A stretch of DNA of 54,096 bases. Source: a virus. Location of the stretch: positions 1 to 54,096 of IMG/VR virus record IMGVR_UViG_3300005613_000081; one strand, 5' to 3'. Below the pieces are notes generated by a model that was given only the letters and a program-made list of their open reading frames with translations, made no database searches and was not told the DNA's origin. Shown piece by piece: positions 1 to 54,096 of the stretch. How positions within the stretch are numbered: position 1 is the stretch's first letter; each line of letters begins with the position of its first letter. A program made the translations under genes and the position numbers.

Positions 1-1314
1 TCTGAAGAGGCTCATAAAACTGTTCTTGATAAAATAAATAAATTGTATAAATCTGGTGATCTTGAAGGAGCGGCGGAGTTATCGATGACATCTGGCCAAG
101 GTTTAGGAGAAGGTATGGAAGTTTATAAGGTGGCTAAAGAATTGGTGGAGTCTGGTAAGTTGAGCGAGGGGGTTTCTAAATTATCAGCAGCTGGTCCAAT
201 ACAAAAAATAGTTTCAAAAGCTGGCGATAAATCTGCTTTTGATGCTTTTTCAGATTTTATAAAATCCTTTCAGTTTGGTGGTGAGATACCAAAATATAAA
301 GAGGGTATAAATTATGTGCCTAGAGACCAACTAGCTTACTTACATAAAGGTGAAAAAGTGATACCAGCTTTTGGTAATGGTGGTCAAGTGGAAGGTGGCA
401 AATCTATTGATATTAGTACTTTTACAAATAATATAACAAAAGCTGTAGAAAATGGAATAAAGAGGGCTAAGTTGGAAATAGATGTTGATACCAGTGACTT
501 GCCAGACTCAATACCTGTATCATTACCAGATGGCGGATTAGTAGCTACCATTAGTGAGTCAGACAGAAAAATGTTGCCTCCTGAAAATATACCTGCTTTA
601 GTTATTTCTGATGCTAGTATAAGCAGGATAAATGATACTATTAAATCTGCTTTATCTAACCCCATTAAAGTAGAGGGGTCTAATAATAGTGTTGGGGCTG
701 ATAGGATTAATGGTATAAATGAGATAAAAGATTTATTAGAAAACAGGCTATCTGTGTTAGAAAAGGCTCAAATTGAAGATTCTGTGGAATTTTTAGATAT
801 AAATAGAAAAATAAAAGAAATAGATGTTAATAGTATTGTTAGAAAGAATGATTTAGTTAATTTTGTAACACAAACCAATGTTGAAGATATAGTTAGAAAT
901 AATATTCCAGATGATATTGTTAAGAAGGATGATTTAGTTAATTTTGTAACACAGGCTGATGTTGAAGATATAGTTAGAAATAATATTCCATATGATATGG
1001 ACCAGTTTAAAGATAATACTGATATATCCATATCTGATATTAATTATAAGTTGGATAAAATAGGGTCGGATATTAGTGATATATATAGTAATATATATAC
1101 AAAAAGTAATAGTAAATCAGATTTTGTAAAGGCAGAGTCTCAATTATATAAAAGGTTACATGAGTTATTAAATGATTTAGAAAATAATAAATTAACTCCT
1201 ATGGAATTGAAGTTATCTACAATTGACCGTTCTTTAACTGATATGGATATGGATATTAAGGATAATTTTGATAGAATATCTGCTGTTGATATTAGAAGTG
1301 GTTTGAATATATAA
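1..1314 (+). CDS. Tail tape-measure protein, C-terminal part (5' end outside window)
   Basis: The frame is already open at base 1, so about 437 C-terminal residues are present and the true start lies upstream; the TTG at 43 is internal. At about 316-369 the protein reads VPRDQLAYLHKGEKVIPA, preceded by a Gly-rich FGGEIP segment. This 'promises to be low, with an H-K-G-E turn' motif is typical of the C-terminal region of phage tape-measure proteins, which set tail length and are threaded through the tail tube. The remainder is acidic and helical-looking, with many D/N-I-x-x repeats suggesting coiled coil, and contains an exact-frame 27-residue tandem repeat (835-996). The next gene begins 12 bases after the stop, as expected where tape measure is followed by distal tail or baseplate genes. 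The family assignment rests on motif and position only. Confidence 0.75.
   Translation, partial: SEEAHKTVLDKINKLYKSGDLEGAAELSMTSGQGLGEGMEVYKVAKELVESGKLSEGVSKLSAAGPIQKIVSKAGDKSAFDAFSDFIKSFQFGGEIPKYKEGINYVPRDQLAYLHKGEKVIPAFGNGGQVEGGKSIDISTFTNNITKAVENGIKRAKLEIDVDTSDLPDSIPVSLPDGGLVATISESDRKMLPPENIPALVISDASISRINDTIKSALSNPIKVEGSNNSVGADRINGINEIKDLLENRLSVLEKAQIEDSVEFLDINRKIKEIDVNSIVRKNDLVNFVTQTNVEDIVRNNIPDDIVKKDDLVNFVTQADVEDIVRNNIPYDMDQFKDNTDISISDINYKLDKIGSDISDIYSNIYTKSNSKSDFVKAESQLYKRLHELLNDLENNKLTPMELKLSTIDRSLTDMDMDIKDNFDRISAVDIRSGLNI
835..996 (+). repeat. Two tandem 81-bp direct repeats inside the tape-measure gene
   Basis: Copies are 835-915 and 916-996. They differ at 8 of 81 positions by my count and keep the reading frame, giving two 27-residue units that share DLVNFVTQ and VEDIVRNNIP. 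In a tape-measure protein such in-frame duplications would lengthen the molecule and possibly the tail. Confidence 0.9.
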
Positions 1315-1326
1315 TATAAGGGGTAT

Positions 1327-3414
1327 ATGATGGCTGAAGATGCTTTACAATTTTATGAATGGAATGGTTTAGGAGAAAATTGGATTACTAGTGAGGAATC
1401 TTTTGATAGTGATTATCCTTCTAGACCGTTTGATCAATTTGGGCAATCAGTAGCTGCGTGGGTAATAGAAACTGTATTTAATTTGGATTTAGAAGGTAGT
1501 AGTTATGGTGGGTCATTGCCGGGATATGATGTTCGTGATAGAGATGCTTACCAAGTAATACAACTATCGTTATCTAGTGAATTAGCAAATGATAAAGTTG
1601 TTGAGTGTTATGCCACTCCGGAAGGCGCAGTCAAATTTTTCGAGATAGGTAATAATAGTAGTTCAATCAGTAGTAGTGTGTTGTATAAGATTGATGGTGG
1701 GGAGTTAAGACCTAAATGTGATAAAGTGCTAGTTACTGGATATGATCCTCCTCCTAAAAGATATACTAAAGAGCCGTCTTTTGATTTATTTACACTTATT
1801 AAAGATAATACTCGTACAATACCTGAAGATGATCTTGATGTAGATTATTATAAATATCCTAGGTATCATGTATATGGAGATGTGTTGGGACCTTCAGCTT
1901 GTGACTATTATAGAGAAGGGTTTATTGAATATGGTAAACTAGATTTTGATATGAGGGAGGTTGTATGTGGTGAAGAGGATTGGAAGATAGAAAAAATATC
2001 CAGTTATATTTATAAAATTACAGTTCCTTTTTATAGTGCTGGTAGTACGGATGTAGAATTTTTGAATACTTCGCCGAGATATATGGAATTATCAAGTTTT
2101 GGTAAATTACAAAAAAGGAATTGGAAAGCTAGAGGTATTTATATGGCTTCTATGTGTCTTCCAGAGACTGATATAGCTTCAGATGTAGGTGTATTTTTGG
2201 AAGAAAGTAATTCAGAAAAGTTTTTGGGAGTTAGGTCTGTTTATATATGGGGATTTCCAGTAAAGAATATAAAGGATGGTGAAACTTCCGATTATAGGCC
2301 TAGTACTGATTTGGAACTCGATGTGGAAACTTTTTTATGTGAACCTTATCAATTAACCGAGGGTGAAGATTATCTTATAAGACGTGTTAGTGAAGACCCG
2401 GAAAGTGGGTATAAAATAATATTTTCTCATAATGTAAGTGAGGATTATGAAGGTCTCTTTGGTTCTAATTCAACTTCTTTTAGGGTGAATGGTAATAATT
2501 CTATTTATAGACTTAATGATGACTCTATTACTAGTCTTAGTTCTATTTCTTCTGAAATGATATCTGGAGTTTTAAGAGATGCTACAACTCAAGTTAATAA
2601 TACTAGTACTTATTATGGTAAGTTTTTTCCTAAAGGAGAAGGTGAGTCTGCGTATGTGTTACCAGTAGAGAATGGGTGCGGTACTAATGATGTAAAACCT
2701 GGTAAAATAATAGTGGTTTATGAATGGGATAATCCGTGTGTGCATATTACTGATTTAAGAAATATTATTACTCAGACTAATTTAGAATCTGTCACAGTGG
2801 ATATGTATCCTATAATTATAAGGGATGAACAACCGCCAAAAGTCATATGTGATGGAGGCGGTAGTAAAGTTTTGGACCAGAGAGAAGTTATTCCAGATTT
2901 TAATTCTAGTACTATTGAAAATTTACAAGAAACCGAATATGCTAGAGCAACTACTATGTTAGAGCAGGGTGATATAAGTGTTGTAATGCCATTTGCTGAT
3001 GAGGAGGAGTGTAAATCTATAGCTAGTTTTATTTATAATCAACAAAATCAAGTTGCTCATTATGTTACTTATACTTGTGATCCTAGCGCTGAACCAGTTT
3101 TAGGTGAGGTTATAGAAGGTAATGTTATTAATGAGATTACGTACTCTTATCAAGATAGTAGTCAGTATTTAATCTCTGTGAGATCTGGATCTATATGGCA
3201 AGGATTAAATTCATTTAGTCAGTCTATTTATAATATGGAAACAGAGGAGATTCAAGAAGAAGGTCTTGTAGTAGGTGTTGCTTCTGATAATATTAAATGT
3301 GTTGTTGATTTGAAGCATATAGGAGTTATGGAATGTGTTAATATATCTAAGGATATTGTAGAAGTTGGAGATAAAGTACAAGTTACTGTACAAAATAATC
3401 CAAAAAGATTATAA
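1327..3414 (+). CDS. Putative minor tail protein, function unknown (695 aa)
   Basis: I do not recognise a family. The gene lies immediately behind the tape-measure gene, where distal tail or baseplate components usually sit, so a tail role is inferred from position. The protein is rich in Asp, Ser, Tyr and Glu, has scattered Cys, no signal peptide and no membrane segment, and looks beta-rich. Two ATG codons stand in tandem (1327 and 1330); the AAGGGG box at 1318-1323 lies 3 bases from the first and 6 from the second, so translation may really begin at 1330. The downstream gene starts 15 bases after the stop with its own GGGAGGAG site. Confidence 0.8.
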   Translation: MMAEDALQFYEWNGLGENWITSEESFDSDYPSRPFDQFGQSVAAWVIETVFNLDLEGSSYGGSLPGYDVRDRDAYQVIQLSLSSELANDKVVECYATPEGAVKFFEIGNNSSSISSSVLYKIDGGELRPKCDKVLVTGYDPPPKRYTKEPSFDLFTLIKDNTRTIPEDDLDVDYYKYPRYHVYGDVLGPSACDYYREGFIEYGKLDFDMREVVCGEEDWKIEKISSYIYKITVPFYSAGSTDVEFLNTSPRYMELSSFGKLQKRNWKARGIYMASMCLPETDIASDVGVFLEESNSEKFLGVRSVYIWGFPVKNIKDGETSDYRPSTDLELDVETFLCEPYQLTEGEDYLIRRVSEDPESGYKIIFSHNVSEDYEGLFGSNSTSFRVNGNNSIYRLNDDSITSLSSISSEMISGVLRDATTQVNNTSTYYGKFFPKGEGESAYVLPVENGCGTNDVKPGKIIVVYEWDNPCVHITDLRNIITQTNLESVTVDMYPIIIRDEQPPKVICDGGGSKVLDQREVIPDFNSSTIENLQETEYARATTMLEQGDISVVMPFADEEECKSIASFIYNQQNQVAHYVTYTCDPSAEPVLGEVIEGNVINEITYSYQDSSQYLISVRSGSIWQGLNSFSQSIYNMETEEIQEEGLVVGVASDNIKCVVDLKHIGVMECVNISKDIVEVGDKVQVTVQNNPKRL

Positions 3415-3429
3415 TGGGAGGAGTAAGTA

Positions 3430-4059
3430 ATGTCTGTATCGTTAGATAATCAACCAGTTAGAGCAGAAGTTTATGTTGGTGATTTAGGTACTATAAGTAC
3501 TCCTTATGTAGTTTCTTTTAATGTTAGGAAATCCAGAGGACAAATGTGTTCAACTTTTCAAGCTAGTTTGAAAATTGATATTGATGAATTAGCCAGTACT
3601 ACTGATGTAATAAATGAAAATATTATTATAAAGGCTGGGCTTAGAGGATCATTAAAAACAATATTTACTGGAAAAGTTTTTAGTTGTGTGATTAATCCAG
3701 TTAGGACTGATGCTTCCAAAGTTATGTTGAATTTAACTGGTAAAGATGTTTTGTGTAGGTTAGAAGGACAAAAGATTAATAGACGTATAAAAACTTATAG
3801 AGATGGCAGTGACCCTCCTGGAAGAGTTGGGTATATTAATAGTGTTTCAAGGAAAAACATTCCTATTAGACAGAAGTTTAAAACAAAGCTTTTTACTGAT
3901 GATCCAACCTGTATTAATACAAATTTAGATGAACGTGTGATTAAGACCTTTAAAGCTTATACTGATTCTGTTGTTGATCAAAAAGTAAGAGAGATAAGTA
4001 GATCTATTATTGGTTCTGATATTCAATCTCAAGTTATAGAAAGGGGTGGTCAAGGATAA
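3430..4059 (+). CDS. Putative tail or baseplate protein (209 aa)
   Basis: Unknown family. The ATG follows a GGGAGGAGTAAGTA site. The N-terminal half reads as alternating beta strands (AEVYVGDLG, YVVSFNVRKS, FQASLKIDIDEL, IIIKAGLRG), a pattern seen in tail-hub proteins of the gp27/gpD type that carry 'threshold' or 'GKV' strands; that comparison is tentative. The last third is charged and helical. The stop overlaps the next ATG by one base (TAATG at 4057-4061), indicating translational coupling to the 127-residue protein, so the two products may work together. Confidence 0.8.
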   Translation: MSVSLDNQPVRAEVYVGDLGTISTPYVVSFNVRKSRGQMCSTFQASLKIDIDELASTTDVINENIIIKAGLRGSLKTIFTGKVFSCVINPVRTDASKVMLNLTGKDVLCRLEGQKINRRIKTYRDGSDPPGRVGYINSVSRKNIPIRQKFKTKLFTDDPTCINTNLDERVIKTFKAYTDSVVDQKVREISRSIIGSDIQSQVIERGGQG

Positions 4060-4442
4060 TGAAATTAAAGAGTGATAATATAGCTAATATGTCTTGTGGA
4101 GTTGGTGACAAGCTAAAAATATCTAGACCTATTGGGTATAAGCCAACAACTTGGGCGTCTGATTTAAATGAAAAATTTTTTCTTAATGGTTTTAAAGTTA
4201 TATATACAGAAATTGGTGAATTCGAAGGATCACCAGATGATACTGGTAATCATGTTTATTATAGACATAAAAAGAGTGGTCAACAAATTATAGAATTTAT
4301 ATCGAAAGGCTTAGGCACTGTTTATTTTTATTTAGTTTTAGAAGGAGTAATGCCACATGATCATGCAAGTATACCACAAGGTGGTCCAGCCTATGCAACA
4401 TATTTTTCTGAAGCTGCAGAACAAATTGAGGAGGGATCTTAA
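4059..4442 (+). CDS. Small tail-region protein with an HDH/GGPAYATYF segment
   Basis: A 127-residue protein of unknown function. Its centre holds strand-like segments (NGFKVIYTEIG, GTVYFYLVLEG) and its C-terminus contains MPHDHASIPQGGPAYATYF, a His- and Gly-rich stretch that looks constrained. It starts on the stop of the preceding gene (one-base overlap) and itself ends with TAATG at 4440-4444, so three genes in a row are coupled. No transmembrane or signal segment is visible. Confidence 0.8.
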   Translation: MKLKSDNIANMSCGVGDKLKISRPIGYKPTTWASDLNEKFFLNGFKVIYTEIGEFEGSPDDTGNHVYYRHKKSGQQIIEFISKGLGTVYFYLVLEGVMPHDHASIPQGGPAYATYFSEAAEQIEEGS

Positions 4443-5047
4443 TGGCCAGTTGTTCATGTGATTTAGCGGCTGAGTTTCCTATTACTACGCAAAAGTTGGG
4501 CATAACTTCAGCCTCGTTGCGTTCTAATACAAATATAATGTTAACTGAAGATGGTGTTGCTTTACGTGGATTAACACTTGGTGATTTATCTATAACAGCT
4601 TATACTGGTGAATCTACTGAAAGTTTAGCATGTTCAGGTAGAGCTGGTGTTAGTTTTGAATGGGACCAGCGAATAAGCTGTGATGGGATTTTGAAAGTAT
4701 ATTTTATCCCTAGGGGTAAAAGTAAGTCTTTTACAGAAGGTGATACTAGTAGTAATATATCATTAGGCAACGTGATTGACACGTATACTACTTTTAATGC
4801 TTCTGCTGGTAGTGGCCCTGCTACGCCTTATTTTAGTACTTTACATAATGATGGTTGGGGGTTTAGTTACAAAGGCAGTCCGTTAGGTATTAGTGATGTT
4901 AATGGAGAAAGTTCTACTGGGGTTAGTTTTTTAGGGTGTTTACCAGACAATGCTGAGTTGTATTTGACTAGTTTTAATTGGGAGTATACCCCGCCTTCTA
5001 TGCCTACAGTTTCGTATTCATTTATATTTGTTGGTAATGTAGTATAA
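4442..5047 (+). CDS. Putative virion protein, beta-rich (201 aa)
   Basis: Unknown family. The protein opens with a Cys-rich MASCSCDLA and continues with Ser/Thr/Gly-rich strands, as in phage tail tube or decoration-type proteins. Its start overlaps the previous stop by one base, with GAGGGATCTT upstream serving as binding site. Similarity of style (short, Ser/Gly-rich, beta) with the proteins at 5376 and 5633 suggests a set of small structural subunits. No catalytic motif is seen. Confidence 0.8.
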   Translation: MASCSCDLAAEFPITTQKLGITSASLRSNTNIMLTEDGVALRGLTLGDLSITAYTGESTESLACSGRAGVSFEWDQRISCDGILKVYFIPRGKSKSFTEGDTSSNISLGNVIDTYTTFNASAGSGPATPYFSTLHNDGWGFSYKGSPLGISDVNGESSTGVSFLGCLPDNAELYLTSFNWEYTPPSMPTVSYSFIFVGNVV

Positions 5048-5064
5048 AATTTGGAGGATAAATA

Positions 5065-5358
5065 ATGTTAAATGTTCCCTATGAAACTGATTCTTATACA
5101 TTAAGGTCTGCTGGTCCAATCCCAGTAAGTACTGGTAATTTTATAGTACAAACTTTTGGTGTAAATAAAAGTGTTATAAAAACTTATGAGGCTACTACAA
5201 GTTTGTTAAGGTCTGATGATATGGCTGGTCAAGGTGGGGATTATATTTCAGCTAGTTATAGCAGGCTTCCTTATTTAACTGAAGGTGGCCAGGAGGTTTT
5301 TAGTGGGTCTGAGGTAGTCAAGCCTGTTTTTATAAATAACCATGAATTAGAAATTTAA
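5065..5358 (+). CDS. Small structural-region protein (97 aa)
   Basis: A clear gene with a TTGGAGGATAAATA site placed ideally before the ATG. The product is unknown: no Cys, no membrane segment, a few short hydrophobic strands (GNFIVQTFGV), and an acidic C-terminus. It sits between two beta-rich virion-like proteins and is probably part of the same tail assembly (inference from position). Confidence 0.75.
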   Translation: MLNVPYETDSYTLRSAGPIPVSTGNFIVQTFGVNKSVIKTYEATTSLLRSDDMAGQGGDYISASYSRLPYLTEGGQEVFSGSEVVKPVFINNHELEI

Positions 5359-5375
5359 TTATTGGGGGTTGTAAT

Positions 5376-5609
5376 ATGGCCGAATTTGTAGAATGCTCTT
5401 CTGTTTCTATCCAGTACGATGCTACTGGTAAAGCCAGTGTTTCATTTAATGTTATAAAAGATAGTAGTAGTGAAGTTACTGGTCATAATAGTTTTAGTTA
5501 TGGAGGGGTTAGTTTTGATGGTGTGGTTATGAAAAAAGAGCAACAATATATAAGAGGGAGTGGTAATTGGTTTCAATGGTCGATACAATGGCAGGGAGTA
5601 GGTAATTAA
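5376..5609 (+). CDS. Small beta-rich protein (77 aa)
   Basis: Short protein with strong coding character and a GGGGGTTGT site upstream. It reads as four or five strands ending in aromatic-rich NWFQWSIQWQGVGN, suggesting a compact beta fold. Not recognised. Spacing to both neighbours is under 25 bases, so it belongs to the tail operon. Confidence 0.75.
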   Translation: MAEFVECSSVSIQYDATGKASVSFNVIKDSSSEVTGHNSFSYGGVSFDGVVMKKEQQYIRGSGNWFQWSIQWQGVGN

Positions 5610-5632
5610 AATTAAAAAGGAGATGATATAAT

Positions 5633-6313
5633 ATGTCTATAATAATTGGTAGTATGACTACTGTGAATATCGATGGTTCAGATGGATTTCAGTCTATTAA
5701 TTGGGCAACACAGGTGTCGCCAAACAGATTGTGGGAATTAGGTAGTTGGGATCCATATAAAACACAAGTAACAAAAACGATTACTGTGAATGTTACAACA
5801 TATGCTGATGTACTTAGTCCAGTATCTTTGAGTCCAAGTGTTACGTGTACTAATAGTACTGCTACAAAAGACGTTAGTATTAGTGTAGCTGCTTGTGGGC
5901 CTGGTGGCACTACTGTAAATTTTAATGAGAGTAATATGTTTTTAATGAGTTATTCATATTCAAAGACTGATCCTATAGCTTTTGGTACTGAAAGTTGGTC
6001 TTTCCAAAAATGGGTAAATGCCGATGCTAGTGGATCTGAATTTATAAATGTCACAGCTCCTACTTTTGTTATACAAGGTAGAGCTGAGGGTAATAAGAGT
6101 GGGGATGTTTCTAATTTAGGAATAACCTTGAATGGTGATGGTCAGGTTGTTGGTGAGCAAGGTAGCGTTTCTGCTGGATTTCCTGGAATAGGCAATGCTT
6201 CTGAGACTACTTATGGATTGGCCACTGCTGTTGGTGGAGCTACATTGGAGGAAACTGGTAAAGTTGGAGAATCTAGTGCTAGTGTTCCACATTCGCCGCT
6301 TTATTTAGGATAG
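5633..6313 (+). CDS. Putative tail structural protein (226 aa)
   Basis: Preceded by AAAAAGGAGATGAT at a good distance. The sequence is Ser/Thr/Val-rich with strands such as KTITVNVTTYADVLSPVSLS and a Gly/Ala-rich C-terminal tail, features of virion structural proteins, but no family is recognised. The N-terminal half has two Cys that could pair or be incidental. Confidence 0.75.
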   Translation: MSIIIGSMTTVNIDGSDGFQSINWATQVSPNRLWELGSWDPYKTQVTKTITVNVTTYADVLSPVSLSPSVTCTNSTATKDVSISVAACGPGGTTVNFNESNMFLMSYSYSKTDPIAFGTESWSFQKWVNADASGSEFINVTAPTFVIQGRAEGNKSGDVSNLGITLNGDGQVVGEQGSVSAGFPGIGNASETTYGLATAVGGATLEETGKVGESSASVPHSPLYLG

Positions 6314-6347
6314 TTATTATAAAAGTTATAGAGGTGGTTATATAATT

Positions 6348-6770
6348 ATGTTATTAGGGGAGAAATATAGGTTAGAAATTCATTGGAATAAAATAAGATA
6401 TAATGAAGAAGGTGTAATTTATATTGACGGATGTTATTTTAGTGGACCAGTGTTAAGAGAAATTGAGATTTTGAATGAGAACGATTTTATAAGATTGGAT
6501 TTTATTAATCAATATATTGTTTTTATAAAGAATTATTATATTGCTAAATTGTTTTGGAATGGTGTTAGGTATACACCTACTAAAATATTTTTATATAATG
6601 TTACTTTAAATAATACTAATATAAACAATGTGCCTAAGTTACAAAACAATGACTATATTATAGTGGATACCAAAGACCATGAGGATGATAATCATCAATA
6701 TAATATGACCTATCCAGCTTATTTATTAAGACATGATGGGTTTTTGTATGATTTTAGTGAGAGGAGATAA
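6348..6770 (+). CDS. Hypothetical protein in tail cluster (140 aa)
   Basis: Unlike its neighbours this protein is rich in Ile, Tyr, Asn and charged residues rather than Ser/Gly. Strand-like segments carry many aromatics (FIRLDFINQYIVFIKNYYIAK). No domain recognised. The AGAGGTGG site lies somewhat far from the ATG. Its end contains the GAGAGGAGA site used by the next gene two bases downstream of its stop, so the pair is tightly coupled. Confidence 0.7.
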   Translation: MLLGEKYRLEIHWNKIRYNEEGVIYIDGCYFSGPVLREIEILNENDFIRLDFINQYIVFIKNYYIAKLFWNGVRYTPTKIFLYNVTLNNTNINNVPKLQNNDYIIVDTKDHEDDNHQYNMTYPAYLLRHDGFLYDFSERR

Positions 6771-6772
6771 TA

Positions 6773-7186
6773 ATGCCTAGACATCCGTCAAGTAGATGTA
6801 ATTTAACTTGGGAACAGATATTTGGTACAAGTGCTTCAAATAATTTATCTCAATATAAACGTAATACTTGTATTGAGGAGACTGTAGATATAGAAACTGT
6901 CCAAATTAAAGCTCCTTGGGTTAGTTTAAACGATTTCCATTATTATCATATTAAATGCCCTTATTCGACTGAGGCGTCTATTCATACAGTAAGGAGTGAT
7001 GATGGCGATAGTTGGCAATATACAGATGTATCAAGTGAAGCAGATACTCATACATCTACTAGTGGTATTATGATTAGATATAATAGAGGATCAAAATATG
7101 GATACTTATGTGTTGACCCAAACTGCCCTTATTATAAAGGAACTGTAAGTGGTACTGAAGGTGGTAGTTGGTATTTTTATGTATAA
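6773..7186 (+). CDS. Hypothetical protein with a possible zinc site (137 aa)
   Basis: The ribosome binding site GAGAGGAG lies inside the end of the preceding gene. Cys residues are arranged as HIKCPYS near residue 63 and CVDPNCPYYKG near residue 118, which could bind zinc or form disulfides; this is inference. The N-terminus resembles short C-x(n)-W motifs seen in small virion proteins, without a firm family match. Confidence 0.7.
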   Translation: MPRHPSSRCNLTWEQIFGTSASNNLSQYKRNTCIEETVDIETVQIKAPWVSLNDFHYYHIKCPYSTEASIHTVRSDDGDSWQYTDVSSEADTHTSTSGIMIRYNRGSKYGYLCVDPNCPYYKGTVSGTEGGSWYFYV

Positions 7187-7220
7187 AGATTTATAAAATT
7201 TCATAAGGAGGAATTGAATT

Positions 7221-8207
7221 ATGGCTACAAGTGTAACTGTTTATGATTTAGAGAATTATCCAGATAATTCAAAAACTATTACTCTGGACCACAAAGCTGT
7301 TGTACCGGTTGGGGAAGAAGGAGATGAAAAGTGGGTATTGTCTTTTACAACTACTGCTTATTCTGATAATACTGAGCGTACAGCCATTTCTGATTTATAT
7401 ATTCAAGAGATGAAAGGCGGATGGTTGAAGAGTAGTGGTTTTGCAGGCAGTGGTGGTGGAAAATTTACTATAGGAGATAGTAGCAAGCAATTAAAAGTTA
7501 AATTGGATAATGTTACTGGTGCCGATGGTGAAGGCGGTTATTACGTTATAACTTTAACAACAGGTGTAAATTTAACTGGTGATGCTATTGCTCAAGATAT
7601 GGAAACTCAGTTAAGAGCTTTGCCAGATGATTCTGATTGGGTAACTGCTGATACAACTGCTGGATATGACTTATCTTATAGAAGTTGTACTGTTGAATTT
7701 AAAGATAGTAGGTTTTGGATAATTTCTGGATCTGTATCTGCGTATTATACTGGTGCTTCAAGGTCATCGGTGGATGTTGCTAAGGTTACTGCTGATACTT
7801 GTTATGAAACTTTGGGGTTTGATCTTTCTGTGGATAGTCAAACTATAGCCGGTGTTTCAATCAAAGAAGCTTTGGTAAGTGTGAATTATACTGCTAATAC
7901 TACTCCGTTATCTATAGGGGCTGGCACTGGTGTAGTAGTTGGTGATGCTCTTATGATTACTGATGGGACTAATACTAATTATTTTACAGCAATATCCGGC
8001 ACAACCGATACTAGTGTAGTTGTTGCTACAAGTGGTAATAATAATTATATGGGAATCAGTCATAGTTATGAAGCAGATGTATCTAAGGTTCAGATACTAA
8101 GAGAGCAAGATCCTCAGAATGAACCAGTTAGTTATTATGAAACTGTTGATTCTATTACTAGACGTGGGATTATGGATATCACAAATCAGATTGATTTCAG
8201 TTCTTAA
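7221..8207 (+). CDS. Structural protein carrying the recurrent 'SGS...LGF' module (328 aa)
   Basis: Starts after ATAAGGAGGAATTGAATT. Residues about 83-205 contain a module seen again in the 526-residue protein (16931) and in the 2216-residue protein (24425): a FTIG opening, strands ending in an ITL/TG turn, a helix-like segment with a conserved A-x-x-(I/M), then (F/L)xIxSGS and a terminal LGF. The pattern resembles flagellin hook IN type repeats in layout, but I make no homology claim. The C-terminus (ILREQDPQNEPVSYYETVDS) is charged. A structural role in the tail is inferred from the company it keeps. Confidence 0.75.
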   Translation: MATSVTVYDLENYPDNSKTITLDHKAVVPVGEEGDEKWVLSFTTTAYSDNTERTAISDLYIQEMKGGWLKSSGFAGSGGGKFTIGDSSKQLKVKLDNVTGADGEGGYYVITLTTGVNLTGDAIAQDMETQLRALPDDSDWVTADTTAGYDLSYRSCTVEFKDSRFWIISGSVSAYYTGASRSSVDVAKVTADTCYETLGFDLSVDSQTIAGVSIKEALVSVNYTANTTPLSIGAGTGVVVGDALMITDGTNTNYFTAISGTTDTSVVVATSGNNNYMGISHSYEADVSKVQILREQDPQNEPVSYYETVDSITRRGIMDITNQIDFSS

Positions 8208-8265
8208 GTAATTTTAATAAGTTATTAGAAGAGGTATTTTGAAATATAAAAAGAGGTAATTTAAA

Positions 8266-8775
8266 ATCGCTGATATTTATGTAAGAAATTCATTAGGAAA
8301 TTTAACTGTAAAATTCACTATTACTTTACGTTATTTTGTAATAAAAGGTGAGCATGGTGAATATATGTGGTCACTTGAGATAGGAACTACTCATTTGGAT
8401 GCGAATGGTGATGATATTTCGGCTAAAAAAATACATAATATATCTTCTGAGAATTTAGATGATGTTGTAGAATCCGCTCTATCTGATCTTTGTAGTTTAA
8501 TAGATTGGTCACCACTAGCTGAAGATAGGCGTGAGCCTTTTGTTGATTCTTATTCGCCTAGTGGTAGTAGTGTGCCTATTACTTCTAATATAAAAATGAT
8601 GCTTAAAGATAACTTGCCTTCTGGGGGGATAGATATTTCTGATATTAAAGTTGTTTTAAATAATAGTGTCCAAGATTTTGATATAACTGAAGATGTAGAG
8701 TTAGTTGATCAATATTATAATGAATATGAGTTTAAATGGACGCCACCATTAAGAGTGTATGATACATATGATTAA
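8266..8775 (+). CDS. Ig-like tail protein, probable non-ATG (ATC) start
   Basis: The first ATG in frame is at 8365, but the frame is open back to 8260 and translates as (I)ADIYVRNSLGNLTVKFTI, which looks like a normal beta-rich N-terminus. A GAGGT box at 8253-8257 is exactly 8 bases before the ATC at 8266, whereas the 8365 ATG has only a distant AAAGGTG. I therefore extend the gene to 8266 (169 residues); the conservative version is 8365-8775 (136 residues). The C-terminal part (PFVDSYSPSGSSVPITSNI and following) resembles bacterial Ig-like domains of the type also found at the end of the 867-residue protein. It precedes three related fibre-like genes. Confidence 0.6.
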   Translation: MADIYVRNSLGNLTVKFTITLRYFVIKGEHGEYMWSLEIGTTHLDANGDDISAKKIHNISSENLDDVVESALSDLCSLIDWSPLAEDRREPFVDSYSPSGSSVPITSNIKMMLKDNLPSGGIDISDIKVVLNNSVQDFDITEDVELVDQYYNEYEFKWTPPLRVYDTYD

Positions 8776-8789
8776 AAGGAGTAAATAAC

Positions 8790-10061
8790 ATGTCCTACGA
8801 GAACTTAAAATTAAGAAAAAGGAATTTTACTGTTGATCAGGGGTATTTTTATACTTTTGATGAAGATCAGGATAGTCTGCTTCAAAAGACAGATGATGGG
8901 AGTACTTCGTTCACATATCCACTTGACACTTTGATGACTCAGGAGGTGTTAAGTACTGAATATACAGATCCATATTTTTGGTCGCTTGAAAGTGTTAGTG
9001 GTTATTATAATATGGCTATTAAGCGGTGGAAGATAGATAATTATATTTGCAAGTTGCAGCAGACGTTTACTATAGCTTCTGGTACTGGTAACGTCCCATA
9101 TAATTATCTGTTTAGTTCTGAGGCTTTTTCAGTAGAGCATTATCATACAACTCTGAATGGAGCTACAGTAAGTGGTAGTAGTACTTTATATTTAAATGAA
9201 TATTCAGATAGTGATTCTATGAATTTTACTACTAGCAATGGAGGGCCTTTAGTTTTACATATTGGTCCTAATTCAAACGGGGAAGAAGAAGATGTAGATG
9301 TTTACACTACTATTTCTGGTGGAGTGACTATTAGTGGTACGATTCAATATAATTATGATTCTGGTGATAAGGTAAATTATTATACTTATTTTTGGTTATT
9401 TAATGATTATGATGGAGATGATAGTTCTACCGGAGCATTATATAAATTTGATGCGCATACTGGTGATTATATATCAAAATATTCTGGTGGAGCTTATAAA
9501 GATGTTTCAGCTGCTACTTTTTATAACGTGGATTCATTTACTGAATATGGAGATGTAGATACTTTAGCTTATGTTAAGGGTACTAATACTTTATTTGTTA
9601 ATGTTGGTTCTGATAGTTTATCATATTATGGGTCTATGGTAATGGATAATGTTGAGGACGACGAAGCTACACTTATTAAGGTTTATGATATGGTGATGGA
9701 TGATCAGAATGTTTATAGATTGCAAAAAAAGGCCACTTATTATGGTGATACTGAGAGTTGGACGTATTATAGTTATCAATTATCTAGTCTAGATTCTTTC
9801 GTCACCTCTATTTCATTAGCTGCTTATCCAGCTATTATAGCCGCTAATTTAGTTAGTAATTCTAGTATAGTTGCTTATGTAAAAGATCAGTTTTTACAAC
9901 CTATAGTTGGTAGGCTTGTTAATTTTACAGACGATAATACCGAGGGTATTATAATAGGGTCTCCTGATAATACTGATTCTGATGGGAAAGCTCAAGTAAC
10001 TTATAGATCTGGAGATGATGCAACAGAGGTTAAAATAACAGCTATTGTGGAACAAACATAA
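8790..10061 (+). CDS. Fibre-like protein, 'MSYEN' family copy 1, with C-terminal Big_1-type Ig domain
   Basis: First of three consecutive paralogues that begin M(S/A)YEN and share a beta-propeller-like body with a FTVDQGYFYTFDE opening, an IKRWKIDN strand, a YLFxxEAFSVEHYHT segment and a VYRLQ motif. The last 80 residues (AYPAIIAANLVSNSSIVAYV, then LVNFTDD and DGKAQVTYRSGD) match the layout of bacterial Ig-like domain 1 repeats as in invasins. A carbohydrate- or surface-facing structural role is inferred. Site AAAAGGAGTAAATAAC precedes the ATG. Compared with copy 2 it lacks a discoidin insert of about 120 residues. Confidence 0.75.
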   Translation: MSYENLKLRKRNFTVDQGYFYTFDEDQDSLLQKTDDGSTSFTYPLDTLMTQEVLSTEYTDPYFWSLESVSGYYNMAIKRWKIDNYICKLQQTFTIASGTGNVPYNYLFSSEAFSVEHYHTTLNGATVSGSSTLYLNEYSDSDSMNFTTSNGGPLVLHIGPNSNGEEEDVDVYTTISGGVTISGTIQYNYDSGDKVNYYTYFWLFNDYDGDDSSTGALYKFDAHTGDYISKYSGGAYKDVSAATFYNVDSFTEYGDVDTLAYVKGTNTLFVNVGSDSLSYYGSMVMDNVEDDEATLIKVYDMVMDDQNVYRLQKKATYYGDTESWTYYSYQLSSLDSFVTSISLAAYPAIIAANLVSNSSIVAYVKDQFLQPIVGRLVNFTDDNTEGIIIGSPDNTDSDGKAQVTYRSGDDATEVKITAIVEQT

Positions 10062-10071
10062 AGGGTAAATT

Positions 10072-11709
10072 ATGAGTTATGAAAATATAAGATTTTCAAA
10101 ATCAAATATGGTTGTTGATAGCGGTTATTTTTATATGTTTGATGAAACCAATGATTTATTGACACAAAAACTTGATGATGGTAGTATATCTTTTATTTAT
10201 CCTTTAGATACTCCTCTTTCTAATACAGTTAAAAGCTGTGAATTTGACGGAATTTACTTTTGGACTTTAGAAAATCCTGGTACTGATAGTATTATTAAAA
10301 GATGGAAAATAGAAAATAATACATGTAATTTAAAAGATACTTTTGTATTTGGTGATTTAACTGATCCTGATGGAATATGTGAGTCTAGAACTGTTTATGG
10401 TTTATCCTATCTTTGTTCTAAAGCTTTTGATAATAATGAAAGCAGTGGATATTATCATTCTGCATCTGGATATCCACATTGGATAGGATATGATTTTGGA
10501 GTAGGTAATCAGAAAAAAATAAATAAAGTAAGAATTAAATTTTATTATAACCATTATTCAGAAACAGTTGTTGTACAAGGATCTAATAGTTTAGATGTTA
10601 ACTGGGAAGATAAAGCATGGACAGATATATATACAATGACAGGCATTGATTCCTCAGGACATCAATGGAATGAAAGGGAATTTACTAATAACATAGCTTA
10701 TAGATTTTATAGATTATATGGAGCGGCAGCTGGCCCAGGAGGAAATACATATTGGTGTATATGGGAAATAGAAATGATGATAATTTCTTTAGATTCAGAA
10801 TCTTTTACTGTTGAACATTACCATACCTCATTGTCTACCACAATATCTGGCGGTGATGGTGTTATACAGGTAAGCAATTATTATGATACAGTTATAAGTG
10901 GTGGTGTAACTTTAACTATAGGACCAAATGGTTTATATCAATATGAAGATGTAGTAGTAAATTCTGTAAGTGGTACTAATATTACTTTAGTGTCTGGAAC
11001 ACAATATGACTATGAAATTGGAGATGATGTTGGTTTTTATTTGTATTTATGGGTTTTTGATAATGATGGTGATGGATCTTTGTGTAAAATCGATGCACGA
11101 ACAGGAACTTTGTTAAATCGATACTATGATTCTGAATATGATGATATTAAATCATGTACGTTTTATAAGGTTACTAATGTGTTTGATAATAATGTAGATG
11201 CCTTGATTTATGTTAAATCTAATAATCTTAAGTTTATCAGTGTAGATGATTTAAGTACTTATGGTACGATGATTATGGATAACTTGAGAGTAGATGGAAT
11301 TACGGTTATTCCTATTTATGACATTAGTATTGATATTAAAAATGTGTATAGATTACAAGGTGAAGCTACTTATTATGGTGTAGATAATGATTGGGGAGAT
11401 TTATATAATTATCAGGTATCTACTACTAGACCTTTTGTTGATTCTATAACTGTTGCCGCTAGCCCATTAATTTTACCAGCTAATGCTAAGAATGTTACAC
11501 AGGTAACTGCTGCCGTTTTTGATCAGTATGGGAATGGTTCTGAAAACAAGCCAGTGTCTTTTACAGATGATGATAGTGTAGGATATATACTCACTAATCC
11601 GGCTTATACAGATTATTTTTTTGGCACAGGTCAAGCAAAGACTGCATATAGGGCTGGGGTAGTAGAACATACAGTTAATATAGAGGGGACTGTTACACAA
11701 TATGATTAA
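10072..11709 (+). CDS. Fibre-like protein, 'MSYEN' family copy 2, with inserted discoidin domain
   Basis: Starts 10 bases after copy 1 and aligns with it along its whole length (GYFYMFDE, IKRWKIENN, FTVEHYHTSL, VYRLQGEATYYG, C-terminal Ig-like SFTDDDSVGYIL). The 122-residue length excess is a single block at about residues 103-240, containing KAFDNNESSGYYHSASG, WIGYDFG, then VRIKFYYNHYSE, WTDIYTMTG and a terminal WEIEMM. This is the layout of F5/8 type C (discoidin) carbohydrate-binding domains and resembles the one at about residues 1134-1269 of the 24425 protein. The binding site AAAGGGTAAATT is moderate. Confidence 0.75.
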   Translation: MSYENIRFSKSNMVVDSGYFYMFDETNDLLTQKLDDGSISFIYPLDTPLSNTVKSCEFDGIYFWTLENPGTDSIIKRWKIENNTCNLKDTFVFGDLTDPDGICESRTVYGLSYLCSKAFDNNESSGYYHSASGYPHWIGYDFGVGNQKKINKVRIKFYYNHYSETVVVQGSNSLDVNWEDKAWTDIYTMTGIDSSGHQWNEREFTNNIAYRFYRLYGAAAGPGGNTYWCIWEIEMMIISLDSESFTVEHYHTSLSTTISGGDGVIQVSNYYDTVISGGVTLTIGPNGLYQYEDVVVNSVSGTNITLVSGTQYDYEIGDDVGFYLYLWVFDNDGDGSLCKIDARTGTLLNRYYDSEYDDIKSCTFYKVTNVFDNNVDALIYVKSNNLKFISVDDLSTYGTMIMDNLRVDGITVIPIYDISIDIKNVYRLQGEATYYGVDNDWGDLYNYQVSTTRPFVDSITVAASPLILPANAKNVTQVTAAVFDQYGNGSENKPVSFTDDDSVGYILTNPAYTDYFFGTGQAKTAYRAGVVEHTVNIEGTVTQYD

Positions 11710-11720
11710 GGTGTTTATTT

Positions 11721-14324
11721 ATGGCATATGAAAATGTTCAATTCCCATGTAAAAATTTTTGTATATTTCCCATAGTTGGTAATTTTTGTAGTATTGACTA
11801 TGATAATAGTTTGATGCAAGTAAAAAATTCGAGCGGGGATTTGATAAAAATATATAATTTAGATAATAGTGTTAATGAAATTGTATCTATAGAGTATGTT
11901 GGTCCAAGAGATGTTGGGGTATCATTAAGCCAGTTGGGGGAATGTTTACCTTTTTTTAGTTTAGATAGAGACGACGATGTTTATTTTATTAGAGAATGGC
12001 GATTAAATGCATCGAATTCGCAATTAGAATTGTATAATACCATAAGTGGGTCAGTTAATGACATTGATTGTTATGATATGTCTGTTGAATATTATTCTAC
12101 AGAATTTGCGGATGCTACAGTAACTGGTACTGGTCGAATAAAAATAGATGACTACAGTAATATATCTATTGGTGATCAGTTGTTGTTGGGTCCAAGTAGT
12201 GATATGGATAATCAATACGCATTTGAATGGGCGGAAGTAACAACTGTCAGTGGTGAATGGGTTTATATTACTTCGGAAGGAGTTACTCCACCACATTATG
12301 AATATGATGATGGGGATAAAATCACTTATTATAAAGATATTTTTCTTTTTAGTGATAATGATCAATATGGTAATACTACTAAAGGGTCTTTGTATAGGAT
12401 AGATTCTAGTGATGGGTCTATTTTGAATGTAGAAGATAGTGGTATTTATTCTGGTGTAAGAGCTTCTGCGTGGAGTTCTGTTTATCAGTGTATAGGAATG
12501 GTTAATGGGTCAAATTTGTTATATATTGATCCTGGTAATGAGTATGATGTACAAAAATCACATGTATTAACTAATATAGAGAGTGATTATGTAACAACTA
12601 TTCCAGTTTATGATTTAATTTTTGATTCAAATACTATTTATAGGTTACAACAAAAGATAACATTAAAAGATGATGATGGTGATAGGTCTACTACAGATTG
12701 GTCACCTTATTACAATTACCACCAAGATACTATAGCGCCTTATACTAGTAGTATATCGCTATCTGTAGATCCAGATGGCGTGGTGTTAAATGATGATCAG
12801 GTAACTATAACAGCTGTAGTTAGAGATCAATATGGGGTTGGGTTATTAAGTAAATTACTTTATTTTACTAAGACCGGTGGAGATATGGGTGGTAGTTTTG
12901 ATCCCATAAATGGTCAGGTATATACAAATGCTAGTGGTATAGCTACTATTATATATAATACTGGGGATTATGATTTGGGTGGTACTAATTCAGAAATAGA
13001 TATAAAAGCAAAAACCGATGGATCTTCTACTTTGACTGGAAGTTCATATGTTTGGGATAATGTTTCTTTATTTTTATACAGTAATTTTACTATTAATTTA
13101 ATAAATTTTACACAAAAACCAACTTTAAGTGGTGTTTGGCCCACTTATGGGTCTGATTTATATAATCAAATATATATGACTCAGATAAGTGGGATGGAAA
13201 GTGAATTTAATGTTAAACAATTAAATAAATTTCAATTTCCTGGTGGTCCCTGGAGTATAAATTCAGCACCTAACGATAATACAACTGTTATAAGGCAATT
13301 GTTAGATAGAGAGGACAAGTTAAAACTTGACCAATTGGTTAATCCATTTGAGAAGGTAGTATATGCTTTTCAGGATGAGGGGCAATCTAATGATTTACAA
13401 ATAAGTCAAACCTATGTTAGTAGACATTTAAGTTCTGGACATCAAGATGATGTGGATATAGACCAATTTAGATTTGTAGAAGATGCTATCCCAGCATTTT
13501 GGTCAGAAAAAAATTCTAAGGATACTGATATATGGATAAGATTAAGACCATTTGCCTATGATTTAAATGGTAGTACATTAATTTTCAGGGTAAGAGAAAT
13601 TTCCTACGCTGGTGATACTGGTTATGTAAATGTTACATCGTCTTGTGTAGTAACTCCGTTTGATGCTGGTGGTAGTTTACAAGGGCTAGATATACTTTAT
13701 AATCCAAACAATGATTTTCATCACAATGCTGTTGTGTATGTTAGTATAGAAGTATACGATAACGCTCCTGTTCCAAATATTATATTAACTGACTATTGGT
13801 TTAGAATAATACCAGATTATACTACTCCTTATATAACTAATGAGGACCCATCAAGGGAGGAGGAAGATGTTGTAGTTAATACTAATATATCTTTTGATAT
13901 TATAGATGTTGGTGTTGGTGTAGATATTGATACACTAGAGTTTTATGTAAATGCTAGAAAGGTTAATACATATTCTGTTTCGAATATATCTGGGGGGTAT
14001 CATGTAAGTTATAATCCTAGTAATAATTTTTATTACGGTGAAAATGTGGAAGTTACGGTTAAAGTAAAGGATGCTTCAGATAATGAAAATATGCTATATG
14101 ACATGTGGAGGTTTTATGTAATAGGTAGTACTGGACCATGGATTGATAGAGGTAGTTTTAATCCAAAAAATTGCTCTTATGGTGTTTATAGAAAACAGAC
14201 TGGTATATATTTTAATGTTTATAGTATTGATGATACAGGTGTTGATAGGGAAAGTATATTAGTTACTATTGGTGGTAAGGAAAGACAGGTTGTTATTACT
14301 CCTATAATTTATAGGCAGGAATAA
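11721..14324 (+). CDS. Fibre-like protein, 'MAYEN' family copy 3, multi-Ig (867 aa)
   Basis: The N-terminal 330 residues are the third copy of the family (MAYENVQFPCKNF, IREWRLN, VEYYSTEF, IYRLQQK). They are followed by a Big_1-type domain (SVDPDGVVLNDDQVTITAVV, YTNASGIATIIYNTGD), a region resembling cadherin or fibre spacers, and Ig-like domains (PYITNEDPSREEEDVVVN, then a VTVKVKDASDNEN strand). The final Ig-like unit stops abruptly after VTIGGKERQVVITPIIYRQE, about half a domain, hinting at truncation. Upstream site TAAGGTG is adequate. Probable exposed tail fibre; the ligand is unknown. Confidence 0.75.
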   Translation: MAYENVQFPCKNFCIFPIVGNFCSIDYDNSLMQVKNSSGDLIKIYNLDNSVNEIVSIEYVGPRDVGVSLSQLGECLPFFSLDRDDDVYFIREWRLNASNSQLELYNTISGSVNDIDCYDMSVEYYSTEFADATVTGTGRIKIDDYSNISIGDQLLLGPSSDMDNQYAFEWAEVTTVSGEWVYITSEGVTPPHYEYDDGDKITYYKDIFLFSDNDQYGNTTKGSLYRIDSSDGSILNVEDSGIYSGVRASAWSSVYQCIGMVNGSNLLYIDPGNEYDVQKSHVLTNIESDYVTTIPVYDLIFDSNTIYRLQQKITLKDDDGDRSTTDWSPYYNYHQDTIAPYTSSISLSVDPDGVVLNDDQVTITAVVRDQYGVGLLSKLLYFTKTGGDMGGSFDPINGQVYTNASGIATIIYNTGDYDLGGTNSEIDIKAKTDGSSTLTGSSYVWDNVSLFLYSNFTINLINFTQKPTLSGVWPTYGSDLYNQIYMTQISGMESEFNVKQLNKFQFPGGPWSINSAPNDNTTVIRQLLDREDKLKLDQLVNPFEKVVYAFQDEGQSNDLQISQTYVSRHLSSGHQDDVDIDQFRFVEDAIPAFWSEKNSKDTDIWIRLRPFAYDLNGSTLIFRVREISYAGDTGYVNVTSSCVVTPFDAGGSLQGLDILYNPNNDFHHNAVVYVSIEVYDNAPVPNIILTDYWFRIIPDYTTPYITNEDPSREEEDVVVNTNISFDIIDVGVGVDIDTLEFYVNARKVNTYSVSNISGGYHVSYNPSNNFYYGENVEVTVKVKDASDNENMLYDMWRFYVIGSTGPWIDRGSFNPKNCSYGVYRKQTGIYFNVYSIDDTGVDRESILVTIGGKERQVVITPIIYRQE

Positions 14325-14398
14325 TCTAACTAATATATATAGAGGACATTATTAAGTAGTAAATTGTAATTTATAAAATAATATTGTGTTGAGATAAA

Positions 14399-15826
14399 AT
14401 GGATAAATTAACAATTAGTGCAGCTTATTATACATCTACAGATACTGATGGTCAATCTAATTTAGATGTGTCAGCATCTCATTTTATAGATGGTGATGTT
14501 GGGTCTTACACAAATTTAGGTCCTGGACGTACTGCAGCAAGTATTGGTGGAGATTTAGGTTCTGCAAAGCCTGTTTCTAGAATTGAAACTTCTACGGATG
14601 CTGATTCATGGTCTAATTTTAAGGTTTTTTATAATTCTACTAATGGATCTTCTGGTTGGACTGAGGTTAGTAATTTAAGTGTTGATAAATATAATGCTGC
14701 TGGTGAAGGAGTTGGCGGACAATACCTTAATCAGTGGAATTTTACAGAAGTAAGTGCTAGATGGTGGAAAGTATGGGGAGATGACGGTAGTTCTACTGGT
14801 GCTCAGTCCGTTAGAGAGTTAGAAATATACGGTGTTACACCTAGTAGTAGTAGTTCTAGTTCTGAGTCTAGTTCTTCTAGCTCAGAGTCCAGTTCTTCAT
14901 CTAGTTCAAGTGAGTCTAGTTCTAGTTCAAGTGAGTCTAGCTCTAGTTCAGAATCTAGCTCAAGTAGTTCAAGTGAATCAAGTTCAAGTAGTTCAAGTGA
15001 ATCTAGTTCTAGTAGTTCTAGTTCAAGTGAGTCTAGTTCTAGTTCAAGTGAGTCTAGTTCTAGTTCAAGTGAGTATAGTTCTAGTTCAAGTGAGTCTAGT
15101 TCTAGTTCAAGTGAGTCTAGTTCAAGTAGTTCAAGCGAATCTAGTTCTAGTAGTTCTAGTTCAGAATCTAGTTCTAGTTCAAGTGAATCAAGTTCTAGTT
15201 CTAGTTCAGCTGATCAGACTTTAGTTATAGACAATTTTTCTATGAATGTCGGTGAATGGTTGTCAATTGTAGATTTGGATTCGTTTAGTGTAGATGTGGT
15301 AGACCATAAGTATAATGTTAGTGTGTCTGGTACTTATTTTTTGTGTGATGGGTATGTTGTACCCACAAGTTATTCTGGAATAAATGATGGTTACAAATTT
15401 TATTATTCTCCTACCACAATTAGTGGTGAATTAGATTTAACTATTCATGCTAAGAATGATAATAATGAGGTTAAAGAAGAGGATTATCATATATTATATG
15501 GATATAATGTATCATTTAATCAAATAATAGATTGGGGAGTTAATACAGATGTTGTTGTAACTATAGATGTAAAAAATGAGGTTTCATGTCCTAACACTGA
15601 GGGGGATGCTTTTTATTTTAGAACGGCTGATTTTCATTCATATGATTTGAATGCTGTTGTTAGGGCTGTAGAATCTACTGATTTAAACGCTGTTATTTAT
15701 CCTCAAAATACATTTTTCTTTTACGGAAGGACTTATAGTGTTACTATATCTGGAGTTAGGGATTATGCTGGGAATGATATGGAGAATTTTAATTTTACTT
15801 TTACGATTGAGAACCCAAATAATTAG
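14399..15826 (+). CDS. Discoidin-Ser-rich-Ig adhesin-like fibre protein (475 aa)
   Basis: Residues 1-149 form an F5/8 type C-like domain (ISAAYYTSTD, ASHFIDGD, GGDLGSAK, SRIETSTDADSW, FKVFYNST, ARWWKVWGD, ELEIYG). Residues about 149-269 are almost only Ser with regularly spaced Glu. Residues 270-475 are beta-rich and end in an Ig-like strand pair, TYSVTISGVRDYAGNDM, typical of bacterial Ig-like repeats, with two DLNAV(V/I) motifs inside. The domain and linker are nearly copied in the 36409 protein. The binding site is weak (TTGAG) and a TGA stop lies two codons before the ATG, so no earlier start exists. Inferred role: surface or glycan recognition by the tail. Confidence 0.8.
   Translation: MDKLTISAAYYTSTDTDGQSNLDVSASHFIDGDVGSYTNLGPGRTAASIGGDLGSAKPVSRIETSTDADSWSNFKVFYNSTNGSSGWTEVSNLSVDKYNAAGEGVGGQYLNQWNFTEVSARWWKVWGDDGSSTGAQSVRELEIYGVTPSSSSSSSESSSSSSESSSSSSSSESSSSSSESSSSSESSSSSSSESSSSSSSESSSSSSSSSESSSSSSESSSSSSEYSSSSSESSSSSSESSSSSSSESSSSSSSSESSSSSSESSSSSSSADQTLVIDNFSMNVGEWLSIVDLDSFSVDVVDHKYNVSVSGTYFLCDGYVVPTSYSGINDGYKFYYSPTTISGELDLTIHAKNDNNEVKEEDYHILYGYNVSFNQIIDWGVNTDVVVTIDVKNEVSCPNTEGDAFYFRTADFHSYDLNAVVRAVESTDLNAVIYPQNTFFFYGRTYSVTISGVRDYAGNDMENFNFTFTIENPNN
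14521..14695 (+). repeat. Discoidin cassette, dispersed copy A (pair with 37086-37260)
   Basis: These 175 bases match 37086-37260 with 4 substitutions by my base-by-base comparison (about 98 percent), although the copies lie about 22.5 kb apart in different genes. The similarity continues at lower level on both sides. Confidence 0.9.
14844..15206 (+). repeat. Ser/Glu codon microsatellite (linker of the 14399 protein)
   Basis: A run of AGT, TCT and TCA codons punctuated by GAG/GAA (unit like TCTAGTTCTAGTTCAAGTGA), about 120 codons long. Near-hexameric TCTAGT periodicity makes it prone to slippage and recombination. Confidence 0.9.
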
Positions 15827-15835
15827 GGAGGAAGT

Positions 15836-16915
15836 ATGAAAAGGCTTACATATGAATTTGTTAAGGAACAGTTTGAAAAGGAAGGGTATGAGTTATTGAG
15901 TAAGGAATATGTAAATGCTAAAACTAAATTAGAATATAGATGTCCTAAAGGGCATAGGCATAATATTAAATTTAGTGATTGGAGACAAAATAGGAGGTGT
16001 CCTATTTGTTCAAGAGAAAAGGGAGTTGCTAAGAGGCGAGTACCCTTAGAGTTTATTAAAGCATCTTTTAAAGAAGAAGGTTATATTCTTTTAAGCACGG
16101 AATATAAAAATTGTGATTATAAATTAGATTACATTTGTCCGGAAGGGCATAAACACAGTATTTCATGGCATAATTGGAAAAGTGGTTGGCGTTGCCCTTA
16201 TTGTTATGATGAGTTTAGGAGAGGTCAAGCAACTAAAAAGACAATTGAATTTATTAGAGAACAGTTCAAAAATGAAAATTATAAACTTTTGACTGAAAAG
16301 TATGCCGATGCTCATCAGAAATTAGAGTATATTTGTCCTAATGGTCATAAGAGTGATATTAATTGGAATGTTTGGCAACAAGGGCATAGGTGTTTTTATT
16401 GTGCTATTGATAGAACTGCTGATAAAAATAGATTAAATATAGAATTTATAAGAACCGAGTTTGTTAAAGAAAACTATCAGCTTTTAACTAACAAATATAA
16501 AAACGCTCATCAAAAATTAGAGTATGTCTGCCCAGAAGGGCATAAACATAAAATAAGTTGGAGTGATTGGAAACAGGGTAATAGGTGTCCTTATTGTGCT
16601 ATTGTAGCTTCAAAAGGCGAAATCGAAGTAAGAAATTTTATTGAATCTTTAGAAATTAAAGTTTCGCCGAATGATCGAAGCCAAATTTTTAACCCGGAAA
16701 CTAGAAATGGTTTAGAATTAGATATTTTCATACCAGTCCTAAACAAAGCCATCGAATATAATGGTGAATATTGGCATCAAAACAAAAATAAAGATTTGCT
16801 TAAACAGGAATTGTGTAAGTTAAAAAATATAGAATTATTAACGGTGTGGGAGAATGATTGGAAAAAAGAAAAAAATATTTGTGAGAATAAAATAAAAGAA
16901 TTCATATTTAATTAA
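15836..16915 (+). CDS. Free-standing homing-type endonuclease, four zinc modules plus Vsr-like nuclease (copy 1)
   Basis: Four tandem modules of about 65 residues each contain EFI-x-x-x-F, L(L/I)(S/T), then C-P-x-G-H and C-P-x-C; the putative zinc ligands are Cys36/His40/Cys55/Cys58 and equivalents near 101-123, 167-189 and 232-254. The C-terminal domain (about 260-359) has EVRNFIESL, ELDIFIP (Asp296) and AIEYNGEYWH (Glu307, His314), matching Vsr-like/EDxHD or PD-(D/E)XK homing nucleases of phages. Such enzymes cut alleles lacking their gene and spread by repair. It starts 9 bases after the fibre gene with a GGGAGGAAGT site. Two paralogues are at 31088 and 35278. Confidence 0.85.
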   Translation: MKRLTYEFVKEQFEKEGYELLSKEYVNAKTKLEYRCPKGHRHNIKFSDWRQNRRCPICSREKGVAKRRVPLEFIKASFKEEGYILLSTEYKNCDYKLDYICPEGHKHSISWHNWKSGWRCPYCYDEFRRGQATKKTIEFIREQFKNENYKLLTEKYADAHQKLEYICPNGHKSDINWNVWQQGHRCFYCAIDRTADKNRLNIEFIRTEFVKENYQLLTNKYKNAHQKLEYVCPEGHKHKISWSDWKQGNRCPYCAIVASKGEIEVRNFIESLEIKVSPNDRSQIFNPETRNGLELDIFIPVLNKAIEYNGEYWHQNKNKDLLKQELCKLKNIELLTVWENDWKKEKNICENKIKEFIFN

Positions 16916-16930
16916 AGGAGGTTTTTAATT

Positions 16931-18511
16931 ATGGCGAGCGTTACGCGATGGACAAAATACGAAATAGATGCTATCGGATCTGCTGGTGATGGCGATGGGG
17001 AAGGATGTAAAGGTACTAGAGGATACTCAATTGGTACTGCTAGTGTTGGAGATACATTTACTATTGGTCCAACAACGAATAGACTACATCTTGCCATTGA
17101 TGGTGAGGCTGCTTCATATATTACTCTAGTTTCTGGTACTGATTTAGACCCAAGATTTGTAGCTAGAGATATAACGGAAAAATTACATCTTCTTAGTGGC
17201 CAAACTGAAGAATACTGGAGCCATGCTGTTTGTAGATGGGAGAATATACCAGATAAAGGTAATAGATTAAAAATTTATTCTGGTAGTTTAGGTAGTGGTT
17301 CTAGTGTTACTGTATCTAGCGGTACAAACGATGCTAAAACAGTGCTAGGTTTTGGAACTACGTCAGAAGTTGGTGGGTCTGCTACTGGTAATACTTTTGA
17401 TGGTACAGCTTCTGTTTCTGGTACATATTACGGATTTTTCGACGAAATGTATAAAGTAGTGATTGCTTGTGATAATGGTGGTTATGTAAGAGGGGTAGAT
17501 ACTCCTAGTCATACTGGCGGTACTTATGCTGGCACATTAACTACTGGTGGGATGTATAATGCTAGTCAAGATACTACTTATACAATTACGATAGATACTA
17601 CTAATGGTTCTACTATGGGTGCTGGCACTGGTAATGTTCCTCAAATGAGCTGGACTGATACTGGAACTGATACTGAGTCTACTGTTGATACTGAGTTATT
17701 ATATCCAAATTATTGGTATAAGGTAGGGACTAGGGGTCTAATGGTTAAGTTTACAGATGCTGCTTTTAGTAGTGATACTTGGACTGTTGCTTGTTATCAA
17801 CCTGATTATGCTCAGGGTACTAATGCAAGTGCACCGATAGGAGTTGCTAAATATACTTGGTCTTCTGATCGTGGGGATATGAGTAGTTCACCAATTACAA
17901 CAGTGTCTGGTGAGTATACAAGATTAGGGTCTAGAGGGCTGAATATAGAATTTGATGGTACTAATAATTTGTATGCTGGCGATGAGTTTTATGTTATAGT
18001 TGCTGCCCCACTACCATGTGATAAGGGTGAAGAAAGTTCTCATTATGATATTTCAAGTTTAAACTATGGCAATGTCACTGTATCAACAGAATCTGATGTT
18101 AAGTGTGTAATGTTTGAAATTGAAAGTGGCGCTGTTGAGATGAGTACGGTTAAATTTGGATTACAAAGCCATGGAAGTTTTAGTCATCATAACGAAGGTA
18201 ATAGTGATACATATTTTAGATTTGGTACAGTTGGTCCTGATAATACAGCTGGTACTTCTCCAACTAATGGTATTGAGTGGTATCCAGATATAGTGGCTGC
18301 AGATATAGATAGTGATGTTCCACCATCATATTTATATGCCACAGAAGATAATTTATCTGTTGTGGCTACGGCTGATCTTTCTGAAGCTGTTGGTAATTAT
18401 CCTTTATGTGGATTAACTAGTGACCCTCTGTGGTTAAATATTCATTTAGGGGCGAGTGAAACCGGTGCTAATAGTACTATTAATTACCGATGTTACTTTG
18501 ATTATAGTTAA
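16931..18511 (+). CDS. Putative tail fibre or adhesin protein with 'SGS...LGF' module (526 aa)
   Basis: Strong AAAGGAGG site. Residues about 37-157 carry the recurring module: DTFTIGPTTNRLHLAIDG, a YITLVSGTDL turn, a helix-like VARDITEKLH, then NRLKIYSGSLGSGSSV and VLGFG. The rest is Gly/Thr/Ser-rich and beta, with two further similar halves around TYTITIDTTNGS and RGLMVKF / RGLNIEF, suggesting internal duplication. The absence of catalytic motifs and its place between fibre genes favour a structural receptor-binding role. After this gene comes the only clear terminator found in the window. Confidence 0.75.
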   Translation: MASVTRWTKYEIDAIGSAGDGDGEGCKGTRGYSIGTASVGDTFTIGPTTNRLHLAIDGEAASYITLVSGTDLDPRFVARDITEKLHLLSGQTEEYWSHAVCRWENIPDKGNRLKIYSGSLGSGSSVTVSSGTNDAKTVLGFGTTSEVGGSATGNTFDGTASVSGTYYGFFDEMYKVVIACDNGGYVRGVDTPSHTGGTYAGTLTTGGMYNASQDTTYTITIDTTNGSTMGAGTGNVPQMSWTDTGTDTESTVDTELLYPNYWYKVGTRGLMVKFTDAAFSSDTWTVACYQPDYAQGTNASAPIGVAKYTWSSDRGDMSSSPITTVSGEYTRLGSRGLNIEFDGTNNLYAGDEFYVIVAAPLPCDKGEESSHYDISSLNYGNVTVSTESDVKCVMFEIESGAVEMSTVKFGLQSHGSFSHHNEGNSDTYFRFGTVGPDNTAGTSPTNGIEWYPDIVAADIDSDVPPSYLYATEDNLSVVATADLSEAVGNYPLCGLTSDPLWLNIHLGASETGANSTINYRCYFDYS

Positions 18512-18519
18512 TGGGTATT

Positions 18520-18543
18520 TGATTTTATTATATAGTAAAATCA
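18520..18543 (+). other. 8-bp inverted repeat (hairpin) just after the stop at 18511
   Basis: TGATTTTA (18520-18527) and TAAAATCA (18536-18543) are perfect complements around an 8-base loop. A run of A, not T, follows, so it is not a + strand terminator. It may stabilise the 3' end of the upstream message or bind a protein; AT-rich chance pairing is possible. Confidence 0.45.
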
Positions 18544-18580
18544 AAAAAATGGTTTATAATATATTAGATATTATAAATAA

Positions 18581-18609
18581 TTGTAGTATTAGATAAATAA
18601 ATATAAAAT
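18581..18609 (+). promoter_or_regulatory. Candidate sigma70-like promoter
   Basis: TTGTAG (18581-18586), a 17-base spacer, then TAAAAT (18604-18609). It precedes the terminator at 18695 by about 85 bases, so a transcript from here would be about 130 nt. In such AT-rich DNA chance matches are frequent. Confidence 0.3.
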
Positions 18610-18694
18610 ATAGATAATGAGTTTTATAAATAATTAAAAGGAAAAAACGACGATTTAATAGAATTACAGGCAAGGCAGTTTTTTATATAAAGGT

Positions 18695-18746
18695 AAGGAT
18701 AGATTGAATGGGAGTAGTGTCATTTGTCTATCCTTTTTTATTTTTA
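18695..18746 (+). terminator. Rho-independent terminator within the fibre cluster
   Basis: AAGGATAGA (18695-18703) pairs perfectly with TCTATCCTT (18727-18735). Inner AATG/CATT bases can extend the stem, and TTTTTATTTTT follows. It is the only convincing intrinsic terminator I see, and lies between the 526-residue protein gene and the small gene at 18785, splitting the late genes into two transcription units or ending a small RNA. Confidence 0.8.
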
Positions 18747-18784
18747 CAATAAATTTAACGAATTAGGAGAAGGAGGGTTAATAT

Positions 18785-19090
18785 ATGAATAGGTATTGGG
18801 AAGTCCAGTTAAAAGATGGGACTATTATACGTGAAGGACAAATGGAGTGGAGAAAAGTGCCTAAGAGGCATATTACCCGTTTGTCCTTATTTTTTGATCA
18901 TAAAAATTGGAATATTACTGGAAAAGAATCTTATTTTATTAAAAACAGAGCTTCTGTAGTGCCTGGTATCACAGAGTCTTTTAAAATTGAATCTAGGACA
19001 ATAGGTTTTTATGAAGGTGCTAAGAAAGTATGTTATACTGTTGATGAAAATACAGGTAAATTTAGTATGGAGGTTATAGATAATTCATAA
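18785..19090 (+). CDS. Small protein upstream of the giant Cys-rich gene (101 aa)
   Basis: Excellent site GGAGAAGGAGGG before the ATG. The product begins MNRYWEVQLKDGTIIREG, with basic, aromatic strands, and has no Cys-rich or membrane region. The layout (W-x-V-x-L-x-D-G, a Lys-rich middle, C-terminal YTVDENTGKF) looks like a small beta-barrel-type protein; such genes next to large tail proteins are often chaperones or adaptors (inference). Its stop TAA shares a base with the ATG of the 1772-residue gene (18785 stop at 19090), so both are coupled and may be partners. Confidence 0.75.
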   Translation: MNRYWEVQLKDGTIIREGQMEWRKVPKRHITRLSLFFDHKNWNITGKESYFIKNRASVVPGITESFKIESRTIGFYEGAKKVCYTVDENTGKFSMEVIDNS

Positions 19091-22000
19091 TGGTAGCTAC
19101 ACTAACACCAAATGTATGTCAGTATTGGATAACAGATGAACCTGTACAGTGTGAGTATTGGGACGATGTTAATAAGACATGTACTTTTGAACCTTCATCA
19201 GATGGTATTGAGGCTACACGTGCTCCTTATTGTAATAAAATAGGTACGGCTGTTGATTGTAATCATTATAGTGGTACTGGTATTAAGGCTAGATGTATTC
19301 TGCCAGATCCAAGTAGACATGTAGTTAATAGAACAACTGGTAAGAAGTGGGAGATTGATGATATTACTGGTTATAATGATGGTGATTGTGATGGCAGTGG
19401 TACTGATACTACTTGTGCTGGGTATTCGCCGTACCATATGGCTTTTAGTAAATTACAACCTACTTCGGATGAAAGCATAGATGATACTGGATTTTCTACT
19501 ATTGATGAGATTGGTTATAGACTTCCTATGAATTATGAAGTATATAATAAAAGAGCGAAACTAGGTAGATGTTATTGGTGGAAAGATGAGACTACGGATT
19601 TTTATATAGATAATGATCCTTCTAGTTTATCTTATGGTATGGTAATGACTTATATATCTAAATGCACTAATCCAGATGAAGTTACTTTTAAGTATAGGCA
19701 ATACAATTTTGATGAAGATACTGGTACTATAAATCCTCCTTGTAATGGAGCTAACCCAAGTTGTCCTCGTTATACTAGCAATGTTTGTTGGCAGTATTGT
19801 ATTGATGAAAAAATGAGACAGGGTAATAGAGTTTTAGCAGAACAAATTTTAGAATTAAGATATTATATAAAAAAAGATAAATGGACTGAATCTTTATATG
19901 AAAAGTCTTTTAAAGACCCTTATATTTTTGCTGGTACAAAAGCGTGGAAGGAATCATTGTATCAGGAAGAAGATAAATATTTAATAGTAGCAGCTCGTAC
20001 TTATATATCAGATTTTGAAGTATTTGATATTGATTATAATGAATCTCTTTTAACTGATGGTACTTCTGATTCAACATATAAAAAAGAGTACCCTACGTTA
20101 GTTAGAGACTTAAATAACTTTACTTTAACTCCAATTATTAGGAATACATTTGATGAGAATAGTGATGGTAAGTTTGTTTTTGAGGTGCCTAAACTACAAC
20201 ATAAGTATATTAAGATTGTTGGTGATGTTTTTTATTATGGTAGTACTTCTTATGGAGTTAATTTAAGTGATCCTGATTTATATTTTTTACCTCGTGAGTT
20301 ATTATATTTTGATAGTATGTCCGAAATAGAAAATAATTATATAGCGGCTGGTGCTTCGGATGGGTATACTAGTTTTTATAATAATTTAGAATGTTTATTA
20401 GAAAATTTAATTCATTATTGTCCGGATAAAGTAGCTGAGTCAGAAATCACAGGTGAGAACTCTTTTTATATGGATGTGGAGACGTTTTTTGGTAATAATG
20501 ATATTTTTGTTTTTGATAAAGGCAGTGGTGTTTGGGAATATGATAAAATCTCTGTGAAAAAGAATTTATGTAACGGGGTGGTTGGTCAAACTAGTTTTTC
20601 TGTTGATAATAGTGGTGGTACTATAAGTTATTTAGCATCGTATGAGAATAGTTTTTCTGGATTTGTAAATAAATCAGGTGAGGCTACTTTTTGTTTTTTT
20701 CCATTTATGTCAGAGGATGGTGGTGCTCAAGTAGATTATATTTATAATGATGGGGTAAGAAAAAGATTGAATTCTAATTATTCCTCTTTATCTGATATTG
20801 ACACTTATGAAATGTGTTATAAATTATACAAGGTGAAAGTGTTTGATAGATTATCGTTAGATCAGGAGAATTTTAGACTTTTTGGAAACGCTGGGTGGGT
20901 TTTAGTGACTATTCCGGATGGAAATATATTAAGCAATGTTATTAAGCCTTGGGAAGTATCTGGAGATATTACTATAACTGTTGTAGATGCCTTGAACGTA
21001 TCTCATAGTATTAAAATGGAAGTGGTTGATAGAGAATCAAACGTAGAGAAATTAGAGGTTAATCAAATAATAATAAAACCGGAAGATGTTGAAGATTTTA
21101 GACAGCCCTGTAGTGCTAAATTAAATATTGGTCCTATATATAATTATGAGAAGAGTAGTTTTGAAGATTATGAGGGAAGTGAAAGTCGTGAATTAGTAAG
21201 GGAATCCTTTTTAGATGATGATGATGTGATTGATTATAGAGTTGTTACTGAATTAAAAGAAGAGAATGGTCAGTATACTCTTACAAAATTTGGTACTGAG
21301 ACATTAATGATATCTGTTGTTTTTAAAGGGTCTAGTGGTAGACCTAAAGGTCAAATTAAGACCAAAATATTAACGTGGGTTAGACAGCCTTATTGTAGAG
21401 ATGTTGAAATATATTATAAGTGGTATGCTGAATATCAGAAATGTGTTTTATTACCAGAAATGAGGTGTTATGGTACCACAGGTTTAAGATGTGAAATAGG
21501 ATTAAATAAAATTACTATGGTTCCCCCTTGTGGAGATCATGATTTATCCTTGTGGAGTGGTAAAGGTTCTATGTGGTATCCTTATGAAGAATGTGATAGT
21601 GTTGCTAGATGGAATATAGTTGGTAATTTAACTGAATGGGATATTAATATTATGGATTGTTTTTGGGAGGGTGTAGATCCGCCGCACGGTTCTTGGGATA
21701 TGCGTATGTTAGGTCCAGACCAAGAAGAAGCTCGTACATGTGGTACACATGCTCAGTTATGGGCTTGTACTTGTGATTGGAGTTTTTGTAATTATAATAA
21801 AGTAACAGAAAATATATTTTGTGGTACAGGTATGTATAGAGGTGGTATAGATGGGGATGATTACTATAGGTGCATAAGAAATGATGGTGATGCACCTAAA
21901 TTTGGAAATGTTATAAGAGATTTTCTAAGAAGTTTTAGGTCTATAGATAATATAGATTATTATTATTTTGATGGTAGGTCTTTTTATAGAAATAGAAAAT

Positions 22001-24408
22001 GGGTACCTATGCCTGAGTTTTATACAACTGTTGATGTAACTAGTGATACTAGTGAGTACCCATTTCTTTTGTATTCTAGTAATGATTTTTATGATGATGG
22101 TGGATCCTTTATACATCCTATGGGGTTGTTATTAGCTAGTTATAACATTGAAGGAGTAGATATTGAGGAGGAATTATATAAAGATGATAGTGGATTGGAG
22201 ACATTGCGTCATAGATTTGATGATGTTTTTGAAACACATTCAACTGTTGCTGGTATATATTACCCATATCCTAAAGATCTTTATTGTAAAATGGTAGGTG
22301 GAGATCTTAAACCTGTTATGAGTTGGTATACTTATAAGGATTTTCCTGGTGATGGTGGTGGTGCGGATAAATCTATACAATGGGCATGGCAAGAAATTTG
22401 GGTAGATTTAGAAAGAAGCAAAGATTTGTTTAATAATATAACTACTTTAGAGTGTAGTAGTTCAGATGATAGTATATTATGTTGTCCAGAAATAGATATT
22501 GATGATAGTGGTGAATTACATGGTCCGTATTTTTTCCAAGATGAGGTTGTTTATGGAAAACATTGTTTTATAGAAGTAGAGTACCCTGATTATAGATATG
22601 ATGTTGAATTAAAAGAACATAGATTGGTTTGTGATGAGGGTGACCATGTTATTAAATTAATACCACCAGATTTTTCGGCTAATGATGATGGTGATATTAA
22701 TGTGTTTTTTGAAATTCAGTTAGATAGTGGTCCATCTAGGTTGTTTGATATTAATGGTGAGTGGGATCCTGATGATTCGCACGAATATTATGATTTATAC
22801 ACTACTTGTACTAATAGCCCATGGGTAGAGACTGTTACACTTTTTGGTACCGGATACACCAGTTCTTCGGAGGAAGACGCCGAAAGTGATGGTAGGATGA
22901 TTTTAACTTATGATAGTATTGGTGAAGAAGTTAAAGAGTATTATCAAAGAGGTTTAGATGTTGCACTTGTGCCAAGTAAATTGGTTTATTTACCATTGAA
23001 TACTGAATTACTTTCTTCGGAGAATTATGAAGTTAAATTTAGTGTTATACCAGATGAGGCTGGGGAAGAAGTTGAAGTTGATGAATGGTATTCATTACCA
23101 AATTGTTTTTATGTTATGTATTATTGCGGTGATCATAATGAAATAGAAATTGAATTTAATGTTACTAAAGAAGAAGGTAGTGATGTAGGTATAATAAGTA
23201 AATTAAAATGTGAATTTGAATTTGGAGCTGTGGACTCTGAAGAAGAAGCTCCAAAAGGAGCATGGTTTGGTGAATTATATCATTTACCAGCTGTGGAAAT
23301 ATATATTGATAATGTGGTAAAATATCAATGTGATGATATGTATTTATCAGATAATAAAGAAGGTATTACTACTAAAAGTTGTGTTTATGATTTTAATTTA
23401 AGTCCTGAAGATATACTTAATTCTAAGGAAAGTGAAGCTGGGAAAAGAAGGGATGGTCACGATACAAATGTAAATGTTAAAATTAAGTTTAGAATAGCTC
23501 CTACAGATGGTGAAATAACTGAATATGGATTAGATAAATATTATATTTCTGCTTACAATAAAGTGAAAGTAAATTGTATTTATTTATACCATGTAAATTT
23601 TATAGAGGCTACTGAGAATATAACCACTTGGGAACGTAAATATCATATTTCATACGGTAAACATGGGGATTTTCCACCACATGGGTATGATAGTACTGGA
23701 TCTTTGCTTTATCTTCTTAATAAAGATAGGTCTACAGTGTATCAATATGATTCAATAGGTGGTGTTGCCGGTATGCCTAATAGTAATAATTCTTGTAAAA
23801 CTATGAACAAATGTAGAGGTAGAATAATGAATTCGTGCCATGCTGATAAGGAACCTTTGCCAGGTAGTGATTTATATACATGGGAAGCTGAGCAGAAGAA
23901 AATATACGATGCTGTGGTAGATAGTGGTGCTGTTAGTTTTCAAATGACAGCTGTTTGTCCGCCAGGGTTACAAACATATTTAGATTTATCTGGATCGACA
24001 TTTCAGCCATGGTCTTGTGCTTTTGTAAATACAGCGTTAATGAAGCTATCTCCTGTTATACCAAGAGCAAAATTTAATGCTGATGGCCATCGTTTTGATT
24101 GGGATTTTAGTAATATTGGTAAAGCAACGCTGTGCGGCGGTTTATTTTCACATTTTTATAGATATGATGTTTTTGAGTATGTTTATAGAAGAGCTGCAGA
24201 GCCAGATAACATGTTGTGGGATAGTATGGACGCTCTTATAGCTTATTATAGAGGTACTGGATCTTTTCTTGTTCATCCATTGAAATATTTGTCAAATCTT
24301 ATGAATAAGACTGATGAATATCAAAACAATGTTAGGTCATTAGCAATTCAATACGCTTTGTTTGATCGTCAAGATTGTCAATTACCCCCAGCGCCGCCTA
24401 TTATGTAA
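19090..24408 (+). CDS. Giant Cys-rich virion-associated protein (1772 aa)
   Basis: No family recognised. Cysteines cluster in the first 240 residues (NVCQYW, VQCEYWDD, KTCTFE, PYCNK, VDCNHY, ARCILPD, TTCAGY, NPPCNGANPSCPRYTSNVCWQYC), near residues 780-945 (QPYCRDV, MRCYG, LRCEIG, ACTCDWSFCNY) and near residues 1570-1680 (CRGRIMNSCHAD, VCPPG). Long Asp/Tyr-rich beta segments lie between. There is no signal peptide or membrane helix. Extracellular disulfide-stabilised domains or metal sites would fit an exposed fibre. The start overlaps the stop of the 101-residue gene by one base. Size and position suggest a tail-tip or fibre protein; function is unknown. Confidence 0.75.
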   Translation: MVATLTPNVCQYWITDEPVQCEYWDDVNKTCTFEPSSDGIEATRAPYCNKIGTAVDCNHYSGTGIKARCILPDPSRHVVNRTTGKKWEIDDITGYNDGDCDGSGTDTTCAGYSPYHMAFSKLQPTSDESIDDTGFSTIDEIGYRLPMNYEVYNKRAKLGRCYWWKDETTDFYIDNDPSSLSYGMVMTYISKCTNPDEVTFKYRQYNFDEDTGTINPPCNGANPSCPRYTSNVCWQYCIDEKMRQGNRVLAEQILELRYYIKKDKWTESLYEKSFKDPYIFAGTKAWKESLYQEEDKYLIVAARTYISDFEVFDIDYNESLLTDGTSDSTYKKEYPTLVRDLNNFTLTPIIRNTFDENSDGKFVFEVPKLQHKYIKIVGDVFYYGSTSYGVNLSDPDLYFLPRELLYFDSMSEIENNYIAAGASDGYTSFYNNLECLLENLIHYCPDKVAESEITGENSFYMDVETFFGNNDIFVFDKGSGVWEYDKISVKKNLCNGVVGQTSFSVDNSGGTISYLASYENSFSGFVNKSGEATFCFFPFMSEDGGAQVDYIYNDGVRKRLNSNYSSLSDIDTYEMCYKLYKVKVFDRLSLDQENFRLFGNAGWVLVTIPDGNILSNVIKPWEVSGDITITVVDALNVSHSIKMEVVDRESNVEKLEVNQIIIKPEDVEDFRQPCSAKLNIGPIYNYEKSSFEDYEGSESRELVRESFLDDDDVIDYRVVTELKEENGQYTLTKFGTETLMISVVFKGSSGRPKGQIKTKILTWVRQPYCRDVEIYYKWYAEYQKCVLLPEMRCYGTTGLRCEIGLNKITMVPPCGDHDLSLWSGKGSMWYPYEECDSVARWNIVGNLTEWDINIMDCFWEGVDPPHGSWDMRMLGPDQEEARTCGTHAQLWACTCDWSFCNYNKVTENIFCGTGMYRGGIDGDDYYRCIRNDGDAPKFGNVIRDFLRSFRSIDNIDYYYFDGRSFYRNRKWVPMPEFYTTVDVTSDTSEYPFLLYSSNDFYDDGGSFIHPMGLLLASYNIEGVDIEEELYKDDSGLETLRHRFDDVFETHSTVAGIYYPYPKDLYCKMVGGDLKPVMSWYTYKDFPGDGGGADKSIQWAWQEIWVDLERSKDLFNNITTLECSSSDDSILCCPEIDIDDSGELHGPYFFQDEVVYGKHCFIEVEYPDYRYDVELKEHRLVCDEGDHVIKLIPPDFSANDDGDINVFFEIQLDSGPSRLFDINGEWDPDDSHEYYDLYTTCTNSPWVETVTLFGTGYTSSSEEDAESDGRMILTYDSIGEEVKEYYQRGLDVALVPSKLVYLPLNTELLSSENYEVKFSVIPDEAGEEVEVDEWYSLPNCFYVMYYCGDHNEIEIEFNVTKEEGSDVGIISKLKCEFEFGAVDSEEEAPKGAWFGELYHLPAVEIYIDNVVKYQCDDMYLSDNKEGITTKSCVYDFNLSPEDILNSKESEAGKRRDGHDTNVNVKIKFRIAPTDGEITEYGLDKYYISAYNKVKVNCIYLYHVNFIEATENITTWERKYHISYGKHGDFPPHGYDSTGSLLYLLNKDRSTVYQYDSIGGVAGMPNSNNSCKTMNKCRGRIMNSCHADKEPLPGSDLYTWEAEQKKIYDAVVDSGAVSFQMTAVCPPGLQTYLDLSGSTFQPWSCAFVNTALMKLSPVIPRAKFNADGHRFDWDFSNIGKATLCGGLFSHFYRYDVFEYVYRRAAEPDNMLWDSMDALIAYYRGTGSFLVHPLKYLSNLMNKTDEYQNNVRSLAIQYALFDRQDCQLPPAPPIM

Positions 24409-24424
24409 TAGAGGAAGGAAATAA

Positions 24425-27400
24425 ATGTCATATAATTTTTTAAGAGATGCCAGACATATACAAAACTCATTTTTATGTAAATATGATAGTTTAGATGGGT
24501 ATGCTTCTGATTTCCATATAAATGGAAATGTAGACGGGTGGGATGTCTATAATAATATTTATTTATATGGTTGTTGGGGTAGTGTGCTTTTTGGTACTAG
24601 TTACGATAGAGATTGTTATATAAGTAGGTCCAATGTTTTTGAATATGTTGAAGCTGAAAGTTATTATTATATTAAACTTATGATGAAAGTTACTAATAAT
24701 AATAGTGGTAAAGTTGTTCAGGGGCTTACTACTGGTAGGATAAGATGGATAACGATTACCGATTCTACTTGGGATGAAGACAAACAATTAGATTTTGATA
24801 TAATAGCTGACGATAAATGGCGTTTGTATACAATAAACATGGGACCTGAGCAGTTATGGCAGGGAGATGTTAATAATTTAAGAATTTATCCTTTTATTGA
24901 TGGATGGGAAGGGGATGAGTTTGCTATTAAATTTATTAAAGTATCTTCTTTAAATAATTGGTCATGTTCAAATACACAATGCTCATATTATACTCAGTAT
25001 AATCATCCATGTGCTGGAGCTGGGAGTAGAGGAAGTTGTGAAGCTGGTATAGATAAATCTTCTTATACTACTGTATCTGGAGTTAGTGATAATCTTATAA
25101 TTAATATAGATGGGTATGGTGATGAAGAGTTTTCATTAGGAAATAATGTAAATGTTACTGGTATAGAAATGGCTAGGATTATAGGAGATAAAGTATCTAC
25201 TGTAGGAATTGGTGGGTATGCGTTTGTTGATGTAGAATACCTAGAAACTAATAAACTGAAAATAAAATCTGGTAGTATTGGATCAGATAGTTATGTAGAA
25301 GTTAAATATTCAACAGCATCTGAGGCTTTGGGATTTTATGATAATGGTATTAATGTATCTAATCATACTAGTGGGCTAGATCCAGCTGATAAATTTGATT
25401 ATACTTCGTCTAGATTACTACAATCATTTGAAATTAATAAATTAATAGATGGTGATAAAGAAAATGTAGCTTATATACATAACCCTAATCAATATAATGT
25501 TGAGGGTGGTAGAAAGGATTTTAATGAAATTGGAGTTTCTAAATTAATTTCAGAAATAGGTGGTGTTGATTACTATGAATCTCTTGGTAATAATAATAAA
25601 ACTTTAATAGACTTATCACATCCTATTAATAATAATGGTAGAATTAAAGCTATTTATTTGTATGGTAGAATATCTACTTTGTCTAAAGTTAAAATATGTA
25701 GGCCTAAGAAGGACGGTACTTTGGAAGTTGTTTGTAGTTTGGATTTACCATTAGAAGATGACAGTAAATTATATACTTATCTTCCGATTAATTATAGGTT
25801 AGATTGTAGTGTTTTGGTTAATAAAGGCGATTTAATTGGTATTTATAATGCTGATTTATATGTTGGTTTGACACTAAGAGGATATCCAGATGCTAGTTTT
25901 TACCATGTTAGTGGTGAAGTTAGTGGTACATTTGATCCTGGTAAAGTGTATTCGTTTGGTGTGGCTGGATTTGCTATATATGCTAGAGGAGATAGATATC
26001 AAAATAATTTATTATTAGATATAGATTTTGGTAATAGGATTAATATAGAGGAAGTTAATTTGTATGGTGAGGAAAACGCTGAATATTTAGAATTTAATAT
26101 AGCTTCTTGTTTAGATGTTAGTTGGCAGGTGGATTTATTTAGTGAATCTCATTATCATAGTGGCACTAATTGGTTAAACGGTGATCCTTGGACTGATGTT
26201 CACCAAAATATAGCTTATGGCGAAGATTGTTTGGATGATTGTATAGTTACTGCTGATAACGGTCAAGCTGGAGATACTTATGGTAATGATTCTAATGGAT
26301 TATGGACATCCGGAGACCATTCATATTTTTATGTAAATGGTGATGCTGAATGGTTATATTCAGATGAATGTACTGGTAAGACTGAATATTGTTGGCCTTA
26401 CGTTCCTGGGTCTGCTTTAGGTATAAGAACTGAAAGGGTGGGTGGTTTTACTTATGACCCTATAGCATTTACATTAATTTTTCCTCACGGGTTTAGAACT
26501 AGTATTCACAAAAGTATAATGTATTTTAAAGAGAGGGATAATTTTAGAAGTGTAGCTTTATCTTATTATTTAGGGCCCTATAATTTTACTGGTGATGCTG
26601 ATACCACATCCTTCAAATTGATACCAAGTTATAATTCAATTGGTTTAGATGGGTCTTTATATACTTATGAAAATAGTGGGGAAATTAGAGATTATATATT
26701 TAAAAATCCAACTAATCAAAGAATTATATATGCTAATGGTGCAGCTTCAAATTGGCGGGAATACCAAGCAGCTTTATGGGCTGATTGGGTTATACTAGAA
26801 CATAATTTCGATCCAGTAGAGTGTTATGGTTTTAGGATATATACTGATCATCATTATAGTACAAAAATAATGGAGTTAGAGGTTTATAGTAAAATAGAAA
26901 CTGATCCGTCTCTTTTAGATAATATTAGTTTATCTTTTTCGGATTATGATGATATTTGGAAAACAGCTAGTTTTGTTGAGGAATCATCTAATAAAGTCTC
27001 TGCTTTTATAGGAGGTTCTCCAAGGTATGTTTCTATAGAAATAGAATCTGCAAATGAATTTAGTGTTAACGAAATTGAATTTTTAGTCGGTGACCAATTA
27101 AAATTAGAGAGTTGTGAAGATACAATATTACTTAGTGAATCTGGGATAAATAAAGTAAATAAAGCCATGTCTATTGGTATAGAAAATATTTATGATATAC
27201 CATTGGATTTAACTGTTGATATACCAAAAGAAATATCTGATACAGATGGTATTATATTTTGGAGTAAGCTAGGATCTCAAGATGAGATTGATAATCCTGA
27301 AATAGGCCCTGGGTGTATATTACACAAAAATGATGATTATGATATACGAAATGATAATTGTCAATGTGCCATTAATATTCCGTGCTACGGTTTAAAAAAT

Positions 27401-30400
27401 TTAGTTGATGGTAAAGAATCTTATGTATTTGAAAATGAATATAGTTGGTATTATTATGGTACATTGAGTAGTGGTACTTCTGTAGATTATTGTAATTCTG
27501 AAGCTGGGCATAGAAAAGATATAGTTTTTGACGCAGTTTCTAGTAAATATTGGAAAGTAAGCGGATATTATCCAGAAGATTATGTTATTTCAAATGTTGA
27601 TGCTTTTTATAATGGAAACTCTGTGAATATAATTAGTACATTATCTGGTACAATGACATATGAATCGCCTTTTTTTATAGAGTTAGAAAGTAATGAACCT
27701 TTGGATACTATTATATTATATGCTACTGGTGATCTTACTTTACCATCTATTTTTTTGAGTGTTGATAATATTACTTATGGTTTGTGGGCTAGAGATATAG
27801 GTTCTACTAGTGATGCTACTGAGATTGATGGTACATGTGATTCTAAAGATTGTTATGATGATGATTGTGATTATTTTGGCTGCAGAAAGGCTTTTAATAA
27901 TGATGAAAGTGATTATTATCATTCAAAAGCAGGAGATGCTTTAGATCCCGAAAAATGGTTAGGGTACGATTTTGGTGAGGAAGTAGTAATTCAAAGAGTT
28001 AGATTTAAACAGTATAGTGCTACTGGTCATTACTTAAAAAATTATATTGTGGAAGGTACTACTGATGCTAATGCTGATTGGGATTCTAGATCTTGGACTA
28101 CATTAGCTAATGGTACTGGATCTATGGGTTGGAATGATATTACATTTAGTAATAGTACTGGATATAAGGCAATTAGAGTTAGAGGAGATTCACATTCGCC
28201 ATATTATTTTGTTGTTAAGGAAATGGAAATGTATGGCAGTGTTTTAGATAGTCCAAACAATCTGTCATTAAACATTTATGATTATTATAAATATTTTGTT
28301 ATAGATTTGGAAAGAAGGCATAATTTAGATATAATTAGAAATTATGGTGATGATACTAATAAATTATTTATAAGTACTAATGTTGTTACTGATTTTTCTA
28401 ATAGTATGACATCTAATGTAGATGATGTTATATGGAATAATAGTACTAATGAGGATGTTAGGTGGTTGAGGATCAAGATTTTATGTGAGGAAAGTAATAC
28501 TAAATGTTTGAGAAAGTTGGGTATTTATTCAGATATTTCTCAAGCTTATTGTATTGGCGGTGGATATAACTGTGAATGGGAATCTTTAGGTACTATTTTG
28601 TCATCATACCCAGCTCCGATAAATATTGCTTATGGTGCCACTGTTACTGGTACTAATTATTGGTTTAGAAATTATTATCCAGATAATGCTGTAGATGGTA
28701 TTTATGATAGTTATAAAACTGAAGATAGTTGGGGATTTCAAAAAGTTGATGGTATTGATCCATATTTAGAGATAGATTTTGATGATATTTATACAATTAA
28801 TAAAATAAAATTATACCATGGACATAATCCTAAAGATACTACATATATAAATAAAGATTATACACTCAGTGTATTAACAACTGTTTCTGGTATTTTTGAG
28901 GAAGTGCTAAGTGTAACTAGTAATGATGAGTATGAAGTAACACATCAATTTGATCCTGTTGATGCTCAGATTGTAAGATTGACAATTACTGATTATGATT
29001 CTAGTAGATATTTAGTTTATAACGAATCTACCCAAAGATATGAAGAATTTAAAGGTAGTTTTTTAAGAGAAGTGGAGATTTATACTTATGTAGATGAGGG
29101 GTATGTAGATAGTGAAACATGGCCTGTTGTGTGTATGAACTTGAAGGACCAGTTTAATATTATTGATCATGAATTAATTAATAAGGACATTACTGATTCT
29201 GATACTGATTGGGATAACAATGAAGATTTTTTTAAGTATTCCGATAATATTTGGAGTGATCCAGAAAAGGTTTCTTTTACTGAAGGTGGTGAATATGTAA
29301 CATCCTACGTAAGCGATGATAATTCAGGTGATGTAAGAGGATCTACTGAATATTTGTTTGATACAAATGTTTATTTTGAAGAGGGTAGGTATAATATTGA
29401 GTGGAGTGCTTATAAAGCTGTTTATAATGAAGAAATAAGTTTGAGGTTAGAGGGTAACAATGTTATAGATAGTTTTGCTGATGTTTTGTATGATGGATGG
29501 TCAGGTCAAAAAAGTATTATAGATATTTCTGAAAGTGGTTTTTATGATATAAAAGGTGTTCAGCATATAAGTCCTGAGTATAGGTGGGGGACGAAAGATC
29601 CGTATATATATAGATCTAGTGGTTATGTTAAATGGGTATCTGTAAAGAGAGATACTGCTGAAAATTATTCTTATGATGATGATTCGGATAAATATGGTAA
29701 GGATTATTTGTCATTATTTAAGGTTTTTGGCGATACTAAATATAATCCTTCAGAGTATAGTTGGTGGTGGTCATCAACTTTAAGTAGTTTAGATAATGAT
29801 GGGTTTAATGTACAAGTTGGGTCTCGTTCACTGAAAATTAGTTATCCAACATCATCTGGTACTGATATTGTTTCTTTTATAGAAGGTGATGATTTTGGCG
29901 AGGATATTTATTATTCGCCTGAGGATGCATTATCTTTTTGGTGGTATATTAGTGATGTGAGTAAATTAGATGTGGTTTTTGGAGATGTATCTTTTGGTAT
30001 TATAAATGGTGAAGAACCTATTTATTATAAATGGTATATTAATAGTTTATCTTTAACATCTAATTGGAATTATATTAGATTAAAGTTTAATGAATATGAT
30101 ATTGTTAGTCCTTCTACTGATTTATATAGTATGTATAGTTTTTTAGACGAAAAGTTAGATTTTCGTACAAACGGTAAAAGTTTTACTTCTTTTAAAATTA
30201 GATATAGAGGCAAAGGTCAATCATTTATTATGAATATCGATAGTTTAAAAATAGAAAGAAATAAATTTTTAGATTTTGTAAAATTTGAAAATGGATTATG
30301 CTTGACTAATGACGATTTTTTAGAAACGCCAATTTCTAATTTAAGTTTAAGAAAAGGGTCTATAGAGTTTTATCTGAAATTATATTATGATTCTTATGGT

Positions 30401-31075
30401 AGAGATATTTTTGGTAAAATGAAATCTAGAACTTTATTTACTCTTACTAATAATAATAATAATATAATAGCTTTAAATGTAAAAAGTGGTAATTGGTTTG
30501 AACCAGTAGTTGGTCAGATTAGAAAAAATTTAAATTTATTAAATATAGATGTAGATAATTTGTCTACTTCTAGTTTTTTAGATATTGGATCTGTAGTTCA
30601 TATTGCTTTAGTTTGGGATAATAGTGGTAGTTATATGGACGATAGAAGTACTATAAGATTTTATATTAATAATGAGTTGATAGTTAATTCTAGCATCACT
30701 TGGGATGTAGATAGTTCTAATAATGTTAATTTTAGACTTGGTGGTATAAACACTGAAATGGCTGGTAATAGGGATTTTTGGGGGTCTGGGATTTTTGAAA
30801 ATTTAAAGATATATAATTATCCAAAAACATCTTTTGATATAAATAACCAAAGTGTTGATAAAGATGTTGTTTATTTACCGAATGATTTTGTGGAGATATC
30901 TGATAATAATATTGATTTTTATGGTATAAATTCTGAAAATTTACCATTAGTGTTTCAACAGGTTTCTCCAAATAAAAGTCGCACAATTTATATTAGGTCT
31001 AATAAAGATAATACTTTTAAACAAACTAATATTAAGACGGGTACAGTTATTGTTGATTGGTTAGTTAGTGTGTAA
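24425..31075 (+). CDS. Giant multi-lectin tail fibre protein (2216 aa)
   Basis: A modular protein. Residues about 20-180: a CBM-like beta sandwich ending in WRLYTINMGPEQLWQGDVNN and LRIYPF. About 221-310: the 'SGS...LGF' module. About 1134-1269: F5/8 type C domain (FGCRKAFNNDES, KWLGYDFGE, VRFKQY, VVKEMEMYG). About 1399-1555: a second discoidin domain (NIAYGATVTGTNYW, NAVDGIYDS, IKLYHGHN, REVEIYTY). About 1976-2135: LamG/concanavalin-type sandwich (RKGSIEFYLKLYY, VVHIALVWDN, IRFYINNELIVNS, GIFENLKIYNYP). These are glycan-binding folds, so receptor recognition is the likely role. Site AGAGGAAGGAAATAA. A homing endonuclease follows 12 bases after its stop. Confidence 0.85.
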   Translation: MSYNFLRDARHIQNSFLCKYDSLDGYASDFHINGNVDGWDVYNNIYLYGCWGSVLFGTSYDRDCYISRSNVFEYVEAESYYYIKLMMKVTNNNSGKVVQGLTTGRIRWITITDSTWDEDKQLDFDIIADDKWRLYTINMGPEQLWQGDVNNLRIYPFIDGWEGDEFAIKFIKVSSLNNWSCSNTQCSYYTQYNHPCAGAGSRGSCEAGIDKSSYTTVSGVSDNLIINIDGYGDEEFSLGNNVNVTGIEMARIIGDKVSTVGIGGYAFVDVEYLETNKLKIKSGSIGSDSYVEVKYSTASEALGFYDNGINVSNHTSGLDPADKFDYTSSRLLQSFEINKLIDGDKENVAYIHNPNQYNVEGGRKDFNEIGVSKLISEIGGVDYYESLGNNNKTLIDLSHPINNNGRIKAIYLYGRISTLSKVKICRPKKDGTLEVVCSLDLPLEDDSKLYTYLPINYRLDCSVLVNKGDLIGIYNADLYVGLTLRGYPDASFYHVSGEVSGTFDPGKVYSFGVAGFAIYARGDRYQNNLLLDIDFGNRINIEEVNLYGEENAEYLEFNIASCLDVSWQVDLFSESHYHSGTNWLNGDPWTDVHQNIAYGEDCLDDCIVTADNGQAGDTYGNDSNGLWTSGDHSYFYVNGDAEWLYSDECTGKTEYCWPYVPGSALGIRTERVGGFTYDPIAFTLIFPHGFRTSIHKSIMYFKERDNFRSVALSYYLGPYNFTGDADTTSFKLIPSYNSIGLDGSLYTYENSGEIRDYIFKNPTNQRIIYANGAASNWREYQAALWADWVILEHNFDPVECYGFRIYTDHHYSTKIMELEVYSKIETDPSLLDNISLSFSDYDDIWKTASFVEESSNKVSAFIGGSPRYVSIEIESANEFSVNEIEFLVGDQLKLESCEDTILLSESGINKVNKAMSIGIENIYDIPLDLTVDIPKEISDTDGIIFWSKLGSQDEIDNPEIGPGCILHKNDDYDIRNDNCQCAINIPCYGLKNLVDGKESYVFENEYSWYYYGTLSSGTSVDYCNSEAGHRKDIVFDAVSSKYWKVSGYYPEDYVISNVDAFYNGNSVNIISTLSGTMTYESPFFIELESNEPLDTIILYATGDLTLPSIFLSVDNITYGLWARDIGSTSDATEIDGTCDSKDCYDDDCDYFGCRKAFNNDESDYYHSKAGDALDPEKWLGYDFGEEVVIQRVRFKQYSATGHYLKNYIVEGTTDANADWDSRSWTTLANGTGSMGWNDITFSNSTGYKAIRVRGDSHSPYYFVVKEMEMYGSVLDSPNNLSLNIYDYYKYFVIDLERRHNLDIIRNYGDDTNKLFISTNVVTDFSNSMTSNVDDVIWNNSTNEDVRWLRIKILCEESNTKCLRKLGIYSDISQAYCIGGGYNCEWESLGTILSSYPAPINIAYGATVTGTNYWFRNYYPDNAVDGIYDSYKTEDSWGFQKVDGIDPYLEIDFDDIYTINKIKLYHGHNPKDTTYINKDYTLSVLTTVSGIFEEVLSVTSNDEYEVTHQFDPVDAQIVRLTITDYDSSRYLVYNESTQRYEEFKGSFLREVEIYTYVDEGYVDSETWPVVCMNLKDQFNIIDHELINKDITDSDTDWDNNEDFFKYSDNIWSDPEKVSFTEGGEYVTSYVSDDNSGDVRGSTEYLFDTNVYFEEGRYNIEWSAYKAVYNEEISLRLEGNNVIDSFADVLYDGWSGQKSIIDISESGFYDIKGVQHISPEYRWGTKDPYIYRSSGYVKWVSVKRDTAENYSYDDDSDKYGKDYLSLFKVFGDTKYNPSEYSWWWSSTLSSLDNDGFNVQVGSRSLKISYPTSSGTDIVSFIEGDDFGEDIYYSPEDALSFWWYISDVSKLDVVFGDVSFGIINGEEPIYYKWYINSLSLTSNWNYIRLKFNEYDIVSPSTDLYSMYSFLDEKLDFRTNGKSFTSFKIRYRGKGQSFIMNIDSLKIERNKFLDFVKFENGLCLTNDDFLETPISNLSLRKGSIEFYLKLYYDSYGRDIFGKMKSRTLFTLTNNNNNIIALNVKSGNWFEPVVGQIRKNLNLLNIDVDNLSTSSFLDIGSVVHIALVWDNSGSYMDDRSTIRFYINNELIVNSSITWDVDSSNNVNFRLGGINTEMAGNRDFWGSGIFENLKIYNYPKTSFDINNQSVDKDVVYLPNDFVEISDNNIDFYGINSENLPLVFQQVSPNKSRTIYIRSNKDNTFKQTNIKTGTVIVDWLVSV

Positions 31076-31087
31076 AGAGTGGATATT

Positions 31088-32125
31088 ATGGTTAAAAAGA
31101 TTACATATGAATTTGTAAAAGAACAATTTGAGAAAGAAAAGTATAAGTTATTAAGCAAAGAATACATTAATGCTCATACAAAATTGGAATATGTTTGCCC
31201 TCAAGGACACAGGCATAGTATTATTTGGAATAGTTGGCAGCGAGGACATAGATGCCCTTTTTGTGTTGGACTCGGTAAGCCTTCTATAGAATTTATTAAA
31301 TCTGAATTTGAAAAAGAAGGATATCAACTTTTAACAGATAGATATATAAATAGCAGACAAAAATTAGTTTACATTTGTCCAGAGGGTCATAAGCATAATA
31401 TTACATGGTCTTCTTGGTGGTTTCAGAAATGTAGATGCCCATATTGTGTTGGAAAGGCTAAGCCGATTACTGAATTTATCAGGTCGGAATTTAAAAAAGA
31501 GGGTTATGAATTATTAACTAAGGAATATGTGAATAGTAGGCAAAAGTTAGATTATATCTGTCCTAATGGGCATAAACATGATATTTCATGGCATGATTGG
31601 CAACAGGGCCGACGCTGTTATTATTGTTTTGGTAATATAAAACCGCCTATAGAATTTATTAAATCTGAGTTTGCTAAAGAGGGTTATATTCTTTTAATTA
31701 CTGAGTATGTAAATAGTCAGCAGAAATTAGATTATATTTGTCCTAGAGGGCACAAGCATAATATTAGTTGGAATAGATGGAAACGAGGGCAAAGATGCCC
31801 ATATTGTATTGGGAGAATTTCTAATGAAGAGGTAGAAGTAAGAAATTTTATTGAATCTTTGGGCATTAAAATTTCACCAAACGATAGGAAACAAATATTT
31901 AATCCATATACTGGGAATGGGTTTGAATTAGATATTTTCATGTTAGATTTTGATAAAGCTGTGGAATATAATGGGACTTATTGGCATAAAGATGAGGGTA
32001 GGGACTTACTCAAACAGCAGCTTTGTAGAGCAAAAGGAATAGATTTATTAACTATTTGGGATAAGGAATGGTTAAATGATAATGATAAATGTAAAGATAA
32101 AATAACAGAATTTATATTTAATTGA
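31088..32125 (+). CDS. Free-standing homing-type endonuclease (copy 2)
   Basis: Paralogue of the 15836 product: four CP-x-GH...CP-x-C modules (C-terminal pairs CPFC, CPYC, CYYC, CPYC), then EVRNFIESL, ELDIFM, KAVEYNGTYWH and the closing LLTIWDKEW. Asp and Glu/His of the presumed nuclease site are kept, so the enzyme is probably active. A GTG at 31079 is in frame, but ATG at 31088 fits the AAAGAG site and gives MVKKITYEFVKEQF, aligning with MKRLTYEFVKEQF of copy 1. It sits between two giant fibre genes (24425 and 32153), each of which could be its homing target neighbourhood. Confidence 0.85.
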   Translation: MVKKITYEFVKEQFEKEKYKLLSKEYINAHTKLEYVCPQGHRHSIIWNSWQRGHRCPFCVGLGKPSIEFIKSEFEKEGYQLLTDRYINSRQKLVYICPEGHKHNITWSSWWFQKCRCPYCVGKAKPITEFIRSEFKKEGYELLTKEYVNSRQKLDYICPNGHKHDISWHDWQQGRRCYYCFGNIKPPIEFIKSEFAKEGYILLITEYVNSQQKLDYICPRGHKHNISWNRWKRGQRCPYCIGRISNEEVEVRNFIESLGIKISPNDRKQIFNPYTGNGFELDIFMLDFDKAVEYNGTYWHKDEGRDLLKQQLCRAKGIDLLTIWDKEWLNDNDKCKDKITEFIFN

Positions 32126-32152
32126 ATAATGAAATAAAAAGGGGTTTAATAA

Positions 32153-35100
32153 ATGGCAAAATACAATTTGATTCGAAATGGAAGTCTCCAACCACTTTTA
32201 GTAAGTGGCACTGGCAATAGGAATTTAAGCTGGCTTCAATTAGAAAGTTTAATGGATGGGACAACTACTTCAGGAGGAGTTACTTTAACATCTGATGATG
32301 TTTTGTATTTGGAAGCTGATATGTCCAATCGGGTTAAATTAGATTCAGTAAGACTTTATGCTAGTGATTTAACTAAATCATCCAACATTAATTTTTATTA
32401 TAAAAACTATGATAGTGATAATTATACTTTGTGTTCTAAAAGTGTGGGTGATTACTATTATCCCACATTACCAAGTCCACAAGCTCCTAGGTTTATTTTA
32501 ACTACTATTTCAGGTATTAGTATACAAATATATGAATACATGATAATTAACAATGATACTATAGTGGCTTATGGGGAAGACGGTAGTGAATATGCTAAAT
32601 ATCTGGATGATTGCCCTGTTGGTGAAACAGGCGATGCTACAACTGTATCAATTTATAATAATTCTACAAACGCTATGCCTGCAAATGCTTATGTGTGTGT
32701 GGATTGGACAGATGATGAGGCTGATAATTATGTGAAAATATCATCGAGTGAAAATGGTACTTATTATGGTATTGAAGATGGTATATTAGTTGAGGATAAT
32801 AATGAATCATCAACTTATATGTGGGATATGGGTGAGTATAGTAATATGGAGGTTTCTGGTGACAGTGTTGTTATAAGCTCAATTGCGGATGGTTTAGTTA
32901 TAAAAATGTTGGATGAGTTGCCTTTAATAGATAATTCCAATGCATTTGGTACAGGAAGTAACACATGGGATTATGATAGTGTTAATAAAAAAATGTATGT
33001 TATTGGTAGGGATTCTTCAACGTTAAAATTATGGGAATATAATTATAGTGATGATGAGTGGGACTATATAGGAGAGATAGATAGTGTTGGCAGTGATAGT
33101 GACGCTAATTTTCCAGTAATGTCTTATTGTTCTGTATCTGGTACTAATAGGATATATGTAATGACTAAATTTGATGGCACGTTCGGTTATTATGACTTAG
33201 ATGGTATTCAAGATAATTGGACTACGTGTGTTAATCCAAATTGGAGCTTTAGTTTAGATTCAAGTGACAGAGTTTCTATGTGTAGTGATGGCGTAAAATA
33301 TATATATGCTTTAACTTCTGAATATGGGGAAGATTTTAATGATAGAAATTTCAAAAGGTTTGATACTATATCTGGTACATGGACTACTTTGAGTGGATCA
33401 TACCGTCAATATCCATATGAAAGTGGAAGTGGAAGTTATTATCCAAATAGAACTTGTATGACTTATGATAAAGACAGAGATTATATTTATTTGGCACAAG
33501 GTTCTGAGGGACATGCCACTAATAATTATATACAAAAATATGTTGTGGATTCTAATGTGTGGAATAATCAATATATAGATGTTGATGAATTAACAGGATA
33601 CGAGTCAAATATATTTTATTCAATATCATATTGTAATAATTATTTGTATTTAAGTTGTGACGAAAACTGGGAGTCTTATTTTTATTCGTACAATCTATCC
33701 ACAGCTGAGGTCGAAAAAATTTATTTGGGATACAAACATGAAACTGTAAATCAAAATGGGCCAAGTTGTTATATATTAGCTATTAATCCTTCTGATAGTG
33801 GTAATAGTGTATATTTTGCACAAATTGATGATTATAGTGAATATTTAATTTCCTATGGGGTTGTATTTAGTAGTGTTGGTATTTATACATCTCCAATTTT
33901 TTATTTTGAAGATGTTGATAGCGTAAGTTATTTTATAACTGATGGTACTACTGAAAGTGGTAGTAATAGTATAAGCTATAATGAGAATGTATATAATGGT
34001 ACTATTAGAGTGAGAAGTAGTAATACTACTCCTTTAACTATTGATGAAGTTTATTGGGGAATAGAAACATCTAGTAGTGATGTGTATATAAAAAATGCTG
34101 TTATATACAATGGTGATTTTAGTGATTTGGTTAGTGTGGGCAGTAATTATTGGACACCTTTATTTATAGCAGTTGATAAAAGAACTGGTTATATTTATTT
34201 TGCTTATACTTATTATTATAACTGGAACAATAAGGGTGCTGGATTTTATGTATATGATTATAATGGTACTTTAATATATGATATAGGAGGAGGCTTTTAT
34301 TATAACGAATCTGTTATTACTAATGTTGAAATAGATAAGTTTGGTAATATTTGGTGTTATGCAGTATCTGCTAAAACCTTATTTCATAGAGATGCTTCAA
34401 ATGATAGTAGTTTGTATTCATATAATGATGGTACTGATTTTCTTTACGATTTGGCTGTTGAGATGGGTGGTACTGGTGTATGGTATACTGATAAGTTAAA
34501 TGATTTAATAGTTCATTTAGATACAGATGGTAATGTTTTGCATCAATTACCATCAAATGAACCTAGAGCTATTTGTGGTACTACAGATAATGGTTGTTGG
34601 ATTACTGATAATACTGATGAAAAGGCATATAAGTATAGTTCTACTGGTACCTTGTTGCAAACAGTAGATATTGGGAGAACAGCTACTCGTATGTGTAGTG
34701 ATATGGTGGATGGTTTTTGGTATATTAGTAGTGACCATGTTTATCATGTTGACAGTAATGGTACTGAAGATGTAGATGTTTCTGTTGGTAATGTTTCCAG
34801 AATTAAAGGTGGGTATAATGGGTGTGTTGTATGGCCTAGCGATAATGATTGGGTAAAATATATAAATAATAATGGAAATATTACTAGGACTTTTACAATA
34901 CCCGGTATAACTAATACAGCTTGTCCAGCATTATTTTCTTTTAGACATGAAGATTTTGTCGAATTTCAAGATACTGCCAACTTAATTCCAGTTAGTTATG
35001 ATCCTATTTGGGGAACAGGTGGATCTCTTGAATGGAAAGAAGTTAGAAAAGATGGATATTTTTTACCAAAAGTTAGATATCACCAAACTGAAACAACTTT

Positions 35101-35281
35101 GAGATGTGAAAGTTATAGTAGTCCTTCTTTGGATAAAATAATTGTTCCAAGATCTATCAAGGTTCAAGATATTGCCAAACAATCAAGTAAAAATATTTAT
35201 ATAAAAACTGTTATACCTCATGATGCGTCGATTCAAGATTATTCTGCTTGCCTTAAAGCTTGGTGGGGATGTGAAGTATGA
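32153..35281 (+). CDS. Beta-propeller tail fibre protein (1042 aa)
   Basis: Residues 1-110 resemble a discoidin-like sandwich (SLMDGTTTSGG, LEADMSNRVKLDSVRLYAS). About 265-560 is Kelch-like, with repeated W-D-Y / Y-V-I-G / L-W-x-Y blades (KKMYVIGRDSSTLKLWEYN, NRIYVMTKFDGTFGYYDL, KYIYALTSE, DYIYLAQG). About 670-930 is an NHL-like second propeller (AVDKRTGYIYFAY, VEIDKFGNIWCYAV, VWYTDKLNDLIVHLDTDGNV, GCWITDNTDEKAYKYSSTG). The C-terminal segment SKNIYIKTVIP, ending WWGCEV, resembles the TIYIRSN...VDW end of the 24425 protein. Glycan or protein binding at the tail tip is likely. Site AAAAAGGGG. The stop overlaps the next start by four bases. Confidence 0.8.
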   Translation: MAKYNLIRNGSLQPLLVSGTGNRNLSWLQLESLMDGTTTSGGVTLTSDDVLYLEADMSNRVKLDSVRLYASDLTKSSNINFYYKNYDSDNYTLCSKSVGDYYYPTLPSPQAPRFILTTISGISIQIYEYMIINNDTIVAYGEDGSEYAKYLDDCPVGETGDATTVSIYNNSTNAMPANAYVCVDWTDDEADNYVKISSSENGTYYGIEDGILVEDNNESSTYMWDMGEYSNMEVSGDSVVISSIADGLVIKMLDELPLIDNSNAFGTGSNTWDYDSVNKKMYVIGRDSSTLKLWEYNYSDDEWDYIGEIDSVGSDSDANFPVMSYCSVSGTNRIYVMTKFDGTFGYYDLDGIQDNWTTCVNPNWSFSLDSSDRVSMCSDGVKYIYALTSEYGEDFNDRNFKRFDTISGTWTTLSGSYRQYPYESGSGSYYPNRTCMTYDKDRDYIYLAQGSEGHATNNYIQKYVVDSNVWNNQYIDVDELTGYESNIFYSISYCNNYLYLSCDENWESYFYSYNLSTAEVEKIYLGYKHETVNQNGPSCYILAINPSDSGNSVYFAQIDDYSEYLISYGVVFSSVGIYTSPIFYFEDVDSVSYFITDGTTESGSNSISYNENVYNGTIRVRSSNTTPLTIDEVYWGIETSSSDVYIKNAVIYNGDFSDLVSVGSNYWTPLFIAVDKRTGYIYFAYTYYYNWNNKGAGFYVYDYNGTLIYDIGGGFYYNESVITNVEIDKFGNIWCYAVSAKTLFHRDASNDSSLYSYNDGTDFLYDLAVEMGGTGVWYTDKLNDLIVHLDTDGNVLHQLPSNEPRAICGTTDNGCWITDNTDEKAYKYSSTGTLLQTVDIGRTATRMCSDMVDGFWYISSDHVYHVDSNGTEDVDVSVGNVSRIKGGYNGCVVWPSDNDWVKYINNNGNITRTFTIPGITNTACPALFSFRHEDFVEFQDTANLIPVSYDPIWGTGGSLEWKEVRKDGYFLPKVRYHQTETTLRCESYSSPSLDKIIVPRSIKVQDIAKQSSKNIYIKTVIPHDASIQDYSACLKAWWGCEV

Positions 35282-36309
35282 AAAGAAAAAGATACACAAT
35301 AAATGATGTTAGAGAAGCTTTTGAAAAAGAAGGATATCAACTTCTTACCAAGGAATATGTAAATAGTAAGCAAAAGTTAGATTATATTTGCCCAAAAGGA
35401 CATAGACATAGTGTTAGGCGGACTAGTTGGCAACAAGGACATAGATGTCCTTATTGTGATGGCCAAGGTAAACCGACCATTGAATTTATTAGATCGGAGT
35501 TTGCTAAGGAAGGATATATTCTTTTAACAGATAAATATATTAATACAAAATCCAAATTAGATTATATTTGCCCCAAAGGTCATAAACATAGTATTTGTTG
35601 GGCAAATTGGCAACAAGGACAACGATGTTATTATTGTAAGCATAACGTGCCTACTATAGAATTTATTAAGAAACAGTTTGAAAAAGAAAATTATAAACTT
35701 TTAACTGTTGAATATAAAAATTGTTATCAAAAATTAGATTATATTTGTTTAAATGGGCACAAGCATAGTATTTGTTGGAATGACTGGAAAAATGGAAATA
35801 GGTGCCCTTATTGTGCTGGTCAGGGTAAGCCAACTATAGAATTTATTAAGTCGGAATTTGCTAAGGAAGGTTATAGACTTTTAACTACTGAATATAAAAA
35901 TGCTCATCGAAAATTAAGTTATATTTGTTCAAAGTGGCATAAACATAATACTAGTTGGAATAATTGGCAGCGTGGAAAAAGATGTCCGTATTGTGCTGGT
36001 AATATTTCAAAGGGAGAAATAGAGGTAAGAAATTTCATCAAATCCTTAGGAATTGAAGTTTCATCTAATGATAGGAGCCAGATATTCAATCCAGAAACTG
36101 GCTATGGATTTGAACTAGATATTTTTATGCCATATCTTAATAAAGCTGTAGAGTATAACGGTGAATACTGGCATCAGGATAAAACTAGAGATTTACTTAA
36201 ACAACAACTTTGTGAATCGAAAAACATTGATTTGTTAACTATTTGGGATAGAGGGTGGGAGACTAATAGTGAAAAGTGCAAGAAAAAAATAATTGAATTT
36301 ATATTTTAG
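35278..36309 (+). CDS. Free-standing homing-type endonuclease (copy 3)
   Basis: Third paralogue with four zinc modules and a C-terminal EVRNFIKSL, ELDIFMPYLNKAVEYNGEYWH nuclease block. In modules 3 and 4 the CP-x-GH motif has drifted to CLNGH and CSKWH, but the Cys and His survive. The ATG at 35278 overlaps the fibre stop (ATGA at 35278-35281), so the fibre reading frame ends exactly at the nuclease start. Either a precise insertion supplied a new stop or the fibre end was trimmed. Translation is probably coupled to the fibre message; no separate strong binding site is visible. The presumed active-site residues are intact. Confidence 0.85.
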   Translation: MKRKRYTINDVREAFEKEGYQLLTKEYVNSKQKLDYICPKGHRHSVRRTSWQQGHRCPYCDGQGKPTIEFIRSEFAKEGYILLTDKYINTKSKLDYICPKGHKHSICWANWQQGQRCYYCKHNVPTIEFIKKQFEKENYKLLTVEYKNCYQKLDYICLNGHKHSICWNDWKNGNRCPYCAGQGKPTIEFIKSEFAKEGYRLLTTEYKNAHRKLSYICSKWHKHNTSWNNWQRGKRCPYCAGNISKGEIEVRNFIKSLGIEVSSNDRSQIFNPETGYGFELDIFMPYLNKAVEYNGEYWHQDKTRDLLKQQLCESKNIDLLTIWDRGWETNSEKCKKKIIEFIF

Positions 36310-36408
36310 TAAAAAGTAAGATTTAAGGGAATTATATTAAAGGGTTTAGAAAAACTTGGTGGGGAATTAATAGTTAATTAAATAGGAGTGGTATTATTAT
36401 AAATACTA

Positions 36409-39400
36409 ATGACTAAATTTACAATAAGTGCAGCATATTATACTTCTAGTGATTCTGACGGTCAAACAGCACTAGCAAATGATGCTTCTCATTTGATAGA
36501 TGGTGGTACTAGTGGTTATACTAATTTAGGTCCTGGTTATAATCAAGCTATAGGTGGTGATTTAGGCTCTGCGAAGTCTGTTTCTAGAATTGAAACCTCG
36601 ACTGATTCTGAGAGTTGGTCTGGTTTTAAAATTTTTTATAATTCTACTAATGGATCTTCTGGTTGGACTGAGGTCAGTAATTTAAGTGTTGATGTTTATG
36701 AAGGGTCTGGTCAAGGAGTTGGTGGTAAGTATTTAAATCAATGGAATTTTACAGCCGCTAGTGCAAGATGGTGGAAAGTTCTTGCTACAGATGGATCTGG
36801 TGTTCAATCTACTTATGAATTGGAGATATCTGGAGAGGAAGAGTCTTCAAGTAGTTCTTCCTCAGAGTCTAGTTCATCAAGTTCTGAAGCAGGTATAAGT
36901 TCATCAAGTTCTAGTGAATCTAGTTCTAGTAGTAGTGAATCTAGTTCTAGTTCTGCAGCTGAACCAAGTAAATTAACAATTAATGCGGCATATTATACTT
37001 CTAGTGATTCTGACGGTCAATCTAATTTAGATGTTTCAGCATCTCATCTTATAGATGGTGGTACTAGTGGTTATACTAATTTAGGTCCTGGACGTACTGC
37101 AGCAAGTATTGGTGGAGATTTAGGTTCTGCAAAGCTTGTTTCTAGAATTGAAACTTCTACGGATTCTGATTCATGGTCTAATTTTAAGGTTTTTTATAAT
37201 TCTACTAATGAATCTTCTGGTTGGACTGAGGTCAGTAATTTAAGTGTTGATAAATATAATTCTTCTGGTGAAGGAGTTGGTGGAAAATCCCTTAATCAGT
37301 GGAATTTTACAGAAGTAAGTGCTAGATGGTGGAAAGTATGGGGAACTTATGGCAGTTCTACTGGCGTTCAATCTGTTTATGAGTTAGAAATATTTGGAAC
37401 TGTTAGTGTTAGTAGTTCGAGCAGTTATAGTTCAGAATCTAGTTCCAGTTCAAGTGAATCTAGTTCAAGCAGTTCTAGTGAGTCTAGTTCCTCAAGTTCT
37501 AGTTCAGAATCATCAAGTTCTAGCGAGTCTAGTTCTAGCTCAAGTAGTTCGGAGTCTAGTTCTAGCAGTTCAAGTGAATCCAGTTCTAGCTCAAGTTATA
37601 GTTCTGAATCTAGTTCGAGTAGTAGTGAATCTAGCTCTAGTTCAAGTAGTTCAGAATCTAGTTCTTCGTCTAGTGAATCTAGTTCAAGTTCGTCCGCAGA
37701 GATTGTTGAATTTTCTGGTGATGGTTTGTGTGATGTTCCAGTTGAGTCCACTGATAAAACCCCTTTTGCCTTAACTCAGTGTTTAGAAATGACTGATGGG
37801 GATTGTGATAATGTTGATTGTATAACTGGATATCAGTATATGATTGGAATTGACCTTGGCAGTGCTAAAGGAATAAGCCGTCTTGTACTAGATCTCAGCA
37901 GTGGTAGTGCCGCTGCTTATATTGCCTCAGGGCCAAATGTAAGGTATTCAGATGATAATAGTACCTGGACTAGCGCTACTAGTCAAATTTTTAGTTCTAC
38001 TTCAGGACCCTGTAGTTACCAAATTACTGTTAATTTTAATTTGGCAACACACAGATATTGGAGAGTATGGTGTACATATAGACCTTTTTTACTTAATATT
38101 TCAGCTTTTGGTCCACAAGTTGAATCGAGTTCATCTAGTAGTTCTAGTGAATCATCAAGTTCTAGTGAGTCTAGTTCTACCAGTTCTAGTTCAGAATCTA
38201 GCTCCAGTTCAAGTGAATCTAGTTCTTCGTCTAGTTCAAGTGAATCTAGCTCAAGTAGTTCTAGTGAATCTAGTTCAAGTAGTGAATCTAGTTCTTCATC
38301 TAGTAAATCTAGTTCTAGTTCTAGTGAATCAAGTTCATCCTCAAGTTCTAGTGAATCTAGTTCTAGTAGTTCTAGTTCAGAGTCCAGCTCGTCATCTAGT
38401 TCTAGTGAATCTAGTTCTAGTAGCTCTAGCTCAGAATCAAGTTCTAGTTCAAGTTCTAGTGAATCTAGTTCTAGTTCAAGTTCTAGTGAATCCAGTTCTA
38501 GTTCTAGCTCAAGTATGTCAAGTTCAAGTAGTTCAAGCGAATCTAGTTCTAGTTCGAGTTCTAGTTCTGAATCTAGTTCTAGTTCTAGTGAATCAAGTTC
38601 AAGTTCTAGTGAATCTAGTTCTAGCTCTAGTTCTAGCGAGTCTAGTTCTAGTAGTTCAGAATCATCAAGTTCTAGTAAATCTAGTTCTAGTAGTTCTAAA
38701 TCTAGTTCTAGTTCTAGCAGTTCTGCGACTTTTTTTGATTTAGATGCTTCGTTAAATATAATTGATTATAAGGATTTGTATAGTTATGTACATAGTTTTA
38801 GTACATCTACACAAGATTTATCAGCTTATTTAACTCCTTTTTGTACATCTGATTTATCTGCATTTGTGGATGTTTATAAAGAGTTAGAAGTTGAGTCAAA
38901 TTTACCAGCCAGTGTGTTGGGAAGTTATGGTCCTGGTGACATAAGAGCGTCTATTTATGCGATTCCACCAAAAGATCTGTCTGCTTATATAAAATCATTT
39001 AAAGGATTACAAGTTCCTGTTGATTTAATTGCTTTGTCTGAAAGCTATGCTACTAGTAATTTGCAAGCTATGATAAATGCTGTTACTTATTATAATTTAT
39101 CTGCTTTTATAAATTCTATTGGTAAATCTGTGGATTTGAGTGCTACTATTATACCAAAAGTAATACATTTTAAGAAAGCTATTAATATTGCTTTACTTGA
39201 ACATAAAGATTTAAAAGCATTGGTTAATTTCATGTGTTTTTATTCGGAATATACAGATTTATCTTCGTATTTGAAGTGTATCTATAAACTTGATTTAAAA
39301 GGCATTGTTTTTGGAGCTGACCCTGTATCTAGTAATATAATAGATTTTAAGTTTTATATAAATACATCTATTTATAATGTTGAAGATACACTTAGTGTTA

Positions 39401-40113
39401 AATTTATAGCAGAATCAGGTATTACTGATTATACGTTATTAAAAGTAAAATTTAGTTCTATAGATAGATATATTGTTTTTAATACATTACCTGTGTTATT
39501 CGGTAGTTATTATTATAGAAATTTATCTGCTAGTATTACTGGTGTTTTAACTTCTTATGATTTAGGGGCTGAGTTAACTCCAGTTTTTGATTATAACTAT
39601 ACAGAGTTGCCTGCATGGGTTAGTCCCAAAACCCATGAGGCTGTTATTAATTTAAGTAGATTTGAATATCAATGGCAGAGATTTGTTGAATTGATGTTTG
39701 AAACTAATAGTGATGATAATTTTCATTATTTTTATGTTGGTGGGGAAAATAAGGTCTATAGGATTGATAGAAATAGGCATTGGACTATTTGGGCTAAATC
39801 CTATTTAGAAGATAGTGATAATTTTATAGAACGTAGGAGTGTTAGATATAAGTATATTTTTAAAATGTCTGATTATAATAATATAGATGAAGCTATTAGA
39901 GATTTGATAGATAGAGTTTCTACATATAGACAGTCTGATTTAGAGGCGTATATAAATGGTGGTTTGCCACCACATTTGAATTTAGGAGCTATTTTGATTC
40001 CAGATGTGAAATATACTTGGCAGAAACATATACATTCTTCTATTATAGGACGTCTTAGAGGGTATATTGGTACTCAAACAAAAGATTTAGGTGCATTAAT
40101 CAATGGGGTTTAA
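36409..40113 (+). CDS. Large discoidin/Ser-rich adhesin-like fibre protein (1234 aa)
   Basis: Architecture by residue: discoidin D1 (1-144), Ser-rich linker (145-184), D2 (185-332), Ser-rich (333-430), a more diverged discoidin D3 (431-569, with GIDLGSAKGISRLVLD), Ser-rich (572-773), then a C-terminal half (774-1234) of short repeats [D/N]L-x-A-x-(I/V/L) such as DLSAYL, DLSAFV, DLKALV, DLGALI every 12-16 residues. D2 is almost identical in DNA to the domain in the 14399 protein. A TAA lies three codons before the ATG, and the AGGAG box at about 36384 is unusually far (about 20 bases). Function inferred: multivalent glycan-binding fibre; the Ser linkers are candidate O-glycosylation sites. Confidence 0.8.
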   Translation: MTKFTISAAYYTSSDSDGQTALANDASHLIDGGTSGYTNLGPGYNQAIGGDLGSAKSVSRIETSTDSESWSGFKIFYNSTNGSSGWTEVSNLSVDVYEGSGQGVGGKYLNQWNFTAASARWWKVLATDGSGVQSTYELEISGEEESSSSSSSESSSSSSEAGISSSSSSESSSSSSESSSSSAAEPSKLTINAAYYTSSDSDGQSNLDVSASHLIDGGTSGYTNLGPGRTAASIGGDLGSAKLVSRIETSTDSDSWSNFKVFYNSTNESSGWTEVSNLSVDKYNSSGEGVGGKSLNQWNFTEVSARWWKVWGTYGSSTGVQSVYELEIFGTVSVSSSSSYSSESSSSSSESSSSSSSESSSSSSSSESSSSSESSSSSSSSESSSSSSSESSSSSSYSSESSSSSSESSSSSSSSESSSSSSESSSSSSAEIVEFSGDGLCDVPVESTDKTPFALTQCLEMTDGDCDNVDCITGYQYMIGIDLGSAKGISRLVLDLSSGSAAAYIASGPNVRYSDDNSTWTSATSQIFSSTSGPCSYQITVNFNLATHRYWRVWCTYRPFLLNISAFGPQVESSSSSSSSESSSSSESSSTSSSSESSSSSSESSSSSSSSESSSSSSSESSSSSESSSSSSKSSSSSSESSSSSSSSESSSSSSSSESSSSSSSSESSSSSSSSESSSSSSSSESSSSSSSSESSSSSSSSMSSSSSSSESSSSSSSSSESSSSSSESSSSSSESSSSSSSSESSSSSSESSSSSKSSSSSSKSSSSSSSSATFFDLDASLNIIDYKDLYSYVHSFSTSTQDLSAYLTPFCTSDLSAFVDVYKELEVESNLPASVLGSYGPGDIRASIYAIPPKDLSAYIKSFKGLQVPVDLIALSESYATSNLQAMINAVTYYNLSAFINSIGKSVDLSATIIPKVIHFKKAINIALLEHKDLKALVNFMCFYSEYTDLSSYLKCIYKLDLKGIVFGADPVSSNIIDFKFYINTSIYNVEDTLSVKFIAESGITDYTLLKVKFSSIDRYIVFNTLPVLFGSYYYRNLSASITGVLTSYDLGAELTPVFDYNYTELPAWVSPKTHEAVINLSRFEYQWQRFVELMFETNSDDNFHYFYVGGENKVYRIDRNRHWTIWAKSYLEDSDNFIERRSVRYKYIFKMSDYNNIDEAIRDLIDRVSTYRQSDLEAYINGGLPPHLNLGAILIPDVKYTWQKHIHSSIIGRLRGYIGTQTKDLGALINGV
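36841..36960 (+). repeat. Ser/Glu codon microsatellite 1 of the 36409 protein
   Basis: Forty codons mostly AGT/TCT/TCA with Glu and one short non-Ser interruption (EAGIS). Separates discoidin D1 from D2. Confidence 0.85.
37086..37260 (+). repeat. Discoidin cassette, dispersed copy B (pair with 14521-14695)
   Basis: Identical to 14521-14695 except for four substitutions in 175 bases, three of them changing an amino acid (Pro to Leu, Ala to Ser, Gly to Glu). The D1 copy at about 36530-36700 is clearly related but more diverged. Confidence 0.9.
37405..37698 (+). repeat. Ser/Glu codon microsatellite 2 of the 36409 protein
   Basis: About 98 codons of the same Ser/Glu pattern with occasional Tyr. 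Separates discoidin D2 from D3. Confidence 0.9.
38122..38728 (+). repeat. Ser/Glu codon microsatellite 3 of the 36409 protein
   Basis: The longest tract, about 200 codons, with Glu every 7-11 residues and rare Lys, Met and Thr replacements. Six-base TCTAGT-like periodicity is obvious. Confidence 0.9.
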
Positions 40114-40143
40114 AGTTTTTGAAAAAAAAATTAAGTAGGTGTA

Positions 40144-40180
40144 TTTTTTATCTAGCAAAATTTAGATTTTATTCTATAAT
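40144..40180 (+). promoter_or_regulatory. Promoter-like element, copy 1
   Basis: T-rich TTTTTATC, then TAGCAAAA (40153-40160), ten bases, then ATTCTATAAT (40171-40180). The same architecture recurs 92 bases downstream. TATAAT matches a -10 box, with a 16-base gap to TAGCAA in the -35 position. Located in the 190-base gap before the nucleotide and replication genes. Confidence 0.6.
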
Positions 40181-40235
40181 AAAGTCATAAAGACGAAATT
40201 AATATTAAATTGTGATTTATTTATATATTTTTTAA

Positions 40236-40272
40236 TTTTTTATTTAGCAAAACTACAAAAATATTCTATAAC
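40236..40272 (+). promoter_or_regulatory. Promoter-like element, copy 2
   Basis: TTTTTATT, TAGCAAAA (40245-40252), ten bases, ATTCTATAAC (40263-40272). The ATG of the thymidylate synthase-family gene lies about 32 bases downstream, which would give a short leader. Conservation of both blocks with exactly ten unrelated bases between argues for function. Confidence 0.65.
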
Positions 40273-40303
40273 TATATTTAAGTAAAGATGATGGGAGAAA
40301 TGT

Positions 40304-40957
40304 ATGAATTTAGAGTTTATTAAGGCAACTACAATTAGTGATAGTTGGTTTTTATGTTTAAATAAAATTTTTAAAGTTGGTAGAAAATATAAAATAGATA
40401 GAGGTAGTTATGCTGGTCAAAGCAGGTTGGAGTTTGACCATATAACTATTCATATTAAATACCCCAGTGTTCGTCCTTTATTACCGGAATGCCCAATTTC
40501 TTCTGGTATCCCAAACCCTGCCTCAAACGAATATCTTGAAGAATATCTTTCTTATTTAATGACATCAGCTAAAAAACCTAATGAATTTTATACTTATGGA
40601 ATTGACGTGGAGCCTCAAATGAAAGAAGTTATAAAAATGTTTAAGGAAGGAGGTCCAAATACCAACCAAGCTTGCATGACTATTGGGAATGTTAATTCTA
40701 TTAAATTAGAAGACCCGCAATGTTTAAAGATTTTAGATTTTAGGATTTCTAATAATAAATTACACGTTGTTATTTATTTTAGAAGCAATGATTTGTGGGG
40801 CGGTTACCCAGTAAATATTGCATCTATACAAGTACTTAAGGAATATATATCTGATGAGGTAGGTGTAGAAGATGGGGAAATTATTTATTCTGGAAAAGGT
40901 CTTCATTTGTATGATCATTGTTTGGATATAGCTAAAAAAGTGATAGGTAAGAAATGA
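40304..40957 (+). CDS. thyA: Thymidylate synthase family enzyme, archaeal (short) type
   Basis: The C-terminal half carries the ThyA signature: DPQC with catalytic Cys140, YFRSNDLWGGYPVNIA with Arg160, Ser161, Asp163 and Asn171, and KGLHLYDH with His201 and Tyr203. At 217 residues it is much shorter than bacterial ThyA (about 264) and resembles the methanogen-type subfamily in the D-L-W and LHLYD wording. Asn171 corresponds to the residue that selects dUMP over dCMP, so the product is dTMP or, if it acts as a hydroxymethylase, 5-hydroxymethyl-dUMP. First gene after the tandem promoter-like elements; site GATGGGAGAAATGT. Its stop overlaps the HNH endonuclease start by 4 bases. Confidence 0.85.
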   Translation: MNLEFIKATTISDSWFLCLNKIFKVGRKYKIDRGSYAGQSRLEFDHITIHIKYPSVRPLLPECPISSGIPNPASNEYLEEYLSYLMTSAKKPNEFYTYGIDVEPQMKEVIKMFKEGGPNTNQACMTIGNVNSIKLEDPQCLKILDFRISNNKLHVVIYFRSNDLWGGYPVNIASIQVLKEYISDEVGVEDGEIIYSGKGLHLYDHCLDIAKKVIGKK

Positions 40958-41481
40958 TAGAAATTTGGAAAGAAATAAAAAATTGGCCTGGATACGAAGT
41001 TTCTGATGTGGGAAGGGTTAGATGTTGGAATCCTAGAAATAGAAATGCTAAAATACCGATTGAGCCGAGGATTGTTGGTGGCTGGGTTTGTCCTACTAAT
41101 GGATATCCTTTTGTGGCATTGAGTAAAAATGGTGAGGCTATACAGTTTCCAGTGCATTTTTTGGTACTTACTAATTTTATTTCTGAAAGACCTAAAGATA
41201 TGGAAGCTAGGCATTTAGATGGTGATAAATTGAATTGCAGATTATCTAATTTAAAATGGGGAACTCCTAAAGAAAATCAGGCAGATAGATTTATACATCT
41301 AACGGATAATAGGGGTGAACGGCATAGTTTGAGTAAGCTTTCTAAAGGAAAAGTTTTAGAAATAAAACAAATGTTGGCAAACGGGGTATCTCAGAGTAAA
41401 ATATCAAGAAAATTTTGTGTGTCTAGATCAGCTATAAGTGAAATAAATAGAGGAAAAAATTGGGGATGGTTAAAATTATAG
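40954..41481 (+). CDS. NUMOD4/HNH homing endonuclease (175 aa)
   Basis: Residues 3-30 match the NUMOD4 motif (IWKEIKNWPGYEVSDVGRV). Residues 66-112 are the HNH core: PVHFLVL, then ARHLDGDKLNCRLSNL with His87, Asn94 and KWGT. The C-terminal 55 residues form a helix-turn-helix-like DNA-binding tail (KVLEIKQMLANGVSQSKISR, SRSAISEINRGKNW). The family nicks or cuts intronless or endonuclease-free alleles, as in I-HmuI and relatives. The ATG overlaps the upstream stop (ATGA at 40954-40957). Thymidylate synthase genes are classical hosts for such elements, but no intron is visible here, so it is free-standing. Confidence 0.9.
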   Translation: MIEIWKEIKNWPGYEVSDVGRVRCWNPRNRNAKIPIEPRIVGGWVCPTNGYPFVALSKNGEAIQFPVHFLVLTNFISERPKDMEARHLDGDKLNCRLSNLKWGTPKENQADRFIHLTDNRGERHSLSKLSKGKVLEIKQMLANGVSQSKISRKFCVSRSAISEINRGKNWGWLKL

Positions 41482-41530
41482 CAAAGAAAAGAAAATTAGT
41501 AATTTGTAAAAAATAAAGGAGTAAAAAATA

Positions 41531-41758
41531 ATGGTAAAATTAGAGGCAAAAAAAGATGGAAAAGGCAATGTAGTTATTTCAGAAAATAGTTTTGAGCATC
41601 TATTGAATTGTTTAGACAACCAAAAATTTGTTGGTGAGGTACCGCCAAACGGCGATGCTATGGATATGGATAGAGATGAATATAACAATGTACAGATAGA
41701 TATACAAAATGCTATAGATGATTTTAATAGACAATGTAGAAATTTATTACACGATTAA
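41531..41758 (+). CDS. Small hypothetical protein (75 aa)
   Basis: Preceded by AAAGGAGTAAAAAATA. Acidic, with a helical C-terminal half (DMDRDEYNNVQIDIQNAIDD). No Zn motif or membrane segment. Not recognised. It lies between the HNH gene and a second small gene ahead of the sliding clamp, in the position of small phage early proteins. Confidence 0.7.
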   Translation: MVKLEAKKDGKGNVVISENSFEHLLNCLDNQKFVGEVPPNGDAMDMDRDEYNNVQIDIQNAIDDFNRQCRNLLHD

Positions 41759-41769
41759 AGGAGTAAGCA

Positions 41770-41985
41770 ATGTTAGAGGTAAAAATAGTTCATGACGATG
41801 AATATTATTGTAGTTATTTAGTAGTATTACATAATGGAAAAGAAATTAGACGTCATAGTGATGAAATGGAGCCTGAAGATGTAATGTTTTATAGAGATCT
41901 ATCATGGGTAGGAGATGCAATTTTAGAATCTTATGAATTAGGTAAAAAGGACAGTAAATGTAAGGAGGAGAGGGATGGAATTTAA
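41770..41985 (+). CDS. Small acidic hypothetical protein (71 aa)
   Basis: Site AAAGGAGTAAGCA before the ATG. Two predicted strands (LEVKIVHDDEYYCSYLVVLH) followed by an acidic helix. The end overlaps the sliding clamp start by 11 bases, and the clamp's binding site TAAGGAGGAGAGGG lies inside this gene, suggesting coupled expression. Function unknown. Confidence 0.7.
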   Translation: MLEVKIVHDDEYYCSYLVVLHNGKEIRRHSDEMEPEDVMFYRDLSWVGDAILESYELGKKDSKCKEERDGI

Positions 41986-43099
41986 AATACCGGTTAAAGA
42001 ATTACAGATCATAGTTTCAAAATTATCTAATGTAATAAAAATGAATGCTGATGATATTTCTAGTATGATTTATATTGAAGCTGCTAATAATGAGTTAAAA
42101 TTTAAAGGATCGTCTGGATTTGTACATGTTATTATTTCTGCTAATGATTTTGAAATTATAGAGAGTGGAAAACTGTTATGTAAATTAATAGATATAAAGG
42201 GATATATATCAAAATTTTTGCCTTTAAGTGAAGGATATGGTACTGACTTTTTTCATTTTATTTCCAATGACAGTGAAGGTACGATTAAAGCTAAGACTTT
42301 ATTTAGGGATGGTAGATTTGCTAATAGGAAACTTGTATTTGATTTATATAATTATGAAGAAAGACCAATTAAACCTTTTGGTGAACCTCAGTTTATAGTT
42401 AATAGTAATATTCTTAAGCAGGGAATAGAAAAAGTTTTTCATTGTGTGGATCCGAATGAAGTTAGATCTGCTCTTAAAGGTATAAGTATTACTATAGATG
42501 ATGGTAAAGTTACTTTTGCAGGCACTAATGGTGTAAAACTTGTGGAAAGTATTGTAAGTACTGATATTGAAATATCTAAATTATCTAAACTTTTTAGGTA
42601 TGATTTATCTAATGTGTTATATCTTTTGTTAGAAAATGATAGTCAAGTGTTTATTAATATTGAAGGTAGTATTGTGTACGTAAAGTCTGATAATATGTAT
42701 ATAGCTGGACAATTAATTATTGATAGCACCTATCCTGATTATACTAAGCTTTTTGAATGTAAGGAAACTATTGTTGTTCCTAGAACAGATTTTGTGGATA
42801 GTATTTTTACATTATTAGAAGTTTTAGATTCTGAAGATAATAATAGGTTAACATTATGTTTTGATGGGAATAAATTCATAGTTAAAAATAATAAAGCTGA
42901 ATCTGAGCATATTTTTGATAGGGTTTTTAAAACTAAGTTAGATATTGATGTTAACGGAATTATTTTAGCATCATTATTAAAGGATATTACTGGAGAATAT
43001 CTTGAAATTAATTTTACTAAAGGTGATAATTGTGTTATATTTAAAACCAAGGATTCAGATGATCATAGAGCTTTGATAACTGTTGTTAATCGTCGATAA
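41975..43099 (+). CDS. dnaN: DNA polymerase III beta subunit (sliding clamp)
   Basis: At 374 residues this is the size of bacterial DnaN. The start MEFKIPVKELQ, the middle GTNGVKLVES, and above all the YPDYTKLF motif near residue 252 are the clamp signature, and the three-domain layout fits. The clamp encircles DNA and tethers polymerase for processive replication; encoding a full bacterial-type clamp is uncommon in phages, which implies the phage polymerase or a recruited host polymerase uses it. No clamp-loader gene is in this window. Strong AAGGAGGAG site. The C-terminus ends in TVVNRR rather than the usual PMRL, so partner contacts may differ. Confidence 0.9.
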   Translation: MEFKIPVKELQIIVSKLSNVIKMNADDISSMIYIEAANNELKFKGSSGFVHVIISANDFEIIESGKLLCKLIDIKGYISKFLPLSEGYGTDFFHFISNDSEGTIKAKTLFRDGRFANRKLVFDLYNYEERPIKPFGEPQFIVNSNILKQGIEKVFHCVDPNEVRSALKGISITIDDGKVTFAGTNGVKLVESIVSTDIEISKLSKLFRYDLSNVLYLLLENDSQVFINIEGSIVYVKSDNMYIAGQLIIDSTYPDYTKLFECKETIVVPRTDFVDSIFTLLEVLDSEDNNRLTLCFDGNKFIVKNNKAESEHIFDRVFKTKLDIDVNGIILASLLKDITGEYLEINFTKGDNCVIFKTKDSDDHRALITVVNRR

Positions 43100-43136
43100 T
43101 TAGGTTTTATAATATATGTTATAGGAATATGTGAAT

Positions 43137-43691
43137 ATGACACGTCAATCTGATATATTTATTAAGAATAAGTCACAAGAAGAGATTAAGATTTTGGAAT
43201 CTAAAAAGATTTTAATGAGTTATGGATATAAAGTTATAGATCCTTTGGAAGTAAATAAATCAGTGACTAATATACCAGAATTAAGAAAGTATTTTTATGC
43301 GAGGCTTTGGAATAAATACCCAGTTAGGATGCAATATTATACCCAACATCCTAAAGAAGAGATGAGAGTTTTAAGGGAATTTGTGGAGTCTAGAGAATTT
43401 AATACTAATAGAAATTCAGCTATTCAAGAATGTGTTGCTATAATAGATACGCTATTTGATTATGAAGATAATTTTAGATTAGAAAAGCCAATAACAGATG
43501 TTATGATTTTTAGAATAGGTTGGATTATTAGTCTTGCTATTTCCATTATGAATTTAAATAAAGAGCGTGATAATGAGGTTATATTAAATAAAATTATGGA
43601 GAAATTTGAGGATGAGTATATGGAAAAAGAGTACACAAGTGTTTTAAAAGATAAATCCAAGAAATTAGGTAAGATGTTAAATGAAGAGTAA
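43137..43691 (+). CDS. Hypothetical protein (about 184 aa)
   Basis: A GTG at 43131 is possible, but the ATG at 43137 lies better behind TAGGAA. The protein is helical and charged, with one hydrophobic stretch (VMIFRIGWIISLAISIMN) that could be a membrane or core helix. C-terminal Lys/Glu-rich tail. The next gene starts inside its end (overlap of 11 bases). Not recognised; position between the clamp and RecA genes suggests a replication or recombination accessory. Confidence 0.7.
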   Translation: MTRQSDIFIKNKSQEEIKILESKKILMSYGYKVIDPLEVNKSVTNIPELRKYFYARLWNKYPVRMQYYTQHPKEEMRVLREFVESREFNTNRNSAIQECVAIIDTLFDYEDNFRLEKPITDVMIFRIGWIISLAISIMNLNKERDNEVILNKIMEKFEDEYMEKEYTSVLKDKSKKLGKMLNEE

Positions 43692-43875
43692 TAAAATTGT
43701 GTGTAAACATGAAAATTGGGCATTGGCTGGATATCCTTATGAAATAGATGGTGAAGGAATTGTGAGAGTATCTAGTATATATGAAGTGTATTGTAAAGAT
43801 TGTAAAAATTTTGTAAATCTTCTTAGTAAAGAAATTATAAATGATAAAGGACTGTTAAAAATTGGAGGACTATAA
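43681..43875 (+). CDS. Small Cys-containing protein (64 aa)
   Basis: Residues C8-H10 (VCKHENW) and C38-x-x-C41 (YCKDCKNF) form a plausible zinc-ribbon set. It overlaps the previous gene end by 11 bases and its own stop shares a base with the RecA start (TAATG). A DNA- or protein-binding adaptor to RecA is a guess from context only. Confidence 0.65.
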   Translation: MKSNKIVCKHENWALAGYPYEIDGEGIVRVSSIYEVYCKDCKNFVNLLSKEIINDKGLLKIGGL

Positions 43876-44918
43876 TGCCAAAAAAGAAAACATCTAAGGA
43901 TGAAGTGGTTGTTAAAGGAGCAAATACTTTAGATATAGCTAGGAAATCTATAATTAAGAAATATGGTGAAGGAATAATTAGTTTTTTAGGCGAACATGAG
44001 GATTTAGAGATAGATGCTATTTCTACTGGTTGTTTATCTCTAGACTCTGCAACTGGTATAGGAGGGTTTGCTAGGGGAAGGCTTTATGAAGTATTTGGTC
44101 CTAATAGTAGTGGTAAGTCTACATTAGCTTTAAGTGTTGTTATGCAGGCATTAAAAAGAGATATGCATATAGCGTATATAGATGCTGAACACTCTTTAGA
44201 CCCTAAACTTGCGAGGAATATGGGTAAAGAAGTTGGAGTTGGGGATAAAGTGGATAAAATCGAACTAGTACAAGCATATACTGGTGATGATAATTTAGAA
44301 GCTGCTGAAATATTGATGAAAAGTAATAGTATTGATGTATTAGTTGTTGATAGTGTGTCTTCGTTGTTACCTAAAGCAATGGCTGAGGGTGAAATAGGAG
44401 ATAATTATATGGGTTTATTAGCTAAACTAATGAGCAAAGCATGTATTAAATTAACACCTATAGCTAATGAAACTAATACATTGTTAATTTTTATTAATCA
44501 AATACGTCATGCTATTGGTAAGTGGGGAGATAGTAGAGTACCTACTGGTGGAGAAGCTTTGGGTTTTTATACTACTGGTAGAATACGTGTTGAAGGTGGT
44601 GAAAGTAAAAAATCACATATAGTAAATGATGAGGGTGTTGTTATAGGACATGTGTGTGATTTTAATATAATTAAAAACAAACTAGCTGCACCTTGGAGAG
44701 ATGCATCAATAAATTTAATATATGGACATGGATATGATTTTGTTATGGAGGTTATAGATCTTGCTGTACAGTTTGGAGTAGTAGAACAAGTTGGATCTTG
44801 GTTTAATTATAATGGTGAAAAATACAAAGGTAAACAAAATTTGGTTAAACTATTTAGAGAAGACAATACAGTTTATGAAAATGTTAGATCTTTAGTTAAA
44901 GAAATGTTAGGACTATAA
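43875..44918 (+). CDS. recA: RecA recombinase
   Basis: At 347 residues it is almost the length of bacterial RecA (about 350). Walker A GPNSSGKST is at 75-83, Walker B VLVVDSV near 156, the L1 region GEIGDNYMGL, and the L2-linked INQIR followed by PTGGEALGFY. It forms filaments on single-stranded DNA and catalyses strand exchange, here presumably for recombination-dependent phage replication and repair. Site GGAGGACTATA. Its stop overlaps the next ATG by one base (44918), coupling it to a small nuclease. Compared with bacterial RecA the C-terminal acidic tail is short, so its regulation may be simpler. Confidence 0.93.
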   Translation: MPKKKTSKDEVVVKGANTLDIARKSIIKKYGEGIISFLGEHEDLEIDAISTGCLSLDSATGIGGFARGRLYEVFGPNSSGKSTLALSVVMQALKRDMHIAYIDAEHSLDPKLARNMGKEVGVGDKVDKIELVQAYTGDDNLEAAEILMKSNSIDVLVVDSVSSLLPKAMAEGEIGDNYMGLLAKLMSKACIKLTPIANETNTLLIFINQIRHAIGKWGDSRVPTGGEALGFYTTGRIRVEGGESKKSHIVNDEGVVIGHVCDFNIIKNKLAAPWRDASINLIYGHGYDFVMEVIDLAVQFGVVEQVGSWFNYNGEKYKGKQNLVKLFREDNTVYENVRSLVKEMLGL

Positions 44919-45292
44919 TGAGTGTATTGTCAGATAAAGTTTATGATTTATTAAATGATTTATTTAAGTACAATATTATAGTACCTGAGTATTATATAAA
45001 TTATAAAGGTAGTAAATTATTTTTTGATTTTTATATAAAAGATCTTTCTATACTTTTTGAAGTACAGGGTAGGCAGCATAGTGAATTTACTAAACATTTT
45101 CATAAAGACAGTTCGGGTTTTATTAATTCTAAAAAGAGAGATAATTTAAAGTTAAGGTATGTTGAAGAAAATAAAATACCTTTTGTAGTTGTAAATTACA
45201 ATGAAAGAATAAGTAAGGGTTTGTTATTAGGAAAAATAATTGAAGCACAAAGCGAGGTTTTAAATAATGACAGAAATAATAATGTTGGATAA
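44918..45292 (+). CDS. Small PD-(D/E)XK-like nuclease next to RecA (124 aa)
   Basis: Residues D37 (FFDFYI), E48-V-Q50 (LFEVQGRQH54) and a later RDNLKLRYV block resemble the core of restriction-like and Vsr-like nucleases found in phages. The protein is short but apparently complete. It starts on the last base of recA and is therefore coupled to it; a role in end processing or junction handling in recombination is inferred. Not matched to a named subfamily by me. The next start lies inside its 3' end (overlap of 26 bases). Confidence 0.65.
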   Translation: MSVLSDKVYDLLNDLFKYNIIVPEYYINYKGSKLFFDFYIKDLSILFEVQGRQHSEFTKHFHKDSSGFINSKKRDNLKLRYVEENKIPFVVVNYNERISKGLLLGKIIEAQSEVLNNDRNNNVG

Positions 45293-45527
45293 AAAAGATG
45301 ATATTTTGGATAAAGATTGTCCAGATTTTGTTCCATTGGAAGATGGTACTATTCATGGTGAAAAAAAATATTGTAATTTATCTTTACATTGTAGACAAAT
45401 TGGTATGAAATCTGATTATGTTCAGTTTTTTGACCCTAAAACCGGCGAACTTGTAGGATATGATTATTTTTGTACTGGTAAACGTCCTATTTTTGAAGAG
45501 AGGTTTTTAGATGAGGGAGTAAGTTAG
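45267..45527 (+). CDS. Small four-Cys hypothetical protein (86 aa)
   Basis: Cys at 18, 36, 42 and 69, with wording DCPDFVPLEDGTIHGEKKYC and HCRQIG, could bind zinc. The ATG at 45267 has a GAGG box 10 bases before it; an internal ATG at 45282 would give a shorter version. It overlaps the nuclease gene by 26 bases and ends 2 bases before the next start region. Unknown function. Confidence 0.65.
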   Translation: MTEIIMLDKKDDILDKDCPDFVPLEDGTIHGEKKYCNLSLHCRQIGMKSDYVQFFDPKTGELVGYDYFCTGKRPIFEERFLDEGVS

Positions 45528-45529
45528 AT

Positions 45530-46009
45530 ATGAATGAGGTAAATGAATATTTAAATACTAAAGCAGAAAAATTAATGATTTATAAAGTTGGTAAAAATGA
45601 GGATTTAATGAATGAAGTGTTTAAGTATGACCCTAGAACATTAGAATCAACTAGTAGTGTTGATATTAGTAGGTATGCTATAGGTATATCACAATTCTTG
45701 ATTTATTTTGCATCGGAGGTAAATAGAAGTAAGGTTTTATTGATACAGAAACGCCGTTTTTTAGATACATCTGTTGAAGAATCTGACATTGTTAAAGGTA
45801 AGTTGACTAAAGTTGAGTATAGAAAGAAAGTTATTAATTCTAGTGAGGAACTTAAGAAAGTTAAATTAGACGCGGATGCTTTAGAACAGGAAGTTGTTAT
45901 GACTGAAAATTTAGAAAAATATTATATTGAACTTATAAATGCTTTTAAGCGTGAGTTAAGTCGTAGAGATAAAGAATTGACTTTTGTGCGTGATGAGCGG
46001 AGGTTTTAG
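45530..46009 (+). CDS. Coiled-coil protein between RecA and helicase, UvsY-like candidate (159 aa)
   Basis: Highly helical and basic, with heptad-like spacing and a LLIQKRRFLDT segment, followed by a Lys/Glu-rich coil (KKVKLDADALEQEVVMTENLE). Small helical proteins of this size next to a RecA and a replicative helicase are often recombination mediators (UvsY type) that help load the recombinase. That is a contextual guess; I did not find a diagnostic motif. Site GAGGGAGTAAG, ATG 45530. Confidence 0.65.
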   Translation: MNEVNEYLNTKAEKLMIYKVGKNEDLMNEVFKYDPRTLESTSSVDISRYAIGISQFLIYFASEVNRSKVLLIQKRRFLDTSVEESDIVKGKLTKVEYRKKVINSSEELKKVKLDADALEQEVVMTENLEKYYIELINAFKRELSRRDKELTFVRDERRF

Positions 46010-46018
46010 TATAAAGTA

Positions 46019-47431
46019 ATGAGTGAATCTACTAAAGAGTTGTTTTGTCAACCAGTATATGAAAGGGCTTTGTTATCTTATTGTTTTAAAAGTGTAAATA
46101 ATTATTATACTGTATTTTCTCAGGTATCTGAGGATGATTTTTTAAGAATAGACCATAGACTGTTGTATATGATATTGGGTGTGTTGGCTAATGGTGTGGT
46201 TGGTAGATTTGACAGTTCTATGGTGTTAAATGAAGCTAAGAAAAATGGTATTTTAGACCAAATAGGTGGTTATGGGTATATAAATGCTATAATAGGTTTA
46301 GAATTAGATTTAAATAATTTATCATTTTACATTTCAAGGGTGCTTGATAATAGTACTAAGTATCAATTGTATTGCCAGTTAGGTACTAATTTAGAAATGT
46401 TAAAAGATAGGTCAAAAGATGATGATGTTACGTCATTAGATTTATTAGGTAAAGTTGGTAATGATGTAATGGATTTGTCTATGAAATCTAAAGCTGTTAA
46501 GGAAGCTACAAATTTAGCAGATGGTATTGACGAATATATAGAAGAGCGTAGAGGAAGTCCCATAGAATACTGTGGAATGAGCACTGGGTTTAGTATTCTG
46601 GATAAAAGAATTGATGGGTTAATACCAGGTACTTTACAAATTGTATGTGCTAGGCCTAAAAACGGTAAAAGTACTTTTTTGTCAGTTGTTTCTACATATG
46701 TAGCATATGAATTACATGAACCAGTTTTGTATATTGATACAGAAATGTCATTTGACCAATGGCGTAGTAGAATTTTATCTATGTTGTCTGGTGTTGAAGA
46801 AAGACGTATTAAACATGGTGGGTATAGTGACCAAGAGTATCATAATATTAAACAAGCATCGAAAGTTATAAAGAGTGGTAAATTATTTCATGAATATATG
46901 CCTGGATATAGTATAGATAAGCTTGTCACTGTTTATAAAAAATACAAACATTCAGAAGATATAAAATTAGGTGTATTTGATTACATTAAATCACCATCTA
47001 ATGCTGATTTTAAGAATAAGAAGGAATATCAATTACTTGGTGATGTAACCACTGCTTTGAAAGATTTAGCTGGTGAATTAGATTTACCAATTTTTGCTGC
47101 TAATCAGATAAATAGGCAACAAGATATTGCTGACAGTGATAGGATATTAAGATATGCTGATGTTTTAATGTTACTTAAACCAAAAACACCTGATGAGATA
47201 CAACAAGCCGGAATAAGTGGTGGTACTTATAAGTTACAGATTACAGATAGTAGGCGTGGAGGTACCACTCCTGAGGAAGGCATAGGTTTTAATTTTTATA
47301 AAAGATCTTTACAAATGACTGAAGCTAAAGTGCAAGTAATAGATTATGATAGTGGGGAGTACAAAGAACAAGAAAATTTTATGTATGATGATGATACTTC
47401 GGATAATTTTAATGATGATAAAATGTTTTAA
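46019..47431 (+). CDS. dnaB: Replicative DNA helicase, DnaB family
   Basis: The N-terminal domain (about 1-160) has the DnaB wording VYERALLSYC and DFLRIDHRLLY, AI-GLEL. The C-terminal RecA-like core carries MSTGFSILDKRIDGLIPGTL, Walker A ARPKNGKST near 211-219, IDTEMS, GVFDYIKSP and the AANQINRQQ motif, and ends with RRGGTTPEEGIGFNFYKRSL. It unwinds DNA at the replication fork as a hexamer. At 470 residues it is full length. The only Shine-Dalgarno match, GGAGG, lies 14 bases upstream inside the previous gene. The primase follows directly. Confidence 0.92.
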   Translation: MSESTKELFCQPVYERALLSYCFKSVNNYYTVFSQVSEDDFLRIDHRLLYMILGVLANGVVGRFDSSMVLNEAKKNGILDQIGGYGYINAIIGLELDLNNLSFYISRVLDNSTKYQLYCQLGTNLEMLKDRSKDDDVTSLDLLGKVGNDVMDLSMKSKAVKEATNLADGIDEYIEERRGSPIEYCGMSTGFSILDKRIDGLIPGTLQIVCARPKNGKSTFLSVVSTYVAYELHEPVLYIDTEMSFDQWRSRILSMLSGVEERRIKHGGYSDQEYHNIKQASKVIKSGKLFHEYMPGYSIDKLVTVYKKYKHSEDIKLGVFDYIKSPSNADFKNKKEYQLLGDVTTALKDLAGELDLPIFAANQINRQQDIADSDRILRYADVLMLLKPKTPDEIQQAGISGGTYKLQITDSRRGGTTPEEGIGFNFYKRSLQMTEAKVQVIDYDSGEYKEQENFMYDDDTSDNFNDDKMF

Positions 47432-47445
47432 TAGGATTTGGGATT

Positions 47446-48480
47446 ATGTTAAATAATTACAATACAGAAGGCATTAGTTTGTCAGATAAAGAGAAGTTTA
47501 GATATAGGATACAAGTATTAAAGGATTCTATAGATGCTGATACTTTACTTAGATCGTTGGGGTTTAATATATCTAAGAGCACGTCAAAGGAAGTAAGAGC
47601 TGCTTGTAAGGTTCATGGTGGTGATAACAAAACTTCTTTTAAAATGGATAAACAAACTAAGAATTGGGTATGTTTTTCACATGGTTGTCATGAGGAAATA
47701 GGGTATGATGTTATAAGTCTTGTAATGCATTTGCTGAATTTGAATTTTCTTAGTGCTGTAGAATATTTAGAAAGTATAACTGGTATTAATATACATAGTG
47801 ATTCTAGTTATGTAGAGTTTCAAAGGGAAAAGGATAGGCAAGAAGTTATACAACATAATAATGTTGGCAAATTTATACCAAAACACGTCACTGAAGAATA
47901 TTTAAAGCATTTTATGAAGTTTAGATCTAATTATTTTGAAAAAGAGGGGTTTACTAAGGAGGTTTTAGATGAGTTTGAAGTTGGTGGTGGGTATGTAGAT
48001 AGATATAATTTTCAACGAGATGTTATTCCTATAAGAGATAAAGATGGTAAATTAGTTGCATATAGCTGTAGGGATATTACTGGAAGAGCTGATACTGATT
48101 ATAAATATTTATTAACTGAGGGTTTTGAAAAAGATTTAGTTCTTTATAATTTAAATAAAGCTAAAAATTATATGGATGAGTCTAAAACAATTATTGTAGT
48201 AGAGGGATTTAAATCTGTTTGGAAATTATATATGGCTGGATATAAAAATTCTGTTGCGTGTATGGGTAGTAATATAACCAATGGGCAACAAAATTTATTA
48301 TATAGTACATGTTTTAAAATAATAGTGTTGTTTGATGGTGATGAAGCAGGTGTGAGAGGGACATTGAATGTTGTAAAAAACATGCGTGGTAAAATAGATA
48401 TAATACCCTTATTTTTACCGTATTATGGAAAAGATCCTTCTGATTGTACTATTGTTGAATTAAGAGATATTATAAAATAA
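47446..48480 (+). CDS. dnaG: DNA primase, DnaG type
   Basis: A CHC2-like zinc finger (C54, H57, C76, C81 in CKVHGGDN...VCFSHGCHEE) precedes the catalytic core. The TOPRIM block has TIIVVEGFKSVWKLYMAG near 249 and VLFDGDEAG near 295. It makes RNA primers at the fork with the DnaB-type helicase upstream. At 344 residues it is shorter than bacterial DnaG (about 580) and lacks the C-terminal helicase-interaction domain, as is common in phages. Site TAGGATTTGGG. Confidence 0.85.
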   Translation: MLNNYNTEGISLSDKEKFRYRIQVLKDSIDADTLLRSLGFNISKSTSKEVRAACKVHGGDNKTSFKMDKQTKNWVCFSHGCHEEIGYDVISLVMHLLNLNFLSAVEYLESITGINIHSDSSYVEFQREKDRQEVIQHNNVGKFIPKHVTEEYLKHFMKFRSNYFEKEGFTKEVLDEFEVGGGYVDRYNFQRDVIPIRDKDGKLVAYSCRDITGRADTDYKYLLTEGFEKDLVLYNLNKAKNYMDESKTIIVVEGFKSVWKLYMAGYKNSVACMGSNITNGQQNLLYSTCFKIIVLFDGDEAGVRGTLNVVKNMRGKIDIIPLFLPYYGKDPSDCTIVELRDIIK

Positions 48481-48491
48481 AGGAGATAGTT

Positions 48492-48869
48492 ATGTCAGGT
48501 AAAAAAACTAAAGATAAAGATGTTAAAAGTAAAACTTTGTTGAAAGTTGTTGGAACACCTACAATGATGTTGTTGCCAGCTAGAAATTATAAATTTAAGG
48601 TTTATTCTGAAGATCATGTTATTACGATTCCTAGAAGGGGTGTATATAAGGATTTTGATAAAGAGTTGTATTCTGATGAAGACGGTGAGTTTAATATATT
48701 AGAAGAGAATATATTGTATATCCCATCTTTATCTAAGGTATTGTTTGCAACATCTCAGTATCCAAAATTAAAAAGTAACCAAGCTTTTACTCCAATTGCG
48801 TTGGTTATAGAGGAAGATAAAGTTCAAATTATTGGAAATATTATTGAAATGTTGAAAGAAAGTGTGTAA
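48492..48869 (+). CDS. Hypothetical protein after primase (125 aa)
   Basis: Strong AAAGGAGATAGTT site. A basic N-terminus (SGKKTKDKDVKSKTLLKV) is followed by an acidic, mostly beta core (MMLLPARNYKFKVYSEDHVI) and a helical tail. Not recognised. Being in the replication block, it may bind DNA through its basic tail. Confidence 0.7.
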   Translation: MSGKKTKDKDVKSKTLLKVVGTPTMMLLPARNYKFKVYSEDHVITIPRRGVYKDFDKELYSDEDGEFNILEENILYIPSLSKVLFATSQYPKLKSNQAFTPIALVIEEDKVQIIGNIIEMLKESV

Positions 48870-48908
48870 TTTTGAATAATATATATTTTTATTTAAAGGG
48901 GGGTTGTT

Positions 48909-49307
48909 ATGAATTGTCCTAAATGTAATAATGATTCTGGTGGTATTGTGTACCAAGATTGTATTACATGTGATAAATGTGGTAATCATATAGTTGTTGA
49001 TTATTATGTGTGCCATGTATGTGGGTATAGCTGGAGATTAAATAATGGGGAGTTTTTGGATGTCCAAAATATAGATCATGAAGGATTAGACCAAATGTTA
49101 GATGAGATTGAAGTTTTAATTAAAGAAGAGTTCGGTGATGAATCTTTAGAAGTTGATATTAAAAGTGAAAGTAATACAAATTCTAGTATGTTTGATATAT
49201 TACATAAATGCATTAGATGTGGTCAAATTGCATATGATAATGGTAATAATAGTTTTACGTGTGAATCATGTGGATTTCAATGGGAAGTTTTGGAGGGGGT
49301 TCAATAA
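48909..49307 (+). CDS. Double zinc-ribbon protein (132 aa)
   Basis: An N-terminal CPKC...CDKC...CHVC set (residues 3-38) and a C-terminal CIRC...CESC set (residues about 100-125) form two zinc-ribbon-like modules, separated by an acidic helical linker. Such proteins are often nucleic-acid-binding or adaptor proteins. The DnaJ gene starts on the next base after the stop, within the same unit, and its binding site GGAGGGGGTTC lies inside this gene. Site AAAGGGGGGTTGTT. Confidence 0.75.
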   Translation: MNCPKCNNDSGGIVYQDCITCDKCGNHIVVDYYVCHVCGYSWRLNNGEFLDVQNIDHEGLDQMLDEIEVLIKEEFGDESLEVDIKSESNTNSSMFDILHKCIRCGQIAYDNGNNSFTCESCGFQWEVLEGVQ

Positions 49308-50084
49308 ATGCCAGATGACTATTATCGTATATTAGAGGTAGATAAGGGTGCTACGAAAGAGGAAATAAAGAAATCTTTTAGAAAGTTATCTAAAAAGTAT
49401 CATCCAGATTTAGGAGGTAATGAAGAGCAGTTTAAGAAATTAAACGCGGCTTATAATATTTTGTCAGATGATAACAAAAGGAGAGAATATGATAACCCAT
49501 TAGATGATGTTTTTAGAGGTTTTTCTAATTTTTTTAGGGGTGGGTTTCCTTTTGGTAGTAATAATAAGTTTAATAATGTACCTATCAAAGGTAGAAATGT
49601 ACAATATACATTAGTAATTTCTTTATATGAGTCTATATGTGGATGTAATAAAAAGATTAAGTATAATTTCAAAGATGTGTGTGATAAATGTAATGGTGTT
49701 GGAGGTACTGATAAAGTAGAATGTAAGATTTGTAATGGTAGTGGTGTAATTGTTAATGTAAGTGAATCAAATGGTGTAAAAATGGTCAATAAAACTATTT
49801 GTAGAGCGTGTGGTGGTAGTGGATTTGTTGTTAGTAATGTATGTGAAAAATGTAATGGTAATGGGGTGATTAAGAAAGATGGGGAAATAGACATTGAGTT
49901 ACATCCAGATACTCCGGATGGATTGTCTTTACGTAGTGTTGGTCGAGGGTCTATGGGTATTAATGGAGGACCTAGTGGAGACCTTATTGTAAATATAAGA
50001 GTGAAAATGCCAAAGAAAACGGATTTTACTGATGATCAGTTAGAAATATTAAAGAATGTTTTTGGAGGTAGTGAAGATGAGTGA
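49308..50084 (+). CDS. dnaJ: Shortened DnaJ-type co-chaperone
   Basis: J domain at 1-66 with HPD at 32-34, then a Gly/Phe-rich linker (FRGFSNFFRGGFPFGS). The cysteine-rich domain has four CxxC pairs (125/128, 139/142, 165/168, 179/182) in the CxxCxGxG style. After GDLIVNIRV the protein goes straight to MPKKTDFTDDQLEILKN, a segment resembling the extreme end of DnaJ, so the second C-terminal substrate-binding domain is missing (258 versus about 370 residues). It stimulates DnaK ATPase. A phage copy may recruit host DnaK for replication-complex or virion folding (inference). Confidence 0.9.
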   Translation: MPDDYYRILEVDKGATKEEIKKSFRKLSKKYHPDLGGNEEQFKKLNAAYNILSDDNKRREYDNPLDDVFRGFSNFFRGGFPFGSNNKFNNVPIKGRNVQYTLVISLYESICGCNKKIKYNFKDVCDKCNGVGGTDKVECKICNGSGVIVNVSESNGVKMVNKTICRACGGSGFVVSNVCEKCNGNGVIKKDGEIDIELHPDTPDGLSLRSVGRGSMGINGGPSGDLIVNIRVKMPKKTDFTDDQLEILKNVFGGSEDE

Positions 50085-50559
50085 TGGTTTAAAAAGTGTT
50101 GGAATAGTGTCCTTTGATGTATCATCTGTATCTAGTGGATGGTGTAATTTAGTTGATGGAAATATATACAAATTTGGTGTGGTGCAACCACCAAAAAAGT
50201 TTTCTGTATCTCAAAAATTGTATTTTTTTGACAATGTAATAAGAGATATATTAGTTATGTCTAATCCACAATATGTTATTGTTGAAGACACATATTTAAA
50301 GAATGTAAAAACTTTAAAGACACTTATGCAGTTTATAGGTGTGGTGAATTTGGAATGTATTAATGTTTTAAAAAGAGAAGTTATTTTTATATCAACTATG
50401 AAAGTGAGAAGTAGTTTTGGTTTGAGGAGTAAGGACCAAGTATTTGAATTTGTTAAAGATTTATATAAACCAATGTTAGATAGTTATGTATTTAAAGATG
50501 GTAATGATATTACTGATTCTATATTACAAGCGTTGTATTATTATAAATTTGTATTATAA
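50077..50559 (+). CDS. RuvC-like Holliday junction resolvase (160 aa)
   Basis: The start at ATG 50077 (MSDGLKS) has GGAGGT at 50064-50069, 7 bases away; an in-frame upstream reading from 50056 is less likely. The RNase H-like layout is clear: D14 in SFDVSSVSSGW, E70 in YVIVEDTYLKN, and D144/D147 near the end in NDITDSILQALYYY. It is smaller than bacterial RuvC (about 170). It resolves four-way junctions made by RecA-type exchange. It overlaps the DnaJ end by 8 bases. The family assignment is by fold motifs. Confidence 0.75.
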   Translation: MSDGLKSVGIVSFDVSSVSSGWCNLVDGNIYKFGVVQPPKKFSVSQKLYFFDNVIRDILVMSNPQYVIVEDTYLKNVKTLKTLMQFIGVVNLECINVLKREVIFISTMKVRSSFGLRSKDQVFEFVKDLYKPMLDSYVFKDGNDITDSILQALYYYKFVL

Positions 50560-50597
50560 GTTACATAGTTAAATATTTATATTAAAAAGGAGATATT

Positions 50598-51737
50598 ATG
50601 AATAATGGTAAGATAATGTTATCTGCAACTAGGGTATCTATGTTTTTACAATGTAAATATAGATACTGGTTGAATTATGTTTTACATAGGCCCAAGTTAC
50701 CATCTACTGCTTTTAAATTAGGTATTTCAGTGCATAAAGCCTTGGAGATTGCTGGTAAGATATGGCAAAAGAAAGAAAAATTCACGGCATATGATATTGG
50801 TAAAATAAAAAAGGCTTATATAGATAAGGCTGTAGAAGAAGGTATAGATGATTTGGCAATATATAACGAAGGTCTTTTTTTAGTTTTGGAAAAATTGAAA
50901 GAGTTCGAAGTTGGTAGGATTTTAAGTGCAGAAACTAGGTTTGAAATATCTACTAATGACGGTATTCCTATAATAGGTGCTATGGATAAAGTTGTAGAAT
51001 TAGATAGTGATACTATATTAATTGTTGATTATAAGACAAATAAGTTTGTGTATACGGCTGAAGAGATGAAGAATGATATACAGTTGTCTATGTATGATTT
51101 AGTTGCTAGTATTAAATTTCCTAATTACAAGCGTATTATTTTATGTTTAGATTTTTTAAGGTCTGAGCCTATGTATGCTTATAGAACTAATAGAGCTAGA
51201 AAGGAGTTTTCTCAATATTTAGTAGCTATATATAATGAAATGTTAAATTTTGAAGAAAAAGATGCTAAACCTTCTTTTAATGATATGTGTTCTTGGTGTG
51301 ATTTCAGAGGTGAATGCCCTACATATATAGAAGCGTCAAGAAAAGACAAATTGTTTAAAAAAAATTTAGAAGATTTTGAAGAAGGGGAACTTGTAAGTGA
51401 ATATTTAGATATTAAAAGCCGTAAACGGGCTTTAGATAATTATGAAAGAAGGTTGAAAAATCATATAATTAAAAAGATTGATGTTGATAGTAGGGATTTA
51501 TCTAGTGAAAATAAATCTTTATATGTACGACAAAATCCGTTGGTGGTCTATGACCCAAAAACAGTTTATAGTAACGTACCATTGGAAGAGTTTTTTAAGA
51601 TGGTAACTGTGTCGAAAAGATCTGTTGATGAGTTTTTGGAGAATGATCAGATGGGGAAAAATAAAGTTGTAGAGACAGCAACTAGGAATTATACTAATCC
51701 TTTTTTAGCTGTCAGGAATATAAAAAAAAATAGTTGA
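50598..51737 (+). CDS. RecB/Cas4-type PD-(D/E)XK nuclease with probable Fe-S cluster (379 aa)
   Basis: Motifs: GISVHKALE with H46, GAMD with D130, IVDYKTNK with D144 and K146, and Q162 in IQLSMY, the classical RecB-family order. Cys19 near the N-terminus and a C-terminal CxxCxxxxxC (C241, C244, C250) reproduce the spacing of AddB, Dna2 and Cas4 nucleases, which bind a 4Fe-4S cluster. A role in DNA end processing with RecA is likely. Site AAAAAGGAGAT. No helicase domain is fused. It is not associated with a CRISPR array here. Confidence 0.85.
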   Translation: MNNGKIMLSATRVSMFLQCKYRYWLNYVLHRPKLPSTAFKLGISVHKALEIAGKIWQKKEKFTAYDIGKIKKAYIDKAVEEGIDDLAIYNEGLFLVLEKLKEFEVGRILSAETRFEISTNDGIPIIGAMDKVVELDSDTILIVDYKTNKFVYTAEEMKNDIQLSMYDLVASIKFPNYKRIILCLDFLRSEPMYAYRTNRARKEFSQYLVAIYNEMLNFEEKDAKPSFNDMCSWCDFRGECPTYIEASRKDKLFKKNLEDFEEGELVSEYLDIKSRKRALDNYERRLKNHIIKKIDVDSRDLSSENKSLYVRQNPLVVYDPKTVYSNVPLEEFFKMVTVSKRSVDEFLENDQMGKNKVVETATRNYTNPFLAVRNIKKNS

Positions 51738-51755
51738 GATATGGAGGATGTGATT

Positions 51756-53114
51756 ATGGGTAAACAAAGACGTAAAGCTGTTAAGAAAAATATAGATAAG
51801 TACCAATGGAGCGGAAAAAATGTTGTTAATAATAGTAAACAAAAAATCAAAGTTTTAGCATATTGTGATTCACCCACTTGTGCTACTGGGTTTGGTACAG
51901 TGTCCCGTAATATTTTTGAAGCTTTATATAAGACAGGTCGATATGATATTGATATTCTTGGTATTAATTATTGGGGTGATCCACATAATTTTCCTTATAG
52001 GATATGGCCTACTGGCACAGGGACTAATGATCCTTACGGTAGACAAAAAATTGTTAATATGGTACCACAAATGGATTTTGATATATTGTTTTTCTTACAG
52101 GATACTTTTATAGTTGATTTTTTACCTGTTTTAATACCACATTTGCAATCTAATATGCCAAGGAATTTCAAATCAATTATGTATTATCCAATAGATAGTG
52201 TATTGAAGCCCGAGTGGTCTAAAAATATAGAGGTTATAGATCATTTAGTTGCTTATTGTGAATTTGGTAAAAATGAATCGTTGAAGACATTGCCAGATAG
52301 AGATATTGATATAATAAACCACGGTGTTAATACAAAGGAATATTTTCCACTTTCTAAATCTAAAATAGATTCGTTTAAGGACCAATATTTTGGACCTGCA
52401 GCTGGTAAATTTATAATAACTAATTTAAATCGTAATCAACAACGAAAAGATATTCCTAGAACAATGTTAGCTTTTAAGGAATTTAAAGAAATAGTTCCGG
52501 ATTCATTACTTTATTTACATTGTGCTATGAAAGATCAGGGTTGGGATTTAGTTGAAGTTTGTAAAAGTATGGAGTTGGATATAAATAACGATGTTATATT
52601 TCCAAGAAATTTTGGGCCTAATCAGGGATATCCAAAAGAAATAGTGAATGCTATATATAATGCTAGTGATGTTGTTGTGAGTACTACTTTGGCGGAGGGT
52701 ATGGGTTTAGCTTGGTTAGAAGCTATGGCTACTAAGACTCCTGTTATTATGCCGAATAATACAGCTATGACTGAATTTATAACAGAGGATAGGGGATATT
52801 TGGCTGAAAGTGGTAGTAATGGTAGTTTGTTTACTGTTTTGCCACACGATAATGAGGTACTACGTGAATTGACAGATGTTAATGATTTTGTTAAAAAGTT
52901 AACACATATTTATAACAATAGAGAAGAGGCTGCTGAAAAAGCAGAAAATGCTTATAAATGGGTAGTTAATGATATGGAGTGGCAGGGTAAAATTGCTGAT
53001 CAGTGGGTAGAATTATTTGATAATGTTTATAATGAAATTAGTAAAGATCAAACGAAATTGGAAAAAGAGGCTGATAGTAGTATTGAAAAAATAATTAAAG
53101 CTGAGGAGATATAG
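51756..53114 (+). CDS. GT4-family glycosyltransferase 1 (452 aa)
   Basis: A GT-B enzyme. The N-terminal Rossmann half has VLAYCDSPTCATGFGTVSRN, and the C-terminal half has HGVNTKEYFP and the donor-binding EGMGLAWLEAMATKTPVI with the Glu-x7-Glu motif. An ATG at 51741 is in frame, but GGAGG at 51743 sits 8 bases before ATG 51756, so MGKQRRK is preferred. No membrane helix is visible; it is probably cytoplasmic and nucleotide-sugar dependent. Substrate unknown: candidates are phage DNA, virion Ser-rich linkers or a cell-wall polymer. Confidence 0.8.
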   Translation: MGKQRRKAVKKNIDKYQWSGKNVVNNSKQKIKVLAYCDSPTCATGFGTVSRNIFEALYKTGRYDIDILGINYWGDPHNFPYRIWPTGTGTNDPYGRQKIVNMVPQMDFDILFFLQDTFIVDFLPVLIPHLQSNMPRNFKSIMYYPIDSVLKPEWSKNIEVIDHLVAYCEFGKNESLKTLPDRDIDIINHGVNTKEYFPLSKSKIDSFKDQYFGPAAGKFIITNLNRNQQRKDIPRTMLAFKEFKEIVPDSLLYLHCAMKDQGWDLVEVCKSMELDINNDVIFPRNFGPNQGYPKEIVNAIYNASDVVVSTTLAEGMGLAWLEAMATKTPVIMPNNTAMTEFITEDRGYLAESGSNGSLFTVLPHDNEVLRELTDVNDFVKKLTHIYNNREEAAEKAENAYKWVVNDMEWQGKIADQWVELFDNVYNEISKDQTKLEKEADSSIEKIIKAEEI

Positions 53115-53116
53115 TT

Positions 53117-54096
53117 ATGAAGATAAAAGGTATAAAATATTTTTCACCTATGTTTGATGGTAGTGGTTATGGGGAAGCTAGCAGAGGTTATATTTTAGCT
53201 TTACATAAGTTAGGGGTGCCTATAACTTTAAAACCGATAACGTTTGAAAAAACCCTACCTGATCTCGGAGAGAGAGGTAAAATTTTGTCTAGTCTTGTAG
53301 ATAAAGATATAGATTACAATGTAGTTATTTTACATACTACTCCAGAGTTTTGGAATGATAATAAAGAATATGGTAAAACTAATATTGGTTATACTGTTTG
53401 GGAAACTACAAGATTACACCAGGATTGGCCTGGATTTATAAATAACAGTGCTGATGGTGTGTTGGTTAGTTCTAATTGGACTGTTGATGTATTTAAGGAG
53501 TCTGGTGTTAAAGTACCAGTTTTTAGTGTCCCTCATGGTATGGACCCCAATGAGTATTCTAATGTAAATTCCTATAATGTTAATGGTATTAAAGAAGGTG
53601 CTTATAAATTTTATAGTATGTTTCAGTTTACTGAAAGAAAACATCCTACAGCTCTTATCAAATCTTATTGGGCAGCGTTCAGAAATAATGAGAATGTAGC
53701 TTTAATTTTAAAAACTTATCGTAGTAATTTTTCTGATGAAGAAAAACAAGCTGTGAGAAATACTGTAATAAGATTAAAAGATGTTACAAGAATGTCCAAT
53801 TACCCACCAATTTATTTAGTGTTGGACATGTTAAGTAGGGAGGAGGTTTTGGGTTTACATAAATCTGGTGATTGTTTTATAAGTTTGGATAGAGGCGAAG
53901 GTTTTGGTCTTTGTGGGTTTGAAAGTGGATCATCAGGAAATCCAGTTATTGTTACTGGTTTTGGCGGATCTTTAGAATATGCTAAGCCAGATAATAGTTA
54001 TTTAGTAGATTATTCGTTAACGCCTGTGTTTGGTATGAATTGGAGTCCATGGTATAATCATGGGACTGATGAGGCCCAAATGTGGGCAGAGCCTGA
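53117..54096 (+). CDS. GT4-family glycosyltransferase 2 (5' part, continues past window)
   Basis: The ATG follows GAGGAGATATAGTT, two bases after the previous stop. The frame is open to base 54096, giving about 326 residues. Features: FSPMFDGSGYGEASRGY at the N-terminus, GYTVWETTRL, SVPHGMDPNEY, and a donor loop RGEGFGLCGFESGSSGNPVI with the Glu-x7-Glu pattern. It is of the same family as glycosyltransferase 1 but clearly not a recent duplicate. The pair is coupled and may act sequentially on one acceptor. Confidence 0.8.
   Translation, partial: MKIKGIKYFSPMFDGSGYGEASRGYILALHKLGVPITLKPITFEKTLPDLGERGKILSSLVDKDIDYNVVILHTTPEFWNDNKEYGKTNIGYTVWETTRLHQDWPGFINNSADGVLVSSNWTVDVFKESGVKVPVFSVPHGMDPNEYSNVNSYNVNGIKEGAYKFYSMFQFTERKHPTALIKSYWAAFRNNENVALILKTYRSNFSDEEKQAVRNTVIRLKDVTRMSNYPPIYLVLDMLSREEVLGLHKSGDCFISLDRGEGFGLCGFESGSSGNPVIVTGFGGSLEYAKPDNSYLVDYSLTPVFGMNWSPWYNHGTDEAQMWAEP

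What the first reader, a model, noticed from the sequence alone, without database searches (positions are those of the whole stretch)
15836..36309. Three four-zinc-module homing endonucleases colonise the fibre cluster
Paralogues at 15836, 31088 and 35278 each carry four CPxGH...CPxC modules and an intact ELDIF/EYNGxYWH nuclease block, and each follows a fibre gene directly. Three active-looking family members in 21 kb, with recently exchanged fibre cassettes around them, suggest that endonuclease-driven conversion contributes to fibre diversity. Repeated modules may give programmable-like, tunable DNA recognition.
Basis: partly seen in the sequence, partly recalled or inferred. Interest (0 to 1): 0.7.

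Follow-up and report, generated by a model that had tools for sequence, protein, structure and literature searches.

The report
Three homing endonuclease genes among fibres
A phage carries three related selfish DNA-cutting genes squeezed between its host-binding fibre genes; they belong to a known family that sits beside many kinds of phage genes, and relatives show the same slot empty, scarred, or filled by a version with a different cutting domain, but nothing shows that these genes drive fibre diversity.

Summary
Three intact paralogues (15836-16915, 31088-32125, 35278-36309; 59-61% identical) each carry four CapR-type zinc modules and a C-terminal nuclease whose nearest solved structure is homing endonuclease I-Bth0305I (EDxHD, Vsr-like). 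They are free-standing, Hef-like homing endonuclease genes (PHROG 559), a known kind; Campylobacter phages hold about ten each. All three junctions were found without an intact endonuclease in relatives. At site 1, 6 of 32 phages carry one and 26 do not; a near-isogenic pair (99.4-99.8% flanks) shows an intact gene beside a 109-bp deletion scar. E3 appears to have landed inside the 3' end of its neighbour, whose displaced end lies downstream. The fibre-diversity claim is not supported: relatives sit beside capsid, terminase, polymerase, helicase and exonuclease genes; fibre architecture does not track endonuclease presence; no co-conversion signature is seen. One extra result: at site 1 the N-terminal module pair of E1 (EDxHD nuclease) forms a clade (99/86) with those of three HNH-nuclease endonucleases in the same slot, suggesting that DNA-binding modules stayed with the site while the nuclease was swapped. 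Class replacement and domain shuffling are already published (Barth 2023): a new member of a known kind.

The parts
15836..16915 (+). E1: free-standing homing endonuclease gene, 359 aa, four CapR modules + EDxHD/Vsr-like nuclease (site 1)
   Evidence: ORF intact; CapR x4; phrog_559 E 5e-79; relatives lack it at the same junction
15848..16009 (+). E1 module 1 (CPKGH...CPIC)
   Evidence: module HMM
16046..16204 (+). E1 module 2 (CPEGH...CPYC; D24, H42, W48 shared with same-site HNH endonucleases)
16241..16402 (+). E1 module 3 (CPNGH...CFYC)
16436..16597 (+). E1 module 4 (CPEGH...CPYC)
16604..16912 (+). E1 nuclease domain, ELDIF...EYNGEYWH; nearest solved structure I-Bth0305I (3r3p)
31088..32125 (+). 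E2: same architecture, 345 aa (GTG start at 31079 also possible) (site 2)
   Evidence: no endonuclease at this junction in four relatives
31103..31807 (+). E2 modules 1-4
31808..32122 (+). E2 nuclease domain
35278..36309 (+). E3: same architecture, 343 aa; start codon overlaps the stop of 32153-35281 (ATGA) (site 3)
   Evidence: no endonuclease at this junction in three relatives
35296..35994 (+). E3 modules 1-4 (modules 3 and 4 deviate: CLNGH, CSKWH)
35998..36306 (+). E3 nuclease domain
35259..35269 (+). Left copy of 11-bp repeat CTTGGTGGGGA, in the WWG codons at the 3' end of gene 32153-35281
   Evidence: two exact copies in the window, 0.01 expected
36351..36377 (+). Displaced 3' end of the upstream gene (reads KTWWGINS*) holding the right copy of the repeat (36355-36365), left downstream of E3
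   Evidence: alignment to the homologous 3' end in G007; 2 of 1000 shuffles reach its score
14399..15826 (+). Fibre A: window-specific discoidin-like domain + Ser-rich linker fused to a conserved 200-aa C-terminal part; left flank of E1
16931..18511 (+). Fibre B: conserved right flank of E1, used to survey site 1 in 32 phages
24425..31075 (+). Large tail/fibre gene, left flank of E2 (F5/8 type C and laminin-G-like domains)
32153..35281 (+). Fibre gene between E2 and E3
36409..40113 (+). Fibre gene after E3: two discoidin-like copies, Ser-rich linkers, conserved C-terminal part from residue ~776

Best explanation
E1, E2 and E3 are free-standing, Hef-like homing endonuclease genes. In each protein four independently folded CapR-type treble-clef zinc modules grip a long DNA site near the insertion junction, and a C-terminal EDxHD (Vsr/I-Bth0305I-like) nuclease cuts alleles that lack the gene. 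During co-infection, recombination repair with the endonuclease-bearing copy as template (the window has a UvsX-like recombinase at 43875) copies the gene across. The genes occupy short junctions between co-directional genes, where insertion does little harm, and are later lost by deletion. Shown here by sequence: architecture, fold relationship, conserved catalytic block, selection on protein sequence, junctions without the gene, deletion scars, scattered presence. Inferred: DNA cleavage, the recognition sites and homing itself. Fibre genes are hosts of convenience; the same family uses many other conserved junctions. At site 1 the two N-terminal modules probably carry the site-specific recognition, and the nuclease was exchanged between HNH and EDxHD types (this last step is the least certain).
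For: Family: CapR x4, phrog_559/681/3339 endonucleases, Hef-annotated relatives, about 10-12 places per listed Campylobacter phage. Nuclease: 3r3p I-Bth0305I catalytic domain is the only meaningful PDB sequence match (E 5e-8) and the top fold match (Foldseek probability 1.00, E 2e-3 to 4e-3, TM about 0.7). Third codon positions differ about twice as often as first or second between the copies (147-157 vs 75-94). Junctions without the gene: site 1 in 26 of 32 phages, site 2 in four, site 3 in three. L059/L087: 99.76% and 99.36% identical flanks, intact HNH-type gene against a 109-bp scar keeping its two ends; L010 and L074 scars. Site 2 is filled by an HNH-type gene in L150. E3: an 11-bp repeat flanks it and the displaced 3' end of its neighbour lies downstream. 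Same-site module clade across nuclease types 99/86; module 2 p = 0.011 against random quartets.
Against: No cleavage or homing assay; no target site mapped. No co-infecting partner or co-conversion tract identified. Presence on the fibre B tree is scattered but about as scattered as random labels (6 changes, shuffled mean 6.4), so gain and loss cannot be separated. Same-site module sharing holds for four of six site-1 genes (not L006 or L008) and shows no such signal at site 2; module 1 alone is not significant (p = 0.23). E1's module pair is also close to an endonuclease at another site (L051, 91/82). The E3 repeat was noticed after the fact, and the alignment of the spacer to the window's own gene end alone is not significant under shuffling (152 of 1000).
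Confidence: 0.85

Rival explanations
1. Endonuclease-driven co-conversion is a main source of fibre diversity in this phage group: the endonucleases carry neighbouring fibre segments between phages (a fibre HEG island).
For: Three copies in the fibre cluster; a discoidin/Ser cassette is copied between the gene left of E1 and the gene right of E3; HEG islands with >90% identical cargo are described in other phages, tail operons included (PMC10448857); co-conversion is an established by-product of homing (PMC2988022).
Against: Fibre A architecture varies as much without an endonuclease (204-988 aa; p = 0.15) and endonuclease-positive pairs are not more alike than expected (p = 0.23). Window against L008: 75-79% DNA identity on both sides in the longer matches, with no near-identical tract; fibre A next to E1 is the most diverged of the near flanks (60% against 78% and 85%). 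The genes around the sites also vary in phages with no endonuclease there.
Confidence: 0.1
2. The proteins are domesticated: the modules act as DNA-binding regulators of late tail operons (as CapR regulates ICP1 capsid genes), with the nuclease retained by accident.
For: CapR itself is a repressor derived from such modules (PMC10448857); the genes are in line in a probable late operon.
Against: The catalytic block is invariant in E1-E3 and their relatives; presence is sporadic and the genes are deleted in close relatives.
Confidence: 0.04
3. A rival to the nuclease-swap part only: different endonuclease classes invaded the same junction independently, and the shared module pair at site 1 is convergence or general repeat similarity rather than retained recognition modules.
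For: L006 and L008 at site 1 and L150 at site 2 show no same-site module signal; class replacement at a shared position is published; only 114 columns in the tree.
Against: Clade 99/86 for E1, L007, L009, L059; L007 and L009 module 2 each have E1 module 2 as best match among the modules compared; rare residues D24, H42, W48 shared.
Confidence: 0.4

Closest known systems
Hef-like phage homing endonucleases (phage U5 Hef; Campylobacter Fletchervirus Hef copies; PHROG 559)
   Same: Repeated zinc modules plus the same C-terminal nuclease block; free-standing, several copies per genome, gene junctions; Hef has reported endonuclease activity (PMC3322345; PMC2988022)
   Different: Only about 27-33% identical; many Hef proteins are longer; here at tail-fibre junctions rather than nrdA/nrdB
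I-Bth0305I (EDxHD family, PDB 3r3p)
   Same: Catalytic domain by sequence profile and fold
   Different: Listed as a mobile intron protein and with another DNA-binding part; the sequence alignment covers only the second half of the domain
CapR/DUF723 multi-zinc-finger HEGs of ICP1-like and other phages (Barth, Dunham and Seed 2023)
   Same: Tandem CapR-type modules, domain shuffling, HEGs of other classes replacing each other at one position, HNH to PD-(D/E)XK included
   Different: Those whose zinc modules were surveyed carry T5orf172 (GIY-YIG) nucleases; here HNH and EDxHD nucleases share modules at one site
T4 free-standing HEGs (Seg, Mob)
   Same: Intronless homing between genes, scattered presence
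   Different: Unrelated nuclease and DNA-binding domains

Membership tests
Hef-like homing endonucleases (PHROG 559) | Sequence match to the family profile | tested here: met
   E 5e-79, 7e-74, 5e-57 for E1-E3
Hef-like homing endonucleases (PHROG 559) | Free-standing gene absent from the same junction in relatives | tested here: met
   no intron or other RNA family in the window
Hef-like homing endonucleases (PHROG 559) | Site-specific DNA cleavage near own locus | not testable with these tools
   Needs protein and substrate DNA
EDxHD (I-Bth0305I-like) nuclease | Vsr-like fold with conserved acidic residues and W-H motif | tested here: met
   Fold match 3r3p probability 1.00; invariant E262, D296, E307, N309, G310, near-invariant W313-H314
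EDxHD (I-Bth0305I-like) nuclease | Each named catalytic residue of EDxHD aligned one to one | tested here: inconclusive
   Sequence alignment covers only the second half
CapR-domain proteins | Pfam CapR PF21817 above curated cut-off | tested here: met
   46-57 bits against 24.2
CapR-domain proteins | Zinc binding | not testable with these tools
   Ligand pattern C-x3-H...C-x2-C is kept
HEG island with mobilised cargo | Bracketed genes far more similar between phages than the surroundings | tested here: not met
   Window against L008, the only close relative: about 75-79% on both sides; L008 covers only the start of the bracketed stretch

The most novel reading that the evidence does not exclude
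At a fixed junction the DNA-recognition pair of zinc modules is inherited by site, while the catalytic domain is replaced by the type resident in each phage genome (HNH or EDxHD), so one recognition unit has been used by two unrelated nucleases in nature; extra modules and the nuclease are exchangeable cassettes.
Probability: 0.45. Interest if true: 0.6.

Novelty: new member of a known kind. Interest (0 to 1): 0.4.

Why it matters
The system gives a natural experiment for a module-based DNA-recognition code: one junction, six intact endonucleases with 2, 3 or 4 modules and two nuclease types, 26 phages without an intact gene, three recognisable scars and one near-isogenic pair. If modules 1-2 set the site, the residues that read DNA can be found by comparison (positions 24, 42 and 48 of module 2 are first candidates). 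It also corrects a tempting story: presence between fibre genes alone is no evidence that homing drives host-range change.

Tried and rejected
Fibre-specific association: rejected, since relatives follow core genes; three of three in the fibre half of a 54-kb fragment has a chance probability of about 0.1 (26 of 54 kb, my estimate). Fibre diversity linked to endonuclease presence: no. Same-site module sharing at site 2 (E2 against L150): no signal. Displaced gene ends at E1 and E2 as at E3: none found. A decayed endonuclease in the 273-bp spacer 18512-18784, where relatives carry another endonuclease: only short uncertain matches. phmmer of E1 against PDB without a profile found nothing. Group I intron or other RNA context: none.

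Full report
Observation. The window is a 54,096-bp virus record. Three co-directional ORFs at 15836, 31088 and 35278 encode 359, 345 and 343 aa, 59-61% identical over their length. Each holds four modules of about 54 aa with C-x3-H and C-x2-C, matched by Pfam CapR in four stretches, and a C-terminal block ELDIF...EYNGxYWH. Some modules deviate from the CPxGH...CPxC wording (E3: CLNGH, CSKWH), but ligand positions are kept. No frame is broken, and third codon positions vary about twice as much as first and second, as expected for proteins under selection.

Identity. PHROG 559, 681 and 3339 (HNH/homing endonucleases) match strongly. The annotated phage collection holds 454 records with a match, many named Hef-like homing endonuclease, with about 10-12 places in most of the listed Campylobacter phages, among them next to end-protector, thymidylate synthase and tail sheath genes. 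Despite the PHROG name, E1-E3 show no HNH domain. A profile of 25 nuclease domains finds one convincing PDB chain, I-Bth0305I (E 5e-8), and AlphaFold models of the whole protein (mean pLDDT 85, four alpha-beta-beta-alpha beads, low pTM of 0.37 as expected of loosely linked beads) and of the nuclease alone (pLDDT 90.5, pTM 0.81) both find 3r3p first, with Foldseek probability 1.00, TM about 0.7 and modest E-values of 2e-3 to 4e-3. I-Bth0305I is the type of the EDxHD homing endonucleases, long multi-domain proteins with targets near 60 bp (PMC3943268).

The junctions. Fibre B (16931-18511) was used to survey site 1: 32 distinct phages, six with an intact endonuclease and 26 without. The six are window (4 modules, EDxHD), L008 (3, EDxHD), L006 (3, HNH), L007, L009 and L059 (2, HNH). 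L059 and L087 are almost identical (99.76% over 5.3 kb upstream, 99.36% over 2.8 kb downstream), but L087 keeps only the first ~30 bp and the last part of the gene in a 109-bp spacer; L074 and L010 hold similar scars with HNH-type ends. At site 2 four relatives have only a short spacer of about 10-21 bp between the flanking genes, while L150 carries a 3-module HNH gene there. At site 3 three relatives have no endonuclease, and different genes follow. Downstream of E3 the spacer contains what looks like the old 3' end of the upstream gene (KTWWGINS*), with an exact 11-bp repeat CTTGGTGGGGA on both sides of E3 that occurs nowhere else in the window. I infer that E3 entered at or near these conserved WWG codons and that the gene end was restored upstream.

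Modules and nucleases. A tree of the first two modules of 66 endonucleases puts E1 with L007, L009 and L059 (99/86), all at site 1, although E1 has an EDxHD and the others an HNH nuclease. Module 2 carries the signal: mean pairwise identity 60.0 against 50.0 for random quartets (p = 0.011), with D24, H42 and W48 shared and rare elsewhere; module 1 does not reach significance (p = 0.23). L006 and L008, at the same site, do not join the clade, and site 2 shows nothing of the kind. By eye the HNH domains of G004 resemble each other, as do those of G003; I did not test that with a tree. Nuclease class also differs among endonucleases at two further recurrent junctions (Cas4/RecB-like exonuclease before glycosyltransferase; clusters 5/6). 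The reading that modules follow the site and the nuclease follows the genome is therefore a hypothesis supported at one site.

Fibre diversity. The family is not fibre-bound. Among 79 genes lying directly upstream of relatives (the window's own and site-1 flanks included), profiles of exonuclease (5), DNA polymerase (3), major capsid protein (3), terminase (2), DnaB helicase (2) and baseplate wedge (2) match. Fibre A is 205-475 aa long with an endonuclease and 204-988 without (p = 0.15); endonuclease-positive pairs are not unusually alike in fibre A (p = 0.23). Against L008 the DNA identity is about 75-79% on both sides, without a near-identical tract, and the flank next to E1 is more diverged than the genes on either side of it.

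Known work. Barth, Dunham and Seed (2023) describe tandem CapR-type zinc domains in phage HEGs, recombination between repeats, domain swapping between HEGs, HEG islands, and replacement of an HNH by a PD-(D/E)XK HEG in a tail operon (PMC10448857). Hef cuts near its own locus and targets the same gene as MobE (PMC2988022; PMC3322345). So kind, architecture and swapping are known; the same-site sharing of modules by two nuclease classes adds to it. Verdict: new member of a known kind, interest 0.4.

Noticed in passing
window 40954-41481: A fourth, unrelated homing endonuclease (HNH_3 + NUMOD4, 175 aa) overlaps the end of a gene with thymidylate synthase-like matches (40304-40957).
   Followed up: partly
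window 14399-15826 and 36409-40113: A discoidin-like domain and Ser-rich linker present in three copies in this genome and in no other fetched locus; the closest relative L008 has only the 205-aa C-terminal part of fibre A.
   Followed up: yes
window 18512-18784: 273-bp AT-rich spacer after fibre B, where relatives L006-L010, L060 and L067 carry another endonuclease-like gene; a decayed copy is possible but matches are short.
   Followed up: partly
L049 (G004) 38000-57000: Dense mobile content: split Hef-like pieces, HNH endonucleases with different DNA-binding parts, apparent intein-like and transposase-like ORFs.
   Followed up: no
L004 1-4000: Major-capsid-like gene pieces separated by a LAGLIDADG-like and a CapR + PD-(D/E)XK ORF with a long C-terminal extension.
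   Followed up: no
window 834-998: A short tandem repeat, 84 bp at 90% identity, inside the first ORF.
   Followed up: no
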